From Ferribacterium limneticum (lineage in GTDB: Bacteria > Pseudomonadota > Gammaproteobacteria > Burkholderiales > Rhodocyclaceae): a stretch of DNA of 64,000 nt. This document shows, one piece after another, positions 1 through 64,000 of the stretch. Below the pieces are notes generated by a model. It was not told where the DNA came from. It did not search any database and saw nothing but the letters and a program-made list of their open reading frames with translations. The position numbers and the translations under genes are program-made. Position 1 is the first letter of the stretch. Each line of letters opens with the position of its first letter. The stretch is from the NCBI RefSeq assembly GCF_020510585.1, contig NZ_CP075190.1, positions 923,501 through 987,500 on the forward strand. Direction: 5' to 3'.

Positions 1-133
1 ACCGGGTTTGGGCTTGACGGAGCGCACCTTCTGCACCATCAAACAACAAAACGATGAGGCGATGCGGATCGGCGCCACGAACATCAGACTCGATACTGAT
101 CTGTTGGTATGAGGCGATAGGGCTTGCAAACAT
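1..133 (-). CDS. fliS: FliS flagellin chaperone, partial (C-terminus beyond window)
   Basis: Only the first 44 codons are inside the window. The start is ATG at 131-133 on the minus strand. The peptide begins MFASPIASYQQISIES and continues with DPHRLIVLLFDGA, which matches the FliS N-terminus (a YQQ stretch, then a P-H-x-L-I helix). FliS binds the C-terminus of unpolymerised flagellin in the cytoplasm and prevents premature assembly. It lies 64 nt downstream of fliD, the usual fliC-flaG-fliD-fliS order. It was missed by simple ORF calling because it is short and truncated by the window edge. Confidence 0.85.
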   Translation of the reverse strand, partial: MFASPIASYQQISIESDVRGADPHRLIVLLFDGAEGALRQAQTR

Positions 134-197
134 GGGTTAGCGATCGAGTTGAGTGAATGTGTATCTTAACAAGGACGAGGGTAGCAAACGCCAGTCG

Positions 198-1544
198 TTA
201 ACTCGAATTTTGAAGCGCGGCAAGTTGTTGTGTCAGATAGCTACTGGTCGTTTGCATTGAGCTAACCAATTTATCGAGGGCAGTAAATTGGGCGCGGTAG
301 CGTTTCTCGACCAGACTGACCCGGACTTCCAGCGACGCCTGGCTGTCTTTGTAGCGTCTGACCGATGAGTCGAGGCTGCTAATCCGATTTGAAACAGATC
401 CGTCGCTGGAGAGCAGCGCGGTTACTTCTGTACTGAACGATTTTCCGTAAGCATTGAGCGCTTGGACTACATCGGTCGCCGAGGTATTGATTGCCGTGCT
501 CAGCACGTCTGTATCGAGCTTTAACAGGCCAGTCTGTTGAATAGTGACGCCAAGTGCCGAAAGGCTATTCAGCGTGGCGCTTGCGAGTTCAGCAGGAACT
601 GTGGTTCTGGCGCTGCCCAAGCTGTTGAGCACTGAGCGGGTTGCGCTATCGCCAGTGAATGCCTGGCCACTATTGGTCGTTGAGTTGTAGCCACTGTTGC
701 TCTTTATCAGCGTTGCAACCGCATTGTAGCTATCAACGAATGCCTGCACAGCAGACGTGATCTTGGTACTGTCATTTTGTACCGTAACGTTTGATGTGCC
801 CAACTTCATCGCGGTCAAGGTCAGCCCAGCGACGTTCGTAAACGTATTGGTGCTTGAATTGACTTCGATACCGTCGATTTTCATCAAGGCGTCCTGGGCG
901 ACTGTACGATTCAAGCCAGCGGTTGTCGTATCAAAACTGGCTAACGAGGCCTGGCTCCCCGATGCTGTAAGAGTTGATGTCAGCGAAAAATCGTTTCCGG
1001 CACCCGATTCGTTACCCGTCAACACCATGCGCTGCTTGCCGGCTGAGTCGGTAATCACTGTCGCCGTTACACCAATCTTGGCGGTGTTGATAGCGGAGCT
1101 AACGTCCTGCAGGGAGGAGCCTGCCCCCAAGGAAATGGGGCTTGCCGCAACGCCGCCAACCGTAAAAGTGAGGTCGCCCGCGCCAAAAGTGGTGCCGGCG
1201 TCGTACGCGACGGTAAAGCTTTTTTGTGAGCTGGCTAGTTGGGTTACTTCTGTGCCATAACTGCCCACCGCAGCGGTGTATGCAGCGCTGGCGCTGATGA
1301 CGGTTGTGTCGCTGGAGGATGCGCTCAGGGCAGAAAGCCGCGAGGGAAACTGTAGGGTGTCTGCCGCAGTTTGCAGTGCGTCGAGCTTGGACTTTAGTGT
1401 GCCGTAGAGGGAAATCTTGTTGTTGGCCACCGAAATCTTGGTGTCCAGCGTCTTGATTGGCGCTCTCTCGGCTGCAATTATGCTGGTCAGCATGGACTGC
1501 AAGTCCACACCGGTGCCGATTCCCAGAGAACTGGTGGTTGCCAT
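198..1544 (-). CDS. fliD: FliD flagellar filament cap protein
   Basis: 448 aa. The N-terminus (MATTSSLGIGTGVDLQSML) and the region to about residue 100 match FliD_N; a coiled C-terminal region (about 225-440) matches FliD_C and ends in a heptad-like stretch (RVSLVEKRYRAQFTALDKLV). The protein is rich in Ser, Thr and Ala, as is normal for exported axial proteins. FliD forms the pentameric cap that folds flagellin monomers at the filament tip. It starts 23 nt after flaG and is probably in the same transcript as flaG and fliS. Confidence 0.95.
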   Translation of the reverse strand: MATTSSLGIGTGVDLQSMLTSIIAAERAPIKTLDTKISVANNKISLYGTLKSKLDALQTAADTLQFPSRLSALSASSSDTTVISASAAYTAAVGSYGTEVTQLASSQKSFTVAYDAGTTFGAGDLTFTVGGVAASPISLGAGSSLQDVSSAINTAKIGVTATVITDSAGKQRMVLTGNESGAGNDFSLTSTLTASGSQASLASFDTTTAGLNRTVAQDALMKIDGIEVNSSTNTFTNVAGLTLTAMKLGTSNVTVQNDSTKITSAVQAFVDSYNAVATLIKSNSGYNSTTNSGQAFTGDSATRSVLNSLGSARTTVPAELASATLNSLSALGVTIQQTGLLKLDTDVLSTAINTSATDVVQALNAYGKSFSTEVTALLSSDGSVSNRISSLDSSVRRYKDSQASLEVRVSLVEKRYRAQFTALDKLVSSMQTTSSYLTQQLAALQNSS

Positions 1545-1567
1545 CGCGATTTCCCTCTATCTTTTTC

Positions 1568-1948
1568 TTACGCCTTGTCTTTGATCAAAAGACCCTGCAG
1601 CTTGTCCAATGCCTGAGCGATCGCCACGGCTTCTTCTGATGGGAATTGCCGAATGACCTGCTTGGTCTGGATATCCATGATCTTAACAATTTGAGAGCCA
1701 GATGCGTCGTCAATGGAAAAACTGAGTTCAGATTGCCTTGAGGATACGAACTCGGCAATCTTTTCCACCGCTTGCTTGACATCAAGCTTGTCTGGCGCCT
1801 TTTGAGTTTGACTCTCGGGGGCCAGAGAAGGCGTTGTGGCTTCTGGAGTCTTGGGCTGAGCCCCTGGCTGGCGTGCCACCGTCGTAGCAACCTCCGGCAA
1901 GGGGGCGCGCGGCGGTGAGCTTGCGTTACTGATCATATCGATGTTCAT
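1568..1948 (-). CDS. flaG: FlaG family protein
   Basis: 126 aa. A Pro/Ala/Thr-rich, probably disordered N-terminal half (about residues 8-55) precedes a compact FlaG domain (about 55-125) with the typical ELSFSIDD...IVKIMDIQTKQVIRQFPSEE pattern. FlaG proteins influence filament length; the mechanism is not settled. It lies between fliC and fliD, which is diagnostic. Confidence 0.9.
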   Translation of the reverse strand: MNIDMISNASSPPRAPLPEVATTVARQPGAQPKTPEATTPSLAPESQTQKAPDKLDVKQAVEKIAEFVSSRQSELSFSIDDASGSQIVKIMDIQTKQVIRQFPSEEAVAIAQALDKLQGLLIKDKA

Positions 1949-2026
1949 TTTCTGCTCCTAACGAGAAAGGTGCAGCGGCCTTAGTCAAGCCACCGCACCT
2001 TTTTTCGAGATTGAGGCAGCAGCCTA

Positions 2027-2701
2027 TTAACGCAACAGGGTCAGCACGTTTTGCGGGATGGCATTTGCCTGAGCGACCATCGCGGTACCTGCTTGCTGGA
2101 GAATCTGGAAGCGCGACAGGCGCGAGGTTTCTTCGGCGAAGTCGGCGTCCATGATGCGGCTTCTTGCTGCTTGCTGGTTCTCATAGCTGACCTGCTTGGA
2201 CTGAATGGCAAACTCGGCGTTGTTCATGGTCGCGCCTTGGGTGGTGCGTGCCGTTGATACGCTGGTCAGCGTGGTCGCGTCTGCTGCAGAGGTTACCGAG
2301 ATGGCAGTGAAGGTCGTTCCGCCAAACTTTCCGATCGCAGTGTTGGCATCCGCCTGAATGGTGCTGGCTTGGGTAACGAGCAGGCCGATTTCTGTACCCC
2401 CTCCGCCCATTTTGGTCAGTTCCATAATGCGGGTGACGATGTCACCGACAACTGACAGTGCGCCGTCCGCAATTTGCGCAGAAGAGATTTTGTCGCCTTC
2501 TTGGCGCATTTCAATTTGGGTAATGCGGGATGCCGCTTCAATTTGCATCCCCGATGCCAGACCGGTTGCATCATCGCGGGCAGAGTTGACGCGCAGGCCG
2601 GAAGAAAGACGCTCAAGCGCGCTACGCAAACCAAGACTATTTTTGTTCAGGTTGGTTTGAGCATTCAGTGAGTAGGTGTTGGTGTTGATTGTCGATGCCA
2701 T
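2027..2701 (-). CDS. fliC: Flagellin, short form lacking most of the variable domain
   Basis: 224 aa, ending in VLTLLR. The N-terminal D0/D1 helix (INTNTYSLNAQTNLNK..., then LERLSSGLRVNSARDDATGLA) and the C-terminal helix (FAEETSRLSRFQILQQAGTAMVAQANAIPQNVLTLLR region) are intact. Only about 50 residues lie between them, so the D2/D3 surface domains are essentially absent; many flagellins have 270-500 aa. The gene is preceded by a clear RBS (AGGAGA) and a sigma-28-like promoter. It is exported by the flagellar type III system. The adjacent glycosyltransferase suggests glycosylation, which is inference. Confidence 0.93.
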   Translation of the reverse strand: MASTINTNTYSLNAQTNLNKNSLGLRSALERLSSGLRVNSARDDATGLASGMQIEAASRITQIEMRQEGDKISSAQIADGALSVVGDIVTRIMELTKMGGGGTEIGLLVTQASTIQADANTAIGKFGGTTFTAISVTSAADATTLTSVSTARTTQGATMNNAEFAIQSKQVSYENQQAARSRIMDADFAEETSRLSRFQILQQAGTAMVAQANAIPQNVLTLLR

Positions 2702-2798
2702 GATATTTCTCCTGGTTTGGTTTTCATTTGGTGCGGTTACTCACGTTTTCCGTTTTCTGTCGCACCGGTGTTACTTAATTCGTTTGCTGACGAGTTCA

Positions 2799-2825
2799 CT
2801 TACGACATCTCTAGTGCAAACTTTA
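2799..2825 (-). promoter_or_regulatory. Sigma-28 (FliA)-like promoter of fliC
   Basis: Read on the minus strand there is a perfect TAAAGTTT -35 box (2818-2825), an 11-nt spacer, and GTCGTAAG (2799-2806), which matches 4 of 8 positions of GCCGATAA. The 11-nt spacing is exactly that of flagellin-class promoters. It lies about 100 nt upstream of the fliC start and separates fliC transcription from the glycosyltransferase operon upstream. Confidence 0.6.
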
Positions 2826-2847
2826 GGTAAATATTTGAGCAATTGCA

Positions 2848-5800
2848 TTAGCCAGGTAAATGCGCCTCCAGCCACTCCTCAAGATGGTTCTCTAGGAGAT
2901 AGCCGTCAAGAACCCAGCACCGCATGGCATCACCCTCGCGTTCCCGTGCATCCGGATCATGGATGCGTGCGTGGAGCGCCTCGGTCCACTCCGCTACCGA
3001 GTTGTTTACGCGGCATGCAGGGCTGTTTCGATAGGGCTCGATGTCAGTACAGACAACGGGAATTCCCAGAACCCCGTAGTCAAGCAGACGAAGATTACTT
3101 TTCCCTCTATTGAAGGATGTCTCGGCCAGAGGGGCGACAGCAATGTCCAAATTTAGTGACGCAAGGTAGGCCGGGTATTCGGAGAATTTCACTTGTGCAT
3201 GATATTCCGCAAGGAGGGGGCGAATCTCATCTGGGCACATGCCGAAGAAAATCCAGTCTGCCTCGTCTCGTGTTTGTTCGATAATCGTCTTAAGGAGCAA
3301 TAGATCGCCCTGGTGCGTAGTTCCACCGGCCCACCCAATTCGTGGCTTGGTGCCCGTGCGTCTTAGACTGCGAAGAGGGAGCCAGTGTGCTTGCTCGAGA
3401 CGATTGGGAACAACCTGAATATCGGATATGAAGCCACGATATGCGTCTGCCAGGTAGTCGGTCGACACAACCAGGCGGTCGCAGCGTCGCAAAGCGTACT
3501 GCAGGCGGGCGCGTGCATTCGCTGCAATGTCCTTGCGAAATGGGTTGGTTGCATCCATGTCGGTGATCAGATCGTCCAGCGCATAAACGGTGAACGGCCG
3601 GCATCCCGAAGCATCCCATTCCTGAAGCGCAGCCAAGGCAGCTGTGATGGTGTAGTTTTGAACGATTATGCTATCAGGGTTCAGGCGGATAACCTCGGCT
3701 ATTGAGTGGAATCGCGGCTCCCCATTTATTCGCTGTCTCCACATGCATTCACTAGCCATTCCAGCCTTGCTGAGCGCGCTTAAAGGTGCGGTGACGCGAT
3801 AGTCGCCTTGGCCATTAGGAAGGGGGTGAGCAAGAATACGAGGAAGGTTGGATGGTATGGTTCGCCAACGCGCGCGAAACTCAAGCTCAGGTTCAGGAGT
3901 GCTTGTCGCAAGGGATAAGGCTGGGTTCCAGAAGGGGTCTACAGCCGCCTCTGGATACCAGCGTTCGAAAAACACCTGTTTCGCGTGTGTTTCGGAAATC
4001 ATCTGTGTTGCAACATGACTCGGGTCAATATCGAACACCGCTTCTTTGGGATCACTGCTGACGATATTGGAAAGAGGTTGATATATCAATCGTTCGCCAT
4101 TCCTGCGAATCTTCAAGCAAAGGTCTGCTTCAGCAAGGTAGTTGCCCAGGTCGGCTTCATCCATGCCTCCTGATTTGAGATAACTTTCTTTGCGAATCAG
4201 CATGCAGGCTGCTGGCAGGGTGCTTACATCGCGTGCAACATGGATGCAGTCCAGATAACCCAGATCCTCTCCGAGTTTTGTTTTTCCTTGATACGGGGCG
4301 CCGACGATGCCATTCAGGCCGAGAACGCTTCCCGCGTTTTCGATCATGGCGCTGCCGGGTTGGATCATTCGAGGAGAAACGCCGCCAACGCCGGGTTGGG
4401 CTCCGGCTCGAACCAGTTCCTCCAGCCATTTTTCCTGAATAACTACAGTTTCCTCTTTCAGGAATAAAAAGAAGTCACAGGATGAAGCCATTGCCGCTGC
4501 ATTGCAGCGTGTTGCGTAGTTGCCGTCGATTTCTGTCCGGACAATACGGATTCTTGGTTCGTCGGTTTGTTCAGTGTTGTTTAACCAGATGTCGAGATCT
4601 GGTGCCCCCAGTAAGTTCGTCAGGGCTATGATGATCTCGAAATTTGGGTATTCGGTTTTTTCAATGATGCTGGAAATGCATCGAGAAAGGAGATCGAGTT
4701 GGCCGATGGATAGGATGATTATCGATATGCTCGGTGCGTGCTTTAGTGGATAGCGAATGCACCAGCTTTGACCTGTGGCAGGAACAATTTCGCTGTCTAT
4801 GCCCTTTTCTTGCTGATCTTCAACCAGCGCGAACATGCAGGATTCAGTATCGCTAGGAAAAGAGTCGGGGTATGAAATCAAGATATCTGGGATGTGCTTT
4901 ATGGTCTCCCAGCCAAATCTGTCGGCAATGCGGAGTAGTTGAGAAAACCACGGACTGCCGTTTCGAAGGCTGGCGCCTCCGGTGGCTATCCAGACGTCAT
5001 TGCGGACGCAGATTGGTCCAGCAAGGTCTGCAGACTGCAGGGCGGCAGGATTGACGCCCGGTTTGAATCTTGGTGATTTTTGCTGACCGGATTCAGCGTA
5101 TATATCGTCATCGACAAACACAGCTTTGATTGTCTTTTGGTCGATGACCATTAATGCATCAAATAAGCTTGCGTCAATCTTGCTGCCGCAGGGGATTTCG
5201 AGTACCCAGTCGCAGCCTAGACGCTCGACCGTTTGGTCTATTCCTGTCTTAATTGCTTGAGTATCAGTGGCGTGTAGCCAGTGGATGCAGTCGATGCCGC
5301 AAATCTCCTCCGGTGCTTCAATGTCGGAAACCACGACTAACTGCCAACAGGCTGGAGCGTACTCCGCCAAGCTGTCAATTGTTGATGCGAAATGCATGAA
5401 CTGCTGGCTCGATGCGCGGCAGATGATTGTCAGCAAATTGCCTTGCGAGATGGCAGGAGTTTTTGGACTTGGCTGCGTCGAGCGCACAAGCTTCCGATTT
5501 TCGAGCCAGGTATCGTAAGGGTAGCTTTGGGTTTGGCTCTCCATGGGAGACCACGGTGAAGAGTGTTCGGCACTGGCGTTCCGCTTCTCGTCTGCAGTAA
5601 TCGCAAATCTTTCAGGGGCGGAAACTTCTGTGGCCGAAGTCATTAGTTCGTCGAAGAATTCCCTGAGGCGGTGGGATAGACTCACGCCGCTCTGGTCCAC
5701 TTGGAAATGGCCCATGAGGTCGACAAAGAGGGATATGACGTCCTCTGTGAGGATTGGATTGTCCGAGTAGGGGGGGGAAATATGTTCCAGCAGGCGGGCT

Positions 5801-6753
5801 CTCAGGCGTGAGTCTGTGATGTTGCCCAGAGTCTTGTTTTTTTGCGCTGCGTTACGGAATTTTTTTATGAATTGCTGGGAATAAATATGACGAAATACTT
5901 TCTGTCCACACGCGAACCGTTCTTCGGTATTCGGCAGGGGGGAGAGTTTTCCCATGAGAAACAACGCACACTGGATTGCACTGCATAAATCCATGAAATC
6001 CAAGGCGGGGAATGCCAGGCCTGCATCCCTGCAGAGCAAGTTGTAGAAGCGCTGAGTCGGGTTTCCTTGATTGGACCCATGGGCAGGGTAGTGAATGAAG
6101 TAACTTGTTGCAGGGACTCTGAGGAAATCCCCGACGGCCAATCGGTTAAGCTCCCACAGGTTCTCCGCCATTGTCAGACCATGGAGAGGCGTCATTTTCT
6201 GGAAATCTACCGCGGCCTGAATAGCGCTCCTCTTCGAGGCGCTGTACATGGTAACTCGAGCGATCACAGCATCCCACTTTGTCAGGCGCTGCATCATGGT
6301 CGTGCCAGTCATCGATGGCTGGCTGATCTCAAAGGGCCTGCCGTCGCCAAAATCCACGAAAGCAGTCCCGGTTTCGCAGCAACTTGCGCTTGGATTTTGT
6401 TTCAAGGTTTCCAGCGCATTTGGGTAGTAGCAGGAGGTCATCCAGTCGTCATCGCCGGTAACCGCGACATATTCGACATCCTTGCACCAGTCAAGCAAGA
6501 AACAAAGATTATCTGTTGCTCCAATGTTTTTGGTGTGGCTGACTGAAATAATGTTGTTGTTGATCTCGCTTATTTTTCTAAGAAATTCCTTTTTTTCTTT
6601 GTTTTCGCTGTTGTCGCCAATCAGAACGGCTACCTCCTCATTTGCTGTACCAATGGTTGAGGCGATGAGACCGCGGGTGTTTGCATTCCAGCGAACGCTT
6701 GGAATCAGGACGGCTAATTTTATTGATTTATTTAAATCTGGCGGTGATGACAT
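2848..6753 (-). CDS. Very large multi-domain glycosyltransferase (GT2-type plus GT-B module)
   Basis: 1301 aa with at least three recognisable parts. Residues ~10-130 look like a GT-A fold (LAVLIPSVRW... with a GDDDW DxD-type motif). A second GT-A-like segment lies around 430-640 (AVFVDDDIYAES). A clear GT2 module starts at about 676 (SISIIILSIGQLDLLSRCISS). A GT-B/GT4-like module runs from about 972 (ILAHPLPNGQGDYRV) to the end with IGWAGGTTHQGD and a C-terminal KSNLRLLDYGVLGIPVV nucleotide-sugar loop. It is the last gene of the sugar operon and lies directly upstream of fliC. A role in flagellin or surface glycan assembly is inferred from context. Confidence 0.85.
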   Translation of the reverse strand: MSSPPDLNKSIKLAVLIPSVRWNANTRGLIASTIGTANEEVAVLIGDNSENKEKKEFLRKISEINNNIISVSHTKNIGATDNLCFLLDWCKDVEYVAVTGDDDWMTSCYYPNALETLKQNPSASCCETGTAFVDFGDGRPFEISQPSMTGTTMMQRLTKWDAVIARVTMYSASKRSAIQAAVDFQKMTPLHGLTMAENLWELNRLAVGDFLRVPATSYFIHYPAHGSNQGNPTQRFYNLLCRDAGLAFPALDFMDLCSAIQCALFLMGKLSPLPNTEERFACGQKVFRHIYSQQFIKKFRNAAQKNKTLGNITDSRLRARLLEHISPPYSDNPILTEDVISLFVDLMGHFQVDQSGVSLSHRLREFFDELMTSATEVSAPERFAITADEKRNASAEHSSPWSPMESQTQSYPYDTWLENRKLVRSTQPSPKTPAISQGNLLTIICRASSQQFMHFASTIDSLAEYAPACWQLVVVSDIEAPEEICGIDCIHWLHATDTQAIKTGIDQTVERLGCDWVLEIPCGSKIDASLFDALMVIDQKTIKAVFVDDDIYAESGQQKSPRFKPGVNPAALQSADLAGPICVRNDVWIATGGASLRNGSPWFSQLLRIADRFGWETIKHIPDILISYPDSFPSDTESCMFALVEDQQEKGIDSEIVPATGQSWCIRYPLKHAPSISIIILSIGQLDLLSRCISSIIEKTEYPNFEIIIALTNLLGAPDLDIWLNNTEQTDEPRIRIVRTEIDGNYATRCNAAAMASSCDFFLFLKEETVVIQEKWLEELVRAGAQPGVGGVSPRMIQPGSAMIENAGSVLGLNGIVGAPYQGKTKLGEDLGYLDCIHVARDVSTLPAACMLIRKESYLKSGGMDEADLGNYLAEADLCLKIRRNGERLIYQPLSNIVSSDPKEAVFDIDPSHVATQMISETHAKQVFFERWYPEAAVDPFWNPALSLATSTPEPELEFRARWRTIPSNLPRILAHPLPNGQGDYRVTAPLSALSKAGMASECMWRQRINGEPRFHSIAEVIRLNPDSIIVQNYTITAALAALQEWDASGCRPFTVYALDDLITDMDATNPFRKDIAANARARLQYALRRCDRLVVSTDYLADAYRGFISDIQVVPNRLEQAHWLPLRSLRRTGTKPRIGWAGGTTHQGDLLLLKTIIEQTRDEADWIFFGMCPDEIRPLLAEYHAQVKFSEYPAYLASLNLDIAVAPLAETSFNRGKSNLRLLDYGVLGIPVVCTDIEPYRNSPACRVNNSVAEWTEALHARIHDPDAREREGDAMRCWVLDGYLLENHLEEWLEAHLPG

Positions 6754-6813
6754 TTTTAATGTTCTCGTGGTAGAGAAGTAATTTATCGAGCGTAAGTAGC
6801 TGTTTTATAACTC

Positions 6814-7608
6814 TCAAACTCTTTTCAAATAACCACTTGGTGAGCCTGTCAGGAGAATTTTGTTCTCTGTCATTTGGTCGACTCCAAATTTTAGTAGCTG
6901 ACCATCCTCTCCTCGTTGGGGGGAGGCATCTAGGCGCCGAAGATATTCGAAAACAGCACTCTTCGGGCTATTCCCTTTGCCCCAGGGGCGATGAGAGGTC
7001 ATGCTCTCGGGCGCATCCTCAATAATGGTATCGCCCACCATGCAGTAGCAACCGGAGGAAACCAGGGGGGCATAGGCTTCCAGTTCGGCAAGTACGTGTT
7101 CATGGGTATGGTTGCTATCCAGACAGAGCATTACGCGCTGGTGGCGGGCAGCGATGCGGCGCACTTCCGAGACAATTCCTGCCTCAATGCTGGAGCCTTC
7201 GATTAGGGTGATTTTCTTTGCCAAGGGGTGTTCACTCAATGCTTTCCGGTTGTGAGGGCGGATTTCGATGTCTACGCCGACCACCTCGGCCTTATCGATT
7301 TGGCCGAAGGATTCGAGAAGAGTAAGCATGGAGGCGCTGAAGACCAGAGAGCCACCCCAGGCTACGCCAGTTTCGATAATCAGATCTGGCTTGGTCTGCC
7401 AGATGATTTCCTGCATAGCCTGGATATCCTGGGGGATTTGGATGATTGGGATGCCTAGCCAGTGGAAGTTATAAACATAATCGGCTTTGCCGATACCGAT
7501 TTGGTTGAAGAAGCCACTCGTAGCTTCTTGAAGGGCCGGGGACTCCCGGTATCGGCTGACGCGTGCGTCGATATCGTCTTGAAATTGCTGGTGCGGAGAT
7601 TTTCCCAT
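6814..7608 (-). CDS. CmcI/cephalosporin hydroxylase-family protein (putative sugar O-methyltransferase)
   Basis: 264 aa. The core pattern LIIETGVAWGGSLVFSASM followed by VVGVDIEIRPHNRKALSEHP and MLCLDSNHTHEHVLAELEAYAPLV is that of the CmcI family, which has a SAM-binding Rossmann fold. Members include sugar O-methyltransferases of glycolipid pathways; despite the family name, hydroxylase activity is not implied. Like its neighbours it is encoded on the minus strand in the sugar cluster, about 50 nt after the FkbM gene. The substrate is unknown; a deoxysugar hydroxyl is a reasonable guess. Confidence 0.8.
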   Translation of the reverse strand: MGKSPHQQFQDDIDARVSRYRESPALQEATSGFFNQIGIGKADYVYNFHWLGIPIIQIPQDIQAMQEIIWQTKPDLIIETGVAWGGSLVFSASMLTLLESFGQIDKAEVVGVDIEIRPHNRKALSEHPLAKKITLIEGSSIEAGIVSEVRRIAARHQRVMLCLDSNHTHEHVLAELEAYAPLVSSGCYCMVGDTIIEDAPESMTSHRPWGKGNSPKSAVFEYLRRLDASPQRGEDGQLLKFGVDQMTENKILLTGSPSGYLKRV

Positions 7609-7660
7609 GATCTTGATTCCTTGCCCGAGATGGTGGTTGGCTTTTTTAGTCGAGGTGGTG

Positions 7661-8770
7661 TCAGTTTATCCACGCGTAAAGCACGAAATCGCCGAAGATC
7701 GGCGCATGCTGGCGCAGGCTGAATTTGTATTCGGGGACGAGGTCACGGATATATTCGGCCACTTCGTGGAGATCACTGGGATAGTGATAAACGCAAATGG
7801 CAAGTCTGGGCCGATGGCGCAGAATGGTTTCCCGAGCTCCGCGCAGCAGGTCCATTTCCATCCCTTCCACATCGGCCTTGAGGAGCGTCACTTGCTGCCC
7901 ACCTAGATAGCTGTCTAAGCTGAATACTTCCGAAAAATTGCCGCCGGTGATTCCTGTCTCTGGAGGCACGGAGGCAAGGCCGTGCCGCAGTGGGAAATCA
8001 TTCTCGAAGGTGCATGCCATGCGGCCCCGCTCCGAGGACAGGCCCGCATTCACGAGGGAAACGGAACCAGGGTTGAAGGCCCATTCTCCGGCAAGCCGCT
8101 CCAGTCGCTGTTCCATGGCGGCAAACTGGCGTTTGCCGGGTTCGAAGGCGTAAATGTGGCGGAAAGTGCCGAGGTTTTCCCAGATGAAGCGTTCCACGGT
8201 GTCGCCGACAAAAGCACCCGCATCCACGAAAACCTCGTCAAAGTTGCCGCTAAATTCGGGTAGGCAGAAATACATGTCCTTCACCATGACTGCACGACAG
8301 TGTCGAGTGGAGCCGGACAACATGGCTAACAACAGGGCGTTGAAGGTTTCGATGGATTTAGTATCTGAAAAGTACTGATCTCGCACCGCCGCCAGGTGTG
8401 CGTAATTTCTTACGACGAAATAGCCGTCGAAGGACATGGCGAGGCGGCCTGGAGCTGTCATGTCGGCTGTCACTTGTTGTACCGCGTGGCGGGCGGCGAT
8501 GAGTAGGGTTTTTACGCCGGCAGCTTCTTTCGACTCGGGGGCGACTACGGTTACACCATTGATCTGGCGGCCCTGCTTGGCCGGATCACGGTCGATAAAA
8601 CAACTGATTTTCGCACCTAGAGACTCTAGGTAGCGGTGTGCCCAGGTACCGACGAAACCGGCGCCGTAAATGCCTATGCCATTGGCAAATTGGCTTTCAA
8701 TGCCCCCCGCCAAGGGGGTCTGGGCGGTCACAAGTTCAGCGATCCGGCTGGATTGATAGATGGGATTCAT
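7661..8770 (-). CDS. FkbM-family methyltransferase with N-terminal PglD-like nucleotide-binding segment
   Basis: 369 aa from the ATG at 8770, 10 nt after the upstream stop; an in-frame TTG at 8794 would add 8 residues. Residues ~35-90 contain GIGIYGAGFVGTWAHRYL and CFIDRDPAKQG, a Rossmann-like segment. The FkbM domain follows (EVFVDAGAFVGDTVERFIWE, IYAFEPGKRQFAAME, LLKADVEGMEMDLLRGA). FkbM enzymes are SAM-dependent O-methyltransferases of sugars and polyketides. A second protein of the same architecture is encoded at 11012-12295. The substrate is unknown. Confidence 0.82.
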   Translation of the reverse strand: MNPIYQSSRIAELVTAQTPLAGGIESQFANGIGIYGAGFVGTWAHRYLESLGAKISCFIDRDPAKQGRQINGVTVVAPESKEAAGVKTLLIAARHAVQQVTADMTAPGRLAMSFDGYFVVRNYAHLAAVRDQYFSDTKSIETFNALLLAMLSGSTRHCRAVMVKDMYFCLPEFSGNFDEVFVDAGAFVGDTVERFIWENLGTFRHIYAFEPGKRQFAAMEQRLERLAGEWAFNPGSVSLVNAGLSSERGRMACTFENDFPLRHGLASVPPETGITGGNFSEVFSLDSYLGGQQVTLLKADVEGMEMDLLRGARETILRHRPRLAICVYHYPSDLHEVAEYIRDLVPEYKFSLRQHAPIFGDFVLYAWIN

Positions 8771-8780
8771 GGCGTGAGGG

Positions 8781-9950
8781 TTATTCCAGTGCAAAAATCT
8801 CGGAGTCCCCCCAGCCTAGGCTGATGGCGGCTCTCTTGATAACCTGGTGATGAAGGTAGGGGGCGATAAACAGGGACGCGCCGCCCGGACGGATATCTGC
8901 CGGTGCCTGTATCGACATGCCCTGATAGTGTGAACCTTGCTTGAGTGGAGAGACGTCACACAGGGTGGCACGGCTTAGGTCAAGCAAGGGTAGTAGGCTG
9001 AATAGTTGAGCCGAACAACCCCAAAAAACACTCCGCTCAAAGCGGTCCATTACCTCGCTAACCAAGGCTGCTTGGGCGGTCTGGGCGATCCGCGAACTCA
9101 ACAGAAAGTCCGCGATGGCGCTGTTGGCGGTCATTGCGATCTGACTTGTGCCTTCGGACTTCTGCGCCAGGATCAAAAGCGAAGGGTAAGAGAATTCCGG
9201 CGTGGGCAGGACGCACCGGTCGAGGCGCAGGACGGCGAGGCCGTGGTGGCGCAGTAGTTTTTCGAGAGCGGTCGGAGAAAAGTGGTTTACGTGTTCGCGG
9301 ATGCCGAACCAGAAAGCAGTGCCTATGGGCAATTCCGCATAGCGCTCCGCATCCGGCACCTCGATGAGGAGATGTCCGCCATCCTTGAGTACGCGGCTAG
9401 CTTCGTTTAGTGCTCGGTCCAGATCCCGGAGATGCTCCAGTACGTGGAAATAGGTCAGTACCTCTTGGCTCGCGTCTGCAGCGGGTAGATGAAAGGCATC
9501 TCCCTGGTAGAAGCAGAGGCGATTCTCAGGCGTTTCCCCCTCGGGGATGCTACGCGGGTCAGCTTCTACGCCGTGGCAAAGTCCTCGCCAATGATGTTGC
9601 TTCAACCATCGAAGGAAGCCGCCCCGTCCGCAACCAACGTCAAGTATATCTCGGTCAGTCAGGCCGGCCTCCACTAGCAGCCCTCGGTAGACCTTGTATT
9701 TCTCGATGTTTTCCCGGGAGTTAATGTCGAAGTGATTACTGCTGAAATAGGTGCACTCTCCGGTGTAGAAACCGGCAAGGGTGGCGTCGTCCAGATTGGC
9801 GGCGTATACCAGGCCACACTCCGGACAGGCATGAAAGGCGACCGTGGTGTTGAATACCGATTCCGCTAGACCGCTGAATGGCCAATCCAAGGCATGGGGC
9901 GCTATGCCGTGGCAAGCGGGGCACCGGTTGGGTGCGGGGGGGTGGGGCAT
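8781..9950 (-). CDS. Class I SAM-dependent methyltransferase with N-terminal zinc ribbon
   Basis: 389 aa. A CPACHG...CPECGLVYA zinc-ribbon-like start (residues ~8-50) precedes a Methyltransf_23-type domain with motif I ILDVGCGRGGFLRWL (~100-115), an acidic SAM-ribose position (HGVEADPRS) and FHVLEHLRDLDRALNEASRVLKDGGHLLIEVPD. This architecture is common in surface polysaccharide clusters. It lies 12 nt downstream of the radical SAM gene and is co-transcribed. Confidence 0.82.
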   Translation of the reverse strand: MPHPPAPNRCPACHGIAPHALDWPFSGLAESVFNTTVAFHACPECGLVYAANLDDATLAGFYTGECTYFSSNHFDINSRENIEKYKVYRGLLVEAGLTDRDILDVGCGRGGFLRWLKQHHWRGLCHGVEADPRSIPEGETPENRLCFYQGDAFHLPAADASQEVLTYFHVLEHLRDLDRALNEASRVLKDGGHLLIEVPDAERYAELPIGTAFWFGIREHVNHFSPTALEKLLRHHGLAVLRLDRCVLPTPEFSYPSLLILAQKSEGTSQIAMTANSAIADFLLSSRIAQTAQAALVSEVMDRFERSVFWGCSAQLFSLLPLLDLSRATLCDVSPLKQGSHYQGMSIQAPADIRPGGASLFIAPYLHHQVIKRAAISLGWGDSEIFALE

Positions 9951-9962
9951 AGGGCGTTCTGT

Positions 9963-11015
9963 TCAGATGGAGGGCGAGGGAGGGGAGGCTTCAGGGAAAT
10001 GGGCGAGATAGTTCTCCAGTAGCGATTCCCGCCAAGGGTCAATGTCGTCTATCTGGGAGTGGGCGATGTGACCACAATTTCGGCAGACTTCATTGTCGTG
10101 CCTCCGCCCTTTGAGATGCTGGAGGCGCAGGGCGTGCATGGCGGGAGAGTTCCAGATTTCCTTCAGGCTCGTGTCGTGCAAGTCGCCGACCACCAGCTTC
10201 TGGCCCCAGTCGGGGCAGCAGGCGCTGACCGTACCATCTGCGTTGAGGGCCATGGCGTAAAAGATGTAAGTGCAGACCTGCTTGGTTTCTATTTTCTGGC
10301 CGTACTGGCCGCTGCTGTTTGCGGGAACGAAGTTCATCACTCGAGATTCCATGTCGAAACCCGGCCAAATAGGCGAGAGGCGCTCAAGGAAGATCCGGTC
10401 GCAGTAGTTCCCAAAGGTGTCAAAGAATGCCTTTTTCTGCTCGTCGTTCAAATAGTCTTCCGGGGCCTTGATCGTGATTTCACAATGACCTCGATGGTTG
10501 TGAAGCCAGCGTATAGAGGCGGTGATGGCCTCGAAATCAACCTCCACCTTGGCGTGCTGCCGATATTGCGCTGCGTTTATGCCCTCCAGGGAAATATTGA
10601 GTCGGTCCAGCCCAGCGTCGATGATTGCCTCCAAAAGTACTGGGGTAAATAGAGACGCATTAGTGGCCAGGTCAATGCTCCCTACTCGGCCGCTTTCCTT
10701 GGCGAGACGGATCATTTGGGGCAAATGCTTGTTGAGCAAGGGTTCGCCAATCTTGTTCATGCGCAATACCCGGATTGGACTGCTGAAGGCTTCCAGATCC
10801 CGCACGAATTTTTCAAAGAGTTCTAGAGAGAGGACGCGCCGTTTGTAATTGGCTCCCCGGACCAGGTCAACGTGGCCTGTGGGGCAGAACTCGCATTTGA
10901 AATTGCAGGCGCTGGAGGGGTCCACATAAAGGAGGAACGGCGTTTCAAGCGGGATGATGTCCTGGAGGACACTCCTATTTTCCGGGTTTAGCTTGGACTT
11001 GAGTTGTGCTTTCAT
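9963..11015 (-). CDS. Radical SAM protein with SPASM domain (copy 1)
   Basis: 350 aa from the ATG at 11013-11015, which overlaps the upstream stop as ATGA and aligns with the start of the paralogue at 13670-14746; a longer frame to 11057 is unlikely. The radical SAM cluster motif CNFKCEFCPTG lies at about residues 34-44. A C-terminal Cys set (CTYIF, CCPDWG, CRNCGH) suggests SPASM auxiliary Fe-S ligation. The IWNSPAMHALRLQHLKGRRH spacing is typical. The role in the cluster is unknown; related enzymes modify sugars or peptides. Confidence 0.82.
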   Translation of the reverse strand: MKAQLKSKLNPENRSVLQDIIPLETPFLLYVDPSSACNFKCEFCPTGHVDLVRGANYKRRVLSLELFEKFVRDLEAFSSPIRVLRMNKIGEPLLNKHLPQMIRLAKESGRVGSIDLATNASLFTPVLLEAIIDAGLDRLNISLEGINAAQYRQHAKVEVDFEAITASIRWLHNHRGHCEITIKAPEDYLNDEQKKAFFDTFGNYCDRIFLERLSPIWPGFDMESRVMNFVPANSSGQYGQKIETKQVCTYIFYAMALNADGTVSACCPDWGQKLVVGDLHDTSLKEIWNSPAMHALRLQHLKGRRHDNEVCRNCGHIAHSQIDDIDPWRESLLENYLAHFPEASPPSPSI

Positions 11016-12295
11016 GGGAGTTCGTCGTGGCCCCGTAGGATGGCGGCAATCATACATGGGTCGGGGTCGCCAGCAAGGGTTAGGCCAGTTTCTGTGGCCT
11101 CCATGCTAGCCGGCCATCGTTCCTCAGGAAGCGCATAAATGGTTGCCCCTGTTCCGCACCAGGAATGTAGGCGGAATAATAAGGCGTAGCCAGGCAGGTT
11201 ATTCTGCAGCCACAAGGGGGTTCGCCATAGGCCATCATCGTTGTGGTAGATCGTGGCAGTCAGTAGAGGGCGATGCTGGCGCAGGGTGCGGATGGCACCG
11301 CGCAGTGCGGGGAGTTCCATGCCCTCCAAATGTAGTTTGATGAAGGTAGGGGCTAGGTTCAGGGTGTCGATGGCACGGCAGGGTACTAGTTCTCCACCCA
11401 AGTCTGAACACTGGGATGCATATCCCTGGTCGCTGAAAAAGGGACGTTCGCCCTCTGTTTCCGTTATCGCCCAAGGTAGGATTTCGATTTCCTGGCGTCT
11501 GGTTTCTTCCATATCCGACAGAAGGCTTTGTAGCTTGGCGCGACTGCCGGCATCTGGTTCGATGGCCCAGATGTGCTCGAACTGCTTTTCAGTGTGCAGA
11601 AGGAAGGTCTCGATAACCTGCCCCACGTAGCTGCCCGCGTCGAGAAAACGCTCGTTTTGGCCCAGAGCGGCTAGCATTTCGGGGATGAAAAAGCGGTTGC
11701 TAGTATCGATGCGGGCATCCGGGAAACTCCACTCCTGCCGCAGGCGTCGCCAGGCGAGGAATTGCAAGTGGTGGGCACGGGAAACGTCATCGCTCCAGCA
11801 TTCAAGGGCCGAAGCGATTGCGCCTTCATCCTGCTTGGAAAAGGGGGCTGCGAACCAGCCGTTCGAGAGAGGATGCCGGTCGCGGTAATGCTCGGCGATA
11901 TCGTAAAAAGGGACGATGTCCTTCCAGCCCGCAGATGCCAGTTCGTTAGCCATGGGTGCGTAGGGGGCCGTGACGATGCACAGGGCGAGCAGTGTGCCCT
12001 GTTGCTGGTCCGGTGTGATTTCGTCCGGGCGCAGTAGGGGGATGCCTGCCCAGTAGGCATCTTGACTTAGTTGCCGGGCATTCATGTCGACCACCAGGTG
12101 AACGGGAATGCCCACGTGGTTCAGATATTCCCGAGCCATGCGGCCCAGGCTTCCTGCGCCGTAGAGCACCAGGGGCTTGTCCACTGGCCTGCTGACTCGC
12201 ACCACCTGGTCCCGGGCCATCTCATGCAGGAGGCTGGCGGCCTCGTTAAGGGATGGAAGGGCGGAGAGGTCGCGGGATGAGTAAGGGCTATCCAT
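11012..12295 (-). CDS. FkbM-family methyltransferase with N-terminal PglD-like segment (copy 2)
   Basis: 427 aa. The N-terminal nucleotide-binding pattern is LVLYGAGSLGRMAREYLNHVG with VVDMNARQLSQ. The FkbM core is RFLDAGSYVGQVIETFLLHTE, IWAIEPDAGSRAKLQ and FIKLHLEGMELPALRGAIRTLRQHRPLL. The architecture is the same as 7661-8770 but the sequence is clearly diverged, so the two probably act on different positions or sugars. Its stop overlaps the start of the radical SAM gene by 4 nt. Confidence 0.82.
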   Translation of the reverse strand: MDSPYSSRDLSALPSLNEAASLLHEMARDQVVRVSRPVDKPLVLYGAGSLGRMAREYLNHVGIPVHLVVDMNARQLSQDAYWAGIPLLRPDEITPDQQQGTLLALCIVTAPYAPMANELASAGWKDIVPFYDIAEHYRDRHPLSNGWFAAPFSKQDEGAIASALECWSDDVSRAHHLQFLAWRRLRQEWSFPDARIDTSNRFFIPEMLAALGQNERFLDAGSYVGQVIETFLLHTEKQFEHIWAIEPDAGSRAKLQSLLSDMEETRRQEIEILPWAITETEGERPFFSDQGYASQCSDLGGELVPCRAIDTLNLAPTFIKLHLEGMELPALRGAIRTLRQHRPLLTATIYHNDDGLWRTPLWLQNNLPGYALLFRLHSWCGTGATIYALPEERWPASMEATETGLTLAGDPDPCMIAAILRGHDELP

Positions 12296-12329
12296 TCGTC
12301 TGGGCTACTGTAAACATGGGCTGGATTGT

Positions 12330-13616
12330 TCAGTGTGGAAAATCATGACCATATTTACGGAGTTTTTCGCCCCAACTTGAAAGCCGGGGGTCGCCTGGAA
12401 AATAGTCGAGGAAATGGAATACGCTGCCTTTGGTCCTTTCATACAGGCTGGGCTGTTCGCCGGCGGGAGGGGGAACGGCTTCTCCATCAAGGGAGAAATA
12501 GCTGTTTTCGGGCTGGAAAGCCAGGAACCAGTCGGCCGGTGTGGGGCCAAAAATGTCACGGAAGGCGTGGGAGCGTTTCTTCCGGACGATTATTTCCCGA
12601 TAATGTTGGTCGAAGGCTGCTGCCATTCGGGCGTAGGTGTACTGTCCACGGACCATGGTCGCCGCCGCCTCCGCCAGCCTGGACCGATCCGCCGGGGATG
12701 CGGCTAGCCAGGCCATGTCCCGCGCCAGATCTTCCGGGGTGCGGACGATCCGTCCCGTCCGATCATGTTCGACGATATGACGTTCAGATGAGTTGTCCAG
12801 CACGATGGGCACGACGCCCATGGCCATGGCTTCCAGCAGGGTGTTTTCGGCCGTACCGTAGTGGCTAGGGTTCAGGAGGTAGATCAGAACGTCCAGTTGG
12901 GCCAGTTCACTGGCCACGTCGTTGCGGTAGCCCAGAAATTCGAGTAGATGGGGGCGCCCCAGAGCGCGGCATTGCGCTTCGAGTACAGGTCGGTTGATTT
13001 CGTCACCGATCATGCGCACGGAGAAATCTGGCAGATCGACTGCAGCAAGGAAGCGAACGAAATTCGGATGTAGCTTGGAAAAATTGAGGCTGCCCAAGTA
13101 GCCGGCATGCAGTGAGTCGATGGATTTTCGGGGGGGCTGCGGCATTTCATCCATGCCGCCACCGCTCGACACCACGTGGACCTGCGGGGTGGGGCCATGA
13201 CGCTGGAGCAGTTCCAGAGAGCTGGGCGAGGTGAAGAGGAATGCTTCCGCCTGCCGGACCAGGCCCCAGGGAATGGCGGGCTGGTACAGGCCAGATACAT
13301 GGCACCAGACCATGAGCCGCATGGCTGGCAGGGGATGGGCACATAGGGCACGGACGATGGCTGGATGGTTCCAGAATTCGATTTGAACGATGTCGGCGGC
13401 AGCTATTGCTGCGTGGAGTTCCGCTGCCGTGGGGGCCTGGCGAACCGGACATCCGGCAGCTTCCAGCGCCTCGGTGAACTGAGTCTTTTCCGGCCATTCC
13501 AGCGCGCAGACTGAGTGGTGATGGCCATTGGTAAGCATGGATTGGCGGATCAGGCCCGAGACTGCTTTTCCCACGCCCCCTCCCAGGTGGGGGGTGATGT
13601 GCAGAATATGGATCAT
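12330..13616 (-). CDS. Glycosyltransferase family 4 protein
   Basis: 428 aa. It begins MIHILHITPHLGGGVGKAVSGLI, the glycine-rich GT4 acceptor-side loop. The C-terminal half has LGYRNDVASELAQLDVLIYLLNPSHYGTAENTLLEAMAMGVVPIVLDNSSERHIV, with the E-x7-E nucleotide-sugar binding signature of GT4. A retaining GT-B enzyme using an NDP-sugar, probably the deoxysugar made by the upstream genes. The last ~50 residues are an unusual Pro/Tyr-rich tail. Confidence 0.88.
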   Translation of the reverse strand: MIHILHITPHLGGGVGKAVSGLIRQSMLTNGHHHSVCALEWPEKTQFTEALEAAGCPVRQAPTAAELHAAIAAADIVQIEFWNHPAIVRALCAHPLPAMRLMVWCHVSGLYQPAIPWGLVRQAEAFLFTSPSSLELLQRHGPTPQVHVVSSGGGMDEMPQPPRKSIDSLHAGYLGSLNFSKLHPNFVRFLAAVDLPDFSVRMIGDEINRPVLEAQCRALGRPHLLEFLGYRNDVASELAQLDVLIYLLNPSHYGTAENTLLEAMAMGVVPIVLDNSSERHIVEHDRTGRIVRTPEDLARDMAWLAASPADRSRLAEAAATMVRGQYTYARMAAAFDQHYREIIVRKKRSHAFRDIFGPTPADWFLAFQPENSYFSLDGEAVPPPAGEQPSLYERTKGSVFHFLDYFPGDPRLSSWGEKLRKYGHDFPH

Positions 13617-13669
13617 GCGTGACTATCCCGTTGCTGCACACGCTACCTCGAGAATCGGGCGAGAAAAAC

Positions 13670-14746
13670 TCATGCCGGGTGGATTGTGAACACGGAGCGA
13701 TCAAGCATGCCTGGTGGGGAGGCTTGGATGTTACCTGCGTATTGCAGGAATTTGGGCAGAAGCGCTTCTCGGTAGGCGTCGATGTTGTCCGGCAGGCAGT
13801 GGCTTAGCTGGCCGCATGTGCTGCACACGGAGTTTTCCTTACGGTGGCCTGCCAGATGCTGGTGGCGCAGGGCGTTCATTTTTTCTGAGTGCCAGATGGA
13901 TTTGAGGGATTGCTGGTTGGTATCACCCACCAGTAGTTTTCGGCCCCAATCGAGGAAACAAGAACTGACCAAGCCATCGGCGTTGACTGAAATCGAATAG
14001 AAAATATAGGGGCAGGTGTCGGTCGGTTTGACCGGTTGCTGATAAATACCTTGAGTGATCTTGATGCCGGTATGAGCCTCCACGTCGAACTCCGGCCAGC
14101 AAGGCGCGAAATTCTCGATAAATATGCGGTCACAGTAGTCGCCGAAGGTGTCGAAAAACTCTTGGCGCTGGGCTTCCGAAATCAATTCTCCTGGAATCTT
14201 GATTGCCACCTCGCAACTTCCCTTATTGGCATCTAGCCACTTGACGTGCTCGACAAACTTGTCGAAGTCGAAGTCGAAACCAGTGAACTGGCGGTATTGC
14301 TCCCGGTTCATGCCGTCTACCGAAATGTTGATTTTATCGAGACCTGCTTCGAGGATCGGGCCTAGCCGTTCCGCAGTCATCAGAGAGCCATTGGTGGTAG
14401 TGTCAATGTATTCGACCTGTCCGCTGGCCTTGGCATAGCGAATCATGGCGGCCAGGTTTTTGTTGAGAAAGGGCTCACCGTCCTTGTACATGCGCAGAAC
14501 CTTGATGGGGCGAGGGAATTCTCCAAGGTCGTCGATGATCTTCTGGAACATGGGCATTTTCATCACACCTTGAAAACGTCCTGTTTCAGCGATCAGGTCC
14601 TGGTGGCCTGTAGGGCAGAAGGGGCAGGAAAAGTTACAGGCGCTGGCCGGGTCCACGAACACCACGAAAGGAGTATCCAACGGAATTACCTCTTGCAAAG
14701 GAGTGCGATCTTCCAGGTTGATGCGAGGTATCAGCTTCGCTTTCAT
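13670..14746 (-). CDS. Radical SAM protein with SPASM domain (copy 2)
   Basis: 358 aa from the ATG at 14744-14746, which forms an ATGA overlap with the upstream stop; the frame stays open to 14824 but that start has no support. The cluster motif CNFSCPFCPTG lies near residue 34, with downstream Cys sets CPYIF, SCFLDWG and CSTCGQ. It is a close paralogue of 9963-11015 (shared openings such as IPLDTPF and LRMYKDGEPFLNKNL). The two may act at successive steps or on different acceptors. Confidence 0.83.
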   Translation of the reverse strand: MKAKLIPRINLEDRTPLQEVIPLDTPFVVFVDPASACNFSCPFCPTGHQDLIAETGRFQGVMKMPMFQKIIDDLGEFPRPIKVLRMYKDGEPFLNKNLAAMIRYAKASGQVEYIDTTTNGSLMTAERLGPILEAGLDKINISVDGMNREQYRQFTGFDFDFDKFVEHVKWLDANKGSCEVAIKIPGELISEAQRQEFFDTFGDYCDRIFIENFAPCWPEFDVEAHTGIKITQGIYQQPVKPTDTCPYIFYSISVNADGLVSSCFLDWGRKLLVGDTNQQSLKSIWHSEKMNALRHQHLAGHRKENSVCSTCGQLSHCLPDNIDAYREALLPKFLQYAGNIQASPPGMLDRSVFTIHPA

Positions 14747-15618
14747 GGTTTTCCTTTCCCGTTTCCGGAGGCGTAGGTTGAGTGTGCTTGACCGGGAATG
14801 CCAACCAGATGGGAAGCAGCACAATTGGCCGATTGGGTGCCAAAATCCAGCAAATCCCGACGGCCATATTCGTCGGCAATGCGTTCTGCCACTTGTTTCA
14901 CCGTAATTGGACTGCCGGAGCAGACATTAGTTGCCCCTTGTGCGTCGCCCAGGGCAGCTTCGACGATCATCCGGCCTGCTTGGGCGACATCCAGAAAATC
15001 CAGGGTCTGGGTGCCCGGGCTTAAGGCAGCGATTTTTCCGGCGGCCATCTGGGCGCGAAGGTAGGGCATCAGGCGCCGGGGATCCTCGCCTTCGCCGTGG
15101 AGATGGAATAACCGGCACCAGCAAAATTCCACTCCTAGCGACGGCAGCCATTGAGCCAGTGCCGAATATGTGGCGGCCTTTGCGCCGGCGTAGGGGGTCT
15201 GAGGCAAAAGGGGGGCGTCACTGGGATGAGGGTGGTTGCTGGCGGCGTATTCCAGGCAGGTACCTAGTCCGACAAAGCGGCGGAGGTGCGCGGCCACGGC
15301 CCCCTTAGCCATCTCCAGGGTGCCAATCAGGCAATCCAGGTTCAACGGGGAATGGAGGTAATGGCCGGGCTCGGCGTACCAAGCAGCGTGGATCAAGGTG
15401 TCTACTCCGGCGCATGCCTCCTGCCACCAGTCCGCCGATTCGGCAAACATATCTGGGGTTGGGATAATGCGCTCGACATTTTTCCAGGCAGCAGTGAAGG
15501 CTAGTCGGGACGGCGTGCGAGCCACCAAGCGTAAGCGCACTGGTTCCCCGGCCAGTGTTTTGAGTATTTGTCTGCCTACGAAACCGCTGCCGCCAGTGAC
15601 GAGAATGATCCGGGTCAT
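14743..15618 (-). CDS. NAD(P)-dependent sugar epimerase/dehydratase (likely CDP-sugar 4-ketoreductase)
   Basis: 291 aa extended short-chain dehydrogenase. The N-terminal TGGSGFVG binds the dinucleotide; a YxxxK site is seen at PYAGAKAATY, and LIHAAWYAEPG follows the usual core. In this position after rfbF, rfbG, an epimerase and a C-methyltransferase, reduction of a CDP-4-keto-6-deoxyhexose to the final branched sugar is the likely step (inference). Both ends overlap neighbours by 4 nt. Confidence 0.82.
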   Translation of the reverse strand: MTRIILVTGGSGFVGRQILKTLAGEPVRLRLVARTPSRLAFTAAWKNVERIIPTPDMFAESADWWQEACAGVDTLIHAAWYAEPGHYLHSPLNLDCLIGTLEMAKGAVAAHLRRFVGLGTCLEYAASNHPHPSDAPLLPQTPYAGAKAATYSALAQWLPSLGVEFCWCRLFHLHGEGEDPRRLMPYLRAQMAAGKIAALSPGTQTLDFLDVAQAGRMIVEAALGDAQGATNVCSGSPITVKQVAERIADEYGRRDLLDFGTQSANCAASHLVGIPGQAHSTYASGNGKGKP

Positions 15619-16832
15619 TGGATTTGCAGGGAGGGGATGGCTGTGACAAATCGTGCGTCAGTCTCGGTGAGTTGAGCGCGGACTTCGGTAGCAATGTTCC
15701 AAGGCAGGATCAGGATTCGATCGGGGCAGTGTGCGTTGAGGTGAGCCTCATCGACAATGGGGATTCGGCTGCCGGGCATGTACTTGCCCTGCTTGGCAGG
15801 GTTTTTATCCACTACGTAGGGAAGCAGGTCTGGTCGGATGCCGGCGAAGTTGAGAAGGGTATTCCCCTTTGCGGCCGCACCATAGGCGCCAACTTTCAGC
15901 CCCTCGCGTTTGGCATCGATCAGAAATAGCAACAGGTCATCCTTGACCCGCTCTGCCTTGTGCTGGAACGCCTGGTAGAACCCCGGCGTCTTTATGCCCG
16001 CCGCGGCCTCAGTAGCTAGCAATGCTACTACCGCCGGGCTGATCGCATGAGTGCCCGTATCGCTGCGCTGGGCGATTACGCGCAGGCTGCCGCCATGAGT
16101 GGGCAAGGTTTCTACATTGAATACAGCAATTCCGTTGGCCGTGCAGATGCCCTGCACGGAGGTCAGGGACAGGTAGGAATAGTGCTCGTGGTAGGCCGTG
16201 TCAAACTGGTTTTCCTGCACCATACGCAGCAGGTGAGGAAATTCAAACGTGACCACGCCTTGGGGTTTGAGCAAGCGAGCGAAGCCCGCGACGAAATCGT
16301 TAATATCCGGTACGTGGGCCAGTACATTGTTGGCCGTGATCAAATCGGCCTGTCTGCCGGCCTGCACCAACTCATCAGCAAGATTGATCCCAAAGAAGCG
16401 CTCGACAATTTCGATGCCCTTGGCGCGCGCAGCGCTGGCGGTGCTGGCTGTGGGCTCGATGCCATAACAGGGAATGCCGGCTTGTCGCACGTACTGCAAC
16501 AGATAGCCGTCATTGGCGGCTACCTCCACCACGCAGCTGCCGGTATGCAGGCCCAAACGCTGGATCATCTGGCTAACGTAGTGCTCGGCATGGGCCAGCC
16601 AGGTCGTCGAAAAAGAGCTGAAATAAGCGTAGTCTTGGCTGAACAAAGCCTCCCGGCCCGCATGGTCTTCGGTCTGCGCCAGCCAGCAGCGCTTGCACAC
16701 CAGGATGCGTAAGGGGAACCAGATTTCCGGTGCGCGCAGGGTTGCTTCAGTCAAATAGGCATTCGAGGGCGGGGCGTTGCCCAGGTCCAGAAATGGCATG
16801 AGTGAATCACTGCCGCAGTGACGGCATTTCAA
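15615..16832 (-). CDS. NDP-sugar C-methyltransferase (Methyltransf_13/14 family)
   Basis: 405 aa. An N-terminal zinc-binding domain (CRHCGSD...CKRCWLAQ, residues 3-53) precedes a SAM domain (VVEVAANDGYLLQYVRQAG, YGIEPTASTASAA) and the C-terminal Methyltransf_14 domain (VGAYGAAAKGNTLLN...VDKNPAKQGKYMPGSRIPI). The EHYSYLS segment matches the sugar 3-C-methyltransferase family (TylCIII/NovU-like). It starts at a TTG that overlaps the upstream stop (TTGA, 16829-16832). It implies a branched-chain deoxysugar. Confidence 0.87.
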   Translation of the reverse strand: MKCRHCGSDSLMPFLDLGNAPPSNAYLTEATLRAPEIWFPLRILVCKRCWLAQTEDHAGREALFSQDYAYFSSFSTTWLAHAEHYVSQMIQRLGLHTGSCVVEVAANDGYLLQYVRQAGIPCYGIEPTASTASAARAKGIEIVERFFGINLADELVQAGRQADLITANNVLAHVPDINDFVAGFARLLKPQGVVTFEFPHLLRMVQENQFDTAYHEHYSYLSLTSVQGICTANGIAVFNVETLPTHGGSLRVIAQRSDTGTHAISPAVVALLATEAAAGIKTPGFYQAFQHKAERVKDDLLLFLIDAKREGLKVGAYGAAAKGNTLLNFAGIRPDLLPYVVDKNPAKQGKYMPGSRIPIVDEAHLNAHCPDRILILPWNIATEVRAQLTETDARFVTAIPSLQIQ

Positions 16833-17389
16833 GCTAGTACTCCTTCAAATCCCGATTCGATCAGCGGATGTCTGGCATCGCGAGCCGAAATGTTCGTTAT
16901 TGCCAGCGGCCATGTAATACCGAGACGCGCATCCCCGGGATTCAGGCCATCCTCTGCGCCAGCAGAGTACGCTTGCGAATGGCAATACAGCAACTCCACA
17001 TCGTCGCTCAGGGACTGGAAGCCGTGGGCAAAGCCCTCTGGAATTAGCAGGGCGCAACCATTTTCAGCAGAAAGGCGTTCTGCGTGCCAGTGCAAAAAGG
17101 TGGGAGATCCGGTTCGCACATCGACCACTACATCCCAAATTTCGCCGCGAATGCAACTGACGAGTTTCATCTCGGTGTGAGGTGGTCTCTGGAAATGCAG
17201 CCCGCGAACAGTGCCTTGTTGGGCAGTAAAGGTGTGATTGATTTGGGCTATGGGTTTTTGCCAGCCGGCGGCGGCAAGTTCTTCCCGGCAAAACAGGCGC
17301 GACAGAAAACCGCGGGAGTCGCCGATGCGTTGGCGGGTGATGCATTTCAGGCCGGGCAGTGGCAATTCGGCAATGGCAAAGCCGCTCAC
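16829..17389 (-). CDS. dTDP-4-dehydrorhamnose 3,5-epimerase family protein
   Basis: 186 aa from a GTG at 17387-17389 forming a GTGA overlap with the rfbG stop; this gives the normal family length, whereas the longer frame to 17467 adds an unrelated 26-residue leader. RmlC features seen: GDSRGFLSRLF, INHTFTAQQGTVRGLHFQRPPH (catalytic His region), EIWDVVVDVRTGSPTF and IPEGFAHGFQSLSDD. In a CDP-sugar operon it probably epimerises C3 and/or C5 of the 4-keto sugar. Confidence 0.88.
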   Translation of the reverse strand: MSGFAIAELPLPGLKCITRQRIGDSRGFLSRLFCREELAAAGWQKPIAQINHTFTAQQGTVRGLHFQRPPHTEMKLVSCIRGEIWDVVVDVRTGSPTFLHWHAERLSAENGCALLIPEGFAHGFQSLSDDVELLYCHSQAYSAGAEDGLNPGDARLGITWPLAITNISARDARHPLIESGFEGVLA

Positions 17390-18453
17390 AGCACGGACTC
17401 GTAAGCAGAGATTTGTTGCGTACAAAGCTGCCGGGAATCCTCGCCGTTGCGCTGGGCGCGATACCACTCCATGGTTAGCTGGACTGAGTCAGCGAGCGAC
17501 AGAATGGGCTGGAAGCTGAGGTTATGAATTGTCTTTGCGGTTTCCAGAGTTAGCCATTGGGCTTCGTGAGGCCCTTTGTCTTCCTCGTCGTACCGCACTT
17601 TGGCTTCAGCATGTTCGCCTCGCGCAAGTTCAATCACTTCGCGAACGGTAGCTGCATTCTGTGAGGGAGGGCCGAAGTTGTAGGCTCCTGCCAGTCCAGC
17701 GTCTTCCCAGAGCTTCTGGGCGAGTACAAGATAGCCGGCAAGCGGATCGAGAACATGTTGCCAAGGACGAACGGCTTGCGGGCAACGAATTTCGAGGGTG
17801 GTGCCGGCTTGCCAGGCACGTACGGCATCGGGAATCAGCCGGTCTACAGACCAGTCGCCACCGCCAATCACGTTGCCCGCCCGGGCACTGGCCACCGCTA
17901 GGCCTTGTTCAGCGAGAAAGGACTTGCGGTAACTTTCGATGACGATTTCCGCGGCGGCTTTACTGGCGCTGTAGGGATCGTGGCCGCCGAGCGTGTCGTT
18001 TTCCCGATACGGCCAGGGCCACTCGTTGTTCCGATAGACCTTGTCGGTCGTGATCATCACTGCAACGCGGGGCGTGTCGCAGCCGCGCAGGGCGTCGAGG
18101 AGGTTGGCCGAGCCCATGATATTTGTCGAAAAAGTCTCCAGTGGCTGCTGATAGCTGGCCCGCACGAGCGGTTGCGCAGCCAGGTGGAAAACGATCTCGG
18201 GCCGCGCCTTGGCGCTTAGCATCGCGATGGCCTGGGCATCGCGGATGTCGCAATAATGGCTTTGACAGGAGGCTTGAAGACCGGTTAGTTCGAACAGGCT
18301 CGGGGAGGTATGGGGGGGCAGGCTGATGCCGGTGACCTCGGCGCCTAGCCGGTTCAGCCATAGCGTCAGCCAGGCACCTTTGAAGCCGGTGTGGCCGGTG
18401 AGCAGAACGCGCTTGCCATGCCAGAAATTGCGATCCGGGTGCACCGTTGTCAC
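17386..18453 (-). CDS. rfbG: CDP-glucose 4,6-dehydratase
   Basis: 355 aa from the GTG at 18451-18453 (GTGA overlap with rfbF); a further in-frame ATG at 18489 would overlap rfbF by 40 nt and is less likely. The NAD site is LLTGHTGFKGAWLTLWL; the SDR catalytic region is DPYSASKAAAEIV, with HLAAQPLVRASY. It converts CDP-glucose to CDP-4-keto-6-deoxyglucose using tightly bound NAD. Pairing with rfbF makes the assignment secure. Confidence 0.95.
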   Translation of the reverse strand: MTTVHPDRNFWHGKRVLLTGHTGFKGAWLTLWLNRLGAEVTGISLPPHTSPSLFELTGLQASCQSHYCDIRDAQAIAMLSAKARPEIVFHLAAQPLVRASYQQPLETFSTNIMGSANLLDALRGCDTPRVAVMITTDKVYRNNEWPWPYRENDTLGGHDPYSASKAAAEIVIESYRKSFLAEQGLAVASARAGNVIGGGDWSVDRLIPDAVRAWQAGTTLEIRCPQAVRPWQHVLDPLAGYLVLAQKLWEDAGLAGAYNFGPPSQNAATVREVIELARGEHAEAKVRYDEEDKGPHEAQWLTLETAKTIHNLSFQPILSLADSVQLTMEWYRAQRNGEDSRQLCTQQISAYESVL

Positions 18454-19223
18454 TCCCAGATGTGCCAAGGGGCTTTGCCGCTGTGCCAAAGCTCCTCCAG
18501 GAGATTTTTTTCCCGCAGGGTGTCCATCGGTTGCCAGAAGCCGTCGTGCTCGTAGGCCATCATTTCACCCATCGTTGCCAATTGTGTCAGTGGCTCGCCT
18601 TCCCAACTGGTCTGGTCGCCTATGACGAAATCCAGTACCTTCGGTGACAATACAAAAAAGCCGCCATTGATCAGCCCGCCGTCGCCGCGCGGTTTTTCAA
18701 TAAAGCCGGTGACCAGGTTGTTGGTGTGTTCGATTGCCCCATAACGACCAGGTGGCCTGACGCCAGTCACCGTGGCGAGTTTGCCGTGGGCTTTATGGAA
18801 CGCCAAGGTCTTGGCGATATCGACATCGCTGAGGCCGTCGCCATAAGTAAAGCAGAAGGCTTCCTCTTTTTCGATATAAGGGGCGATACGCTTGAGGCGT
18901 CCGCCAGTTTGTGTGTTTTCCCCGGTGTCTACCAAGGTGACGCGCCAAGGTTCGGCCTTCTTGTGGTGCACTTCCATCTCGTTGCGGGACATGTCGAAGG
19001 TGACGTCGGACATGTGCAGGAAGTAATTGGCGAAATACTCCTTGATGATGTAACCCTTGTAACCGCAGCAAATCACGAACTCATTTACGCCGTAGGTCGA
19101 GTAGCACTTCATGATGTGCCAGAGTATTGGCTTCCCGCCAATGTGAATCATGGGCTTCGGCTTCAGATGGGTTTCTTCCGAAATTCGAGTGCCAAGGCCT
19201 CCTGCAAGAATCACAGCTTTCAT
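18450..19223 (-). CDS. rfbF: Glucose-1-phosphate cytidylyltransferase
   Basis: 257 aa from the ATG at 19221-19223 (MKAVILAGGLGTRISEETH). The longer frame to 19346 lacks homology to the family start. The signature GGLGTRISEE nucleotide loop, PKPMIHIGGKPILWHIMK, and FCFTYGDGLSDVDI metal-binding Asp are present. It makes CDP-glucose from CTP and glucose 1-phosphate, the first committed step. It is the promoter-proximal gene of the sugar operon; the 153 nt upstream (19224-19376) contain a TATAAAT-like -10 but no convincing -35. Confidence 0.95.
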   Translation of the reverse strand: MKAVILAGGLGTRISEETHLKPKPMIHIGGKPILWHIMKCYSTYGVNEFVICCGYKGYIIKEYFANYFLHMSDVTFDMSRNEMEVHHKKAEPWRVTLVDTGENTQTGGRLKRIAPYIEKEEAFCFTYGDGLSDVDIAKTLAFHKAHGKLATVTGVRPPGRYGAIEHTNNLVTGFIEKPRGDGGLINGGFFVLSPKVLDFVIGDQTSWEGEPLTQLATMGEMMAYEHDGFWQPMDTLREKNLLEELWHSGKAPWHIWE

Positions 19224-19376
19224 ATTGAAATCGGCTTTATTTGGGTCGGAAATGTTTTGAACTCGCTTTGGCTTTTTCCCAGCCTCAGGGAAGAATTTAT
19301 ACCACCAGTTATTCCTGCTGCAGTTCGCCGAAGCAGGTCTTGGCAATCTGCAATTTCAGGTAAATTGGGTAGCGTT

Positions 19377-21137
19377 TTAAGGTGTGTGCACAACTCGATT
19401 TTTCCCCGTTTGTTTTGCCTGATACATCGCTTCGTCAGCTCGCTTGATTACGCTGGTCTGCATATCTTCTGGGTGCATCTGGGTGACCCCCGCACTAAAA
19501 GTAATCAACACCTTCTCGTTAGCATGCAGGAAGAATTTCTTGGTCAGCTCGCGCTGGAGGCGGGTGAGGGCGATTACCGCATCTTCTAGCGGTGTATCCG
19601 GCAGGAGGATGATGAATTCCTCGCCGCCATAACGGGCGACGGTATCTTGCGGGCGTAGCGTTTCTCGGCAGATGGTGGCGAGGTGGATGAGTGCTTCGTC
19701 GCCAGTGTCGTGGCCCATCGAGTCGTTGAGCTTCTTGAAGTTGTCAATGTCGATCAATGCCACGCACAGCGAGGTTTCGTGGCGAGTTGCCCGCGCTGCT
19801 TCCTTGGTGAAGATTTCCTCTAGGCCGCGGCGGTTGAGGACGCCGGTTAGTTGGTCGTGGCGGACGAGATCGCTGGTGGTTTCGAGTTCGCGTTCGAGTT
19901 CAGTGATGCGTGCTTCCGATTCTTGAACCTTTTTCTGGGTTATCCGCAGTTCGTCGCGGGAGCGCTGGGCGTTGATCTGGATCGTCCTGGTTTCACGCAT
20001 GACTTCACCAAGCACGCTTTCCAGTTGGGATATATCAGTGGCCGAACTGATTTTTCCGGCACAGCTTTCGATTTTGTCGTGATAGTCGGAAGTCGCTTCG
20101 GCGAAGTCGGCGAGATGATCGACGAAACCGGCCAGCATGCTCTTGATGGCATCCCGGGCTTCCGACAAGCTGGCCTTGAGCTGGCTTTGCTTGTAGAGGA
20201 CTTCCTTTAGCCGCCGTTCGGCGTCATCGAGGGCGCGCTGCGATAGCGGCTTGTCGATGATTTCCCGCACCACCTCGATCTGTCCGTGCAGCCAGTGGTC
20301 ATCGAGGACCAGGTCGGTGATGTTGCCGACCAGCAGGCGGAGCAGGCCAAGGAGGCTGTGGCGGAGCTCTGCCTGGTCTTCGGCCAGTAGCTCGAGCTTG
20401 AAAGCGAAGCGCTTCAGGCGGGTAAGGAATTCCTGCAACTGGGTCGGACTGCTGGCGGTACGGATGTCTTTGGCCAGCACTTTGGCATCTGCCGATAGCT
20501 GCGGGCTTTCGAGCAGTTGCGTGGCCATCGCCGTTTCGAGCGTAAAGGCAAACAATTCGCGTAGTTCGGGCAGTAGATCGTTCGTTGTTACGGTCAACCC
20601 GGAATTTGAGCTAATTTCGAAATTGCCAGCTTCGGCGGGATTGACTGCTTCCGCCTCCTTGCCTTGGCCCCACGAGCGCAGCAGGCTCTGCAAGCGGGTG
20701 AATAACGTATCGGGATTAGCAGCATTGCTCGTCAGCACGTGTTCGAGCGACTCTCTCTTGCGGGCCGAGGTCAGCCCCGGATGTTTGGCATCCCACAGGC
20801 GCAGCAAATCGGCTATCAACTCTGACCAGGCCAGTTTTTGGGATTCGGCAAGGCCGGCGACGAAATCGCTCAGATACTTCTTGTAGTCATCCCAATTGGC
20901 AGCCTTGACCGCTTCTTCGAGTTGCCGGGCCAAACGTAACTGGTCGGGTGACGCCTTGGGCAGGGCGGCTGCCAGCGAGCGCAGTTGGACTTCGGGAAAC
21001 AAAGCGCCGGCCGGCTTGGTTCCAGCAATCTCGTGATAGAGAGTCTGGTAATTGTCCGGCGACGGTGGAATGCGGCGGACTGCCAGTAGGCGCAAGGTTT
21101 CCCGGGCGATCTCGAAGGGATTGGTGAGAGTGCTCAT
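19377..21137 (-). CDS. GGDEF-domain diguanylate cyclase with long helical N-terminus
   Basis: 586 aa. The C-terminal ~165 residues are a GGDEF domain with active-site GGEEF (YGGEEFIILLPDT) and DIDNFKKLNDSMGHDTGD, so c-di-GMP synthesis is expected. Residues 1-~400 are mostly helical; the stretch just before the GGDEF domain is coiled coil (RSRDELRITQKKVQESEARITELEREL). No transmembrane segments are seen, so it is cytoplasmic. It may link c-di-GMP to the neighbouring motility and surface-sugar genes (inference). Confidence 0.9.
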   Translation of the reverse strand: MSTLTNPFEIARETLRLLAVRRIPPSPDNYQTLYHEIAGTKPAGALFPEVQLRSLAAALPKASPDQLRLARQLEEAVKAANWDDYKKYLSDFVAGLAESQKLAWSELIADLLRLWDAKHPGLTSARKRESLEHVLTSNAANPDTLFTRLQSLLRSWGQGKEAEAVNPAEAGNFEISSNSGLTVTTNDLLPELRELFAFTLETAMATQLLESPQLSADAKVLAKDIRTASSPTQLQEFLTRLKRFAFKLELLAEDQAELRHSLLGLLRLLVGNITDLVLDDHWLHGQIEVVREIIDKPLSQRALDDAERRLKEVLYKQSQLKASLSEARDAIKSMLAGFVDHLADFAEATSDYHDKIESCAGKISSATDISQLESVLGEVMRETRTIQINAQRSRDELRITQKKVQESEARITELERELETTSDLVRHDQLTGVLNRRGLEEIFTKEAARATRHETSLCVALIDIDNFKKLNDSMGHDTGDEALIHLATICRETLRPQDTVARYGGEEFIILLPDTPLEDAVIALTRLQRELTKKFFLHANEKVLITFSAGVTQMHPEDMQTSVIKRADEAMYQAKQTGKNRVVHTP

Positions 21138-21159
21138 GTCGAAATTTCAATGTTCAAGC

Positions 21160-21165
21160 TATAAT
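21160..21165 (+). promoter_or_regulatory. -10 element for the tRNA gene
   Basis: A perfect TATAAT lies 17 nt before the tRNA-like gene and is followed by a GC-rich discriminator (CGCGCCCC). No good -35 box is seen at the expected spacing (TGTCGA). It lies in the 45-nt gap divergent from the diguanylate cyclase gene. Confidence 0.5.
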
Positions 21166-21182
21166 CGCGCCCCATTACTTGG

Positions 21183-21256
21183 GCCCCCGTAGCATGAAGG
21201 TCGTGCAGTTGATTTGTAATCATCAGGTAGCGGTTCGATTCCGTTCGGGGGCACCA
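21183..21256 (+). tRNA. tRNA-Thr(UGU)-like gene with atypical D-arm; island integration site
   Basis: A 74-nt cloverleaf can be drawn: acceptor GCCCCCG/CGGGGGC, D stem GCAT/GTGC, anticodon arm GTTGA-TTTGTAA-TCATC (anticodon TGT, 34-36), T arm AGCGG-TTCGATT-CCGTT, encoded CCA. Oddities: a U-U mismatch in the anticodon stem, a 7-nt D-loop, G at position 14 and C at position 21 where A is near universal. It may be a divergent functional tRNA or a decaying one. The 3' part is duplicated at 59287-59351. Confidence 0.7.
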
Positions 21257-21273
21257 GTAAAATCAAACAGTTA
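21209..21273 (+). repeat. attL: 65-bp direct repeat overlapping tRNA 3' end
   Basis: It runs from the anticodon stem through CCA and 17 nt beyond, and is identical to 59287-59351. Downstream, similarity continues imperfectly into the terminator hairpins. The crossover cannot be placed more precisely within the identity. Confidence 0.92.
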
Positions 21274-21302
21274 GGCCATTCTTCGGAGTGGCCTTTTTGT
21301 TT
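21274..21302 (+). terminator. Rho-independent terminator of the tRNA gene
   Basis: An 8-bp stem GGCCATTC/GAGTGGCC with a TTCG tetraloop (21274-21293) is followed by TTTTTGTTTT. It is matched by a variant hairpin at the same place after attR, with base changes that keep pairing. Confidence 0.85.
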
Positions 21303-21312
21303 TCGTGGTTCT

Positions 21313-21331
21313 GTGTACGCCATGTGTACGC
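21313..21331 (+). repeat. Left-end GTGTACGC direct repeats (putative integrase/Xis arm sites)
   Basis: Two GTGTACGC copies at 21313 and 21324, 11 bp apart and separated by CAT. The same 21-bp block recurs near the right end in the same orientation. The rest of the gap to 21554 shows no gene or other structure that I can support. Confidence 0.6.
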
Positions 21332-21554
21332 GAATTTCATCAATGACTCCCGGGCGAAAATCCGTTGTAGAGCGTGATGATAGCGCTTTGAACTGTTTCT
21401 GGAATTCATTACTCACGGATCGGTAGCTCAATTCTGCCTAGCGCCCGTAATACCAGGGCCTGCAGCGGTGCTGGCCTACTGCGTTTACCAACCCGGCAAA
21501 GACAGAGCTAGTGGTGCTTAGACTTGGCTTTTCAATGAAAGAGACCAAACGCAG

Positions 21555-23363
21555 TCATTCCTTACCCAGTTCCTTGAGCATTTTGGAGAGATGTAGGGAC
21601 CTCTTTTCAACAAAGGACGGGTAAGACTCAAAATCGAGTGGCGCATCTGCCGGGATGAGTAGTCCGTCCAGGCTGAGTCCTTTTTGCTCGTTGAGCCACT
21701 CAGCAAATGGCCGATCCTGTTTTGATTTGTTTCTAGACTCATCCAAGAGATGAAGATTGACGATGCTGTTCCAGTTTTCCCGATTTAGGAAAAAATCCAT
21801 GACATCTTGTTTTCCTCTCAAAAAGGCGCATTGGGAAAGCTTGTCGGGTCTGAAGGATGCCTCTGGATGGATATGATCTTTTTGCAGTGCTCGTGTGTAA
21901 TCAAGGTCTGGCATTAGCAATGCCAAGATGGAGAAGCAGGACGCATCATCTTTCTGGGTTTTGAGCAATCGGCTGATGAAGTCATCATCGAAAAGCAGAT
22001 CTTTGCTATGCCCCCGGTAGTCTTCGATGATCTTCGTCAGAGGGAATGACTCTGCTGACATATTGGTCTTGATAATCTTGCGCAAGTTCGTCAGCAGTGC
22101 ATCACCTTGGCCGCCGAAAACGCCTTTGAGTAATGACATATGCAGCCACTGCCGAATCAGTTTTCGATCTTGTACGTGAAACGCTTGCTTGTTGATGCTT
22201 GAGAACACCCCCTTCTTCTCAGCGAAGGCATCACGACCTTTGTGATACAGGTAGTAAGCAATGGGAATGGCGGCGTTCTTTGCACGTAGAGATGCGTCGT
22301 TGAGACCAAACGACCGGATTAGTCGGAACGTCTCCAAGATGCAGGCACTGATTTCATCCCATTCACTCTCAATTCTGGCAACCTGCGCACCGGCGAAGTT
22401 TTCGACCTTGAAACGGATGTCGGCATCCGTCAACGCCAACGCAGCCTTCAATATCCAGTCGCGATCAATTGAGAACTCCATATCAGAGCCAAACCTGACC
22501 TTGTCCACCAGATCGTCGATCTGCTGACGCGCATCCTTCTTCCAATTCGCGATGGCGATCGACATCAGCAAATCGGAAAATGATAGTGGCGTCCCGCCGT
22601 GATTGGTGCGAATAAAGATATCCAGGACGTGGTCGATTTTCTGACTGGTCTCGTTGTAGTAATGAATCAGGGTGTCGCATCGAACAGCGAAATAGAGCCG
22701 CGTCAGTGTTTTTCTGGCATAAGTGTTCGACGACATGCCAACCGTTTCAAGGTGGGCCAAGACTACGTCTAGAACCTGGTCTGCTGTCTCCACTTTTTCG
22801 AGATCCAGCACATCACCGACAAGAAACCAACATTTGCCGGCGGTAGATTTTTCTCGTTCTTGCTTGGTCAGGAAGGAGAACTCAAAAGACATCATCTCCT
22901 CGTTACGTTCTTCGTCCAATGGCGCCGCGATATTCAGATAGAGCCGCCTTGGGGGCAAAACTGAATCATCTTGAGTTTTTGGCCACCATTTGCGAGGCAA
23001 CCTATACGCGTAAGTGCCTTTCAGGCCAATATACAGAGAAGTCAGTCGCTGCTGGCCATCAATGACAGCTTGGAAATTTCCGTGTCCCTTTGTATCGAAG
23101 TCCGGGTTGTTTTCCCCGAACCGTTCGCAGTACTTTTCCAAGAACTGGTAGAAGCGGAAGTTGCTCTTGACCTCCGCATCGCTCACCTCCCAGAACATGA
23201 AGGTGTTGATAGGATAACCACGCATAATCGAGTCAAACAGCACTTCGATCTGGGACGTGCTCCATGTGAATTTTCGCTGTATCGCGGGCAGGAGATACCG
23301 GCGAGAGACAATGTTTTGGATTGCCTTATCGATAGAAATGGCCTTTTCGTACTCACCTGACAT
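21555..23363 (-). CDS. DUF262/DUF1524 (GmrSD-like) nuclease-related protein
   Basis: 602 aa. The N-terminal DUF262 domain has PAIQRKFTWSTSQIEVLFDSIMRGYPI and the diagnostic IDGQQRLTSL (about residue 105), a ParB-like nucleotide-binding site. The C-terminal DUF1524 HNH-type region has DHIHPEASF near residue 500 and NLHLLDESRNKSKQDRPF. GmrSD family members cleave modified phage DNA in an NTP-dependent way. It is the last gene of the DISARM operon, 53 nt after drmC, so it may be an accessory or an independent defence gene. Confidence 0.85.
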   Translation of the reverse strand: MSGEYEKAISIDKAIQNIVSRRYLLPAIQRKFTWSTSQIEVLFDSIMRGYPINTFMFWEVSDAEVKSNFRFYQFLEKYCERFGENNPDFDTKGHGNFQAVIDGQQRLTSLYIGLKGTYAYRLPRKWWPKTQDDSVLPPRRLYLNIAAPLDEERNEEMMSFEFSFLTKQEREKSTAGKCWFLVGDVLDLEKVETADQVLDVVLAHLETVGMSSNTYARKTLTRLYFAVRCDTLIHYYNETSQKIDHVLDIFIRTNHGGTPLSFSDLLMSIAIANWKKDARQQIDDLVDKVRFGSDMEFSIDRDWILKAALALTDADIRFKVENFAGAQVARIESEWDEISACILETFRLIRSFGLNDASLRAKNAAIPIAYYLYHKGRDAFAEKKGVFSSINKQAFHVQDRKLIRQWLHMSLLKGVFGGQGDALLTNLRKIIKTNMSAESFPLTKIIEDYRGHSKDLLFDDDFISRLLKTQKDDASCFSILALLMPDLDYTRALQKDHIHPEASFRPDKLSQCAFLRGKQDVMDFFLNRENWNSIVNLHLLDESRNKSKQDRPFAEWLNEQKGLSLDGLLIPADAPLDFESYPSFVEKRSLHLSKMLKELGKE

Positions 23364-23416
23364 ATAAGATTCCTTATTTCAATACAGGCACAAAGGACTG
23401 CTCACACGTAGCATCG

Positions 23417-24178
23417 TCAAACCGGGGAGACAATTTTCGTGTCGACGAGTGAGCGCAGGTGTTCATCAAGCAATTTCGCTATTCGTCCACCAGAAATCAG
23501 TACGCCAGCCTCCATGTTTTTTTCCATAGCGTGTCCGGTGAGGTTCGCACTGGTGATGAAACACGTCCTGCCATCTGCAACGGCGACTTTGGCGTGAACG
23601 CGGCCATCGGAAAACTGATCGGCCTTGTCGCGCCAAGCATAGAGTTTGGCGGCCGGAACCTGCGTTCTCATCTTGCCTATTGCATCGAAGGATATGCTAC
23701 CGCCGTGATCCTGAGACAATTCGAGAAGCATTGAGATGGCCACACCGCGATTACTTGCCGCATTCAATGCCTTGACGATGGTCGACACGTCGTAGGCCAC
23801 AAAGCTTGTGATGAACAGACACTGTTCAGCGGAGTTGATTACCTGCAAAAGCGCTTGCTCGGTACGACGAGCCGATACGAAAGGCGTCGTCGGGCCAGTC
23901 CATACGAGTTCCGTTGATTGCTCAGAAGCTGCCTTGCTGTAAACGTGACTGGCAACAAGAAGCATTGATGCCAGTTCGTCCGAGCCGACCTTGGTGTTTT
24001 GCCAGGCAACCGCAAGTTGCTCGACCACGGTGCTGGCCACCGGGGTTCCGACCACACTCGACAACGCCGTCGCAGCCTTGCTGGCATCGGTTCGACGAAC
24101 GCGTGCGGCAACGGCCAGTACCTTTTCGGGCGAGACCAGAGAGACCAAGGCTGCAATGGCATCCAAGAGTTCATCCAT
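23417..24178 (-). CDS. drmC: DISARM DrmC, phospholipase D-family protein
   Basis: 253 aa from the ATG at 24176-24178, just after the drmB stop; an alternative start at 24217 adds 13 residues overlapping drmB. An HKD-like motif is seen at HAKVAVADGRTCFITSANLTGHAMEKNME (about residues 190-220). A PLD-like nuclease fold is expected. In DISARM, drmC is a core-locus gene though reported as dispensable in at least one tested system. Neighbours drmB and drmA confirm identity. Confidence 0.88.
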   Translation of the reverse strand: MDELLDAIAALVSLVSPEKVLAVAARVRRTDASKAATALSSVVGTPVASTVVEQLAVAWQNTKVGSDELASMLLVASHVYSKAASEQSTELVWTGPTTPFVSARRTEQALLQVINSAEQCLFITSFVAYDVSTIVKALNAASNRGVAISMLLELSQDHGGSISFDAIGKMRTQVPAAKLYAWRDKADQFSDGRVHAKVAVADGRTCFITSANLTGHAMEKNMEAGVLISGGRIAKLLDEHLRSLVDTKIVSPV

Positions 24179-24179
24179 G

Positions 24180-26039
24180 TCAGAAGCCCTTGAACAAAGC
24201 GGCGGCGGCGCGTTCAAGTGTTGGCATGAGTAGCGATCGATCCAGATAGCGATTGCCCCGCTCGCAAGAGGTCTCTGCCACTAGAGCGCATGCATGGCAA
24301 GCAGCCCCATGTAGGGAGCGATCCTTTTCGGGATCATGTTCTGCGCATAGCGGATCGGATGAGCAAATCTTCGAACGATTCAGTGCTTGCTCCAGCAGGC
24401 GACCAAGGTTTTCTGGTTTACCAAGATCAACGAGGCCGCCCAGCGTCCCGTCTGAATCTGCTGCTGCGGTATAGATGAGGATGCCCGCCTGCGGGCTGTC
24501 GCCCGACGTATCGGCATAGATGCGCTCTCGAATGCTCGCAGCGTTGTATCCACACTCCAGCGCCAGCTCGCGAATCAGCAGATGAGACAGCGTGTGCAGC
24601 ATTGCATAGCGAATGCCGGGGTAGCCGTCGTTCGGGTCGAGATGACGCGAATTACGCCATCCCTTATGACCACCACGGAGCATCTGGTCGACGTTCTTCA
24701 CGCCATCCAAAGCTTCCCACTTGATGAGCGCGGCTTCATCAAATTGAACGAAAATCCCTTCGCCATGAACCTGGTTGGCTGGCACCCAATCGGGCTTGCT
24801 GCGCGACAGGCTGGCCATTTGAGGACGCTCATTCGGGTCGCCGGACTCTTCGGGGGCTTCGACACGAGTGAAGCCCAGCAACGCGCTCACTTCACGTAAG
24901 CGCTCAAGGAGCAAGACTCGACTGATATGGCTGCTGAATCCCGGTGGCGTGCCGACCTTTTTGCTCATGAAGTGCGGGTAGTCCGTGGGCGGGTTGGCCT
25001 CTGTCAGTACATCCCACTCAGGTCCTTTGATGTCGGCCTCGCCCACGACCTCCTGTCCGCCGCCTTTGCGGTGCGTCTCAATGGCCGACCAGATCGACGC
25101 TGCCGGATACTTGTCGATTCCAGGCAACGCCCCGGTCTTCTTCAAGGTCTTCACTGTCACCGAGACCTCGGCCTCGGAATCGAGATCTTCGAAAAACTCC
25201 CAACCATCCTGGACCAGTTGGCTGAGTGGGTCTTTGGTCTGGGGAATAGCGAGAGCCGAGAGCGTTATCGGGAACCAGCTATTGGTGGCTCCCAATAGAA
25301 CCGCGCGTGCTTCCTCGTCACATTCGTTGTCGAAGTGGTCAAGGTGGGGATGTCGCCCTCGGCAACGCGGCAGATTCTCTTTCCCCGCCTTGCCGAATGC
25401 ATGCGCCATGCTTCTTGATGCACCACAGGCATCACACTTCACCCAGAGATTTTCCGTTTGCAGCGACGCGCCGCTCTCGAAGAAGCGCAGAGTGCCTTTG
25501 CACGAACTGTTACCGCCATGGACGAAGTAGTGCCAAGGGAAGTCATCAAGGTGACCGTCGCGGCAGGCCAGCAGGAAACGTGCGGGAACGGCATCCGCAT
25601 CCTTGGCCGGTTGGTCCCCTTTTGAGCCACGACAACCTTTGTGCACAAAGCGGGTTCGCTCGGGTCTGTACCGACTTTCCTTGATCTCAAACAGCCCGGC
25701 ATCAAAGGGCGACAGCAAACCGCACTTCACACACCGCATCCACCGCGGAAATGGCCGCACAGGAACACCAATGGTCGCCTCCGGAGAATATTGGTCAGTT
25801 ATTTCACTCAATCGGAATGGCGGCATCCGCAAATTTTCGACCTGCGCCCCGAGAACCTTTCGAACGGCTGCCAAAAGCCGTGCCTCTTGAATCGGCTGGC
25901 AGCGGTCCTTTTCCCATCTGTCGATGCCAAGCGTTACCACAGAGAGGCTCGGTAGGTCGATCAGTGCCCCAGGCCCATAGGTCCACAGCAACTGGCTGGG
26001 GCGAACTTCCCCGACGGGAGTTTTGTTGTTGAGAATCAT
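24180..26039 (-). CDS. drmB: DISARM DrmB (DUF1998 protein)
   Basis: 619 aa from the ATG at 26037-26039. A TTG at 26045 overlaps the drmA stop, but GAGG sits 8 nt before the ATG and only 2 nt before the TTG, so ATG is preferred. Two Cys-rich zinc sites: CVKCGLLSPFD...HKGC (~105-145) and CDACGAS...CRGRH (~200-225). The DUF1998 region is C-terminal (MLHTLSHLLIRELALECGYNAASIRERIY) with a further Cys cluster (CSSDPLC, CHAC). DrmB forms the DrmAB complex with the helicase DrmA, which binds phage DNA. Confidence 0.92.
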   Translation of the reverse strand: MILNNKTPVGEVRPSQLLWTYGPGALIDLPSLSVVTLGIDRWEKDRCQPIQEARLLAAVRKVLGAQVENLRMPPFRLSEITDQYSPEATIGVPVRPFPRWMRCVKCGLLSPFDAGLFEIKESRYRPERTRFVHKGCRGSKGDQPAKDADAVPARFLLACRDGHLDDFPWHYFVHGGNSSCKGTLRFFESGASLQTENLWVKCDACGASRSMAHAFGKAGKENLPRCRGRHPHLDHFDNECDEEARAVLLGATNSWFPITLSALAIPQTKDPLSQLVQDGWEFFEDLDSEAEVSVTVKTLKKTGALPGIDKYPAASIWSAIETHRKGGGQEVVGEADIKGPEWDVLTEANPPTDYPHFMSKKVGTPPGFSSHISRVLLLERLREVSALLGFTRVEAPEESGDPNERPQMASLSRSKPDWVPANQVHGEGIFVQFDEAALIKWEALDGVKNVDQMLRGGHKGWRNSRHLDPNDGYPGIRYAMLHTLSHLLIRELALECGYNAASIRERIYADTSGDSPQAGILIYTAAADSDGTLGGLVDLGKPENLGRLLEQALNRSKICSSDPLCAEHDPEKDRSLHGAACHACALVAETSCERGNRYLDRSLLMPTLERAAAALFKGF

Positions 26040-26041
26040 GT

Positions 26042-29000
26042 TCAATCCTCATCCTTCGTTGCGGGACGAGGCATCCAATCGTGGTCGTCCGCGATATGGC
26101 TCGTGTTCATGATCAGGCGCACGCCGGGCTCCACTTCCCGCATCGACATCGGCACGGTCCAGTTGTCCCAGGTTTGAACCCCCGGTGACTTGATCAATGC
26201 AACAGTCTTGTCTTTTTCGGGGCCACGTTTCTCATACGCCAAAATCCGTCCGCCCTTGCTGACTTCTTTCGCCCATTCGTCAGCGCGCTCTTTCAGTTCA
26301 GTCTCAGCCAACTGCTTACGCGAGTTGTCTTCAGCAACATTACCCGCGCGAGTCGCCAATATCTTGATGGCATCCGTCATCTCGGCCTGATTGGATATAC
26401 TCAGTTGGCCAGCACCTTCGTTTGGGCTGAAGACATCGTTCTTGAGGCGCATCAAACTCAGCAGTGCGCCCGTCAAACCACGGTCCATCGCTCGTGGTGA
26501 AAATGGCGTTACCGATTGGGCCTCGACGTGTTTGTAGAACGTGGCATGGTAATGCTCGAAGGTTTCGTAGTGGGACAGGTCGCGCGGCCTTGCCCACGTT
26601 AGCACCGTACAGACCAAGCCCGGGAAGGAGCGCCCCACACGGCTGGTGGCCTGAATGTATTCGGCCGTTCCTTTGGGTTGCCCGTTCACGGCCATCAGGC
26701 CGAGCCGATTCACGTCAACGCCCACAGACAGCATGTTGGTTGCCAGCACGACATCAATGGCGCGCGTGTCGCCCTCCTGCCAGCGGGTCACGTACTTGCC
26801 GGTTGCAGTGTCGAACTCGGACTTGAACTTGACCTCCAGATTGTCAAGGTACTTGGGGATGTCCTGGCTCGACACCCGAGACGTCAGTTCGCGAATATTG
26901 CTGATGCTGCGTTGTGCCAGTGCGGGGCGCTCCACCATGCTCATTTGCACGCGGTAGGAACGTGTCTGCACATCGTCCTCTGCCAATCGCTTCATGCCGC
27001 CCAGCTCACGCAGGGAGTTGAAGTAGCCGACCATGGTCATGTACGGGTCAGCGGGTTCGCCAAAGTGGTCGAACAGTGCCTGGGCAGCGGTCAAGAAAGC
27101 GGTGTAGACACGGATCAACATCGCAGGGCGTGAGCTACCGGGGGAGCACACGCCAAGGTAACGCCGCCCTGGCTTCTCTTCGATTGGCCGTTGCACCGAG
27201 AAGAAGTTGTCTTCCACATCCAGACCGTGTGGTGGGAAAACCGAAACACGGCGCATGAACACGTTGTTCACTTGCTCCTTGGCTTTGCGCACCGTCGCTG
27301 TGGAGGCAATAATTTTCGGTTTGACCGTCTTGCCATTGAGCGTCCAGCCGCACAGTTCATCCACGGCGGTCTCATACAAGCCGACCATGGTACCCAGCGG
27401 CCCACTGATCAGATGGAACTCATCCTGAATGATCAAGTCAGGCGGGCGAATCGGACTGATTGTCTTTACCTTCGCGGAAGGTAGCCCCTTGCCAGCTTGG
27501 TGGTTGCCATTGCAATCGGCACCTTGCCAAAGCAGGCCGTGACGCTCGCATTCCTGCCCCACGCGACCAAACAGCGTGCGCACCTGACCGCGCCACGCCA
27601 TCATGGCGAACTTATCCACGGTGGCGATCATCATCGTCGGTGGGCGGTGGTAGATTTCTTCGTCAACGACCAGCACCGGAATTCCCGGGTGCGGTTGTTT
27701 GCTGGATTTGCCCTTGGAAAAATCGCAGCGGGCTTTCTTGTCCCCGCAGTAGATGATCGTACGGTTGATGTTCCTATCTGCTTCGACGTCCTTGCCAGGA
27801 TCAACTTCGGAGCCGCACCAAGGACAACTGGTGAGCTGTGCAGGAGATGCCAGGCCAGCCTTGTTTTTCGTAGAGTCACGTTGAGCAAGAATTGCTTGAT
27901 GGCTGTCCTCGGTCGTGCCCGGAGTCACCTTGTTGCCAACCCAGAGGCCGATGGTGAAAGGCTCGGTGCCGAGGGATTTGTCGCCCTTGTCCAGCGCCTC
28001 TCGCCGCAACACTTCCATGGCACAAATCAATGCGGTGGCACGCTGGAACTGTTGCAGCGTCAGCAAGCGCAGCGTGTAACGCATGATCACGGCCAAACCG
28101 CGTGAGCTGTCGAACCCACCGAGATTGCCCTGCTTGCGCCGAATGGCCATAGTGAAGGCCGCCACGCCCAAATAGGCTTCGGTTTTACCGCCGCCTGTAG
28201 GGAACCACAGCAGATCGGCATAGGCCTCGACAGGCTCAACGCGATCCGGGTGACTCGGATCTGCCAGTGACGGAATCGAGAGCAGCAGAAACGCCAACTG
28301 GAATGGACGCCAGCTGCGGTTCTTCAGCACATCGAACTTGTCGAGGGTGACATCCTCGCCCCGGCGCATGGCCAGCGCGTATTGGCTGCGCACGCGTTGC
28401 GTCGCCATCGCTCGGTTGGCAAACCGGAAGGCCGCCAGCGCCTTCTCATTGTCTTTCAGCGTATCGATACCCTGCTGCAGGCGTGTGTGGATCTCCTGGC
28501 AGCGGTCCATCGCTTGTTGCGACTGGGTGTCATAGCCGGTCACCTCGGACCCGACGCGTTCGCGCTGCTCATCAATCCACGCGGCATAGTCCTTGGTCAG
28601 CATGCTCAAGGCGTCGACCAGCGGCTCAATGTCCAAAGTCGCCAGGCGCTGCATATCGAGCAAGCCGCTGTCGACCATTTCACGCATCGCTGGGCGATCG
28701 CTTGGATCAAGCCCGGGCGTCTCCGTGACCTGCACCTCGTACTGCGGCATCACCGTGGTGCGTACCTCGGTGGCCAGCGTCACGTCGTCCGCGGTTTCGG
28801 CATGGACGGCAACGCCATGGCCCACGGCGAACTCGACACGGTTGCGGTAGATCATCTCCAGCGCTTCGCGCTCCGGGTCCATGCCATCCGCATCCAGTAC
28901 CGGCCTGCGCCGGAAGATGGCGCGTTTGGCGGCGTCCTTCTCCGAGCGAACGATCAGCTCGGGCTGGAACACCCACACTGTATCGCGGTTGGTGTCCGGC

Positions 29001-30046
29001 TCTTCCTGTGCATTCACCAGGAACAAGGTGATCAGTCGATCGCCATTGGCATTCTTGGCCCGAATGGAACCTTGCACCCGAACCTCGGGGAACTCGCTGT
29101 CAGGTGCCTGGTGCGGAATCACGCCTTCGGTCAGCGGCAGCACGATCTTGCCGCCACAGGGAATGCGCTGCCAGACCTTGGCTTTGGTCTGCACCTCGGC
29201 ACCGGTTTCCTTGTTCTTACGGGTGCGGAATATCTCGTGCTCGTCGCTACGTTCATATCGACCCCAGCGCGCTTCGATCTCAATCTGGTCGGCGTCACCA
29301 TCCACGCAGAAGGTCATGCCAAGGCTGCTGGGCACCAGTGATTGGTTGCTGGCGGCATCGATCTCGTCAGCCGAATCCGACTCCGGCTCCACACGCCCGG
29401 TGGCGGTTCCAAACTCCGCACCCGGCTCGTGCCGTCCGGGCGCTTTGGCCTCAGTGGGCTCTTCGGCGTCGTCATTGGCCAGTGGCCCGTCCAGCCCCTC
29501 AATACCGCCCTGTGCGGCCTCACGCGGGGCTAGTTTGCCAACCAGATAGCGGTCGCGCACACCCATATCGACGATGCGTTCACGGGGGCCGCCTGCGGGA
29601 CCGAGCAGGTCGTCCATCACAGCCAGTTGCAGCAGTTCGCGGATATAGGCCTGATCCTCAATGGTCGGCACTTCGGCGATGGTCTTGTGCAAGGCCTTGG
29701 GGAGAGACTCCAGAAAATCCGTCCATTGAACACGGCCAATGCTGCCGGAAGACGGCGGGGTGAGCGATTTAAGACCAATCGAATCCGCCGGATCAACCAA
29801 CAACATGCGGTCGAAGTAGATCACGGTTGTTTCCAGATCCGAACGTACCCGCAACACACGACCGATCCGCGTGATGTGACCTGCGGGACCGAGGATCAGC
29901 GCCCAATCGTCATCTGCGATTGCTTGATATAGGGATCGCTCGCCCTTTAGGACGAGGATGTATTGTGACAGCTCTGAAGAGCCTACCAGGCAATGGTCAA
30001 TGGCAATCCATGCGTTGTTATTATTGTTTTGCGTAAGGTCTGACAT
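26042..30046 (-). CDS. drmA: DISARM DrmA helicase
   Basis: 1334 aa SF2-type helicase. Walker A is WFPTGGGKTEAYLG at about residue 617; DExH box IIQDEFHLISG near 874; motif III IASTATVR; motif V/VI LATNMLSVGVDVNRLG and YIQATSRVGR near 1134. A CPWCG...C zinc site (about 740-780) lies within the helicase core. The long N-terminal half (1-550) is acidic and Pro-rich around 190-230. It is the core ATPase of DISARM. It lies 68 nt after the 331-aa gene and is translationally close to drmB. Confidence 0.93.
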   Translation of the reverse strand: MSDLTQNNNNNAWIAIDHCLVGSSELSQYILVLKGERSLYQAIADDDWALILGPAGHITRIGRVLRVRSDLETTVIYFDRMLLVDPADSIGLKSLTPPSSGSIGRVQWTDFLESLPKALHKTIAEVPTIEDQAYIRELLQLAVMDDLLGPAGGPRERIVDMGVRDRYLVGKLAPREAAQGGIEGLDGPLANDDAEEPTEAKAPGRHEPGAEFGTATGRVEPESDSADEIDAASNQSLVPSSLGMTFCVDGDADQIEIEARWGRYERSDEHEIFRTRKNKETGAEVQTKAKVWQRIPCGGKIVLPLTEGVIPHQAPDSEFPEVRVQGSIRAKNANGDRLITLFLVNAQEEPDTNRDTVWVFQPELIVRSEKDAAKRAIFRRRPVLDADGMDPEREALEMIYRNRVEFAVGHGVAVHAETADDVTLATEVRTTVMPQYEVQVTETPGLDPSDRPAMREMVDSGLLDMQRLATLDIEPLVDALSMLTKDYAAWIDEQRERVGSEVTGYDTQSQQAMDRCQEIHTRLQQGIDTLKDNEKALAAFRFANRAMATQRVRSQYALAMRRGEDVTLDKFDVLKNRSWRPFQLAFLLLSIPSLADPSHPDRVEPVEAYADLLWFPTGGGKTEAYLGVAAFTMAIRRKQGNLGGFDSSRGLAVIMRYTLRLLTLQQFQRATALICAMEVLRREALDKGDKSLGTEPFTIGLWVGNKVTPGTTEDSHQAILAQRDSTKNKAGLASPAQLTSCPWCGSEVDPGKDVEADRNINRTIIYCGDKKARCDFSKGKSSKQPHPGIPVLVVDEEIYHRPPTMMIATVDKFAMMAWRGQVRTLFGRVGQECERHGLLWQGADCNGNHQAGKGLPSAKVKTISPIRPPDLIIQDEFHLISGPLGTMVGLYETAVDELCGWTLNGKTVKPKIIASTATVRKAKEQVNNVFMRRVSVFPPHGLDVEDNFFSVQRPIEEKPGRRYLGVCSPGSSRPAMLIRVYTAFLTAAQALFDHFGEPADPYMTMVGYFNSLRELGGMKRLAEDDVQTRSYRVQMSMVERPALAQRSISNIRELTSRVSSQDIPKYLDNLEVKFKSEFDTATGKYVTRWQEGDTRAIDVVLATNMLSVGVDVNRLGLMAVNGQPKGTAEYIQATSRVGRSFPGLVCTVLTWARPRDLSHYETFEHYHATFYKHVEAQSVTPFSPRAMDRGLTGALLSLMRLKNDVFSPNEGAGQLSISNQAEMTDAIKILATRAGNVAEDNSRKQLAETELKERADEWAKEVSKGGRILAYEKRGPEKDKTVALIKSPGVQTWDNWTVPMSMREVEPGVRLIMNTSHIADDHDWMPRPATKDED

Positions 30047-30114
30047 CCACGTTCCTTAAACTTTGAATTCACTGGCAAGCTTAGAAAACTCGCCATCTAC
30101 ACCCTCGTCACTTT

Positions 30115-31110
30115 TCACAATTCCACTCGCGAGAAATGCGGATAGATTCGGTAGAATTTCTTGAAGACGGCAGCTGGGCTATCTCCCAAATTGGATGAGG
30201 GAAGCTCAAAACCCATGTGTACCAGCGCGTCATCTTTGGATTCCATTGTTAGACGTTCCAAAGTCGACAAGGCAGGAAGATCAAGGCAATGAGGAGTGTC
30301 TGTCGTTGACTTGAATTCCCAGTTATTCACCAATTCCACAATGGACTGGTCCTTGGCCGCACCGATCAGAAGCGTTGCTGTCACCATTGGTTGTCCATCC
30401 TTATAGTGAGTGGCTAGCGCCCATACAATCTGGCGATCACGAAAACTCAGTGCATCTTTCTCCACCGCAAGCTTCAGTACGCGAAGCAAACTTGATCCGT
30501 AGTTCTTTTGGGTCATTCCATCTGCTCCCAAACCGCTTGGGAAGAGGGAGCCAAGTCGCTCCTTGAATCGAGCGAGACGCCATTCTTGAACAGTAGGTTT
30601 CAGCGCACGATCCCCAGAAACCTCCCCGTCAACCTCAATGGAAACATCGTTTGCTAAAGGCTTTCCTAGCGACTCTGGATTTGCATTGAGCGTGATACGA
30701 AGCACACTGCCGATGGGAACAGTCCCTATGGTCTTGGCAAAATATTCGATCTGAGTCTTGACGCTCATAGGCATCGTGTAGTCGAACCAAATGATGGCGG
30801 GCCTTTCGAAGTCATTCCCGTCGAGGTACTCCTCAAGGGTGGAATGAACGCATTCAATTGAAGCGATGGGGCGATTGAATACTTGGCGCTTGTGCACGTT
30901 CTCTTCGGATTCAACGCATGTCATATGACTAATCCCGAGACGTGCGTGCACCAATCGGAAATCCTCGAGAAATGGGCCTCCAAGACCCACATAGTGATAC
31001 TTCTCCAACGAAAGCATCGGCGCTAGTCTTGTCAGCAACGACAAGAACAGCTCTCGGTCGACTGCCTTGTTGGGCCTCAGCCGGTATGGCAATGAAGAAC
31101 CTGTGCTCAT
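30115..31110 (-). CDS. Unknown protein with methyltransferase-like Rossmann pattern, partner of the GHKL ATPase
   Basis: 331 aa; not a family I can name with certainty. YHYVGLGGPFLEDFRLVHAR (about 38-57), then MTCVESEENVHKRQVFNRP, then IIWFDYTMPM resemble motifs I, II and IV of class I methyltransferases, but no standard catalytic signature is visible. It starts 3 nt after the GHKL ATPase stop, so the two are very likely co-translated and may act as a pair. It lies inside the DISARM operon, between drmMI and drmA. No membrane segments. Confidence 0.75.
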   Translation of the reverse strand: MSTGSSLPYRLRPNKAVDRELFLSLLTRLAPMLSLEKYHYVGLGGPFLEDFRLVHARLGISHMTCVESEENVHKRQVFNRPIASIECVHSTLEEYLDGNDFERPAIIWFDYTMPMSVKTQIEYFAKTIGTVPIGSVLRITLNANPESLGKPLANDVSIEVDGEVSGDRALKPTVQEWRLARFKERLGSLFPSGLGADGMTQKNYGSSLLRVLKLAVEKDALSFRDRQIVWALATHYKDGQPMVTATLLIGAAKDQSIVELVNNWEFKSTTDTPHCLDLPALSTLERLTMESKDDALVHMGFELPSSNLGDSPAAVFKKFYRIYPHFSRVEL

Positions 31111-31113
31111 CGC

Positions 31114-32529
31114 TCAAGCCTCCTGCTTCTTGGCCTTTGTTAGTGCAAGTTCGAAGCAACTTTCACCAACAATGCCCGGCTTCATGTCCTCTGCGTCAAA
31201 CAGCATTTTCGATACAAGCCTTACCTCCTCTTGGGGTCTCGAAAACACAATCCGTCTTGCAGATGGAGTCCTTCCCGCAGGGGTTGGAAGGACTTTTGAC
31301 TTCTGGGGGTTGAACTCAATATAGGACTCAGTTTTTTTGGCGGTGCTTCGTTCTGCGACCGCTGCAATAGCCTTGTGCAGCGATAGCGGTCTGGTCCCCT
31401 CCCAATGGCCAGACTGTTCAGAACGCGGATAATTCTTCCATTGGTTCGTGTACGTTGTCCAAATTCGCATACCTTCTTTCATCTTCACAAGGGACTCGAG
31501 CCATACGTTCGATGACGTATCCAGGGCGCGTTTGGTGGTCGTGACAGGAAGCTGGTCAGCGTGGTTGGAGCGAAACTCAATGATGCCGGTGATGATTGAA
31601 AACTGAGGATGGTAGAGCGGTAGACCGTCGCCCCAACCTGTCAGGCGCCCCTTGTCCCCGACAATGACTGCTCGATCGTTGCAGAGTACCGTCCAACCGG
31701 CTGTTGCAGAAGAACGATCCAACTCGAAGCCTGAGCTTTCGTCTTCATCTTCATCAGAGGGACGCCCGCTATTCAGACCCACCGTGATTGAAACGAGTAC
31801 ATTGTCGATCGTTTTTTGATACACGAACGGAGCAGGCCCATTTTCCTGATCAGATACCAAAACTTCCACATAAACGGGATCGATAGGCTTGCCATTGAGT
31901 TCTACTCTCAACCCCCACTGTAGGAACATTGTGAAGTGTTCAGAGATAGCCGTACGAACGTCATTTTCAAACCCTTCGTTGGAAAAATGTCTCGAGACTC
32001 CTTCGTACAACTCCTTGACGTAGATCCTCGTACCCGGCTCTGCTAGTTTTTCGTTCGCTTCTGTTGGCTCATTGATCGGTAACGGCTCCCAGCCCTTCGC
32101 TTCGAGCCAGGCTGATGTAATCGGCACTTCAAAAGTATCCTCGCCATACCTTGTCCGTACCAATGCGTCGCGGCCCATCTTGAAGATGGCACGCTTCATA
32201 CCAACGCCGTACATCCCGATGGTCTCTGTGTCCGAGTCTCGTTCATCATCGGGTTCTCGGCCCATCTTGAATGCATAGTTCTTCGCTACCTCGCGAGGAA
32301 TTCCGCCACAGTTATCTTCAATCGAGAAATAGTCAGCAGCAAGCACTATCTTCACAAAGTGCTGGGCGTAATCGACCTCCTTGCCACCAGAGAGCCGAAG
32401 AGCACCATCAAGGCAGTTGTCGAGGAGGTCAAGGATCGCATCGGCTAGGCTGATGTCACGGGTCAGCATTGATACAAAGAATCGCTTCGTTGGGCTTGCT
32501 TCTGCATGGTCTAGCGTTGCCTTCGTCAT
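31114..32529 (-). CDS. GHKL-type ATPase (HATPase_c) inside the DISARM operon
   Basis: 471 aa. Bergerat fold motifs: N-box DAILDLLDNCLDGAL (~30-44), G1 IEDNCGGIP (~72-80), G2 GMYGVGMKRAIFKMG (~104-118). This arrangement resembles MORC/Hsp90/MutL-type ATPases that dimerise on ATP binding rather than a sensor kinase: there is no His phosphoacceptor domain. Not part of the published five-gene DISARM cores. It lies 72 nt after the 595-aa gene. Confidence 0.85.
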   Translation of the reverse strand: MTKATLDHAEASPTKRFFVSMLTRDISLADAILDLLDNCLDGALRLSGGKEVDYAQHFVKIVLAADYFSIEDNCGGIPREVAKNYAFKMGREPDDERDSDTETIGMYGVGMKRAIFKMGRDALVRTRYGEDTFEVPITSAWLEAKGWEPLPINEPTEANEKLAEPGTRIYVKELYEGVSRHFSNEGFENDVRTAISEHFTMFLQWGLRVELNGKPIDPVYVEVLVSDQENGPAPFVYQKTIDNVLVSITVGLNSGRPSDEDEDESSGFELDRSSATAGWTVLCNDRAVIVGDKGRLTGWGDGLPLYHPQFSIITGIIEFRSNHADQLPVTTTKRALDTSSNVWLESLVKMKEGMRIWTTYTNQWKNYPRSEQSGHWEGTRPLSLHKAIAAVAERSTAKKTESYIEFNPQKSKVLPTPAGRTPSARRIVFSRPQEEVRLVSKMLFDAEDMKPGIVGESCFELALTKAKKQEA

Positions 32530-32601
32530 TCAATTCCCCTTCGGTTCAATGGCTTTTTTCGTAGCAAAGAATGTTGCCGCCTAATCATCACCCATTCACT
32601 T

Positions 32602-34389
32602 TCAGGCTTTGGCATCATCATGTTTCTTTTCGCTCGCAGGCAGTTGCTCTAGTATCTTGGCGATTTTCATTGCTGCACTTGCAGAATTCGCAATCAGTGT
32701 TTGCCCCTGATGTAGTGCAGGGCTCACTCCGTCAATGTCCGCCAGCTTCATCGCTTCAGCTAACTCGCTCCCCGGCAAATGTGCGTCGGCAAGTCGAAGC
32801 TGATAAGTGCCAACCAGCGGTGTAAGCGCAAGGCGCGCATCTTCTGGAGCGCACACCGTTGCAAGAACCTTCTCAAGCGATTTGAGTGAGCCCCACTTCT
32901 CGTTCTTTGGTGGTGCAGCGATCTCTTGTAGCGCGGCAATGTCAATACTGTCAGCCGTTAGCCGTGCTATGTCCTTCGCCAACGCGAATAGCCCCTTTTC
33001 GTTGGTCGACCGAAAGCGATGGATGCGACTCAACACTTCATTGCGGTATGGGTGCTCACGAAACAGTGATTTGCCTCGTATTGCCAAAAAGATCTCATCC
33101 ATACGAGCCAGTGCTTGAACAAGAGCGGCTTCGGGCGAGGTGGTATCCGATGGTTGTGCCCGCATCTGCGAAGCAAGCAGTTCCTCTGAAACGCCGCCCT
33201 CTGGTGTGACGTTGAAGCCTGCCCAGACTCTCTGTTGCCAATCTGGCAATAGGCCGATGTCCTTGGCGTACACATTGACGAGGCCAATTGAGTTGACGCC
33301 AAAGTGCACGCCGTAGTCGGGTGAGCAGCTGACTGAGCCCGTGTCCCGGGTGTACCACCCCAAATGCCCGCCGCGATACTCAAGGAGCGCGCTTATTATT
33401 TCTGCCCGGAACCACAACCAACGGCTTTCCTTCGTGAGGGTCTCCTTCGACTCGCGCGTGCCCGCTGGATCGGTTATGAAAAACACCGAGCCAGGAACAT
33501 CATCTCTACGAATCCGAGCGCTGTATTTACCGGGATTGATCCACTCGTCTCGCCAATATTCGCCTTCAACGACGAATAGTTTTCGCTCTTCACGCTTGAA
33601 CGTCCAGGACCGTCCTTCGGTTACATCGTCCGTAGGGAAGCCGAACACGGGCACATCTTCGCTTGGATCAACGTCAGTTCGAGAAACATGAAACACCGCT
33701 GTTTCCGCCCCAAATGGCATGCCGCCTTCGTGGATCTCATATGTGCGCCCCTCCCAGCGTGCGCCTTCAATGCCTTCATGCTTTGGGTTCTCCGCCCAAT
33801 CAATATGCGCGATGTCTTCGACAACCTCCTCACGGTTCCAGTAGGCGGTTACGAGCAATCCCATGTCTCGTGCACAAAGGTAGTCAAGCAGAAATTCCGC
33901 CTTTGCCTCCATCAGGAATGGCCGCTCGTCTGGGTGCCGATGGAGGCGAACCACTTCCGTGTATCCCTCATTCGGGCATATCCAACGATCACCATCCCTC
34001 ATGAGTTCGAGGGCAATCACGAAGTCTTGGTGCAAATGCCAGACGCGTTGCTCGTCGCCATTCAAACGTTGTTCAAGCACCAGTGAAAAGCCAATCTGCT
34101 CGCCTCGGCTGTACTCATACACGTCGGCTGGTATGTAGCGCCCATCGTCGACACAAGGCCGGTGTTCATGGCTGATGCCAACATCCGACCAACCAAGCTT
34201 GGTCGCCTTTCCCTTCAAATCAACAGGTACGGCCAGCGAACCCGCGCCAAAAAACTCTTCCTTGAATCCAGGGTGGCCACGCTTTCCTTCCTCACAGATT
34301 GGTTGAACTGCTCTTAGAGGTATCCAGGCTGATGAAGCAAATTTTCGACGGCAGATTTCAGCCATCTCGAACCACGCTTGGGGCATCAT
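32602..34389 (-). CDS. Unknown 595-aa protein of the DISARM operon
   Basis: 595 aa from ATG 34387-34389, sharing one base with the drmMI stop (TAATG); the frame is open further upstream to 34494 but only inside drmMI. No known motif recognised. It is rich in Trp, Arg and acidic residues, and looks globular and soluble; the C-terminal ~130 residues look helical. The tight coupling to drmMI suggests it works with the methyltransferase or with the following GHKL pair. It may be a DNA- or protein-recognition subunit (speculative). Confidence 0.75.
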   Translation of the reverse strand: MMPQAWFEMAEICRRKFASSAWIPLRAVQPICEEGKRGHPGFKEEFFGAGSLAVPVDLKGKATKLGWSDVGISHEHRPCVDDGRYIPADVYEYSRGEQIGFSLVLEQRLNGDEQRVWHLHQDFVIALELMRDGDRWICPNEGYTEVVRLHRHPDERPFLMEAKAEFLLDYLCARDMGLLVTAYWNREEVVEDIAHIDWAENPKHEGIEGARWEGRTYEIHEGGMPFGAETAVFHVSRTDVDPSEDVPVFGFPTDDVTEGRSWTFKREERKLFVVEGEYWRDEWINPGKYSARIRRDDVPGSVFFITDPAGTRESKETLTKESRWLWFRAEIISALLEYRGGHLGWYTRDTGSVSCSPDYGVHFGVNSIGLVNVYAKDIGLLPDWQQRVWAGFNVTPEGGVSEELLASQMRAQPSDTTSPEAALVQALARMDEIFLAIRGKSLFREHPYRNEVLSRIHRFRSTNEKGLFALAKDIARLTADSIDIAALQEIAAPPKNEKWGSLKSLEKVLATVCAPEDARLALTPLVGTYQLRLADAHLPGSELAEAMKLADIDGVSPALHQGQTLIANSASAAMKIAKILEQLPASEKKHDDAKA

Positions 34390-37300
34390 TATGCGGTCCC
34401 CCCTGTATCTGTCGCTCGGTACCGTGCCCCGCGCTTCTCGCCTTGGCGTTCGACTCTGCCGCCTGCGATCAGGTCTGCGATCCCGGCGTTCCACTGGCCA
34501 TCCGTGATGCCGGTGGCGCCGAGGATGTCGGTCTTGGCGTGCCAGCCTACGTTTGTGCTCAGGTACTTGGTGATTGCATGGGCCGGACCTGCTTGGTAGT
34601 TGGCCCGAGGCTCGGCGGCTATGGGGTAAGAGTTTTCGTTGGCGGAGATGGCATCGAAGTCGAATGACGGCTGGGATGAAGATGCGCTTTTTGTGCGCGG
34701 TGCGCGTTTGGCCGTGTGAGTAGCTTTGCTGCCGTGCAGCCCTTGCGCGACTTCTTCCTCGTATCGCTGGCGGTTCAGTTTCGACAGCCTGCGCAGCACT
34801 TCGAGGCGCGCTGCTTCCGAGATAGTGAAGCGGACGCGGTCGTTCTCCGGCAAGTATGGCACTTCGTGGAAGCCGTGCTCAAGGTTGAGGTCATCCCAGC
34901 CGTAGGCGCGCGCAACAGTAGCATCCATTTCTCGCTGCGATGCGCGCAGCCCTTCGATGCGAGGATCGCGCTCGGTGGCGGTATGGAAGCGGTTGTAGAG
35001 CTTTGTGAGGCCGATGCCGTCCTCGACCATCAGAGTGGAACGTAACTGATGTAAATGTGCCCCTTGCTCCTGAGGCTCGTTATGAGGATGATCAGGAAAC
35101 GGAAATGTTTCGAACGCATTGCCGATAGAGTATTTCAGTCGCGTCTCTAGCCGGGAGCTATGAAGGCGCGCCCAGACATCATGCAGAGAGGACTGACAGA
35201 TTGCAAAAGACCCTCCATTCCGGAATACGTCTGCCCGATCCGACATGATGGAGTCATTGCTGATAAGGACAAACGATAGGTACTTAGTTACCTCACTGCA
35301 CACCATGACTCTGTTTGTTTGACTGTTTTCGGAACTCGATCCCTCGGGGTGCCGTTCGAAATGATGGCCACGACCGATGGCGTGAAACAACCCAACACGG
35401 CGTCCCTCATAGAGCCACCATTCATCTCTTAGCGGTTCGGCACAAACATAGTGTCCGTCGTCACGTAACCGGAACCGGTCAGGCTTGACTCGCTCTTCGA
35501 TACATTCCCAAGGAAGTCGATATTCTTGTGCGCGTTTCTGCGGCCAGTCCCAGAAATTGATTGCCCAGCGACTCGGACGTTGCTCGGGATCTGAATTGAG
35601 ATCATCGCCGTTGATATACGGGAAGATCACATCAGCGTTCTTCGGATCGGCATCAAGCATTCGACACGCTTCGTCGGACGAAAGAATGAATCCCAAGCTG
35701 CGCGTGATGCACCCCTGAAAAGCAAGACCCGCATTGGCTCTCAGTCGCTTCGGACTCCATTCCTCACGATTGGACAGGAAGGCCGATATGAACGAAACCG
35801 GTTGTCCAAGCAGTGAGCGTTCCCCCGACCATTCGCCCTTGTGGACATGCACCCGACTGGTGACGACCGCCGCCTTTCCGGGCCAAGGCTCGTTCGGGTG
35901 GGCCGCATGGATGATGGCACCCGCGCCAACCATCGCTTCCAACCCGACCTGCCGTGTGTCGCCTTCCGCAATGGTGTTGACCGCGAGCAGCCCGAAACCG
36001 CCGCCCTCGCGCAGCAGGCTCCATGCACGCAGGAAGAAATAGGCGACCAAATCTGCCGAGCCGCGACGCCCCTCGGCGATGTGTGCGACCAGCCAGTCGC
36101 GGAAGGCTGTGCCCGCGACGCCGGTGATGCGCTGCCCGCCAAGAAAAGGCGGATTGCCGACCATACCGTCGAAACCACCGCGCTCGCTCACGAACACCTC
36201 GGGGAACTCTAGCGGCCAATGGAAAGGCCGACGCGCGGGCTTGTCGGCGGGCTGATCGGTCGAAAGCGCGCAGACCAATCTCCGGCGCATTGAGGCGCAC
36301 ACGTCGCGGTCGCCGTCGATGGCTTGTCCGGCTTGGATGGTGAGCGAGGTCAGCGTGTTCTCCAGCCCCGCACTATTGCCGCCCGATGCGAACACCTCGC
36401 CGATGAACGAATCGGCAATGCTTTCCGGCACTTCGAGCCTGCGGCGCGCGTCGGCGTCCAGATGCGCCATCACTTCCACATCGCGGATGTCGCGGATCGG
36501 GATCTCGCGCAATCGTTGCCGCAGTTCGATGGCCTCGCGCACCGTCCGCTCAATGTTCTGGCCGAATAAGCGTAGCTGGCCTTGACCCGTGGGGTTCATC
36601 GAAAGCTGGGTGAGTTGATCCAGTCGATGGATACCCAGAAGACTGTCACCGCAGCGCAAGTTGTGATCAAGGAAGCCAAATGGGCGCCCCTTGGCCAGCG
36701 TCACTAGCCAGATCGAGAGCTTTGCCAGTTCGACTGCAAGCGGGTTCAAATCGACGCCGTACAGGCAGCGCTCGGCAATGAGACGACGCGCGATCACCGT
36801 GCGTGCTTCGCCGTCGCGGGGCAGAGGTTCCTTGGCGGCTCGGGCATCCAGAACTTCACCATCCACGCTCACGGTTTTGCACGAGGCCTCGACTTGTGAC
36901 CAAGCTTCAACAAGGCGATTCGACAGCCAACGGCAAGCCTGCACCAGAAAGGCTCCCGAGCCCATGGCAGGGTCGCAAATCTTGAGGTCAAGCAGTTCAG
37001 TGGGGGATTTCAGTGCCCATTGCTCGCGCGGCGTTCCCTCCGCTGGGCCAATGTAGACCACCGGCGTGAGGGTTTCGGCAACGATCGCTTCGGTCAGCGA
37101 TTTCGGTGTGTAGTGGGTGCCGGTTTCACGTCGGTCGGAACCGGTGGTGACGATGAAGGCACCGGCAGGATAGACCAGCGGATAGCCCCACGGATCGGTG
37201 CGCAGCAGATGGGCATAGGGCTTGACGCGATCGCGAAGCTCAGTGTCGCCTTGGCAAGCCGTCAGCAGGCGGTCAGCCAAGGTGTCGTCGACGGGTTTGG

Positions 37301-38768
37301 CCAGATCATTGCGCACCCGGCTGGCAGAGCTGCCAGAGCGTTCTTGCAGCAACTCGGCCAGTCGCGCGGCACCATCCAATCGCGCTGAATCCAGCTCGGC
37401 CAACTTGACCCAGGGCGTTTTCGCGCTCTTGGTGGCATCCAGTTCCAGCGTGACTTCATCGGTACGCTTGACGGTGCGTTCAAGCAGCCCCTCGTACACG
37501 TAGCCGATCTGTTCGACATCCAGTGCACGGTAAGACAGCGTGCGGCCCTGGAATTGCTGAATAGCCTCCAGCAACAGCAGCACGGTGCGGTTGTCGATGG
37601 GCAGTGGCTTGGCTGCATCGCTGCGCCAGTTCGATCCTTTTGCGCGACCTTCGAGGAAAGGAAAGCGGTCTGGATCAAACAGTGAGCCGCCCAAGGCTGG
37701 CAGGCGCAGGTTTTCGTGCTCAATGCCGCCGAACACGGCGCGGAAGGTCGACAGCAGGCGCGACCAGGCATCCCAGCGGCGCTCCAGAATTTCCTCGGAC
37801 TCTTTGCGCAACTGCATGCGCAAGGTGGAAAGCGCGTAATTGGCTTCGTAGCGCTCGTCGCCCATCAGGAGCAGGCCACGCTCCTCTGCTGAGAGCAGGA
37901 ACACCAAACGCATCATCACCGTCAGCGCGGCTTCATACAGCTCGGGTTCTTTGACGTCGTGCAGGAGCTCTCGATTGCGGTCCTGATCGGCTTTGTCGAG
38001 TGTTTGGATCAATACTTCGACGGCACGGCGTACTTGCTCGCCAAGGGCGTCGGTGACTTCGTCCTGGAACTTCAGAGAGCGATCGAACAGCGCGGGCAGT
38101 TGTTCGGATTCGTCGACAAAGAAACGACGAATGCCGAGAAGGTGCACGAATGCCTGCAGCGTGATGGGTTCTTGGCTCCAGATGCGGGCATACCAACTGG
38201 CAAAGGTGGTGACGGCCCCCACCGGGGCATCTACCAGCATCCAGCGCTCGCCGTTGGTCACCAAACCGAGTCGACAACCCAGCGAACGGCACAAAGCAAC
38301 CATGCGCTCGGCGGGGGTGGCGACCCAGCCGTCTTGCTTCAGAGTGGCATCAAGGTCGGCATCCTGCGCATAGGATTGGATCAGGAGTAGCGCCTTGTTG
38401 GCGCGTTGCTCATCAATCACCGCAAGATCAGGCGACAGTGTCACTCCGTGTTCGGGCAAGCTGGCTTGGAGGTTGGCGGCGCACCAGCCGGCGCGCTTGA
38501 GGACGTTGCCTTTACCGTCTTCGTCGAGCTCAAGGCTACGCGATAGCACCTCTTCGATCCACGCACCGTGCAATTCGGCGAACTGGGCGTCTTCCAGCTC
38601 CAGCGCTTCGAGCCACTCCTCGTAGGCTTGGCGCAGACGTTTGCGTTTGGTTCCGTTAAGTTCTTCCAACCCTTGTGGAAAGGCTTCCTTCAGAACGGGA
38701 ACTGCGAGGAAAGGGCCGGAGATCTCGATCAGCGACAGCCAATCGTTGTGATGGTTGTCTTGGCTCAT
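34389..38768 (-). CDS. drmMI: DISARM DrmMI adenine-specific DNA methyltransferase
   Basis: 1459 aa. Motif I DPAMGSGAFLVQACRW near residue 600 and motif IV NPPFLGGQRITG near 872 define an N6-adenine methyltransferase of the Eco57I/class 1 DISARM type. A long N-terminal region (1-~530) and a C-terminal target-recognition region (GDDLNSDPEQRPSRWAINF...) flank the catalytic domain. It marks host DNA as self in DISARM. Its start overlaps the DUF2075 gene stop (ATGA). Confidence 0.92.
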   Translation of the reverse strand: MSQDNHHNDWLSLIEISGPFLAVPVLKEAFPQGLEELNGTKRKRLRQAYEEWLEALELEDAQFAELHGAWIEEVLSRSLELDEDGKGNVLKRAGWCAANLQASLPEHGVTLSPDLAVIDEQRANKALLLIQSYAQDADLDATLKQDGWVATPAERMVALCRSLGCRLGLVTNGERWMLVDAPVGAVTTFASWYARIWSQEPITLQAFVHLLGIRRFFVDESEQLPALFDRSLKFQDEVTDALGEQVRRAVEVLIQTLDKADQDRNRELLHDVKEPELYEAALTVMMRLVFLLSAEERGLLLMGDERYEANYALSTLRMQLRKESEEILERRWDAWSRLLSTFRAVFGGIEHENLRLPALGGSLFDPDRFPFLEGRAKGSNWRSDAAKPLPIDNRTVLLLLEAIQQFQGRTLSYRALDVEQIGYVYEGLLERTVKRTDEVTLELDATKSAKTPWVKLAELDSARLDGAARLAELLQERSGSSASRVRNDLAKPVDDTLADRLLTACQGDTELRDRVKPYAHLLRTDPWGYPLVYPAGAFIVTTGSDRRETGTHYTPKSLTEAIVAETLTPVVYIGPAEGTPREQWALKSPTELLDLKICDPAMGSGAFLVQACRWLSNRLVEAWSQVEASCKTVSVDGEVLDARAAKEPLPRDGEARTVIARRLIAERCLYGVDLNPLAVELAKLSIWLVTLAKGRPFGFLDHNLRCGDSLLGIHRLDQLTQLSMNPTGQGQLRLFGQNIERTVREAIELRQRLREIPIRDIRDVEVMAHLDADARRRLEVPESIADSFIGEVFASGGNSAGLENTLTSLTIQAGQAIDGDRDVCASMRRRLVCALSTDQPADKPARRPFHWPLEFPEVFVSERGGFDGMVGNPPFLGGQRITGVAGTAFRDWLVAHIAEGRRGSADLVAYFFLRAWSLLREGGGFGLLAVNTIAEGDTRQVGLEAMVGAGAIIHAAHPNEPWPGKAAVVTSRVHVHKGEWSGERSLLGQPVSFISAFLSNREEWSPKRLRANAGLAFQGCITRSLGFILSSDEACRMLDADPKNADVIFPYINGDDLNSDPEQRPSRWAINFWDWPQKRAQEYRLPWECIEERVKPDRFRLRDDGHYVCAEPLRDEWWLYEGRRVGLFHAIGRGHHFERHPEGSSSENSQTNRVMVCSEVTKYLSFVLISNDSIMSDRADVFRNGGSFAICQSSLHDVWARLHSSRLETRLKYSIGNAFETFPFPDHPHNEPQEQGAHLHQLRSTLMVEDGIGLTKLYNRFHTATERDPRIEGLRASQREMDATVARAYGWDDLNLEHGFHEVPYLPENDRVRFTISEAARLEVLRRLSKLNRQRYEEEVAQGLHGSKATHTAKRAPRTKSASSSQPSFDFDAISANENSYPIAAEPRANYQAGPAHAITKYLSTNVGWHAKTDILGATGITDGQWNAGIADLIAGGRVERQGEKRGARYRATDTGGTA

Positions 38769-40786
38769 GGCTGACCTCCTTCGAAATCTTGTTGAAGCTC
38801 AGGAACGCCTGCGGCCAATAACAGTTGCGCGGTGCGTTCGAATCTGGCCGGATCAAGGGTCGGGTCGTCTGCGTTGCCAGGCGGAATCCAGATGACCATA
38901 CCGAGACGCGCGCGGGTGAGCAGAACTCGATAGCGATTGCACACATAGGTCCGTTCAGCATCACCACGCACCTGTTGCCACACGCTGCCGCGAAATTTTC
39001 GGTACTCCCAGCCGCCCTGCTCCGAGGGGGTCAGGTCGCCCCCCCAGCACAATCCCACCCAGTCGAGCTCAAGCCCTTGGCATTCGAACTCGGACGCTGC
39101 GACTTCAAGGGAATGACTCGAACGGACATCTGTGGGGGGCATGAGAAACCATTTCTCAAACGAGTAATCCTGCCGAAAGGCGCTAGAGCGCTCAAGGCCA
39201 TAGGCTCGTAGGCGTTGATCCTCTGACGTGGCGATCAAGCCGGCGCGCTGCCCGTTTTCCGGTTCGCTCCTGGCCCGCAGCCACGCCTTGGCGACTTGGA
39301 GATCACGAGTGAAATGGAGTGGGAACTCCCGGCGATCGGGTAAGAGCGACTGTGCCCGCTCAGCATCAAGGGTGAGCAGTGCATCGACACATTCCGCCAG
39401 TCGTTGAGCACGAAAACTCCGCACCCCGACACTCAGGTGAGCCAAGTCCTCTGGCCGAAACTCTATACCAGGAGGAACGCCGTCGCCAAACAGGCGGTGC
39501 CCGGATACGCTCGCCCCTCCAGAGACGACCTCAGGTGAAGCGACGACTCGCCAATGGGGGCGATCTGCCACAGCGCGCCCCCATTCCTCTAGTCCGGCCT
39601 CACCGAGAAAGATCTCTTGCCCACCCCCGACGAGGGCGATGATTACAGCCCATCCGTTCAACCGATCCATCACGTCGAAGAGTTCGGCGGCCTCCGAAGT
39701 GTCCACGCCTTGCTTGCGCTTCATCTGCTTACGGTCCCATGCGCGTTGGGCTTCATCGAAGACGACGACATGCTCGTGTGGCAGTGCCGAGGGGTTCTCG
39801 CGGTGGTAGCGTAAAAACTGGTGGACGTTCTGGATGAAGGTCGAGACCTCGTGAGCACTATCCTGGCGCCGACGGCCAGCACGCTGTTGACTCAGCACCA
39901 AGGCCTCGCGCACAACCTTGACTAGGGGGCCGTTGCCAGACAAGAAGATGGCACAAGGGCCGTTCTCTGCACGAAGAGAAGGATCGTGAACGACATTCAG
40001 CCCAGTCAGCGTCTTGCCTGCACCCGGCACGCCAGTTATGAAGCACACATAGCGTCGGTTCAACGTTCTCGCTTCTCTGATCACTTCCGCCAGCAGGTCC
40101 GTCGTTGCGTCCAAGTTACTGGCGTAGCTGTGGCTGATCTCGCGAACGTCGTGGTTTTCGTAGAGGCGTTCGGCCGCTTCGATGACCGATAGAGTGGGAC
40201 GATATGGTGCGTCGCTCCAGGTGTCGGCGTCAATGGACGGTTTGGCGGAATCGTGTTGTGCCGAGAAGGCGGACAACAGTACAGCGGTCAAATCGCTGGC
40301 GTTCGCGAGCCGCATTGGTGCAACACACGAACACGACATTGAACTCAAGCACGTGACACTTGGTGCGGTCGTGGAACAAAGCACTGGTACGATCGCGCGT
40401 TCGGCACTGCCGCTATGGAAGTCACGAAGGTTCAAGCAGTAGTTTTCTACTTGCCAGCGGGCCGAGGCATCATGAGATGGAGAGCCGATCTTGAACTCGA
40501 CCACTAGGATCACATCCTCGGCGAGGAAGATTGCATCCGGACGTTTCTGTCGGCGTGGCAGCTCATACTCCAGGATCAAATGCCAGTCCTTGGCCGCCTC
40601 GTGCCGTTCGATCAGTTCGTGTGCGCAATGTTTCAAAAGTGTGATCTGGGTCTTCCAGGTCTCGATCTGAGTCGTGCGTGTGCTCTGGATGCCTGTCGAG
40701 GCAACTGAGTCGGTGAGCTCGCCAAGTAGCAGGGTTTCATCCGCACCCAAGAATCTGGATAGCGTGTATCGAACCCCTCGACTCAT
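38765..40786 (-). CDS. DUF2075-type P-loop helicase with N-terminal PD-(D/E)xK-like nuclease domain
   Basis: 673 aa. RPDAIFLAEDVILVVEFKIGS (~78-98) fits the D...ExK core of a restriction-like nuclease. Walker A FITGVPGAGKTLTGLN lies near residue 257, with VVFDEAQRAW as the DExQ-like Walker B, and DWVGLCWGGDLTP...YRVLLTRARLGMVIWIPPG as the UvrD-like C-terminal helicase motif of DUF2075. Overlaps drmD upstream and drmMI downstream by 4 nt each, so it is an integral operon gene. Confidence 0.85.
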   Translation of the reverse strand: MSRGVRYTLSRFLGADETLLLGELTDSVASTGIQSTRTTQIETWKTQITLLKHCAHELIERHEAAKDWHLILEYELPRRQKRPDAIFLAEDVILVVEFKIGSPSHDASARWQVENYCLNLRDFHSGSAERAIVPVLCSTTAPSVTCLSSMSCSCVAPMRLANASDLTAVLLSAFSAQHDSAKPSIDADTWSDAPYRPTLSVIEAAERLYENHDVREISHSYASNLDATTDLLAEVIREARTLNRRYVCFITGVPGAGKTLTGLNVVHDPSLRAENGPCAIFLSGNGPLVKVVREALVLSQQRAGRRRQDSAHEVSTFIQNVHQFLRYHRENPSALPHEHVVVFDEAQRAWDRKQMKRKQGVDTSEAAELFDVMDRLNGWAVIIALVGGGQEIFLGEAGLEEWGRAVADRPHWRVVASPEVVSGGASVSGHRLFGDGVPPGIEFRPEDLAHLSVGVRSFRAQRLAECVDALLTLDAERAQSLLPDRREFPLHFTRDLQVAKAWLRARSEPENGQRAGLIATSEDQRLRAYGLERSSAFRQDYSFEKWFLMPPTDVRSSHSLEVAASEFECQGLELDWVGLCWGGDLTPSEQGGWEYRKFRGSVWQQVRGDAERTYVCNRYRVLLTRARLGMVIWIPPGNADDPTLDPARFERTAQLLLAAGVPELQQDFEGGQP

Positions 40787-43700
40787 CTCGTTATTCCCTC
40801 AGGCACGAGGAAGATCACGGCGACTGGGAAGGTGCGGTCGTTGAGTTTGGCGTAGCGCGTTTCGATGGCTTGGGCCTCCTGCATGCGTTCGGCTGGAATG
40901 CGGACAAGACGGGCTTCTAATGCGGCGGTGTCGCGCCTGAGCTGTGTTCGTTCGTCTTCCGAGAACAGAGAAAGCTGCGCCGGTTGTTGATCTTCTTTTA
41001 GTTCGGCTTGAATGGCTTTTTCAAGCTCATCAAGCACGGTTTCAATGTCGGCCACTTCCTTCTGCTTGCGGGATTGAAGGGTGTTGGTCAGGAACTTGAG
41101 TCGGTCTTTTGATCGGGCGTCGACCGACTGCAGGATGGCACTTTGCGCGCAGTCGAAGCGGACGCGGATGGCATCGAACAGAGAGTCTGCGGCCGTCAGT
41201 GATTTGGCCTGCTCCAGCCATTGCTGGATTTTGGTGACGCCTTCTTCTCGGCGGAAGGATTTATCCCCCAGATAGCCCCCGGCGACCGTCAGCTCTTCGT
41301 GGAGGCGATGATGGTTGCCGCCGGTGACGACCAGCCGCGAGATTACGACCACGGCAGGGCCGTCGATCAGTGCGTCCGGCACCGAACGCACGGTGACACG
41401 ATGCAGCTTCTTCACGTCGTCCTGAGCCCAGACCTCAGCACGCAGCAAGCGCAGGCACATCTGGACCAGCCGGTGGTTCAAGTGAACCAGCACCACGTCG
41501 TCACGACCGGTGGCTACGGCGTGATCGAATGTGATCGGCCGGACTTGCAGTTTGTGCGGGTGGCGCAGCCCTTCGAGGCAACGCGCCCACGAGCCCGACA
41601 GCGCGGGTATCTTGAATACGGTGCCCGCAGGGGCGTCAGCCAAGGCAAAAGGCTCAAGCGGTGGGCGGCCTGCTAACACGAGGCCCGTCTTGACCGCCAT
41701 GAGGATGCGTTCTGGCGTGAGGTGCAAATCCTGCTGCGTGCTGAGGAGTCGTTCGTGCAGTTTGGCGACTCGGTCTTTCAGTTCGCGCTCTGCGCGCACA
41801 AAGCGTCTGGCCTTGGCGATTTTGGCTTCGGCCAAGCGGGTGTCGAGGTCCTTGAGCGAGCCTTCGATCAGCCCCGACATCTGTGGCGCGATGACTGGGT
41901 TGACGCTGCCCATGTCCGCCCGCATGGATTCAAGTTTGCGCAGCGCCCGGATGATGTCGTCACCGTGACCGCCAATGGTTGCTTTTCCCTGTTCGCCGCC
42001 ATCGACAGGGTGCCAGATCAATACTTCCTTCTGGCGCTGACCGTGCCGGTCGATACGGCCATTGCGCTGCTCCATCACATTGGGGTTGTAAGGAATCTCC
42101 AGATGGATGAGGCAGTTACAGTGGTTCTGCAAGTCGATACCTTCAGATGCAGCATCGGTGGCCAGCAGGATGCGCACCGCTGAATCCTTGGGCGAGGTTT
42201 GGAAGGCCGCCTTGACCTTCTCGCGCTCATCTTGCGGCATACCACCATGCAGGATGGCCAGTCGATCGCCACCGAAACCGTGGCTGGCGAGGATCTCGTG
42301 CATCCACTGGTGGGTGGTGCGGTATTCGGTGAACAAGATGACCCGACGCTCGCTCCACTGGCCATTGGTCTTGAGATTGGTAGCGAGCCAGTCGAGGATC
42401 GCTTTGGCTTTGGCGTCGACCTGGTTTTTGGCCGTCTGCGCCCACGACCGCAGCTCGTTCAGCATCTGTTGCTGGTCTGCTGTCAGCGGTTGCGCGCAGC
42501 GTGAGGCCTCTTCGACGGCTTCGGACTGGGCGTTTTCGACCTCCAGGTCGTTGGCGTAGTCTTCTTCCACCCGCAGAATAGCTTTGCGCAAAATGCGGTC
42601 GGCCATCGCATCTTTGTCTTTACGTTGGCTGCCATTGGCCAGGCTGGAAATGTGCTTTTCCAGGGTGGATGCGAATGAGGCGGGAGAAGAGAATAGCCGC
42701 TTCTTGAGCAATTGGTTGACGAACGACGTGCCGAAAACATTGCCGACCTTTTCGGCATCCTGCTCGCGGCTCGCGCAGTAATCGTTCAACTTCTGGTGAA
42801 TGGCGCGCTCTTGTGCTGAATACGAGGCCAGCAGCGCTTGCAGCTTGCGCTGCGCATAGAGGGGTTTGCCCTCCGCATCGACCAGGTCGCTTTTGAGGCG
42901 GCGGATCATCACCTGACTCAACTGCTTTTCATCGGGTAGGATGTTTCGGGCGAAACGCTGGTCGTCCAGGAGCTCCAGCAGCGAAGTGAAGGATTCGGTG
43001 TAGCCGTTGTGGGGAGTGGCTGTCAGAAACAGGCGATGTTGGAAGTGCGGACTGATCAAACGAATGAATCGTGTCCGCTGGCTCTCAAGCGCGTAATTGG
43101 CTCCGGCAGCGGGGGCGATGTTGTGCGCTTCGTCGACTACCAGCATGTCGAACTTGCGTAGGTGGTTGGTGCGCGCGGGAAGAGCATCGCGCATGGCGCG
43201 CAGTCCTTCGCCGCTTTTGACCCAATCCATGGATGCGATCAGGCGTGGATGCGAAGTCCAGGGGTTGGCGTGGATGCCACGCTCTCGGCGTAATTGCTTG
43301 ATGTATTCCGTGTCGACGACTCTGAAGTCGAGGCCGAACTTTTCCAGCATCTCGACGCGCCACTTCTCTTGCAGCGATGCGGGGCAAACGATCAATACGG
43401 TGCGGGCACGGTGCCGTAGCAACATCTCTTGAATGACAAGCCCGGCTTCGATTGTCTTTCCAAGACCGACGTCGTCGGCAATGAGAAGGTTGACGCGAGC
43501 CATGTCGATGGCTCGAACCAAAGGGTCAAGCTGGAAATCCTCAATGCTGACACCGCTGCGGAATGGCGCCTGCAGAAAGCCTCGGTCGGCATTGGTTGCC
43601 GCGCCCCAGCGAACTGCATCAAGGAAGGCTTCCAGTGTGTCTGAATCGTCCTGCCCCGAAATTGATGGCAGGCCTGCACGTTCTATCACTTGAGCACCTG

Positions 43701-43914
43701 GCTCAATTTCCCATACGACTTCAAGTGTCTCGCCAAGGCCGTCCTCATCAATGGAGGAGAGGGTTACCAAATTCTGGATGGTATTTGTGCCCACTAATGC
43801 TGAGGTAGAAACTTCGGCAACGACCCACTGGCGCCTACGGACTTCCACCAGTTGTCCAGGCTCGGGCGCTGCTGACATGTGTGTCGTGCTTTCTGGGTTT
43901 GGGATAACGTTCAT
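40783..43914 (-). CDS. drmD: DISARM DrmD, SNF2-like helicase
   Basis: 1043 aa. Motif I LLIADDVGLGKTIEAGLVIQ (~150), motif II MLVVDEAHNI, motif III LTATPHNGYTESF, motif V LATDAASEGIDLQNHC and motif VI QRNGRIDRHGQ form a complete SF2/Snf2 core. C-terminal ~400 residues are helical and contain two long coiled segments. DrmD together with DrmMI defines class 1 DISARM. First gene of the long operon; the start at 43914 is an ATG, with an internal ATG 12 codons later as the alternative. Confidence 0.9.
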   Translation of the reverse strand: MNVIPNPESTTHMSAAPEPGQLVEVRRRQWVVAEVSTSALVGTNTIQNLVTLSSIDEDGLGETLEVVWEIEPGAQVIERAGLPSISGQDDSDTLEAFLDAVRWGAATNADRGFLQAPFRSGVSIEDFQLDPLVRAIDMARVNLLIADDVGLGKTIEAGLVIQEMLLRHRARTVLIVCPASLQEKWRVEMLEKFGLDFRVVDTEYIKQLRRERGIHANPWTSHPRLIASMDWVKSGEGLRAMRDALPARTNHLRKFDMLVVDEAHNIAPAAGANYALESQRTRFIRLISPHFQHRLFLTATPHNGYTESFTSLLELLDDQRFARNILPDEKQLSQVMIRRLKSDLVDAEGKPLYAQRKLQALLASYSAQERAIHQKLNDYCASREQDAEKVGNVFGTSFVNQLLKKRLFSSPASFASTLEKHISSLANGSQRKDKDAMADRILRKAILRVEEDYANDLEVENAQSEAVEEASRCAQPLTADQQQMLNELRSWAQTAKNQVDAKAKAILDWLATNLKTNGQWSERRVILFTEYRTTHQWMHEILASHGFGGDRLAILHGGMPQDEREKVKAAFQTSPKDSAVRILLATDAASEGIDLQNHCNCLIHLEIPYNPNVMEQRNGRIDRHGQRQKEVLIWHPVDGGEQGKATIGGHGDDIIRALRKLESMRADMGSVNPVIAPQMSGLIEGSLKDLDTRLAEAKIAKARRFVRAERELKDRVAKLHERLLSTQQDLHLTPERILMAVKTGLVLAGRPPLEPFALADAPAGTVFKIPALSGSWARCLEGLRHPHKLQVRPITFDHAVATGRDDVVLVHLNHRLVQMCLRLLRAEVWAQDDVKKLHRVTVRSVPDALIDGPAVVVISRLVVTGGNHHRLHEELTVAGGYLGDKSFRREEGVTKIQQWLEQAKSLTAADSLFDAIRVRFDCAQSAILQSVDARSKDRLKFLTNTLQSRKQKEVADIETVLDELEKAIQAELKEDQQPAQLSLFSEDERTQLRRDTAALEARLVRIPAERMQEAQAIETRYAKLNDRTFPVAVIFLVPEGITR

Positions 43915-44053
43915 CGATATTGTTCTTCTTGTCAGGCCAGGATTTATGGCGAAATTTGCATTTTGAATAAATTGGCGGAAATGTTACCCGGAAATATATG
44001 GATCAGGTGTTGCCCCTCGATGTCGGCCGCTGAACCTTGTAGAATTCGCATCA
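43915..44053. promoter_or_regulatory. Divergent promoter region between drmD operon and cytosine methyltransferase
   Basis: 139 nt, AT-rich in the drmD-proximal half. A TAGAAT-like -10 lies close to the methyltransferase start (rightward), with no convincing -35. I see no clear operator palindrome. Being the only gap upstream of a ~22-kb operon, this is the expected control point for both units. Confidence 0.4.
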
Positions 44054-45190
44054 ATGAAAAATACGATTATCGAATCAGTCGACTTATTTTGCGGCGCAGG
44101 CGGGCTGACTGCCGGGCTTCGCTCAGCCGGAGTGAAGGTTAAGGCTGGCTACGATATCGATGCTGCCTGCAAATATGCATTCGAGCACAACAACGACGCC
44201 ACCTTCGTGTGCAAAGACGTTGGTGTTGTCTCTACCGACGAAATTGAAAAATGGTATTCAGGCAATCCTGTGCGCCTCCTTGCAGGATGCGCGCCCTGCC
44301 AGCCATTTTCCTCGTACAACCAAGGACGCGATACCCGACTGGATCGGAAATGGCCGCTGCTATATCAGTTCGCACGACTAATTCGAGAAATTAGGCCTGA
44401 GCTGGTTACGATGGAGAATGTGCCTGATGTTACGAAACATGCTGTTTACAATGATTTCGTAGCAGAGCTTAGTAAACAAGGTTATGAGGTCTGGTCTGGA
44501 ACAGTTGCTTGCGTGGACTATGGATTGCCACAACAACGTCGTCGACACGTCTTGCTGGCTTCGTTACTCGGCAATATCTCGTTGATTCCCCCAACTCACT
44601 CAGGTAGTCACCTGACAGTTAAAGATGCGCTTGGATCTTTGGCGCCGATCGAAGCCGGAATGGTTGATGCGCATGACCCGTTGCACCGTGCTGCTCGCTT
44701 GAGTCCGATAAATCAGCAACGCATTCGACTTTCTCGACCAGGTGGAACCTGGAAAGACTGGCCTGAAGAGTTGCGGGCCGATTGTCACCGTAAGCAGAGT
44801 GGGAAAACATATCCTAGCGTGTATGGCCGGATGAGTTGGAACGCCCCATCTCCTACGATGACCACGCTCTGCTATGGATTTGGAAATGGGCGATTTGGCC
44901 ATCCAGAACAACACCGGGCTATTTCGTTACGAGAGGCTGCGATTCTCCAATCTTTCCCGAAGGAATATCGATTTGTTCCGCTCGATAAAAATATTGAGTT
45001 TCGTAGTGTTGGGCGGATGATCGGCAATGCAGTGCCTGTCCGTCTTGGTGAGGTGATTGGCGAGAGTCTGATCAGTCATGTTCGGCAAGCGCTTGCCGAT
45101 GAGCAGGAAAATACTGCAAAAGACGCCTGCTCAGTGTCTCGTGATTCCTTGTCTCGCATTCCCAAAGAACCAGAACATTCCAACCCATAG
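44054..45190 (+). CDS. DNA (cytosine-5-)-methyltransferase
   Basis: 378 aa. Motif I SVDLFCGAGGLTAGLRSAG (residues ~8-26), catalytic PCQ motif GCAPCQPFSSYNQ, ENV motif VTMENVPDV, QQRRRHVLLAS motif VIII, and motif X RMIGNAVPVRLGEVI are all present, so the enzyme should be active. Divergent from drmD and convergent with vsr; the two 3' ends overlap. Pairing with Vsr suggests a Dcm-like target (possibly CCWGG), which is inference. It could serve as a DISARM self-marking enzyme of the class 2 (DrmMII) kind or as an independent protective methylase. Confidence 0.93.
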   Translation: MKNTIIESVDLFCGAGGLTAGLRSAGVKVKAGYDIDAACKYAFEHNNDATFVCKDVGVVSTDEIEKWYSGNPVRLLAGCAPCQPFSSYNQGRDTRLDRKWPLLYQFARLIREIRPELVTMENVPDVTKHAVYNDFVAELSKQGYEVWSGTVACVDYGLPQQRRRHVLLASLLGNISLIPPTHSGSHLTVKDALGSLAPIEAGMVDAHDPLHRAARLSPINQQRIRLSRPGGTWKDWPEELRADCHRKQSGKTYPSVYGRMSWNAPSPTMTTLCYGFGNGRFGHPEQHRAISLREAAILQSFPKEYRFVPLDKNIEFRSVGRMIGNAVPVRLGEVIGESLISHVRQALADEQENTAKDACSVSRDSLSRIPKEPEHSNP

Positions 45191-45491
45191 CTTCGAGTTG
45201 TTGTGTGTTTCGAGTATCACGTTCGATATTGGCTTTGAATTTTGATAGCCAATAATCTTGGTTCGTCTTCGGCGTAGAGGCGAGATGGCATGCTTCATGG
45301 CGATGCCAGAAGCAGCCATGAACGAAAATTGCAGTCCTAAACTTCGGAAGAACAATATCCGGGCTGCCAGGAAGGTCCTTACGGTACAGGCGAAACCGGA
45401 GGCCAAAGGAATGCAACACTCGACGGACTAGCAGCTCTGGCGTAGTGTTTTCGCGTCTGACTGATCGCATAATTTCGCTGCGGCTCTTCAT
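45072..45491 (-). CDS. vsr: Very short patch repair endonuclease Vsr
   Basis: 139 aa. Vsr signatures: ENTTPELLVRRVLHSFGLRFR, GSPDIVLPKFRTAIFVHGCFWHRHEACHLASTPKTN (catalytic Asp and zinc/metal site), then DYWLSKFKANIERD. It nicks at T:G mismatches made by 5-methylcytosine deamination, which fits the adjacent cytosine methyltransferase. Its 3' end overlaps the methyltransferase 3' end antisense by 119 bp, covering the last ~40 codons of each. Confidence 0.93.
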   Translation of the reverse strand: MKSRSEIMRSVRRENTTPELLVRRVLHSFGLRFRLYRKDLPGSPDIVLPKFRTAIFVHGCFWHRHEACHLASTPKTNQDYWLSKFKANIERDTRNTQQLEAMGWNVLVLWECETRNHETLSRRLLQYFPAHRQALAEHD

Positions 45492-45537
45492 CGAACGAGG
45501 CTCGTATTGGATGCTTGGGATGAGTAGTTTGCCGAGG

Positions 45538-45647
45538 TATAAGGATGTGCGTCTAACGCTCAGATTGAGGTATAGGCTACCACCAGCATGTCTCGATTCT
45601 TATAGGACTTCGCCGTTCAGTTTTCTGAACAATATAAGAGGAACTTG
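45538..45647 (+). repeat. Structured element, copy A (left border of HTH cassette)
   Basis: Matches copy B at 46733. Ordered parts: TATAAG (45538-45543) pairing with CTTATA (45599-45604); a small inner hairpin GCGT-cta-ACGC (45549-45559); an inner stem ATTGAG/CTCGAT (45564-45569/45592-45597); the conserved TTATAGGACTTCGC (45600-45613); a hairpin GTTCAG-TTTT-CTGAAC (45615-45630); and a 14-nt tail (45634-45647) identical at 12 positions in copy B. The stems differ in sequence between copies but stay paired. Function unknown. Confidence 0.65.
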
Positions 45648-45741
45648 ACCACCAGGAGGCAACTTTTGCGCTGGCTGTTCATCAATAACGTGCATTCCAA
45701 GTGATTTATACTTGGGTATTAGTTGTTTCCTGAGTGCTTAA

Positions 45742-45802
45742 GTCAGAACTCACTATAACTATGTCAGGTAGCCCATTAACTTGACCATAGAGGAGTTCTG
45801 AC
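45742..45802 (+). promoter_or_regulatory. Operator pair upstream of HTH gene
   Basis: GTCAGAACTC (45742-45751) and its exact reverse complement GAGTTCTGAC (45793-45802) are separated by 41 nt. The right arm overlaps the RBS (GAGGAG, 45790-45795) and ends next to the ATG. A TATAAC -10-like hexamer lies between the arms. This layout suits autorepression by looping or by blocking the start. Confidence 0.55.
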
Positions 45803-45803
45803 C

Positions 45804-46199
45804 ATGACTGCAAACCTGACCCATCGCACCACCGTTGCCGACTTCATCGCTGACCGTCTCGCCGAGTGCGATAAGACGCAACGCGAGATCGCCGAAGAAT
45901 GCGGCTTCGAGAAAGCCAACATCATCACGATGTTCAAGAATGGCTCGACGAAGGTGCCGCTCAATCGAATTGGGCTGCTCGCAAAAGCGATCGGTGCCGA
46001 TCCTGCCCATCTGCTTCGTCTCGTGATGCAGGAGTATTTGCCTGATACCTGGGATGCGATTGAAGATATTTTGCAAAGCACCGTGCTGACCGCCAATGAG
46101 CTCGACCTGGTTCGCAAGTTTCGCGAAGTGACCGGCGACAACGACGCGGTGCCCATCGTCATTGATCGTGACGCGCTGGTCGCTATCGTCGCTGCGTGA
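45804..46199 (+). CDS. HTH (XRE-like) DNA-binding regulator
   Basis: 131 aa. Residues ~10-60 form a lambda-repressor-like HTH (VADFIADRLAECDKTQREIAEECGFEKANIITMFKNGSTKVPLNRIGLLAKAIGADP). The C-terminal half is unknown. A good RBS (GAGGAG) lies 8 nt upstream and an inverted repeat surrounds the promoter, suggesting autoregulation. It is coupled to the next gene by a GTGA overlap. The two genes form a cassette between structured copies A and B. Confidence 0.85.
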   Translation: MTANLTHRTTVADFIADRLAECDKTQREIAEECGFEKANIITMFKNGSTKVPLNRIGLLAKAIGADPAHLLRLVMQEYLPDTWDAIEDILQSTVLTANELDLVRKFREVTGDNDAVPIVIDRDALVAIVAA

Positions 46200-46606
46200 G
46201 GTCGATCATGGGTAAGAAAAAAGAGAGTAGCACTGTCGTCATCCGTATGTTTTCACGTTGTGAAGACTCTGCTTGGGAGCCTCTGTCTATCCGGAAGGGG
46301 AGCTCGTTTATGTTTGGCAAAACAGCTGCCTTGTCCTGGGCAAATCACCAGGTTGAGATCGCAGTCGCCTATGTTGATTTTGAACCTAACCCGCCGAGAC
46401 TGCTTTCCGCATCCCTGTCGGTTTGGAGGTTTGACGGCAACGGTATGGTGAATGATGAACATGCCAGCAACGAAATCAATCGCAAACTCGATATGGCACC
46501 CAGTGGCTCTAAGCAACGGTTGGCGCAGCTTGGCGGCCATGATCTTGATGCCGTCTGTTCTCTTCTCGGCGCAATTCCCGGCGAGGGCTACCCTCGAAAG
46601 GAATAA
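46196..46606 (+). CDS. Hypothetical protein, partner of HTH regulator
   Basis: 136 aa from a GTG overlapping the HTH stop (GTGA); an ATG at 46208 would shorten it by 4 residues. No family recognised. No signal peptide or membrane segment; a mixed alpha/beta composition (SWANHQVEIAVAYVDFEPNPPRLLSASLSVWRFD). The tight coupling to a repressor resembles a toxin-antitoxin or regulator-effector pair, but no toxin motif is visible. Confidence 0.6.
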   Translation: MRSIMGKKKESSTVVIRMFSRCEDSAWEPLSIRKGSSFMFGKTAALSWANHQVEIAVAYVDFEPNPPRLLSASLSVWRFDGNGMVNDEHASNEINRKLDMAPSGSKQRLAQLGGHDLDAVCSLLGAIPGEGYPRKE

Positions 46607-46670
46607 GTGAAGGACTGCGTGGCATCGAGACGAAAGTGGAGCGCAACGGGAAATATCGTTTTCGAGGTGT

Positions 46671-46714
46671 TCGAGGCAGCAGCGCTGATTAGGAAATGAA
46701 TCCTACTGCCTCGA
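46671..46714 (+). repeat. Nested inverted repeat downstream of HTH cassette genes
   Basis: TCGAGGCAG (46671-46679) pairs with CTGCCTCGA (46706-46714). Inside, TAGGA-AATGAA-TCCTA (46690-46705) abuts the right arm, giving a bulged two-storey hairpin. No T-run follows, so it is not a standard terminator. Confidence 0.5.
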
Positions 46715-46732
46715 GTGACCTGACGTTGCCTG

Positions 46733-46841
46733 TATAAGAGTTGGCGAACTCTGGCCCGGAATGAGGAACGCAGTACCTTGAGCGGGCCTCATTCCTTATA
46801 GGACTTCGCTTCTCCGCGAGAAGGAAAATAATAGGAATTTG
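46733..46841 (+). repeat. Structured element, copy B (right border of HTH cassette)
   Basis: TATAAG (46733-46738) with CTTATA (46795-46800); an inner 9-bp stem GGAATGAGG/CCTCATTCC (46758-46766/46787-46795); a small hairpin built on AGTT/AACT (46739-46750); conserved TTATAGGACTTCGC (46796-46809); hairpin CTTCTC-CGC-GAGAAG (46809-46823); tail ATAATAGGAATTTG (46828-46841). It lies 1195 bp from copy A in the same orientation. Confidence 0.65.
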
Positions 46842-46893
46842 GTCTGGCTAGGTGTCACTTAGGGGTAACAACCATCAACCTTTGACGATGGCT

Positions 46894-47709
46894 TTATGCG
46901 AAGAGGATTTGCTCGAATGCCAGTTGGCAGGTCTGTTGTATCTGCGCTGGGTCGAGCTTGCGGTCCTGTGGGATGCGAGCTGCGCTCCGGATGACATCAG
47001 TGACGCTCTCGAAACTGGACTTGCTTAACTCAAGCACGCGATCGCTCAGCTTGTCCCCTAGTTCGGGCTTAATAACGCCATTCCAGGTCTTGTTGAACTC
47101 CTCCAGCAACGTGCCGAATAGCTCGATCGTGTCGTAGATGTAAAGGATGTCCTTGGCTTGTTTCTCTGGCGGGCGATCTTTTTGGATCAGAAATTTCTGG
47201 ACCATGAAGCAGAGCGGATTCGCTACCTGAATGTCGATTGGCGACTTCAAGGGTATTCCGTGTTGTGGTTCCAGTTTGATGGTCCACGGATGCACGAGAA
47301 GAATGTCTAGGTGTCGGATCTTTTGAGCAGATATCCCAGCTTTGGACAATGTGGCGTCGCGGGAGCCGTCACGCTTGAATTCACGGCCACCTAGCGGTGT
47401 TAGGAATTCAGCGTAGAAGCCACTGCTATCGTCGCCGAGGGTGTAATGTGCGACGGGAGGTCTATATTCGCCGGTCAGATCTTCCTTGAATCCATGTTCA
47501 AGCAGGGCATCCTTGATGTTGCCTTCAATCGGTTCCGAGTTTGCGAAGGCCAAGTCAGTATCGCGAGTAAACACTGGCTGGTATTGGAGCTGGTTTGCGC
47601 GAGGGTCGAATCGATGCAGGCGATGCGCCCAACCTCCGATAAAGACCAGCTTTCCACGCCATGGATCAAGGGCCTGGATCAGTTTTGCCAGAGGTTCTAA
47701 ATCGTTCAT
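46894..47709 (-). CDS. AbiEii/GSU2403-like nucleotidyltransferase (putative toxin)
   Basis: 271 aa. GKLVFIGGWAHRLHRF...TRDTDLAF (residues ~20-55) matches a GG...DxD nucleotidyltransferase active site; a third Asp candidate is HLDILL (~130). The C-terminal helical part is typical of AbiEii/MNT-type proteins. AbiEii toxins block growth by nucleotide transfer to RNA in AbiE phage-abortive systems. Encoded directly after the wHTH-containing partner (1 nt apart), as in antitoxin-first AbiE operons. Confidence 0.75.
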   Translation of the reverse strand: MNDLEPLAKLIQALDPWRGKLVFIGGWAHRLHRFDPRANQLQYQPVFTRDTDLAFANSEPIEGNIKDALLEHGFKEDLTGEYRPPVAHYTLGDDSSGFYAEFLTPLGGREFKRDGSRDATLSKAGISAQKIRHLDILLVHPWTIKLEPQHGIPLKSPIDIQVANPLCFMVQKFLIQKDRPPEKQAKDILYIYDTIELFGTLLEEFNKTWNGVIKPELGDKLSDRVLELSKSSFESVTDVIRSAARIPQDRKLDPAQIQQTCQLAFEQILFA

Positions 47710-48864
47710 TTAGTATCCGTTCTCAATAATCGGGCGAAGCACTTTTTGATAGATCAGCTCAGCCTGTTCTTCACCCCGCGATGGGTGATTGGCGACATCC
47801 AGCCACACCTGGATCACATCTGAGACGATCAAACCGTCCTCCTGGTGTACGGCGCCCCTGAATGCCGATTTTGGTGACAGTGCTTGCCGGACGATGAGGT
47901 CAGGCTTCTCTGAAGGAGAGGCTGCTACCAGTGCTCTCCATTTTTTGTCATCAGGGCGAGGTAGCTTGGGCACATAGATATATGGAGGAACGCCGCTGAC
48001 ATGTCCGAGGCGCAATGCATCCGCTGCTGCGAATAGCCCAAGACATGCCTCTCCTTCATGCTTCACAAGAAGGCTCTCTATTTGCTGTTCCACAGGGCCG
48101 CGAATGAGGAACTTCATTGGTAGTTCCGGTGAGGGGCGCATCGCTGCCGAACGCCACCGACGGAAGAGATCTTGTCGACGTACAAGAACGAGATAGCGGG
48201 AGGAGTCGTCCAGATACCCTTCGCTGCGTAGCTGCTGCAGGAAGCGGGAGGCGCTCATGGGGGATACCTTGGCGGCCTCGGCGAACTCGGAACCGCTTTG
48301 ATACCGCTGTCTTGGTGCGTGTAGCAGGTGGTCGGGTATATTCGGGGCCAGTAGCACTTTCAGCATCCATTGGTTCAGATCCGAGAAGATATTGACCGGC
48401 TGATTCGATGGGGCGCTTCCATACCATCGCGGTTCCTCTGGGGCGGCATTCAGCTCCTCAAGTCCCGCCCCCCTGAAGTATCTAAGCCCATTCTTGGAGA
48501 CGAGGCCAACAGCTACATTCGGTGCGTATTGCTCAACAAACGAACCGACTTGCTTCGATAGGGATTGGGATGCGTTCTCTACAGAAATCACTGCCAAGGG
48601 TTGTGCATTGCCTGCATCGAGGGCATTTGCTTGTGCTTGCAGGATGGCCTGCGATAGCAGGGGGATTACGCGATCGGCCCGTCCTTCCGCCAGTGCCTTG
48701 ATCTCCACGGCAAAGCGCTGCGGCCCCCTTCGCACAAGTAAATCGAGACGTCTGTTTCCGTATTTCGGCGAACGGTCGACGTCCCAGCCGTTGGCCTCGA
48801 ATAGATTGGCAACGAGAGCTTCCGCGTTCTGACTTCTACTTTGGGGTGATTCGGAGGGGCGCAT
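47710..48864 (-). CDS. AbiEi-like winged-helix antitoxin/regulator with N-terminal nuclease-like domain
   Basis: 384 aa. Residues ~12-60 (EALVANLFEANGWDVDRSPKYGNRRLDLLVRRGPQRFAVEIKA) resemble a PD-(D/E)xK core (D...ExK). Residues ~190-245 form a winged helix (GSEFAEAAKVSPMSASRFLQQLRSEGYL). The C-terminal half (FLIRGP...LGLFAAADALRLGHVSG) resembles the C-terminal part of AbiEi-type proteins. It probably represses its own promoter through the repeat array at 48878-48955. Whether the nuclease-like domain is active is unclear. Confidence 0.7.
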   Translation of the reverse strand: MRPSESPQSRSQNAEALVANLFEANGWDVDRSPKYGNRRLDLLVRRGPQRFAVEIKALAEGRADRVIPLLSQAILQAQANALDAGNAQPLAVISVENASQSLSKQVGSFVEQYAPNVAVGLVSKNGLRYFRGAGLEELNAAPEEPRWYGSAPSNQPVNIFSDLNQWMLKVLLAPNIPDHLLHAPRQRYQSGSEFAEAAKVSPMSASRFLQQLRSEGYLDDSSRYLVLVRRQDLFRRWRSAAMRPSPELPMKFLIRGPVEQQIESLLVKHEGEACLGLFAAADALRLGHVSGVPPYIYVPKLPRPDDKKWRALVAASPSEKPDLIVRQALSPKSAFRGAVHQEDGLIVSDVIQVWLDVANHPSRGEEQAELIYQKVLRPIIENGY

Positions 48865-48877
48865 TTTGATGATTCCT

Positions 48878-48955
48878 GATATCTACCATGGCCATTATAG
48901 ATATCGTGGCCAAGATATCAACCGTGGCCGTGGTAGATATCTTGGCCGTGATATG
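48878..48955 (-). promoter_or_regulatory. Operator array upstream of AbiE-like operon (GATATC/TGGCC repeats)
   Basis: GATATC occurs at 48878, 48900, 48914 and 48936, with GATATG at 48950; TGGCC follows each of the first four. Start-to-start spacings are 22, 14, 22 and 14, i.e. a 36-bp unit in tandem (48878-48913 and 48914-48949). The outer copies also form an inverted repeat (GATATCTACCATGGCC versus GGCCGTGGTAGATATC). It lies 13 nt upstream of the antitoxin start, so it is a likely autoregulatory site. Confidence 0.75.
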
Positions 48956-48970
48956 TATTTGGCGCTTGCT

Positions 48971-50017
48971 TCAATAGGTCAGCTCGTCGATCCAGTCATG
49001 ATAGCGATGGGCGACCGCCATAGGGACAGGGATACGCACCAGGGAGTCGCGCAGCTCGTTGAGTGCGGTTCCGACCAAGATGTTCGCTTCGCTGTCCGGC
49101 TGCAGCTTGACCTGTCCATTGCCGGTCCACTGGGCTCCCCAGCGATACCAAGGATCGGGCGGGATACCACGGCCGCCGATGGACTCAGCCTTCTTGTAGT
49201 CGGCTGCGATCGAGAACATCGGTGCCAGGTAGGAGCGCAGATTCTTCGCAAAGTGCGGCAACATCCCCAAGCGATCAAGCCCGGCCTTGGCGGGTCCAGA
49301 GTCCTGGAGGCGCGCTTCCATACGGACCCAGGGTTGGCCGACCGACTGGCCATCGTTGATGGTTTTCACGTAGAGAGCCATCTGGTCAGAGCATTCCGGG
49401 CTCTCCCAGATGATTTGCGTGTCCGGCATCGGCGATCCGAGCGCATCTTTCCGGTAGCGGTTGGATGCCTTCACAAAACGCTTTCTAAGGGCCTTCCTTA
49501 GCCGCTGGTGACGTTGCGGAAAAAGGCAATGCCGGAGTTGCTCCTTCAATTCGTCGAGCCGCCAGAGGTCGTTGGAGCCGTCGGGGAGCTTTGCATCGAT
49601 GGCGAACTCGATCCGCATGATCTTGGAGTTCCAGAACGTTTCGATAAGCACCTTCAGATCGCGAAGGCTGGGATCGTGGATGGCAAGACAAGGGCGACCG
49701 TAACGGGATTTCCCGTAACGGCTAGAGGGAATGCTGAGCGTGCCATCCTTGATCTGCTGACGCAGGACCGCGATCCTGCCGGCGCTGGTGTCGTGCTCGT
49801 GACAAGTAAAGGTAATTGCGTCGATTTTTGCCTTCAGACGTTTGAAGGGCGTGAAATCAACCTTCGTGTGATCGCTATCTGCAATCGCAGGAAGAGGCAC
49901 TGTGCTCGGCGAAGCCTCGCTCGGCATGCCCGTGTAGGAGAAGGAGAGCGGGCGGGCAAAAACGAAGTGCGGCGACGGATTTTTCCTTGTGTGTTGGTAC
50001 TGCATAGAAGTGTTCAT
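48971..50017 (-). CDS. Putative replication initiator-like protein (Rep_trans/RstA-like)
   Basis: 348 aa from ATG 50015-50017, which has GGAG 9 nt upstream; the frame is open to a TTG at 50050. Patterns such as KIDAITFTCHEHD, KIMRIEFAIDAKL and WVRMEARLQDSGPAK resemble the start, the DxD-like strand and the RxE strand of rolling-circle initiators of phage and plasmid (Rep_trans) type, but a clear catalytic Tyr motif was not identified. Last gene after the AlpA operon. Low confidence in function, high in coding. Confidence 0.6.
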   Translation of the reverse strand: MNTSMQYQHTRKNPSPHFVFARPLSFSYTGMPSEASPSTVPLPAIADSDHTKVDFTPFKRLKAKIDAITFTCHEHDTSAGRIAVLRQQIKDGTLSIPSSRYGKSRYGRPCLAIHDPSLRDLKVLIETFWNSKIMRIEFAIDAKLPDGSNDLWRLDELKEQLRHCLFPQRHQRLRKALRKRFVKASNRYRKDALGSPMPDTQIIWESPECSDQMALYVKTINDGQSVGQPWVRMEARLQDSGPAKAGLDRLGMLPHFAKNLRSYLAPMFSIAADYKKAESIGGRGIPPDPWYRWGAQWTGNGQVKLQPDSEANILVGTALNELRDSLVRIPVPMAVAHRYHDWIDELTY

Positions 50018-50163
50018 GGTGAATGTCTCCACGTGGGCCAACACAGCCAATCTGCTTGCGCAGACCGGCTGGTATTGGTGGTGTTGTGTATTGGAGAAGA
50101 AGAAGTAAGGAGGGGATTGAGACCTGTACCCTATATGGGAAATCTGGATTGCTCAGAATCCCC

Positions 50164-50193
50164 GGCCGCACATGCACTCGCCTAGATGCGGCC
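50164..50193. repeat. 7-bp inverted repeat upstream of Rep-like gene
   Basis: GGCCGCA (50164-50170) and TGCGGCC (50187-50193) flank a 16-nt loop in the 201-nt gap between the 214-aa gene and the Rep-like gene. It could be an mRNA hairpin or part of an origin. No T-run follows on the minus strand. Confidence 0.35.
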
Positions 50194-50218
50194 CTCGCCC
50201 CCCTCTTTTTTCTGCTAA

Positions 50219-50863
50219 CTAGCCTCGGATGGCTTCTTCAGCCTCTTCAAGCTGCTCGAAGAGGGTTTCGCTCAGGCATTTTGCTTCTTCAGCAGAATCA
50301 AATGCGCGTTCGGCGTGCTCGCTGATAATGTTCAGCAAGGCGCGAACCTCTTTCTCGGTCGGCGGACCGTCTGCCTTGAAAACTCGGAATGCCATCGCGA
50401 GGGTCAAAAGGGCATTGGCTGCATCATCGTGGCCGGAAGCCAGTTTCCCAATTTCACAAGCAAGGTTGTAGGCCTCATCCCTGTTGAGGCGAATTTCAAT
50501 CTTGTTGGCAGAGCAGTTGTTCTTGAAGATTTCTCCGAGACGTTCGAATACCGGGTTGCAGCGCTTTTCCGAGGGAGCTGTCGTAGCCATCTTGCTCTTT
50601 TCGAAGAACTCATCGACTCGATTTTCAATTTCTTTCTCAGAAAGCTTGCCCTTGGCATAGCTCATTGCAAAGTGCTCAAGGTGGTCGGAGTTGAAGTAGA
50701 TGTCATCAAACTGAGGGTCGCAACGAATTACGGGGGATCCAGAGGTTTGTCCATGGATGTTCTGAGCAAGGAACATCGGCCAACTATTTTTCTCGGTCGG
50801 GAAAATGGTCGCCAGAAGCGCTGCACTTTCAGAGAATCCAAGCATTGCGTCGTATCCAGTCAT
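50219..50863 (-). CDS. Hypothetical protein of AlpA operon (214 aa)
   Basis: 214 aa with no recognised domain. Predominantly helical and acidic, ending in a Glu-rich helix (CLSETLFEQLEEAEEAIRG). Start and upstream stop share a base (TGATG, 50863), so it is coupled to the 141-aa gene. Likely an island maintenance gene. Confidence 0.7.
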   Translation of the reverse strand: MTGYDAMLGFSESAALLATIFPTEKNSWPMFLAQNIHGQTSGSPVIRCDPQFDDIYFNSDHLEHFAMSYAKGKLSEKEIENRVDEFFEKSKMATTAPSEKRCNPVFERLGEIFKNNCSANKIEIRLNRDEAYNLACEIGKLASGHDDAANALLTLAMAFRVFKADGPPTEKEVRALLNIISEHAERAFDSAEEAKCLSETLFEQLEEAEEAIRG

Positions 50864-51288
50864 CAGTTTTCCTCCTTCACGGTTTGAGCCTTGAGCGTTC
50901 CTTGGTGGGTATTGTTTGTCCTGTCGCCGAGCAACTCGTCGAGTTCATCATCCGAGGCGGCGCCCGGGGGGGTATGACTCGGCTGATCCCAGTGAAGGTA
51001 TTCGAGGCATGCGTTGACGTCGTCGAGCATTTGCTCGGCAGATTCAGCGGCTCCCGAATAATCCGAAGCGATTTGATAGATGCGTTGCAATGCATGGGCT
51101 TTGTTGCCACGCCCAACTGCCATTTGCTCGATCACCCTGATGGCGGATTCAGTTGCCTTCAGGTGCGTATGGATGATCAAGAGACGACTCAGCAACTCGG
51201 CGTATTCCGGGCTCGAATTGGAAAAGCAATCAGCCTCGTCCATCACATGCGTCAGCAGCGGCGATGCGATGTAGGTGTTGTCAATCAT
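50863..51288 (-). CDS. Hypothetical protein of AlpA operon (141 aa)
   Basis: 141 aa, no recognised domain; helical N-terminal two thirds and a disordered Pro/Asp-rich tail. The start overlaps the AlpA stop as ATGA (51285-51288). Function unknown. Confidence 0.7.
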   Translation of the reverse strand: MIDNTYIASPLLTHVMDEADCFSNSSPEYAELLSRLLIIHTHLKATESAIRVIEQMAVGRGNKAHALQRIYQIASDYSGAAESAEQMLDDVNACLEYLHWDQPSHTPPGAASDDELDELLGDRTNNTHQGTLKAQTVKEEN

Positions 51289-51500
51289 TGCAGCACCTCC
51301 CCGCCGTAGGTGTTGCGTTCGATGAAGGCATCCAGATCGCTCTGGCGATATTTCACGTGACGACCGATCTTGATCAGCGGCAGGGAATACCTTTTATTTG
51401 TCCACCAGCAAGCAAGCGTCTGCGGTGCCAGGCCCAGGTAGATTGCTGCTTCCTTACGAGAGAGCAGGCGGTCGGTAGTGTTAGGATTTTGGTAAGTCAT
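51285..51500 (-). CDS. AlpA/excisionase-like helix-turn-helix protein
   Basis: 71 aa from ATG 51498-51500, with AAAGGAG 8 nt upstream deciding against the longer frame. The winged-HTH pattern LLSRKEAAIYLGLAPQTLACWW...LPLIKIGRHVKYRQSDLDAFIERN is typical of MerR-like/AlpA/Xis proteins. Such proteins direct excision or activate integrase genes of islands. First gene of a four-gene operon. Confidence 0.85.
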   Translation of the reverse strand: MTYQNPNTTDRLLSRKEAAIYLGLAPQTLACWWTNKRYSLPLIKIGRHVKYRQSDLDAFIERNTYGGEVLQ

Positions 51501-51654
51501 TACTGACTCCTTTCTGAAGTTGAGATGAAGCGCTGGGCCCGGCGCGGAGCGAATCTTGCAACGCCTAAATTCGGATTTGGGGGCCGTGAAGGAGTCGTGA
51601 GTCCATTTGTCCAAATGCTCGTAGAAATACCTATTTGAGATTGATTTGCTGCTT

Positions 51655-52599
51655 ATGAAATTTCCGGTTCAAGCTGAACTTGTAGTACGGCAACGCTTTG
51701 CCGAGGCCATGGCTACTGATCGACCAAAGAAGGAAGTGCAGGACGAACTTGGGATAGCGGAGTCCACGTTCTACAAGTGGAGGCAGCGATGGCTTCAGTA
51801 TGGAAATGGTTGGGTGAGGGGGGAGCCAATTACCAAGGCAGTGCATTTGCCAATGACTACTGGCAGGACATCAAGAAGGGAAATTTTGGATCTGTGTTTA
51901 GCGATGCCGACGTCGAGTGCACGTAGCATTTCTAAGCAATTACATTCAGATCGATTGAAGCTCGTAGCACCGTCGACCATCAGTAATTTGCTAATAGAAT
52001 CGAAGCTGAATACTCGGCAGTTGCGAGCAGAAGAGTTACATCGGCGCTATCTGCGAGGGGGCACACTCTCCCAGATTCAAAGAGATCTCGTTCGAAAATG
52101 TGTCGATCCAACCATTGCTTGGAAGGGCGACGTCGCGACCCGCTCTGGACGGATTCTTGCGCAAGGAATTGTAAGAACACACCGGGCTAGTCCCCTCGGT
52201 GTGACGCCACTCTATGTGGTCGTCGACACATTTGATCGGCGGGCCTTCGCAATGTTTCCGGCGGAGCGGGGGCCTAGTGGCCAGATCGAGTGTCTGAAAC
52301 GAGCGATTGATGAATTCGGCTGCGATTTGAAGGACGTTCTTGCTGTGTTCTCTGATCCAAGTGACGAATACATGTCGTGTGGCGAAGCTAGTTCCTATCA
52401 TCGATTCTTGCTTAAGAACAAAATTGCTCACCGGATACATCCCACAACCGGGAACAAGAGGAATCCGATGGCTTGGCAGGTATGGCGATCACTCAAGCCT
52501 TTTCTGTTCGCGGAGAATCGACATCTTTGCGAGCTTCATAAGGACGAGCCCGCTCGACTCAACTCTCTAGTGGCAGAATTCTTGGCTAAAGCTCGGTGA
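51655..52599 (+). CDS. Transposase-derived protein with HTH and degenerate integrase (rve) core
   Basis: 314 aa from ATG at 51655 (in-frame TTG at 51646). N-terminal HTH (KKEVQDELGIAESTFYKWRQRWLQYG). A rve-like part starts with LYVVVDTFDRRAFAMF (first Asp) and has VFSDPSDEYMS (second Asp), but the usual E-containing helix is replaced (NKRNPMAWQVWRSLKP), so strand transfer is doubtful. No inverted repeats flank it. Its stop abuts the convergent XRE stop (TGATCA). Probably a domesticated or decayed IS481/IS3-type transposase. Confidence 0.65.
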   Translation: MKFPVQAELVVRQRFAEAMATDRPKKEVQDELGIAESTFYKWRQRWLQYGNGWVRGEPITKAVHLPMTTGRTSRREILDLCLAMPTSSARSISKQLHSDRLKLVAPSTISNLLIESKLNTRQLRAEELHRRYLRGGTLSQIQRDLVRKCVDPTIAWKGDVATRSGRILAQGIVRTHRASPLGVTPLYVVVDTFDRRAFAMFPAERGPSGQIECLKRAIDEFGCDLKDVLAVFSDPSDEYMSCGEASSYHRFLLKNKIAHRIHPTTGNKRNPMAWQVWRSLKPFLFAENRHLCELHKDEPARLNSLVAEFLAKAR

Positions 52600-52815
52600 T
52601 CATGGACCCACAAGCCTCGGGAAGGAGACATCGAGCAACCAAGCCGCACGAGCGTAGTAGCCGATCTGAACAGTTGGAGCGCCTTGCTCCATTTTGACTA
52701 TGGTTGGCAGTGACATTTCGGCGATGACAGAGAAGTCGCGTTGTGAATAGCCTCGCTCCTTCCGGGTACGCGCAAGTTGCGCGCCAAGAATATGGAGAGC
52801 AGCTTGGACTTCCAA
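52600..52815 (-). CDS. Small XRE-family HTH repressor
   Basis: 71 aa from a TTG at 52813-52815. HTH pattern LGAQLARTRKERGYSQRDFSVIAEMSLPTIVKMEQGAPTVQIGYYARAAWLLDV. The frame stays open for 45 nt upstream and would read ...HAKKRAFEISPLPLEVQAAL, which looks like the family's natural N-terminus but has no ATG/GTG (only an ATT), so the true start is uncertain. The inverted repeat just upstream is a likely operator. Confidence 0.8.
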   Translation of the reverse strand: MEVQAALHILGAQLARTRKERGYSQRDFSVIAEMSLPTIVKMEQGAPTVQIGYYARAAWLLDVSFPRLVGP

Positions 52816-52852
52816 GGGGAGAGGGGATATCTCGAAGGCGCGTTTTTTGGCA

Positions 52853-52904
52853 TGATCAATCTAAATTGAACAAATCGGCCAAATTGTTCAATTTAGATTG
52901 ATCA
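52853..52904. promoter_or_regulatory. Perfect 21-bp inverted repeat, likely operator of the XRE repressor
   Basis: Left arm 52853-52873, spacer ATCGGCCAAA (52874-52883), right arm 52884-52904; every base of the arms pairs. Each arm contains TTGATC-type ends and CTAAATTGAAC. It lies in the 310-nt gap between the XRE gene and the AAA ATPase gene, so it may control both directions. The rest of the gap holds the TCTATA repeats. Confidence 0.75.
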
Positions 52905-53044
52905 AATGGCGCTAGGGAGAGCTCTTGTGTGCGGCAGGCCGGGGGCTGATCCTCTGGTTTCGTGGTGCACGATAACGCCGCAGAAGCATTGAAAGCCACT
53001 GTGCCGAGCGTTCAAGGTGAGTTCATATAATTGGTATATAGTTG

Positions 53045-53116
53045 TCTATAAATATCTATATTTCGCATCGCTCGGGTTTCTATAATCACTCTATAATCTG
53101 TCTATAGTTTCCTATA
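53045..53116 (+). promoter_or_regulatory. TCTATA repeats upstream of AAA ATPase gene
   Basis: TCTATA starts at 53045, 53055, 53079, 53090 and 53101, with CCTATA at 53111. Successive gaps are 10, 24, 11, 11 and 10 bp, i.e. close to one or two helical turns, so the boxes face the same side of the DNA. The last box ends 9 nt before the ATG. Suggests cooperative binding by a regulator. Confidence 0.6.
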
Positions 53117-53125
53117 GGTGCTCTC

Positions 53126-54289
53126 ATGTCAAACGCTCAGGTTCTTTTTCAGCGGCCAGAACTGGCGAACCGTTTCGCAAAGCAGATTCTTGTCATTGGT
53201 GTGGGTAGCGCAGCCAGTTCAGGTGTGTTTCTCGCAGCACCCAGGCGCACCGGAAAGTCTACATTTGTTCGAGAGGATCTACGTCCAGCACTAGAGGCAG
53301 AGGGTGCCTTGGTGGTGTACGCAGATCTTTGGGCAAACCCGACAGCTGATCCTGGCAATGTGATCGTGAATGCCATCCGAGGAACCTTGGCTAGCAATGA
53401 TGGGGTTGTATTGCGGCTAGCCAAGAGTGCTGGCCTGGATAAGGTCAAAGTTGGCAGTGTTTCGTTCGACCTGGATCGTGTTGGTCTCGGCAAGGATGTA
53501 TCCCTCACCGAGGCACTGGTTGCCTTATCTGATGAAACCAAGAAAATCATTGTCCTGGTAATTGATGAAGCCCAGCATGCGATCACAACCGAGGCTGGGG
53601 TATCGGCGCTCTTTGCATTGAAAGCTGCGCGCGATGAACTGAACAGCAGTCAACATCATGGGCTGCGCGTTGTGTGCACTGGTTCCAATCGAGACAAGCT
53701 GGCGATGCTGCGCAACAGTAAAGACCAGGCTTTCTTTGGGGCGCCGTTGGTTAATTTTCCGATGCTCGGCAAGGACTACATCGAATGGTTTTGCAAAGAG
53801 GTGGATTTGCCGTTTCAACTGGACCCGAAGCAAGTCTTGCCCTTGTTCGTGGAAGCTGGGTATCGACCGGAAGTGATCGGCGCCGCAGCAGATCGCTTTC
53901 GGTTCGACTTTGAAATCGACGTTGAAACGGGGGCCGACAAGTTTGCCGAGGAGGTTCGACGGCTGACTGATGAGATGAATCAGGTGCAATTGGGCGTTAT
54001 TCATAGCCTCACGCCGATACAGTCTTCCGTGTTACGAGTCATGGCCGCTGCAAGGGAGAATTACGCGCCATTTGAGGCCGCTACCTTGGAAAAGTACCGG
54101 AAGGCCATGACTCAGGCAGGTCTTTCTGTTGATGATGCTAAGGCTGATGTGCCTGGCGTGCAGCAGGCGCTGATTGCGCTTCAGGAAAAGAAACTGGTTT
54201 GGAAAGCAGCTCGAGGTGTGTATGCCATCGAAGAGCAGAGCATTTTCGATCTGCTAAAGGCTAGTGGCCAACTTGACGGACTTGAATGA
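53126..54289 (+). CDS. AAA-family ATPase
   Basis: 387 aa. Walker A APRRTGKST (residues ~36-44), Walker B IIVLVIDEAQHA (~144-155), sensor 1 VVCTGSNRD (~185). The C-terminal ~120 residues contain a winged-helix-like segment (ALIALQEKKLVWKAARGVYAIEE). Similar to small island AAA/STAND-like ATPases; a partner is not evident, though the following HEPN/OST-HTH gene is co-directional. Weak RBS (AGGTG). Confidence 0.85.
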   Translation: MSNAQVLFQRPELANRFAKQILVIGVGSAASSGVFLAAPRRTGKSTFVREDLRPALEAEGALVVYADLWANPTADPGNVIVNAIRGTLASNDGVVLRLAKSAGLDKVKVGSVSFDLDRVGLGKDVSLTEALVALSDETKKIIVLVIDEAQHAITTEAGVSALFALKAARDELNSSQHHGLRVVCTGSNRDKLAMLRNSKDQAFFGAPLVNFPMLGKDYIEWFCKEVDLPFQLDPKQVLPLFVEAGYRPEVIGAAADRFRFDFEIDVETGADKFAEEVRRLTDEMNQVQLGVIHSLTPIQSSVLRVMAAARENYAPFEAATLEKYRKAMTQAGLSVDDAKADVPGVQQALIALQEKKLVWKAARGVYAIEEQSIFDLLKASGQLDGLE

Positions 54290-55299
54290 GAAAATTGGTC
54301 GGTAGATTTCCTGCCAATAGTCCGTTTTCCAAGTTTTTGCACACCTTGCGTAGGTGGGATGCTTCGGTGTGGTTACGAGTCTGGAAGCGTTCCGCCAGTC
54401 ATATTGAAAATCGACGTCTATGAGTTCTTCTGATAACGAACCTTCGTTCGCCGCACACCAGAGATCTGTCCAGCGAAAGCTGGGCCGGTGTCTCATTCGC
54501 TTGCAACAGCTTGAGCTTCTGGTAAAGGCGCTCTGGATCGATTCAGAACACGAATCTGCCTTTGGGCAAGTTGAAGAAATACAGGCAGCCCAACTAAGGC
54601 GAAAAGAGTTTGTGTCCGATAAAACGCTCGGAACGGTCCTGAAATCATTTGTGGGTAGTTACATTGCGCCCGATTTAGGGAAAGACGCCGGCGATGGGGT
54701 TTCTGCCTCTGTTATCGATAAGAAGATGCTATTCCGCTACAAATCCAAAATCAGCATGGCGGAAGATGACTATGCGCGGACTGTTCAGGAATTCGAGGCG
54801 CTAGTCGCAATGCGAAATGATCTCGTGCATCACTTCATTGAGCGCTTCAATCTTTGGAGCGATGAAGGGTGTGAAGCTGCAGAAGCACATCTGAACTCGT
54901 GCGATCAGCAGATCGAGTCGCAACTGTCAATCATGCATGCTTGGGTAAAATCCCATCAAGAGGCTAGGGATCGAACACTCGCGTTGGTTAATAGCGATGA
55001 CTTCCTTGTTTTTCTGAGCCATGGTGAACAATCGTGCCGACCCATCGACTGGGCTGATACGCCTATAGTAAAGATATTATTCGAGGCCGAGTCGAGGATT
55101 GCAAAAGATGGCTGGGTCTCTCTTGTTGATGCAATTAGCTGGATGGCTATCGAATACCCAAACGAAAAACCAATGCTCTATGGCTGTTCGAGATGGCGCC
55201 ATTTGTTGCATGAAACTCAATTATTCGAAGTTTCTCGTGAGGTGCCCCCAATAAACAGTGCCACGGGGAATTTAGTAAAGTCCGTTTTCGAGAAGGAGA

Positions 55300-55569
55300 A
55301 TGGACTTGAAGAAGCGGTTTTCAGAAGAGCAGATCATCGGTTTCTTGCAGCAGGCGGAAGCCGGAATACCGATCAAGGAGCTGTGCCGGCAACATGGCTT
55401 CAGTGACGGATCGTTCTACAACTGGCGAGCGAAGTTCGGCGGGATGACGGTTCCGGATGCCAAGAGGCTGAAGGAGCTCGAAGCCGAGAATGGCAAGCTC
55501 AAGCGGCTGCTGGCCGAATCGATCCTCGATGCGGAGGCGCTGAAAGCGGCTTTAGGCCGAAAACGCTGA
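55300..55569 (+). CDS. IS407-group transposase OrfA
   Basis: 89 aa with HTH (FSEEQIIGFLQQAEAGIPIKELCRQHGFSDGSFYNWRAKFGG) and a leucine-zipper-like tail (AKRLKELEAENGKLKRLLAESILDAEALKAAL). RBS AAGGAG 4 nt before ATG. A -1 shift at CGAAAACGC near its end joins it in frame to OrfB. Confidence 0.93.
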   Translation: MDLKKRFSEEQIIGFLQQAEAGIPIKELCRQHGFSDGSFYNWRAKFGGMTVPDAKRLKELEAENGKLKRLLAESILDAEALKAALGRKR

Positions 55570-55595
55570 GCCCCCAGCAAAAGCGTGAGGCAGTC

Positions 55596-56426
55596 ATGGT
55601 GATGCAGGAATCGACGAAGATTTCCGAACGCCGTGCCTGCCAGCTGGTGGGTCTATCGCGCACGGTGCTGCACTACGCGTCAAAGGCGCAGCCAGAGAAT
55701 GAGCAATTACAGGCCAGACTGGTCGAACTCGCCGGAGAGCGGCGCCGGTTCGGCTATCGGCGCCTGCACGCTCTGGTTCGACGGGAAGGTGTTGCGGTCA
55801 ATCACAAACGACTCTATCGGCTCTACAGCGATGCCGGCCTGACGGTCAGGCGGCGCAAGAGGCGGCATGGTGTCGCGGTCGAACGGCAAGCACTTGAGCT
55901 GCCCTCGGGTCCGAACGAGGTCTGGTCGATGGATTTTGTCAGTGATGCCTTGGCCAGCGGCCGACGAATCAAGGTGCTGACCATCGTCGATGATTTCAGC
56001 AAGGAATCTGTCGATCTGGCAGTCGACTTCGGCATCTCGGGGCATTACGTCACGCGGGTGCTTGATCAGGCAGCCCGGTTCCGTGGCTACCCCAAGGCCA
56101 TCCGGACCGACCAAGGGCCTGAATTTACCGGCAAGGCACTCGACCAGTGGGCTTGTCAGCATGGCGTTCAGCTCAAACTGATCCAGGCAGGCAAACCGAC
56201 CCAGAATGCTTTCATCGAGAGCTTCAATGGCCGATTCCGGGACGAGTGTCTGAATGACCACTGGTTTACGAGTCTGGCTGAGGCTCGTATCCTGATCGCT
56301 GTCTGGCGCCGGGATTACAACCAGCACCGGCCCCACAGTGCGCTGGGTTACCAAACTCCGGCAGAGTTTGCGGCCAAGCATCGGACAACGCGTTCCGACC
56401 TGCCGGCCGTGGAAGAGTGTCTTTAG
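55596..56426 (+). CDS. IS407-group transposase OrfB (DDE integrase core)
   Basis: 276 aa as a separate ATG-start ORF; likely produced as an OrfAB fusion by -1 frameshifting, since the frame is open back to the end of OrfA. DDE residues: VWSMDFVSDA, IRTDQGPEFTG, FIESFNGRFRDECLN. HTH_21 region and RPHSALGYQTPAEFA C-terminus complete. Expected active. Confidence 0.95.
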   Translation: MVMQESTKISERRACQLVGLSRTVLHYASKAQPENEQLQARLVELAGERRRFGYRRLHALVRREGVAVNHKRLYRLYSDAGLTVRRRKRRHGVAVERQALELPSGPNEVWSMDFVSDALASGRRIKVLTIVDDFSKESVDLAVDFGISGHYVTRVLDQAARFRGYPKAIRTDQGPEFTGKALDQWACQHGVQLKLIQAGKPTQNAFIESFNGRFRDECLNDHWFTSLAEARILIAVWRRDYNQHRPHSALGYQTPAEFAAKHRTTRSDLPAVEECL

Positions 56427-56556
56427 CAGTGCAACCCAAGGACTTTTACTAAAAGGCCCTTGGCACTAAATCCGGGGGCACCTCACTCGAGCGCTAATTG
56501 ATTCCGCAAAAAATACAGTGACTCTGTTTCGCCGGAGGCTTAAATAGTAGCGCGAT

Positions 56557-57681
56557 CTATTGATGAGTGTTTAAGTCTCGAAGTACTTCCGTAAAAACTG
56601 TTGCGAGGTCAAGAGAGATGGATTTTTCTTCCGTCGATAGGCCTATTAAGCTATTGACAATGTGCTTGATTCGTTGGGCGGCCGGCAAATGAGTCCCCGT
56701 TTGCGCTCCTCCGAGTTCAATGGCGTTAAGAAATATTGCTATGCCCGCGGCAACAATCGGGAATCCGAGGCCTTTATCTGTGCAAGCTTGGTAAGCGATT
56801 CGTGCACCTAGTTCATCTGCATCTAATTCAACTTGGTGGTCATTGAGTTTGGCATTCTGGTGGCGCAATAGAGCATGTGCGTACTCGTGCGCTGTTATGA
56901 ATACTTCGCAACCAAAAGTCATTCCGGCGATAATTGAGCGTGCGATCGGCGGAATATCTGAGTTGGGGATGTAGCTCAGGTCAGAGCGTAAGTTATATGA
57001 GCTAAAAAAACTAACCCAAGCTTTTAGTGCCGCACTATCTTCGGAAAGGAGGGAGGCTTCAATTAATTTGTATTCCTCCCACTGTGCCCTCCAGCTCTCT
57101 AGGTTTTCTCCTTCCAATAAATTTGGTGGAATTGCCATCAAGATTGTAGAAATTATCCCGTGTATGTATGTTAGCAACCCCGATTCAAAAACTATAAAAA
57201 CTTTCGAAGATTGATTTGGGGGGCGGATGGGTTCAGCGCATGCACTTACTTTTCCTGTTGGCGCACAACAAAATCCGCCATAGTTACTTTCATCAAGTTT
57301 GTGTTGTGAATCAATCGAAGGTAGTTGTTCTCGAATTGACTTTATTAGTTGAATGATTGTGATGTAACTCAGCGGGTCGTCAAATTGAGTAGGTAAGCTG
57401 ACGTTGAATGCATTTGCGATCTCCGCTTTGTTGCAACCAAAGAGATGGGCAGCATCTGCTACGAACTCGGAGTCTGAAATCCGGTCAGTTAGATTAATTT
57501 CTCGAGTGGCATTTGCCCCCGGGAGTTGAAAGTATTTTTCGACAATGACTCGTTCAAGTTCTTTGTAGTACGGGTCAGACTCTGAAAGATGAGGGGGGCG
57601 TTTTGTGAATTGATCCATCGCTGCGCTTATCCATGAGGTGAAATAGTCGAATGTGCTAATTATGATTTTTTTCAGTGCCAA
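56557..57681 (-). CDS. Putative zinc metallopeptidase (HEXXH)
   Basis: 374 aa from a TTG at 57679-57681; an ATG 21 codons later (57618) is the alternative. HEYAHALLRHQNAKLNDHQVELDADELGARIA (about residues 265-295) gives HExxH plus a downstream E-x-D-A-D-E ligand candidate. One or two hydrophobic stretches (TYIHGIISTILMAIPPNLL, ~170-190; FPIVAAGIAIFLNAI) may contact the membrane. AT-rich compared with neighbours, suggesting separate acquisition. Substrate unknown; convergent with the broken HEPN gene. Confidence 0.7.
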   Translation of the reverse strand: MALKKIIISTFDYFTSWISAAMDQFTKRPPHLSESDPYYKELERVIVEKYFQLPGANATREINLTDRISDSEFVADAAHLFGCNKAEIANAFNVSLPTQFDDPLSYITIIQLIKSIREQLPSIDSQHKLDESNYGGFCCAPTGKVSACAEPIRPPNQSSKVFIVFESGLLTYIHGIISTILMAIPPNLLEGENLESWRAQWEEYKLIEASLLSEDSAALKAWVSFFSSYNLRSDLSYIPNSDIPPIARSIIAGMTFGCEVFITAHEYAHALLRHQNAKLNDHQVELDADELGARIAYQACTDKGLGFPIVAAGIAIFLNAIELGGAQTGTHLPAAQRIKHIVNSLIGLSTEEKSISLDLATVFTEVLRDLNTHQ

Positions 57682-57780
57682 ATGTAATTTCTCTCGTCAC
57701 TTTAGTGTCGGATAGCACAAATGAGTAGTGTTTAGTTGCGCATAGTTCGGCTGATATGGAAGACATTGGTGAGGCTGTTG

Positions 57781-59115
57781 CTAGCGGAGCGGTCTCTTTC
57801 TTTTTATGGATAGTACGTTGCTGTCGGACGATTTGCCCTTTGAAATGTCATCAAGGCGGCGCTCCCAAGCCTCTAGCGCGTTGCGCTTTTCGGTAATGTA
57901 TTCGTAGCGGTCATAGTGGGCCGACTGCACGCCCGAGAGACCATGGCTGAGCAATTGGGCTCGAACGTCCTTACTAACTCCCATGCCTGCCAGCATGGTT
58001 TCGCATGTCCGGCGAATGTCGCGCAGGTCAAAGGCCTCACAGCCCATAACCTGGCAAATCGAGAAGACGCGCTTACCGGGTGTGGTTTCCACCATGGAGG
58101 TGGTGCCATTGGAAGAAAACAGCAGATCGCTTTTCTTCTTTTTCGCCATCGCAAGCAGCTTCTCGACAATGGCGGCTCCCATGGGGGCTAGCGGAAGAAG
58201 ATGCTCGCGTGGTGTGATCCGCTTTCCCTTCTTGTCCAACAACCGAAGCGTTTCAGTTTCCTGGTCGTAGTCGCTGACCTTGGCCCGAAGTAGCTGGGCC
58301 ATGCGTTGACCGCCGGAAAACAGCGCTAGCCGCAGCGCTAGGTCGGCAATGCTTTCTTCGGAAAGCGCAGCCATGTAGGTTTTCAGCTCCTCTGTCGTGA
58401 GGGTGCGCTCGCCACGATTTACTGGGATCGTGGCGATGGGTTCTACCGGGTTGCTTTCGACCCCATAGGGGATCAACGAGGAAGGGAGCTTCGCATCGAA
58501 AGGGGCTTTCCTGGCTGCATTAAAGGCTGCCGACAGGTAACTGCGAAGAACGCCCGCGGCTCGACTCTTGTCTTGCTCCATCACCTTTCGTACCAGGGCT
58601 GCAGCATGATGGGAGGTAATCTCCCTGGCCGGTATTTCAGCGATGTCTGGCGCGGCTTCGAAGACATGGCACTTGAAGATTGAACGGGCTTGCCTGGCAC
58701 TTCCCTTGCCCTTGGCTTCGAGATGGTCGCTGTAAGCGTTGCAGAGGGCGCGCAGCGTGTAGCGGCTGCGATTCTCTTTTTCCAGTAGCGCGGCTTCCTT
58801 GGCTCGCTTGGCTTCGGCTTTTGCCTCCACCTTGGCTTGTTCCAGTTCTCGCGGATCGTTGCCCTGGTCGATCAGGCGTTGAAGGCGACGAGCTTCCTCT
58901 TTTGCGCTATCTAGGCTCCAGGCACGAATGTCACCGATAGTGCTGCGGATCGTCGAGCCGTTCTTCAACTTGCTTTGGAAGATGAAAGCTTTCGAGCCTT
59001 TGGTGGCTCGTACACCGAGCCCTTGGGTATCCGTGTCGCGCATGAAAACCTGGGTCTTTTCAGGCGGGCATTCGAGGTCCCGAATCCTTGCTGCGGTCAG
59101 TCTTACCTTAGTCAT
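57781..59115 (-). CDS. int: Tyrosine recombinase/integrase of the island
   Basis: 444 aa. N-terminal arm-DNA-binding domain (DUF4102-type, TQGLGVRATKGSKAFIFQSKLKNGS), core-binding domain ~110-210, catalytic domain with GGQRMAQLLRAK (Arg I), FDLRDIRRTCET (box II; Arg instead of His at the first position, a tolerated variant), LLSHGLSG (His/Trp position) and AHYDRYEY (Tyr). It lies 171 nt from attR and its ATG is 12 nt from the GTGTACGC repeats, which may autoregulate it. Confidence 0.95.
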   Translation of the reverse strand: MTKVRLTAARIRDLECPPEKTQVFMRDTDTQGLGVRATKGSKAFIFQSKLKNGSTIRSTIGDIRAWSLDSAKEEARRLQRLIDQGNDPRELEQAKVEAKAEAKRAKEAALLEKENRSRYTLRALCNAYSDHLEAKGKGSARQARSIFKCHVFEAAPDIAEIPAREITSHHAAALVRKVMEQDKSRAAGVLRSYLSAAFNAARKAPFDAKLPSSLIPYGVESNPVEPIATIPVNRGERTLTTEELKTYMAALSEESIADLALRLALFSGGQRMAQLLRAKVSDYDQETETLRLLDKKGKRITPREHLLPLAPMGAAIVEKLLAMAKKKKSDLLFSSNGTTSMVETTPGKRVFSICQVMGCEAFDLRDIRRTCETMLAGMGVSKDVRAQLLSHGLSGVQSAHYDRYEYITEKRNALEAWERRLDDISKGKSSDSNVLSIKRKRPLR

Positions 59116-59127
59116 CAGAGTTCCCCC

Positions 59128-59157
59128 GTGTACGCTCTGTGTACGCCATGTGTACGC
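59128..59157 (+). repeat. Right-end GTGTACGC direct repeats
   Basis: Three copies at 59128, 59139 and 59150 (11-bp spacing), with TCT and CAT between. The last two plus flank match the left-end block at 21311-21331 exactly. They lie 13-42 nt upstream of the integrase start: candidate arm-type sites and/or operator. Confidence 0.65.
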
Positions 59158-59286
59158 AGATTATATCAAATAAGGGAAATTCTCATCAACGACAAAAAAC
59201 AACTTACTTATTGATTTGTAACGGTAAACATGGGTTTTATCAAACTTTATCAACTAAGATGAAATATCAAAAATGATATAAAAATT

Positions 59287-59351
59287 TGATTTGTAATCAT
59301 CAGGTAGCGGTTCGATTCCGTTCGGGGGCACCAGTAAAATCAAACAGTTAA
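59287..59351 (+). repeat. attR: 65-bp copy of tRNA 3' half
   Basis: Identical to 21209-21273. The DNA immediately left is AT-rich (59260-59286, with ATATCA-aaaa-TGATAT), not tRNA 5' sequence, so this copy is not a tRNA gene. Confidence 0.92.
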
Positions 59352-59377
59352 GCCGCTCTTCGGAGTGGCTTTTTTGT
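59352..59377 (+). terminator. Terminator hairpin after attR
   Basis: AGCCGCTC-TTCG-GAGTGGCT (59352-59371) followed by TTTTTT. Same loop and position as the hairpin after attL. Downstream, 59378-59592 shows only the upstream region of the next gene. Confidence 0.75.
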
Positions 59378-59592
59378 TTTTCGGGTGTCGTGCAGGCACC
59401 TTTTGGGTTTTTGCTGTCAATTTGTCTCCAGTGTGCCGGTCGCAGATTCTCCGAATCATACCTGCATGGAGAGGGCGTGTTGAGTGACTTGGCGCGATCC
59501 CGGAGGTGTTTGGCCCAGGCAATTACCAATCTTCATACCCATGATAAAAATAGGGGTAATATTCTGACGTCCTATTTTCGAGGAGCGTCCTG

Positions 59593-60456
59593 ATGTTTTT
59601 CAATAAGCTCAGCGGCCTTGTTCATGGCCCGCATGCCTCATCGCCAACCCATCGCTTTGTCGAAAAAGTGGTTGCCACCCTGGGCGAATCGATTACCGAG
59701 GCAAACAACTTCGAGCCAGTCCTGGCGCATGCGTTGCATTCTGCCGAGTTGTACTACTACCGGCAGATTCAGGCGATACCTGGCCCGTTCGAAGTCTCGG
59801 CCAGCGAGCCTTGCAACCATCCGTTTTTCCACACCATCTTTAGCGCACCTGCGGATGTGCAGGTTGCTCTGGGCAGAAGTATCGAAGTCAGAGACTTCTT
59901 GCCTGCGTTGGTAAGGGACGGCAGGCTTGAGTGCTTCGGACTCCTTGGCTTTCGTGAGAAAGCGGCTGGCGAAAATGAGACGGGTCGGCAATTTGCCGAT
60001 CATACGATCCGCAGCATTGGCCATTCTGAAGAATATTGTCGGGAAAGCCTGCGTAATTCTTGCCTGCACCGCCTGCTGGGCCAGTTTCGTGAGCATGTTG
60101 ATACCCTGCGCAGCAGGGGGCGGCTTCTGAAAACAGAATGGAATATCGAGAAGTGCAACAGTGCCGCACAGGCAGGCGACGTTCTGGCACCGGAGTTTGT
60201 TCTGGCCGAGCAGGCGTTGCAACCTGACAATCTGCTAAAAGGATTGGTGGCTTGGCTGGAAGCTCCGGAAAATCATCTGCGCATTGAGTCGAGCCATGTT
60301 GCTGTTGCCGACCAAAGGGGCGGCAGGACCGAGTTGCCGGTCATGCGCTGCACCGATAGGCGCCATTGGATGGTCAGCCTGGTCCAGATTCAGGTTCAGG
60401 AAGCCTTGAATGCGCTGGCCTGCGAATCCCGCTGCCATCGCTACATTCTTGTTTAG
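59593..60456 (+). CDS. Hypothetical protein (287 aa)
   Basis: No domain recognised. Soluble, mixed composition, rich in His, Arg and Glu; several Cys (five in the C-terminal half) without a clear ligand pattern. RBS GAGGAGC 7 nt before ATG. First chromosomal gene after attR. Confidence 0.75.
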   Translation: MFFNKLSGLVHGPHASSPTHRFVEKVVATLGESITEANNFEPVLAHALHSAELYYYRQIQAIPGPFEVSASEPCNHPFFHTIFSAPADVQVALGRSIEVRDFLPALVRDGRLECFGLLGFREKAAGENETGRQFADHTIRSIGHSEEYCRESLRNSCLHRLLGQFREHVDTLRSRGRLLKTEWNIEKCNSAAQAGDVLAPEFVLAEQALQPDNLLKGLVAWLEAPENHLRIESSHVAVADQRGGRTELPVMRCTDRRHWMVSLVQIQVQEALNALACESRCHRYILV

Positions 60457-60479
60457 GACTTGGTGCATCCATAATCAGC

Positions 60480-60746
60480 GGCAAAATTAAATCGCGGACC
60501 GAATTTTCTTGGTGCAGCGCAACTCTAGGAATCGGGGCGCGTTCGGCCGCGATTGCCCGCTCCATCATTTCGTAGAGTCCCTTGATCAGATCCAGTCCAA
60601 AGACCTGTTCGATAACCTTGTGTTGCTAGACGATCAGCGGGCCAAGTTCCGACACTCCGTTGCTCGCTTTTCGGGGGCAGGCAGACGATGAAACGCCGCT
60701 GGCCTTCCAGCATGCGCTCACGGGTAACACGGTTCATTTCTTCCAT
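60480..60746 (-). pseudogene. Possible decayed small gene, unknown family
   Basis: Starting at ATG 60746 one frame reads MEEMNRVTRERMLEGQRR, then coherent protein-like sequence continues in another frame after a shift and an in-frame TAG (KVIEQVFGLDLIKGLYEMM). This suggests a degraded gene of about 90 codons. Coordinates approximate. Confidence 0.25.
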
Positions 60747-60801
60747 GCTTGACAGGACACCGGTTGGGCTCGGACTCAGGGCGTTGCTGATCTCGCGGCA
60801 A

Positions 60802-60879
60802 CTGGAGTCAGAACGACTGATTCTTCGGATGTTCAGCGCAGACGATTGGCGCAGCATGCACGAGCATTATTTCAGATGA
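60802..60879 (+). pseudogene. N-terminal fragment of GNAT acetyltransferase
   Basis: About 25 codons read LESERLILRMFSADDWRSMHE, the usual N-terminus of RimJ/RimL-type GNAT enzymes, then stop. The rest of the domain is missing. The region 60880-61046 holds nothing that I can support. Confidence 0.4.
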
Positions 60880-61046
60880 GGCGTGTACGCGTTTTACTTT
60901 GGGCCGTGTACTTTCCGACGGCGAAATCGGGTAGCGCTACGTTCCAAAAAGAGATCGATTTTCGAGGCGGCAGATTTCAGATATGCAGGCACCCAGCCGG
61001 TAGACCATGAGTTGTTGGCCCAACCGTGCTTATGCAAACGGATATG

Positions 61047-61847
61047 TCATTGAGTCAGGCTGCCATGGCCAAGGCGGTGCGATAACGTTTTTGAGGCTTC
61101 AAGCATGGCCTTGGCTACAGGACTGTCCCATTCCACGTTAAATTCACCGATTGAACCCAGCGAAGTAATCGCTGCAACCATACTGCCCGTGTGGTCGTAG
61201 ACGGGGGCGCTGAAGCCGTTGATGCCTGGGGTCAAGCTGCCAGATGCGCGGCTAATCCCGTGCGAGCGAATTTCTGTCAGGTTCTTCTCCAACTGCCTGC
61301 GAACGGTCGTGATTGCCGTTTTGCTTGTATCTGAGATTTCCTTTAACTCATCGTCGAGTTTTTTCTTTAGAAACGGCGAACGGTAGAAGGCGGCAAAGGC
61401 TCGTCCCGTTGCCGAATTGGACAGCGGCAAAACGGTCCCGGCACGAAGCGTGATGGTTATCGGGCCGCCGGCGTCGACGATTCGAACAATAGTTGCCCCG
61501 TGGTTTCCCCAAACGGCGAGAGCAACGGTCTCCTGAATTTCTTCGCAGAGCGTTTCAAGAATAGGACCGGCCAGGCGGACCGGATCAAGGCGCCCGAGCC
61601 CGGAAAGCCCCAACTCCAGTGCATAGGCACCCAAGTCATAGCGGCCGCTACTGTTGTCTTGTTCCACGATGCCGATGCGCAGGAAGCTGACCATGTATCG
61701 ATGCGCCTTGGCTGCGGGCATTCCGGCGCCTTTCGCGATGTCACGCAACATCATCGGTCGATTGGTCGCCGCCAGTACATTTAAAAGTCGAAATCCCACC
61801 TCAATGGACTGAATTCCTTGGCGGTCGCTTGCTGCTTTAGTGGCCAT
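61047..61847 (-). CDS. IclR-family transcriptional regulator
   Basis: 266 aa. N-terminal wHTH (GIQSIEVGFRLLNVLAATNRPMMLRDIAKGAGMPAAKAHRYMVSFLRIGIVEQ) and C-terminal IclR effector domain (VALAVWGNHGATIVRIVDAGGPI, LPLSNSATGRAFAAF, GFSAPVYDHTGSMVAAITSLG). Usually controls catabolic genes in response to small aromatic or organic acids; the target is not evident here. Divergent from parA. Confidence 0.93.
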   Translation of the reverse strand: MATKAASDRQGIQSIEVGFRLLNVLAATNRPMMLRDIAKGAGMPAAKAHRYMVSFLRIGIVEQDNSSGRYDLGAYALELGLSGLGRLDPVRLAGPILETLCEEIQETVALAVWGNHGATIVRIVDAGGPITITLRAGTVLPLSNSATGRAFAAFYRSPFLKKKLDDELKEISDTSKTAITTVRRQLEKNLTEIRSHGISRASGSLTPGINGFSAPVYDHTGSMVAAITSLGSIGEFNVEWDSPVAKAMLEASKTLSHRLGHGSLTQ

Positions 61848-61943
61848 GATGGTTTTGATGGAAGAAAAGCATACATTCTATGCACCTATGAGGCCTTTGA
61901 GGTGACGAATATAATGACCCCGCAAATATATAAGGGAGGTTCT

Positions 61944-62564
61944 ATGCGGGCAGTTCTGGTTGCAAATCCGAAGGGGGGGGCCGGCAAGACAACGCTGGCG
62001 ACGAATCTGTCTGGCTACTTCGCGAACAAAGGGAAGAAAACGACATTGTGCGATCTAGATCGCCAACAGTCCTCTCTGCGCTGGATGGCGTTTCGTGACC
62101 CGGCGTTGCCGGCCATTACCGGTTATTTTGCCGGGAACCAGATTTCCCTGAATTTGCCAAAGGAAGCTGACTGGGTTGTGGTTGATGCCCCGGCTGGTTT
62201 GCAGGGCTACAAATTATCCGACTACCTGCGGACAGTCGACAAGGTCATCGTGCCGCTGGTGCCTTCTGTTTTTGATATGGCGGCTACCGAAGACTTTCTG
62301 AATTCAATCCGCAGCGAGATTCGAGGCCAGCGGGTAAAGGTTGGGATCGTGGCCATGCGGGTTGACCCGCGCACCCGGGCTGCTGGGATGCTGGAGGAGT
62401 TCTTGAAGCACTTCGACATTCCTATCGTTGCCTACCTTAGGAGCACGCAGAATTACGTAAATGTTGCCGCGGCAGGAGCGACCGTATTTGATCCGCCGCG
62501 CGCGAAACATCGCAGGGATGTTGATCAGTGGTCATCCTTGGTTGAGTGGATCGAAAAGAAATAG
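61944..62564 (+). CDS. ParA-family ATPase (orphan)
   Basis: 206 aa from ATG 61944 with a strong RBS (GGGAGG, 61934-61939); the longer frame to 61818 is rejected. Deviant Walker A NPKGGAGKTTLATNL, A' CDLDRQQSSLRWM, Walker B DWVVVDAPAG. No ParB or partition site follows; the next feature is a tRNA. Could position a cellular cargo rather than a chromosome origin. Confidence 0.92.
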   Translation: MRAVLVANPKGGAGKTTLATNLSGYFANKGKKTTLCDLDRQQSSLRWMAFRDPALPAITGYFAGNQISLNLPKEADWVVVDAPAGLQGYKLSDYLRTVDKVIVPLVPSVFDMAATEDFLNSIRSEIRGQRVKVGIVAMRVDPRTRAAGMLEEFLKHFDIPIVAYLRSTQNYVNVAAAGATVFDPPRAKHRRDVDQWSSLVEWIEKK

Positions 62565-62585
62565 TCCTCATTTTTTTGATTGTTC

Positions 62586-62614
62586 TTGACGCACTGTCAC
62601 ATTCTCTGGATAAT
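62586..62614 (+). promoter_or_regulatory. Promoter of tRNA-fMet
   Basis: TTGACG (62586-62591), 17-nt spacer, GATAAT (62609-62614), then a GC-rich discriminator. It lies 18 nt before the tRNA. Confidence 0.75.
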
Positions 62615-62632
62615 GCGCCCTCTTCTGACGGA

Positions 62633-62708
62633 CGCGGGATGGAGCAGTTGGCAGCTCGTCGGGCTCATAACCCGAAGGTCGCAGGTTCAAGTCCTGCTCC
62701 CGCAACCA
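62633..62708 (+). tRNA. Initiator tRNA-fMet (CAT)
   Basis: 76 nt. CGCGGGA/TCCCGCA acceptor with the C1-A72 mismatch of initiators, anticodon stem GTCGGG-CTCATAA-CCCGA with the three G:C pairs, encoded CCA. Lies 313 nt upstream of 16S. Confidence 0.95.
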
Positions 62709-62779
62709 GCAAATAAGTTTTGTTAAATATCTCTTGTTTGTTGTGTTGAAAGAAAAATTTCAGAAAGTTTCTGAAAAGC

Positions 62780-62808
62780 TTGACGGGGTGAGAGAAGTTC
62801 TTCATAAT
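62780..62808 (+). promoter_or_regulatory. rRNA operon promoter
   Basis: TTGACG (62780-62785), 17-nt spacer, CATAAT (62803-62808). The stretch upstream (62709-62779) is AT-rich with AAA tracts like an UP element. Expected transcript start near 62815. Confidence 0.65.
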
Positions 62809-62860
62809 CTTGCCTCTCCGCTGCAGACGAAGCGAAAGCGACGGCGCGGTGAAGTTGGAA

Positions 62861-62872
62861 GCTCTTTAAAAA
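62861..62872 (+). promoter_or_regulatory. boxA antitermination element of the rrn leader
   Basis: GCTCTTTAAAAA, matching the rrn boxA (TGCTCTTTAA) about 150 nt before 16S, as in other betaproteobacteria. The leader 62709-63021 holds no gene. Confidence 0.7.
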
Positions 62873-63021
62873 TTTGGACAACCGATAGGTGTGGGTGCCT
62901 TGATGCGAAAGCGACGCAAGTCGCAAAAAGTATTAAAGGCAATCACACGGATGGAGAGATCCATCGAGGTAGAAGTTAAATTCTACCGTCAGTGAATTGT
63001 GAGTTGTTTTTTTGTTGGATT

Positions 63022-64000
<979 letters not shown>

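Follow-up and report, generated by a model that had tools for sequence, protein, structure and literature searches.

How is a class 1 DISARM operon with five genes beyond its core to be understood: as one built-in anti-phage machine, as a chance gathering of defence genes, or as a stable core that accepts exchangeable parts? The window analysed here, a 64,000-nucleotide stretch of Ferribacterium limneticum DNA (contig NZ_CP075190.1), harbours such an operon on the minus strand (43914-21555), and PADLOC and NCBIfam models together find it complete (drmD-drmMI-drmA-drmB-drmC). The PADLOC rule, as given in an excerpt of PMC9252829, defines class 1 DISARM by DrmA, DrmB, DrmC, DrmD and DrmMI without drmE. 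All five are encoded together in the window, in class 1 order and on one strand, with the reservation that the drmMI product scores higher with a type IIG restriction-methylase model for the same kind of enzyme (PDLC03618, 2184 bits) than with the DrmMI model (PDLC02643, 1986 bits) and has no NCBIfam match above any cut-off. For drmD, the top-ranking PADLOC model bears the label DrmA (1713 bits), and DrmD models come next (1544 bits). As class 1 requires, DrmE is absent from the PADLOC matches listed for the 19 proteins scanned, four of which were judged on the best 25 matches listed, each with a clear non-DrmE best match.

Ten co-directional genes make up the operon (Table 1), and the order of the core as well as the number and placing of the extra genes are as the initial annotation had described them. 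A Schlafen-type helicase/nuclease gene (SLFN) follows drmD, genes for an unannotated 595-amino acid protein (p595), a GHKL ATPase and a putative methyltransferase (MT35) lie between drmMI and drmA, and a gene for a GmrSD-like protein (HEC-05) follows drmC. Computed from ATG starts, the junctions of the first half overlap by 4 nt (drmD-SLFN), 4 nt (SLFN-drmMI) and 1 nt (drmMI-p595), and those within the second half of the core amount to +2 nt (drmA-drmB) and -2 nt (drmB-drmC), such that the near-zero overlaps claimed earlier are real. The GHKL and MT35 genes are 3 nt apart, and this pair and HEC-05 are set off from their neighbours by 53-72 nt (p595-GHKL, 72 nt; MT35-drmA, 68 nt; drmC-HEC-05, 53 nt). 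The extra genes are located within or immediately behind the operon, co-directional and closely packed.

Table 1. Features of the DISARM island in the window (positions count from the first letter of the window; NCBIfam cut-offs are the curated ones)
Feature	Position	Strand	Evidence
tRNA-Thr	21183-21256		
Left attachment repeat (tRNA-Thr 3' half and 17 bp beyond)	21209..21273	+	65-bp perfect direct repeat with 59286-59350
HEC-05, GmrSD-like DUF262 protein (tail gene)	21555..23363	-	PF03235 E 1.4e-29; PADLOC HEC-05 E 3.2e-212; DGQQR at residue 102
drmC, PLD-family nuclease (core)	23417..24217 (longest ORF; ATG start at 24181)	-	NF038319 258 bits, cut-off 133; HKD motif
drmB, DUF1998/MZB protein (core)	24180..26045 (longest ORF; ATG start at 26039)	-	NF038324 774 bits, cut-off 240; MZB
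drmA, helicase (core)	26042..30046	-	NF038325, DrmA(S) 1512 bits, cut-off 950
GHKL+MT35 insertion relative to G067 (approximate extent)	30017..32626	-	blastn break: 2.6 kb in window, 48 bp in G067
MT35, SAM-methyltransferase fold (slot B, gene 2 of pair)	30115..31110	-	PF20553
GHKL (HATPase_c_3) ATPase (slot B, gene 1 of pair)	31114..32529	-	PF13589 E 1.8e-8
p595, conserved 595-aa family, possible HEPN RNase with Avs3-like N-terminal domain (slot B)	32602..34389	-	
drmMI, MmeI-like adenine methyltransferase (core)	34389..38768	-	PADLOC DrmMI PDLC02643 1986 bits; MmeI_TRD; DPAMGSG, NPPF motifs
SLFN, Schlafen-group-3/DUF2075 helicase with N-terminal PD-(D/E)XK-like motif (slot A)	38765..40786	-	PF09848 E 1.9e-78; PADLOC PDC-S41 E 8.5e-224
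drmD, SNF2-like helicase (core)	40783..43914	-	NF038317 1404 bits, cut-off 610; GLGKT, DEAH motifs
5mC DNA methylase, divergent from drmD	44054..45190	+	PF00145 E 7.9e-50; best PADLOC row DrmMII; CAPCQP motif
Vsr-type nicking endonuclease, tail-to-tail with 5mC methylase	45072..45491	-	PF03852 E 1.2e-27
Tyrosine integrase of the island	57781..59115	-	Phage_integrase E 1.2e-10; Arm-DNA-bind_3 E 1.6e-13
Right attachment repeat	59286..59350	+	65-bp direct repeat

The operon is carried by an island of approximately 40 kb at tRNA-Thr, and this site is empty in both same-genus genomes tested (2/2; gap of 14 and 16 bp). The locus differs from class 1 DISARM in its five additional genes, in insertions at two core junctions and in an adjoining 5mC methylase and Vsr. 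The 5mC methylase is the usual companion of this DISARM group; both flanking genes lie inside the stretch covered by the initial annotation and are absent from its text.

For comparison we used a group of 12 operons with drmD at least 66% identical, nine of which stem from one family, and termed the drmD|drmMI junction slot A and the drmMI|drmA junction slot B. Open reading frames were called by a script keeping the longest non-overlapping ones, and those of more than 110 aa are considered. G033, whose contig ends in drmMI, was dropped from the slot B counts only. Seven operons, along with other distant ones, fall outside the group: G299, G367, G551 and G1066, where the contig or the retrieved stretch stops short of drmA, G903, where drmA was not found, and G728 and Pseudanabaena, where drmA and drmMI are not collinear. 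SinoKH46 is a GHKL locus that lacks drmA. The core is retained in the 12 operons, slot A is filled in five of them, and slot B is filled in 10 of 11 readable cases. Nine different contents occur there, including a DRT-type reverse transcriptase, a helicase with a DUF2290 protein, a PifA-like NTPase and a GHKL-nuclease with a second DrmD. Nine of the 12 modules in slots and tail match a PADLOC model or contain a restriction-nuclease domain of Pfam; p595, GHKL+MT35 and a 488+298-aa pair do neither. Since the genes at a given place differ from one relative to the next, the operon resembles a chassis whose parts can be exchanged. We favour, at a probability of roughly 0.6, the reading that class 1 DISARM on the tRNA-Thr island is a stable core chassis, in which slots A and B accept defence cassettes and the place after drmC is less used; HEC-05 follows drmC in none of the other operons read.

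Which genes the operons hold, which slots they fill, where the insertions lie, and that modules recur and are exchanged can be seen in the sequences. Outside the drmMI recognition part the window and G067 are 86-88% identical, interrupted by two clean gene-sized insertions (blastn), namely SLFN in slot A (window ~38745-40799) and GHKL+MT35 in slot B. G895 and G067, which belong to the same genus, share flanks of 96.5% and 94.1% identity around an exchanged block, which spans the 3' recognition part of drmMI plus the cargo (p595 versus the PifA-like protein). G098 and G083 have flanks of 94% identity and a mosaic slot B, with the whole drmMI inside the 94% identical part. The drmMI recognition part varies among relatives: in a 150-residue profile, nine of them are 21-50% identical to the window at residues 1050-1199, whereas identity across residues 150-749 is 65-98%, leaving aside the cut first stretch of G895.

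An alternative is a passive defence island, where independent defence genes gathered by chance beside or inside DISARM and no slot is special. In line with this, relatives of p595 and of GHKL+MT35 are found without DISARM, a HEC-05 relative is encoded on 408 plasmid records (counted regardless of context), and the entire region is a mobile island; among plasmids, a non-random 11 of the 86 records with a drmA match were examined. Against it, all slot ORFs (28/28) are co-directional with the operon, short overlaps occur at slot A and at drmMI-p595, and individual modules recur in the same slot across operons (SLFN in two, including slot A of G080; p595, GHKL+MT35 and GHKL-nuclease+second DrmD in three each). 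We consider chance gathering unlikely.

The slot A protein carries its PD-(D/E)XK-like motif (RPDAIFLAEDVILVVEFK) at residue 82. The tail protein had been called DUF262/DUF1524: the DUF262 (GmrSD_N) assignment stands, with DGQQR present as in the GmrSD type, but a Pfam search at E<=0.01 did not find DUF1524, although the sequence contains a DHIHP motif. In the relevant excerpt of PMC12137116, the modification-dependent GmrSD-type enzymes GrwA and BrxU are characterized by DUF262 with QR, DGQQR and FxxxN motifs, all of which we assign to HEC-05 as well; HEC-05 differs in the DUF1524 undetected by Pfam and in its position at a DISARM tail.

Judged by its motif, p595 may be a HEPN RNase, possibly with an Avs3-like N-terminal domain, albeit with weak support from the fold. 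An Rx4H motif (R532-x4-H537) is present in 152 of the 153 aligned family members having letters there and reads RNAGSH in three loci, in agreement with the conserved Rx4-6H motif that serves as a HEPN criterion. The HEPN passage of PMC3710099 puts the motif where helix 3 ends or the following loop begins. In p595 a predicted helix, whatever its HEPN counterpart, spans 515-531 and ends immediately before R532. The same source, in part, describes ApeA as a HEPN protein with a mostly beta N-terminal domain of ~300 aa; p595 is likewise beta-rich N-terminally with a C-terminal Rx4H motif, but the two profiles do not match (hhalign probability 0.1 of 100, with shallow profiles of 36 and 9 sequences), and the longer p595 ORF yielded no Pfam row at E<=0.01, hence no ApeA_NTD1 (PF18862). 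Recurrence of the extras between drmMI and drmA, as raised in the initial annotation, holds for p595 in G067 and Aromatoleum and for GHKL+MT35 in G846 and Microvirga; yet the p595 family mostly occurs outside DISARM, whose genes are present at 1 of 34 genome loci (six of these on contigs <6.1 kb with little context visible).

In the GHKL protein, the blocks LLDNC-DG, DNCGGIP and GMYG-GMKR are invariant in four aligned copies. The pair also occurs free of DISARM, mostly adjoining a cytosine methylase: a cytosine-methylase-like gene is adjacent in 5/7 non-DISARM GHKL loci, and Vsr in 3/7. According to the operon descriptions excerpted from PMC2292703 (Iyer, Abhiman, Aravind 2008), MORC/paraMORC restriction-modification operons contain cytosine methylases and VSR endonucleases. 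The GHKL gene shares with these the ATPase domain with its motifs and, in its free relatives, methylase and/or Vsr neighbours; in contrast, its partner in the window belongs to PF20553, and the two genes lie inside a DISARM operon without an adjoining dedicated nuclease gene of their own. In Microvirga, GHKL (81%) and MT35 (73%) are closer to the window than most of the core (drmD 67%, drmA 62%, drmC 53%, drmB 73%).

A further alternative, in line with the composite anti-phage machine of the initial annotation, is an integrated, expanded DISARM subtype, in which the additional proteins would bind to the DISARM complex and have no activity apart from it. The tight junctions agree with this, as do p595 genes directly 3' of an MmeI-like gene in five loci (window, G067, Aromatoleum, L009, L010) and the identities to the window copies, which are 73-81% for DISARM-borne GHKL and MT35 versus 27-45% and 22-34% for the free proteins, as if specialised. 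Yet none of the extra genes is present in more than a minority of the 12 operons, modules combine differently, and plain class 1 operons without extras exist (Deinococcus, G797, G207, Rhodococcus, Nocardia). Several extras do bear nuclease or ATPase motifs; a single built-in machine is not borne out by the plain operons and the other modules in the same slots, and we regard the integrated subtype as quite improbable. That a slot B cassette is an effector suited to one particular methyl mark, changing along with the DrmMI recognition domain as its specificity partner, is suggested by the block exchanged between G895 and G067 and the divergent recognition parts, but is very doubtful given that G098 and G083 share a whole drmMI around a mosaic slot B and that type IIL-like enzymes change recognition domains anyway.

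In the window, slot A is filled by a helicase-nuclease and slot B by a possible HEPN RNase together with a GHKL-ATPase/methyltransferase pair, and a GmrSD-like enzyme stands at the tail. Under the chassis reading, cassettes would be expressed together with the core and add further layers to it, acting in a joint or layered manner. Self DNA would be labelled by DrmMI and the 5mC methylase, and unmarked DNA would be restricted by the Drm helicases and nuclease. The GHKL pair, whose free relatives usually adjoin their own cytosine methylase, may read the same self mark; phages with modified DNA would be covered by the GmrSD-like enzyme, and the HEPN-like protein might be a last-resort RNA cutter. 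A more far-reaching and rather unlikely version sees class 1 DISARM as a plug-in platform, where the DNA-sensing core would control any slot B effector (HEPN-like RNase, reverse transcriptase, PifA-like NTPase or GHKL nuclease). One sensor would then drive a set of interchangeable killers, or of restriction modules acting as a second line, and the DrmMI recognition part would be exchangeable along with the cassette.

According to a passage of PMC9142583, "additional auxiliary genes" are typical of DISARM operons, and the sections of PMC12839542 on BREX and BREX-related loci describe embedded or backup effectors, including auxiliary HEPN, Schlafen and other nucleases inside core defence loci. 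The present case is similar in that respect, but concerns DISARM, two fixed junctions and whole modules swapped among relatives. Excerpts of eight papers (PMC9142583, PMC12839542, PMC2292703, PMC12137116, PMC3710099, PMC12458937, PMC8565338, PMC9252829) do not describe cassettes being exchanged within DISARM; the original DISARM description and the class I preprint lie outside this scope, and absence from print is not claimed. Should slot B of class 1 DISARM prove to be a hotspot where defence cassettes gather, inspecting this one junction across genomes would be a direct route to new defence genes, such as p595, GHKL+MT35 or a 547-aa protein, and genes found there would come with a built-in prediction of a defensive role. 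Whether multi-layer immunity arises by swapping modules in one operon, as opposed to placing whole systems side by side, would thereby become testable.

ORF calling and family scans bore out a minus-strand operon of ten genes and confirmed the gene content proposed by the initial annotation, a class 1 DISARM operon with five additional genes. The core comprises DrmD, DrmMI, DrmA, DrmB and DrmC; DrmD, DrmA, DrmB and DrmC surpass the curated NCBIfam cut-offs, and DrmMI scores 1986 bits with the PADLOC DrmMI model versus 2184 bits with a type IIG restriction-methylase model. By the features tested, the operon is a class 1 DISARM member. The extra genes code for SLFN, a Schlafen-group-3/DUF2075 helicase (PADLOC PDC-S41) that bears a PD-(D/E)XK-like motif; p595, a 595-aa protein without annotation; a GHKL ATPase; MT35 (PF20553), which has a SAM-methyltransferase fold; and a DUF262 protein that PADLOC labels HEC-05. 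The near-zero junctions, taken earlier as a sign that extra genes are built into the operon, are real where they were described, but the GHKL-MT35 pair lies 72 nt from p595 and 68 nt from drmA, and a gap of 53 nt precedes HEC-05. Upstream, family scans also identify a Vsr gene and a 5mC methylase divergent from drmD; in the 11 other operons of the group compared here the methylase is co-directional, unlike in the window.

In two overlapping samples from the same family, 6 of 101 and 11 of 395 genomes had DrmD above the cut-off; at class level the figure was 5 of 369 and at phylum level 7 of 398, and each count includes the genome that holds the window. Eleven plasmid records were added to the operons of the genome sample, and the operon carried by both G1078 and the Aromatoleum locus L002 was counted once. 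Twelve operons, in which drmD shares 66% identity or more with that of the window, form the group compared here (the window, the relatives G033, G067, G080, G083, G098, G349, G797, G846, G895 and G1078, and Microvirga); nine of them come from one bacterial family.

Extra genes occupy two slots, and all 28 slot ORFs of more than 110 aa (23 in slot B, 5 in slot A) are co-directional with the operon. Slot A, between drmD and drmMI, is filled in 5 of the 12 operons, by SLFN (window, G080) or an Mrr-type nuclease (G033, G083, G098). Slot B, between drmMI and drmA, is readable in 11 and filled in 10: p595, GHKL and MT35 (window), p595 alone (G067), PDC-S39, GHKL and MT35 (G846), GHKL and MT35 (Microvirga), a helicase with DUF2290 (G080), a PifA-like NTPase (G895), a UG5-nitrilase reverse transcriptase (G349), or a GHKL-nuclease and second DrmD followed by a 541- or 570-aa protein (G098 and G083, the GHKL gene of G083 being just 29% identical) or, preceded by p595, by a 547-aa protein (G1078); it is empty in G797. 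DrmMI itself is interrupted in G349 (by IS66) and G895. Of the 10 operons readable past drmC, 3 have same-strand ORFs of more than 250 aa within the next 60 nt: HEC-05 in one, a Fic protein in another and proteins of 488 and 298 aa in the third. Plain operons without extras occur in Deinococcus, Rhodococcus, Nocardia, G797 and G207. Slot B of the more distant operons G817, G673, Sinorhizobium LMB1, Methylocystis and Acidibrevibacterium harbours a small protein together with an XRE-type regulator, whose copies in the first three share 49-57% identity; those in the other two were assigned by annotation.

Pairwise comparisons document exchange. The window and G067 share 86-88% identity outside the drmMI recognition part, and the window shows two clean gains: SLFN (2.0 kb vs 50 bp) and GHKL plus MT35 (2.6 kb vs 48 bp). 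The congeneric G895 and G067 share 96.5% identity across 10.7 kb upstream and 94.1% across 18.8 kb beginning at drmA, but the intervening drmMI 3' part and slot B have no match; G098 and G083 carry a mosaic slot B with 94% identity on either side. Between Microvirga and the window, GHKL (81%) and MT35 (73%, level with drmB at 73%) are more similar than drmD (67%), drmMI (60%), drmA (62%) and drmC (53%). In nine relatives, drmMI residues 1050-1199 are 21-50% identical to the window and residues 150-749 are 65-98% identical, the cut first stretch of G895 apart. Across the 11 relatives tabulated, identity is 47-58% for the 5mC methylase and 57-93% for drmD.

The operon lies on a genomic island bounded by a 65-bp perfect direct repeat at the tRNA-Thr 3' half. 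In both same-genus genomes tested, the sequence passes from window position 21260 or 21257 via 14 or 16 bp to 61060 or 61059, and thus about 39.8 kb are absent. None of the 20 same-genus genomes listed yielded a DrmD match at E<=1e-170. Given the repeat and integrase, the empty sites and the missing DrmD match in these genomes, the operon is mobile and probably recent cargo.

Features of the island, its surroundings and related loci
Feature	Position	Strand	Remark
Class 1 DISARM operon	43914 down to 21555	minus	ten genes
5mC methylase and Vsr	44054-45491		overlap tail-to-tail; methylase divergent from drmD
tRNA-Thr 3' half, left repeat	21209-21273		65 bp
Right repeat	59286-59350		65 bp
Tyrosine integrase	57781-59115		within island
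NTP_transf_8 nucleotidyltransferase-like, weak Mrr_cat/HTH and unannotated genes	46894-50050		within island; possibly another defence module
Transposase-like genes (rve, HTH), AAA_22 and OST-HTH proteins	51646-56426		within island
Segment past right repeat	59351-61059		about 1.7 kb, likewise missing in both relatives; may be left over from a separate insertion
547-aa protein without clear family	L002:16873-18516		flanked by second DrmD and drmA in each of the three operons showing it
Different DUF262/DUF1524 protein, plain Deinococcus operon	L113:4657-7560	opposite to operon	about 3 kb upstream of drmD
Type IIL MmeI gene, p595, Schlafen_AlbA protein, helicase, T5orf172 nuclease (Sulfurimonas MAG)	L009:7290-16570		one run

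The earlier interpretation as a composite anti-phage machine is supported in part. A single transcript would express a methylation-sensing core plus add-on layers. A cytosine methylase accompanies most free GHKL-MT35 modules, whereas none directly adjoins the DISARM-borne ones, which therefore, we infer, may use the 5mC mark of the methylase upstream of drmD. HEC-05, the GmrSD-like enzyme, would deal with phages whose DNA is modified, and p595, a possible HEPN protein, would act in infected cells where the other layers failed. The comparisons show that the cassettes occupy slots, recur and are exchanged, and that the operon is mobile; what is new in this class 1 DISARM operon is its architecture, a chassis with exchangeable cassettes.
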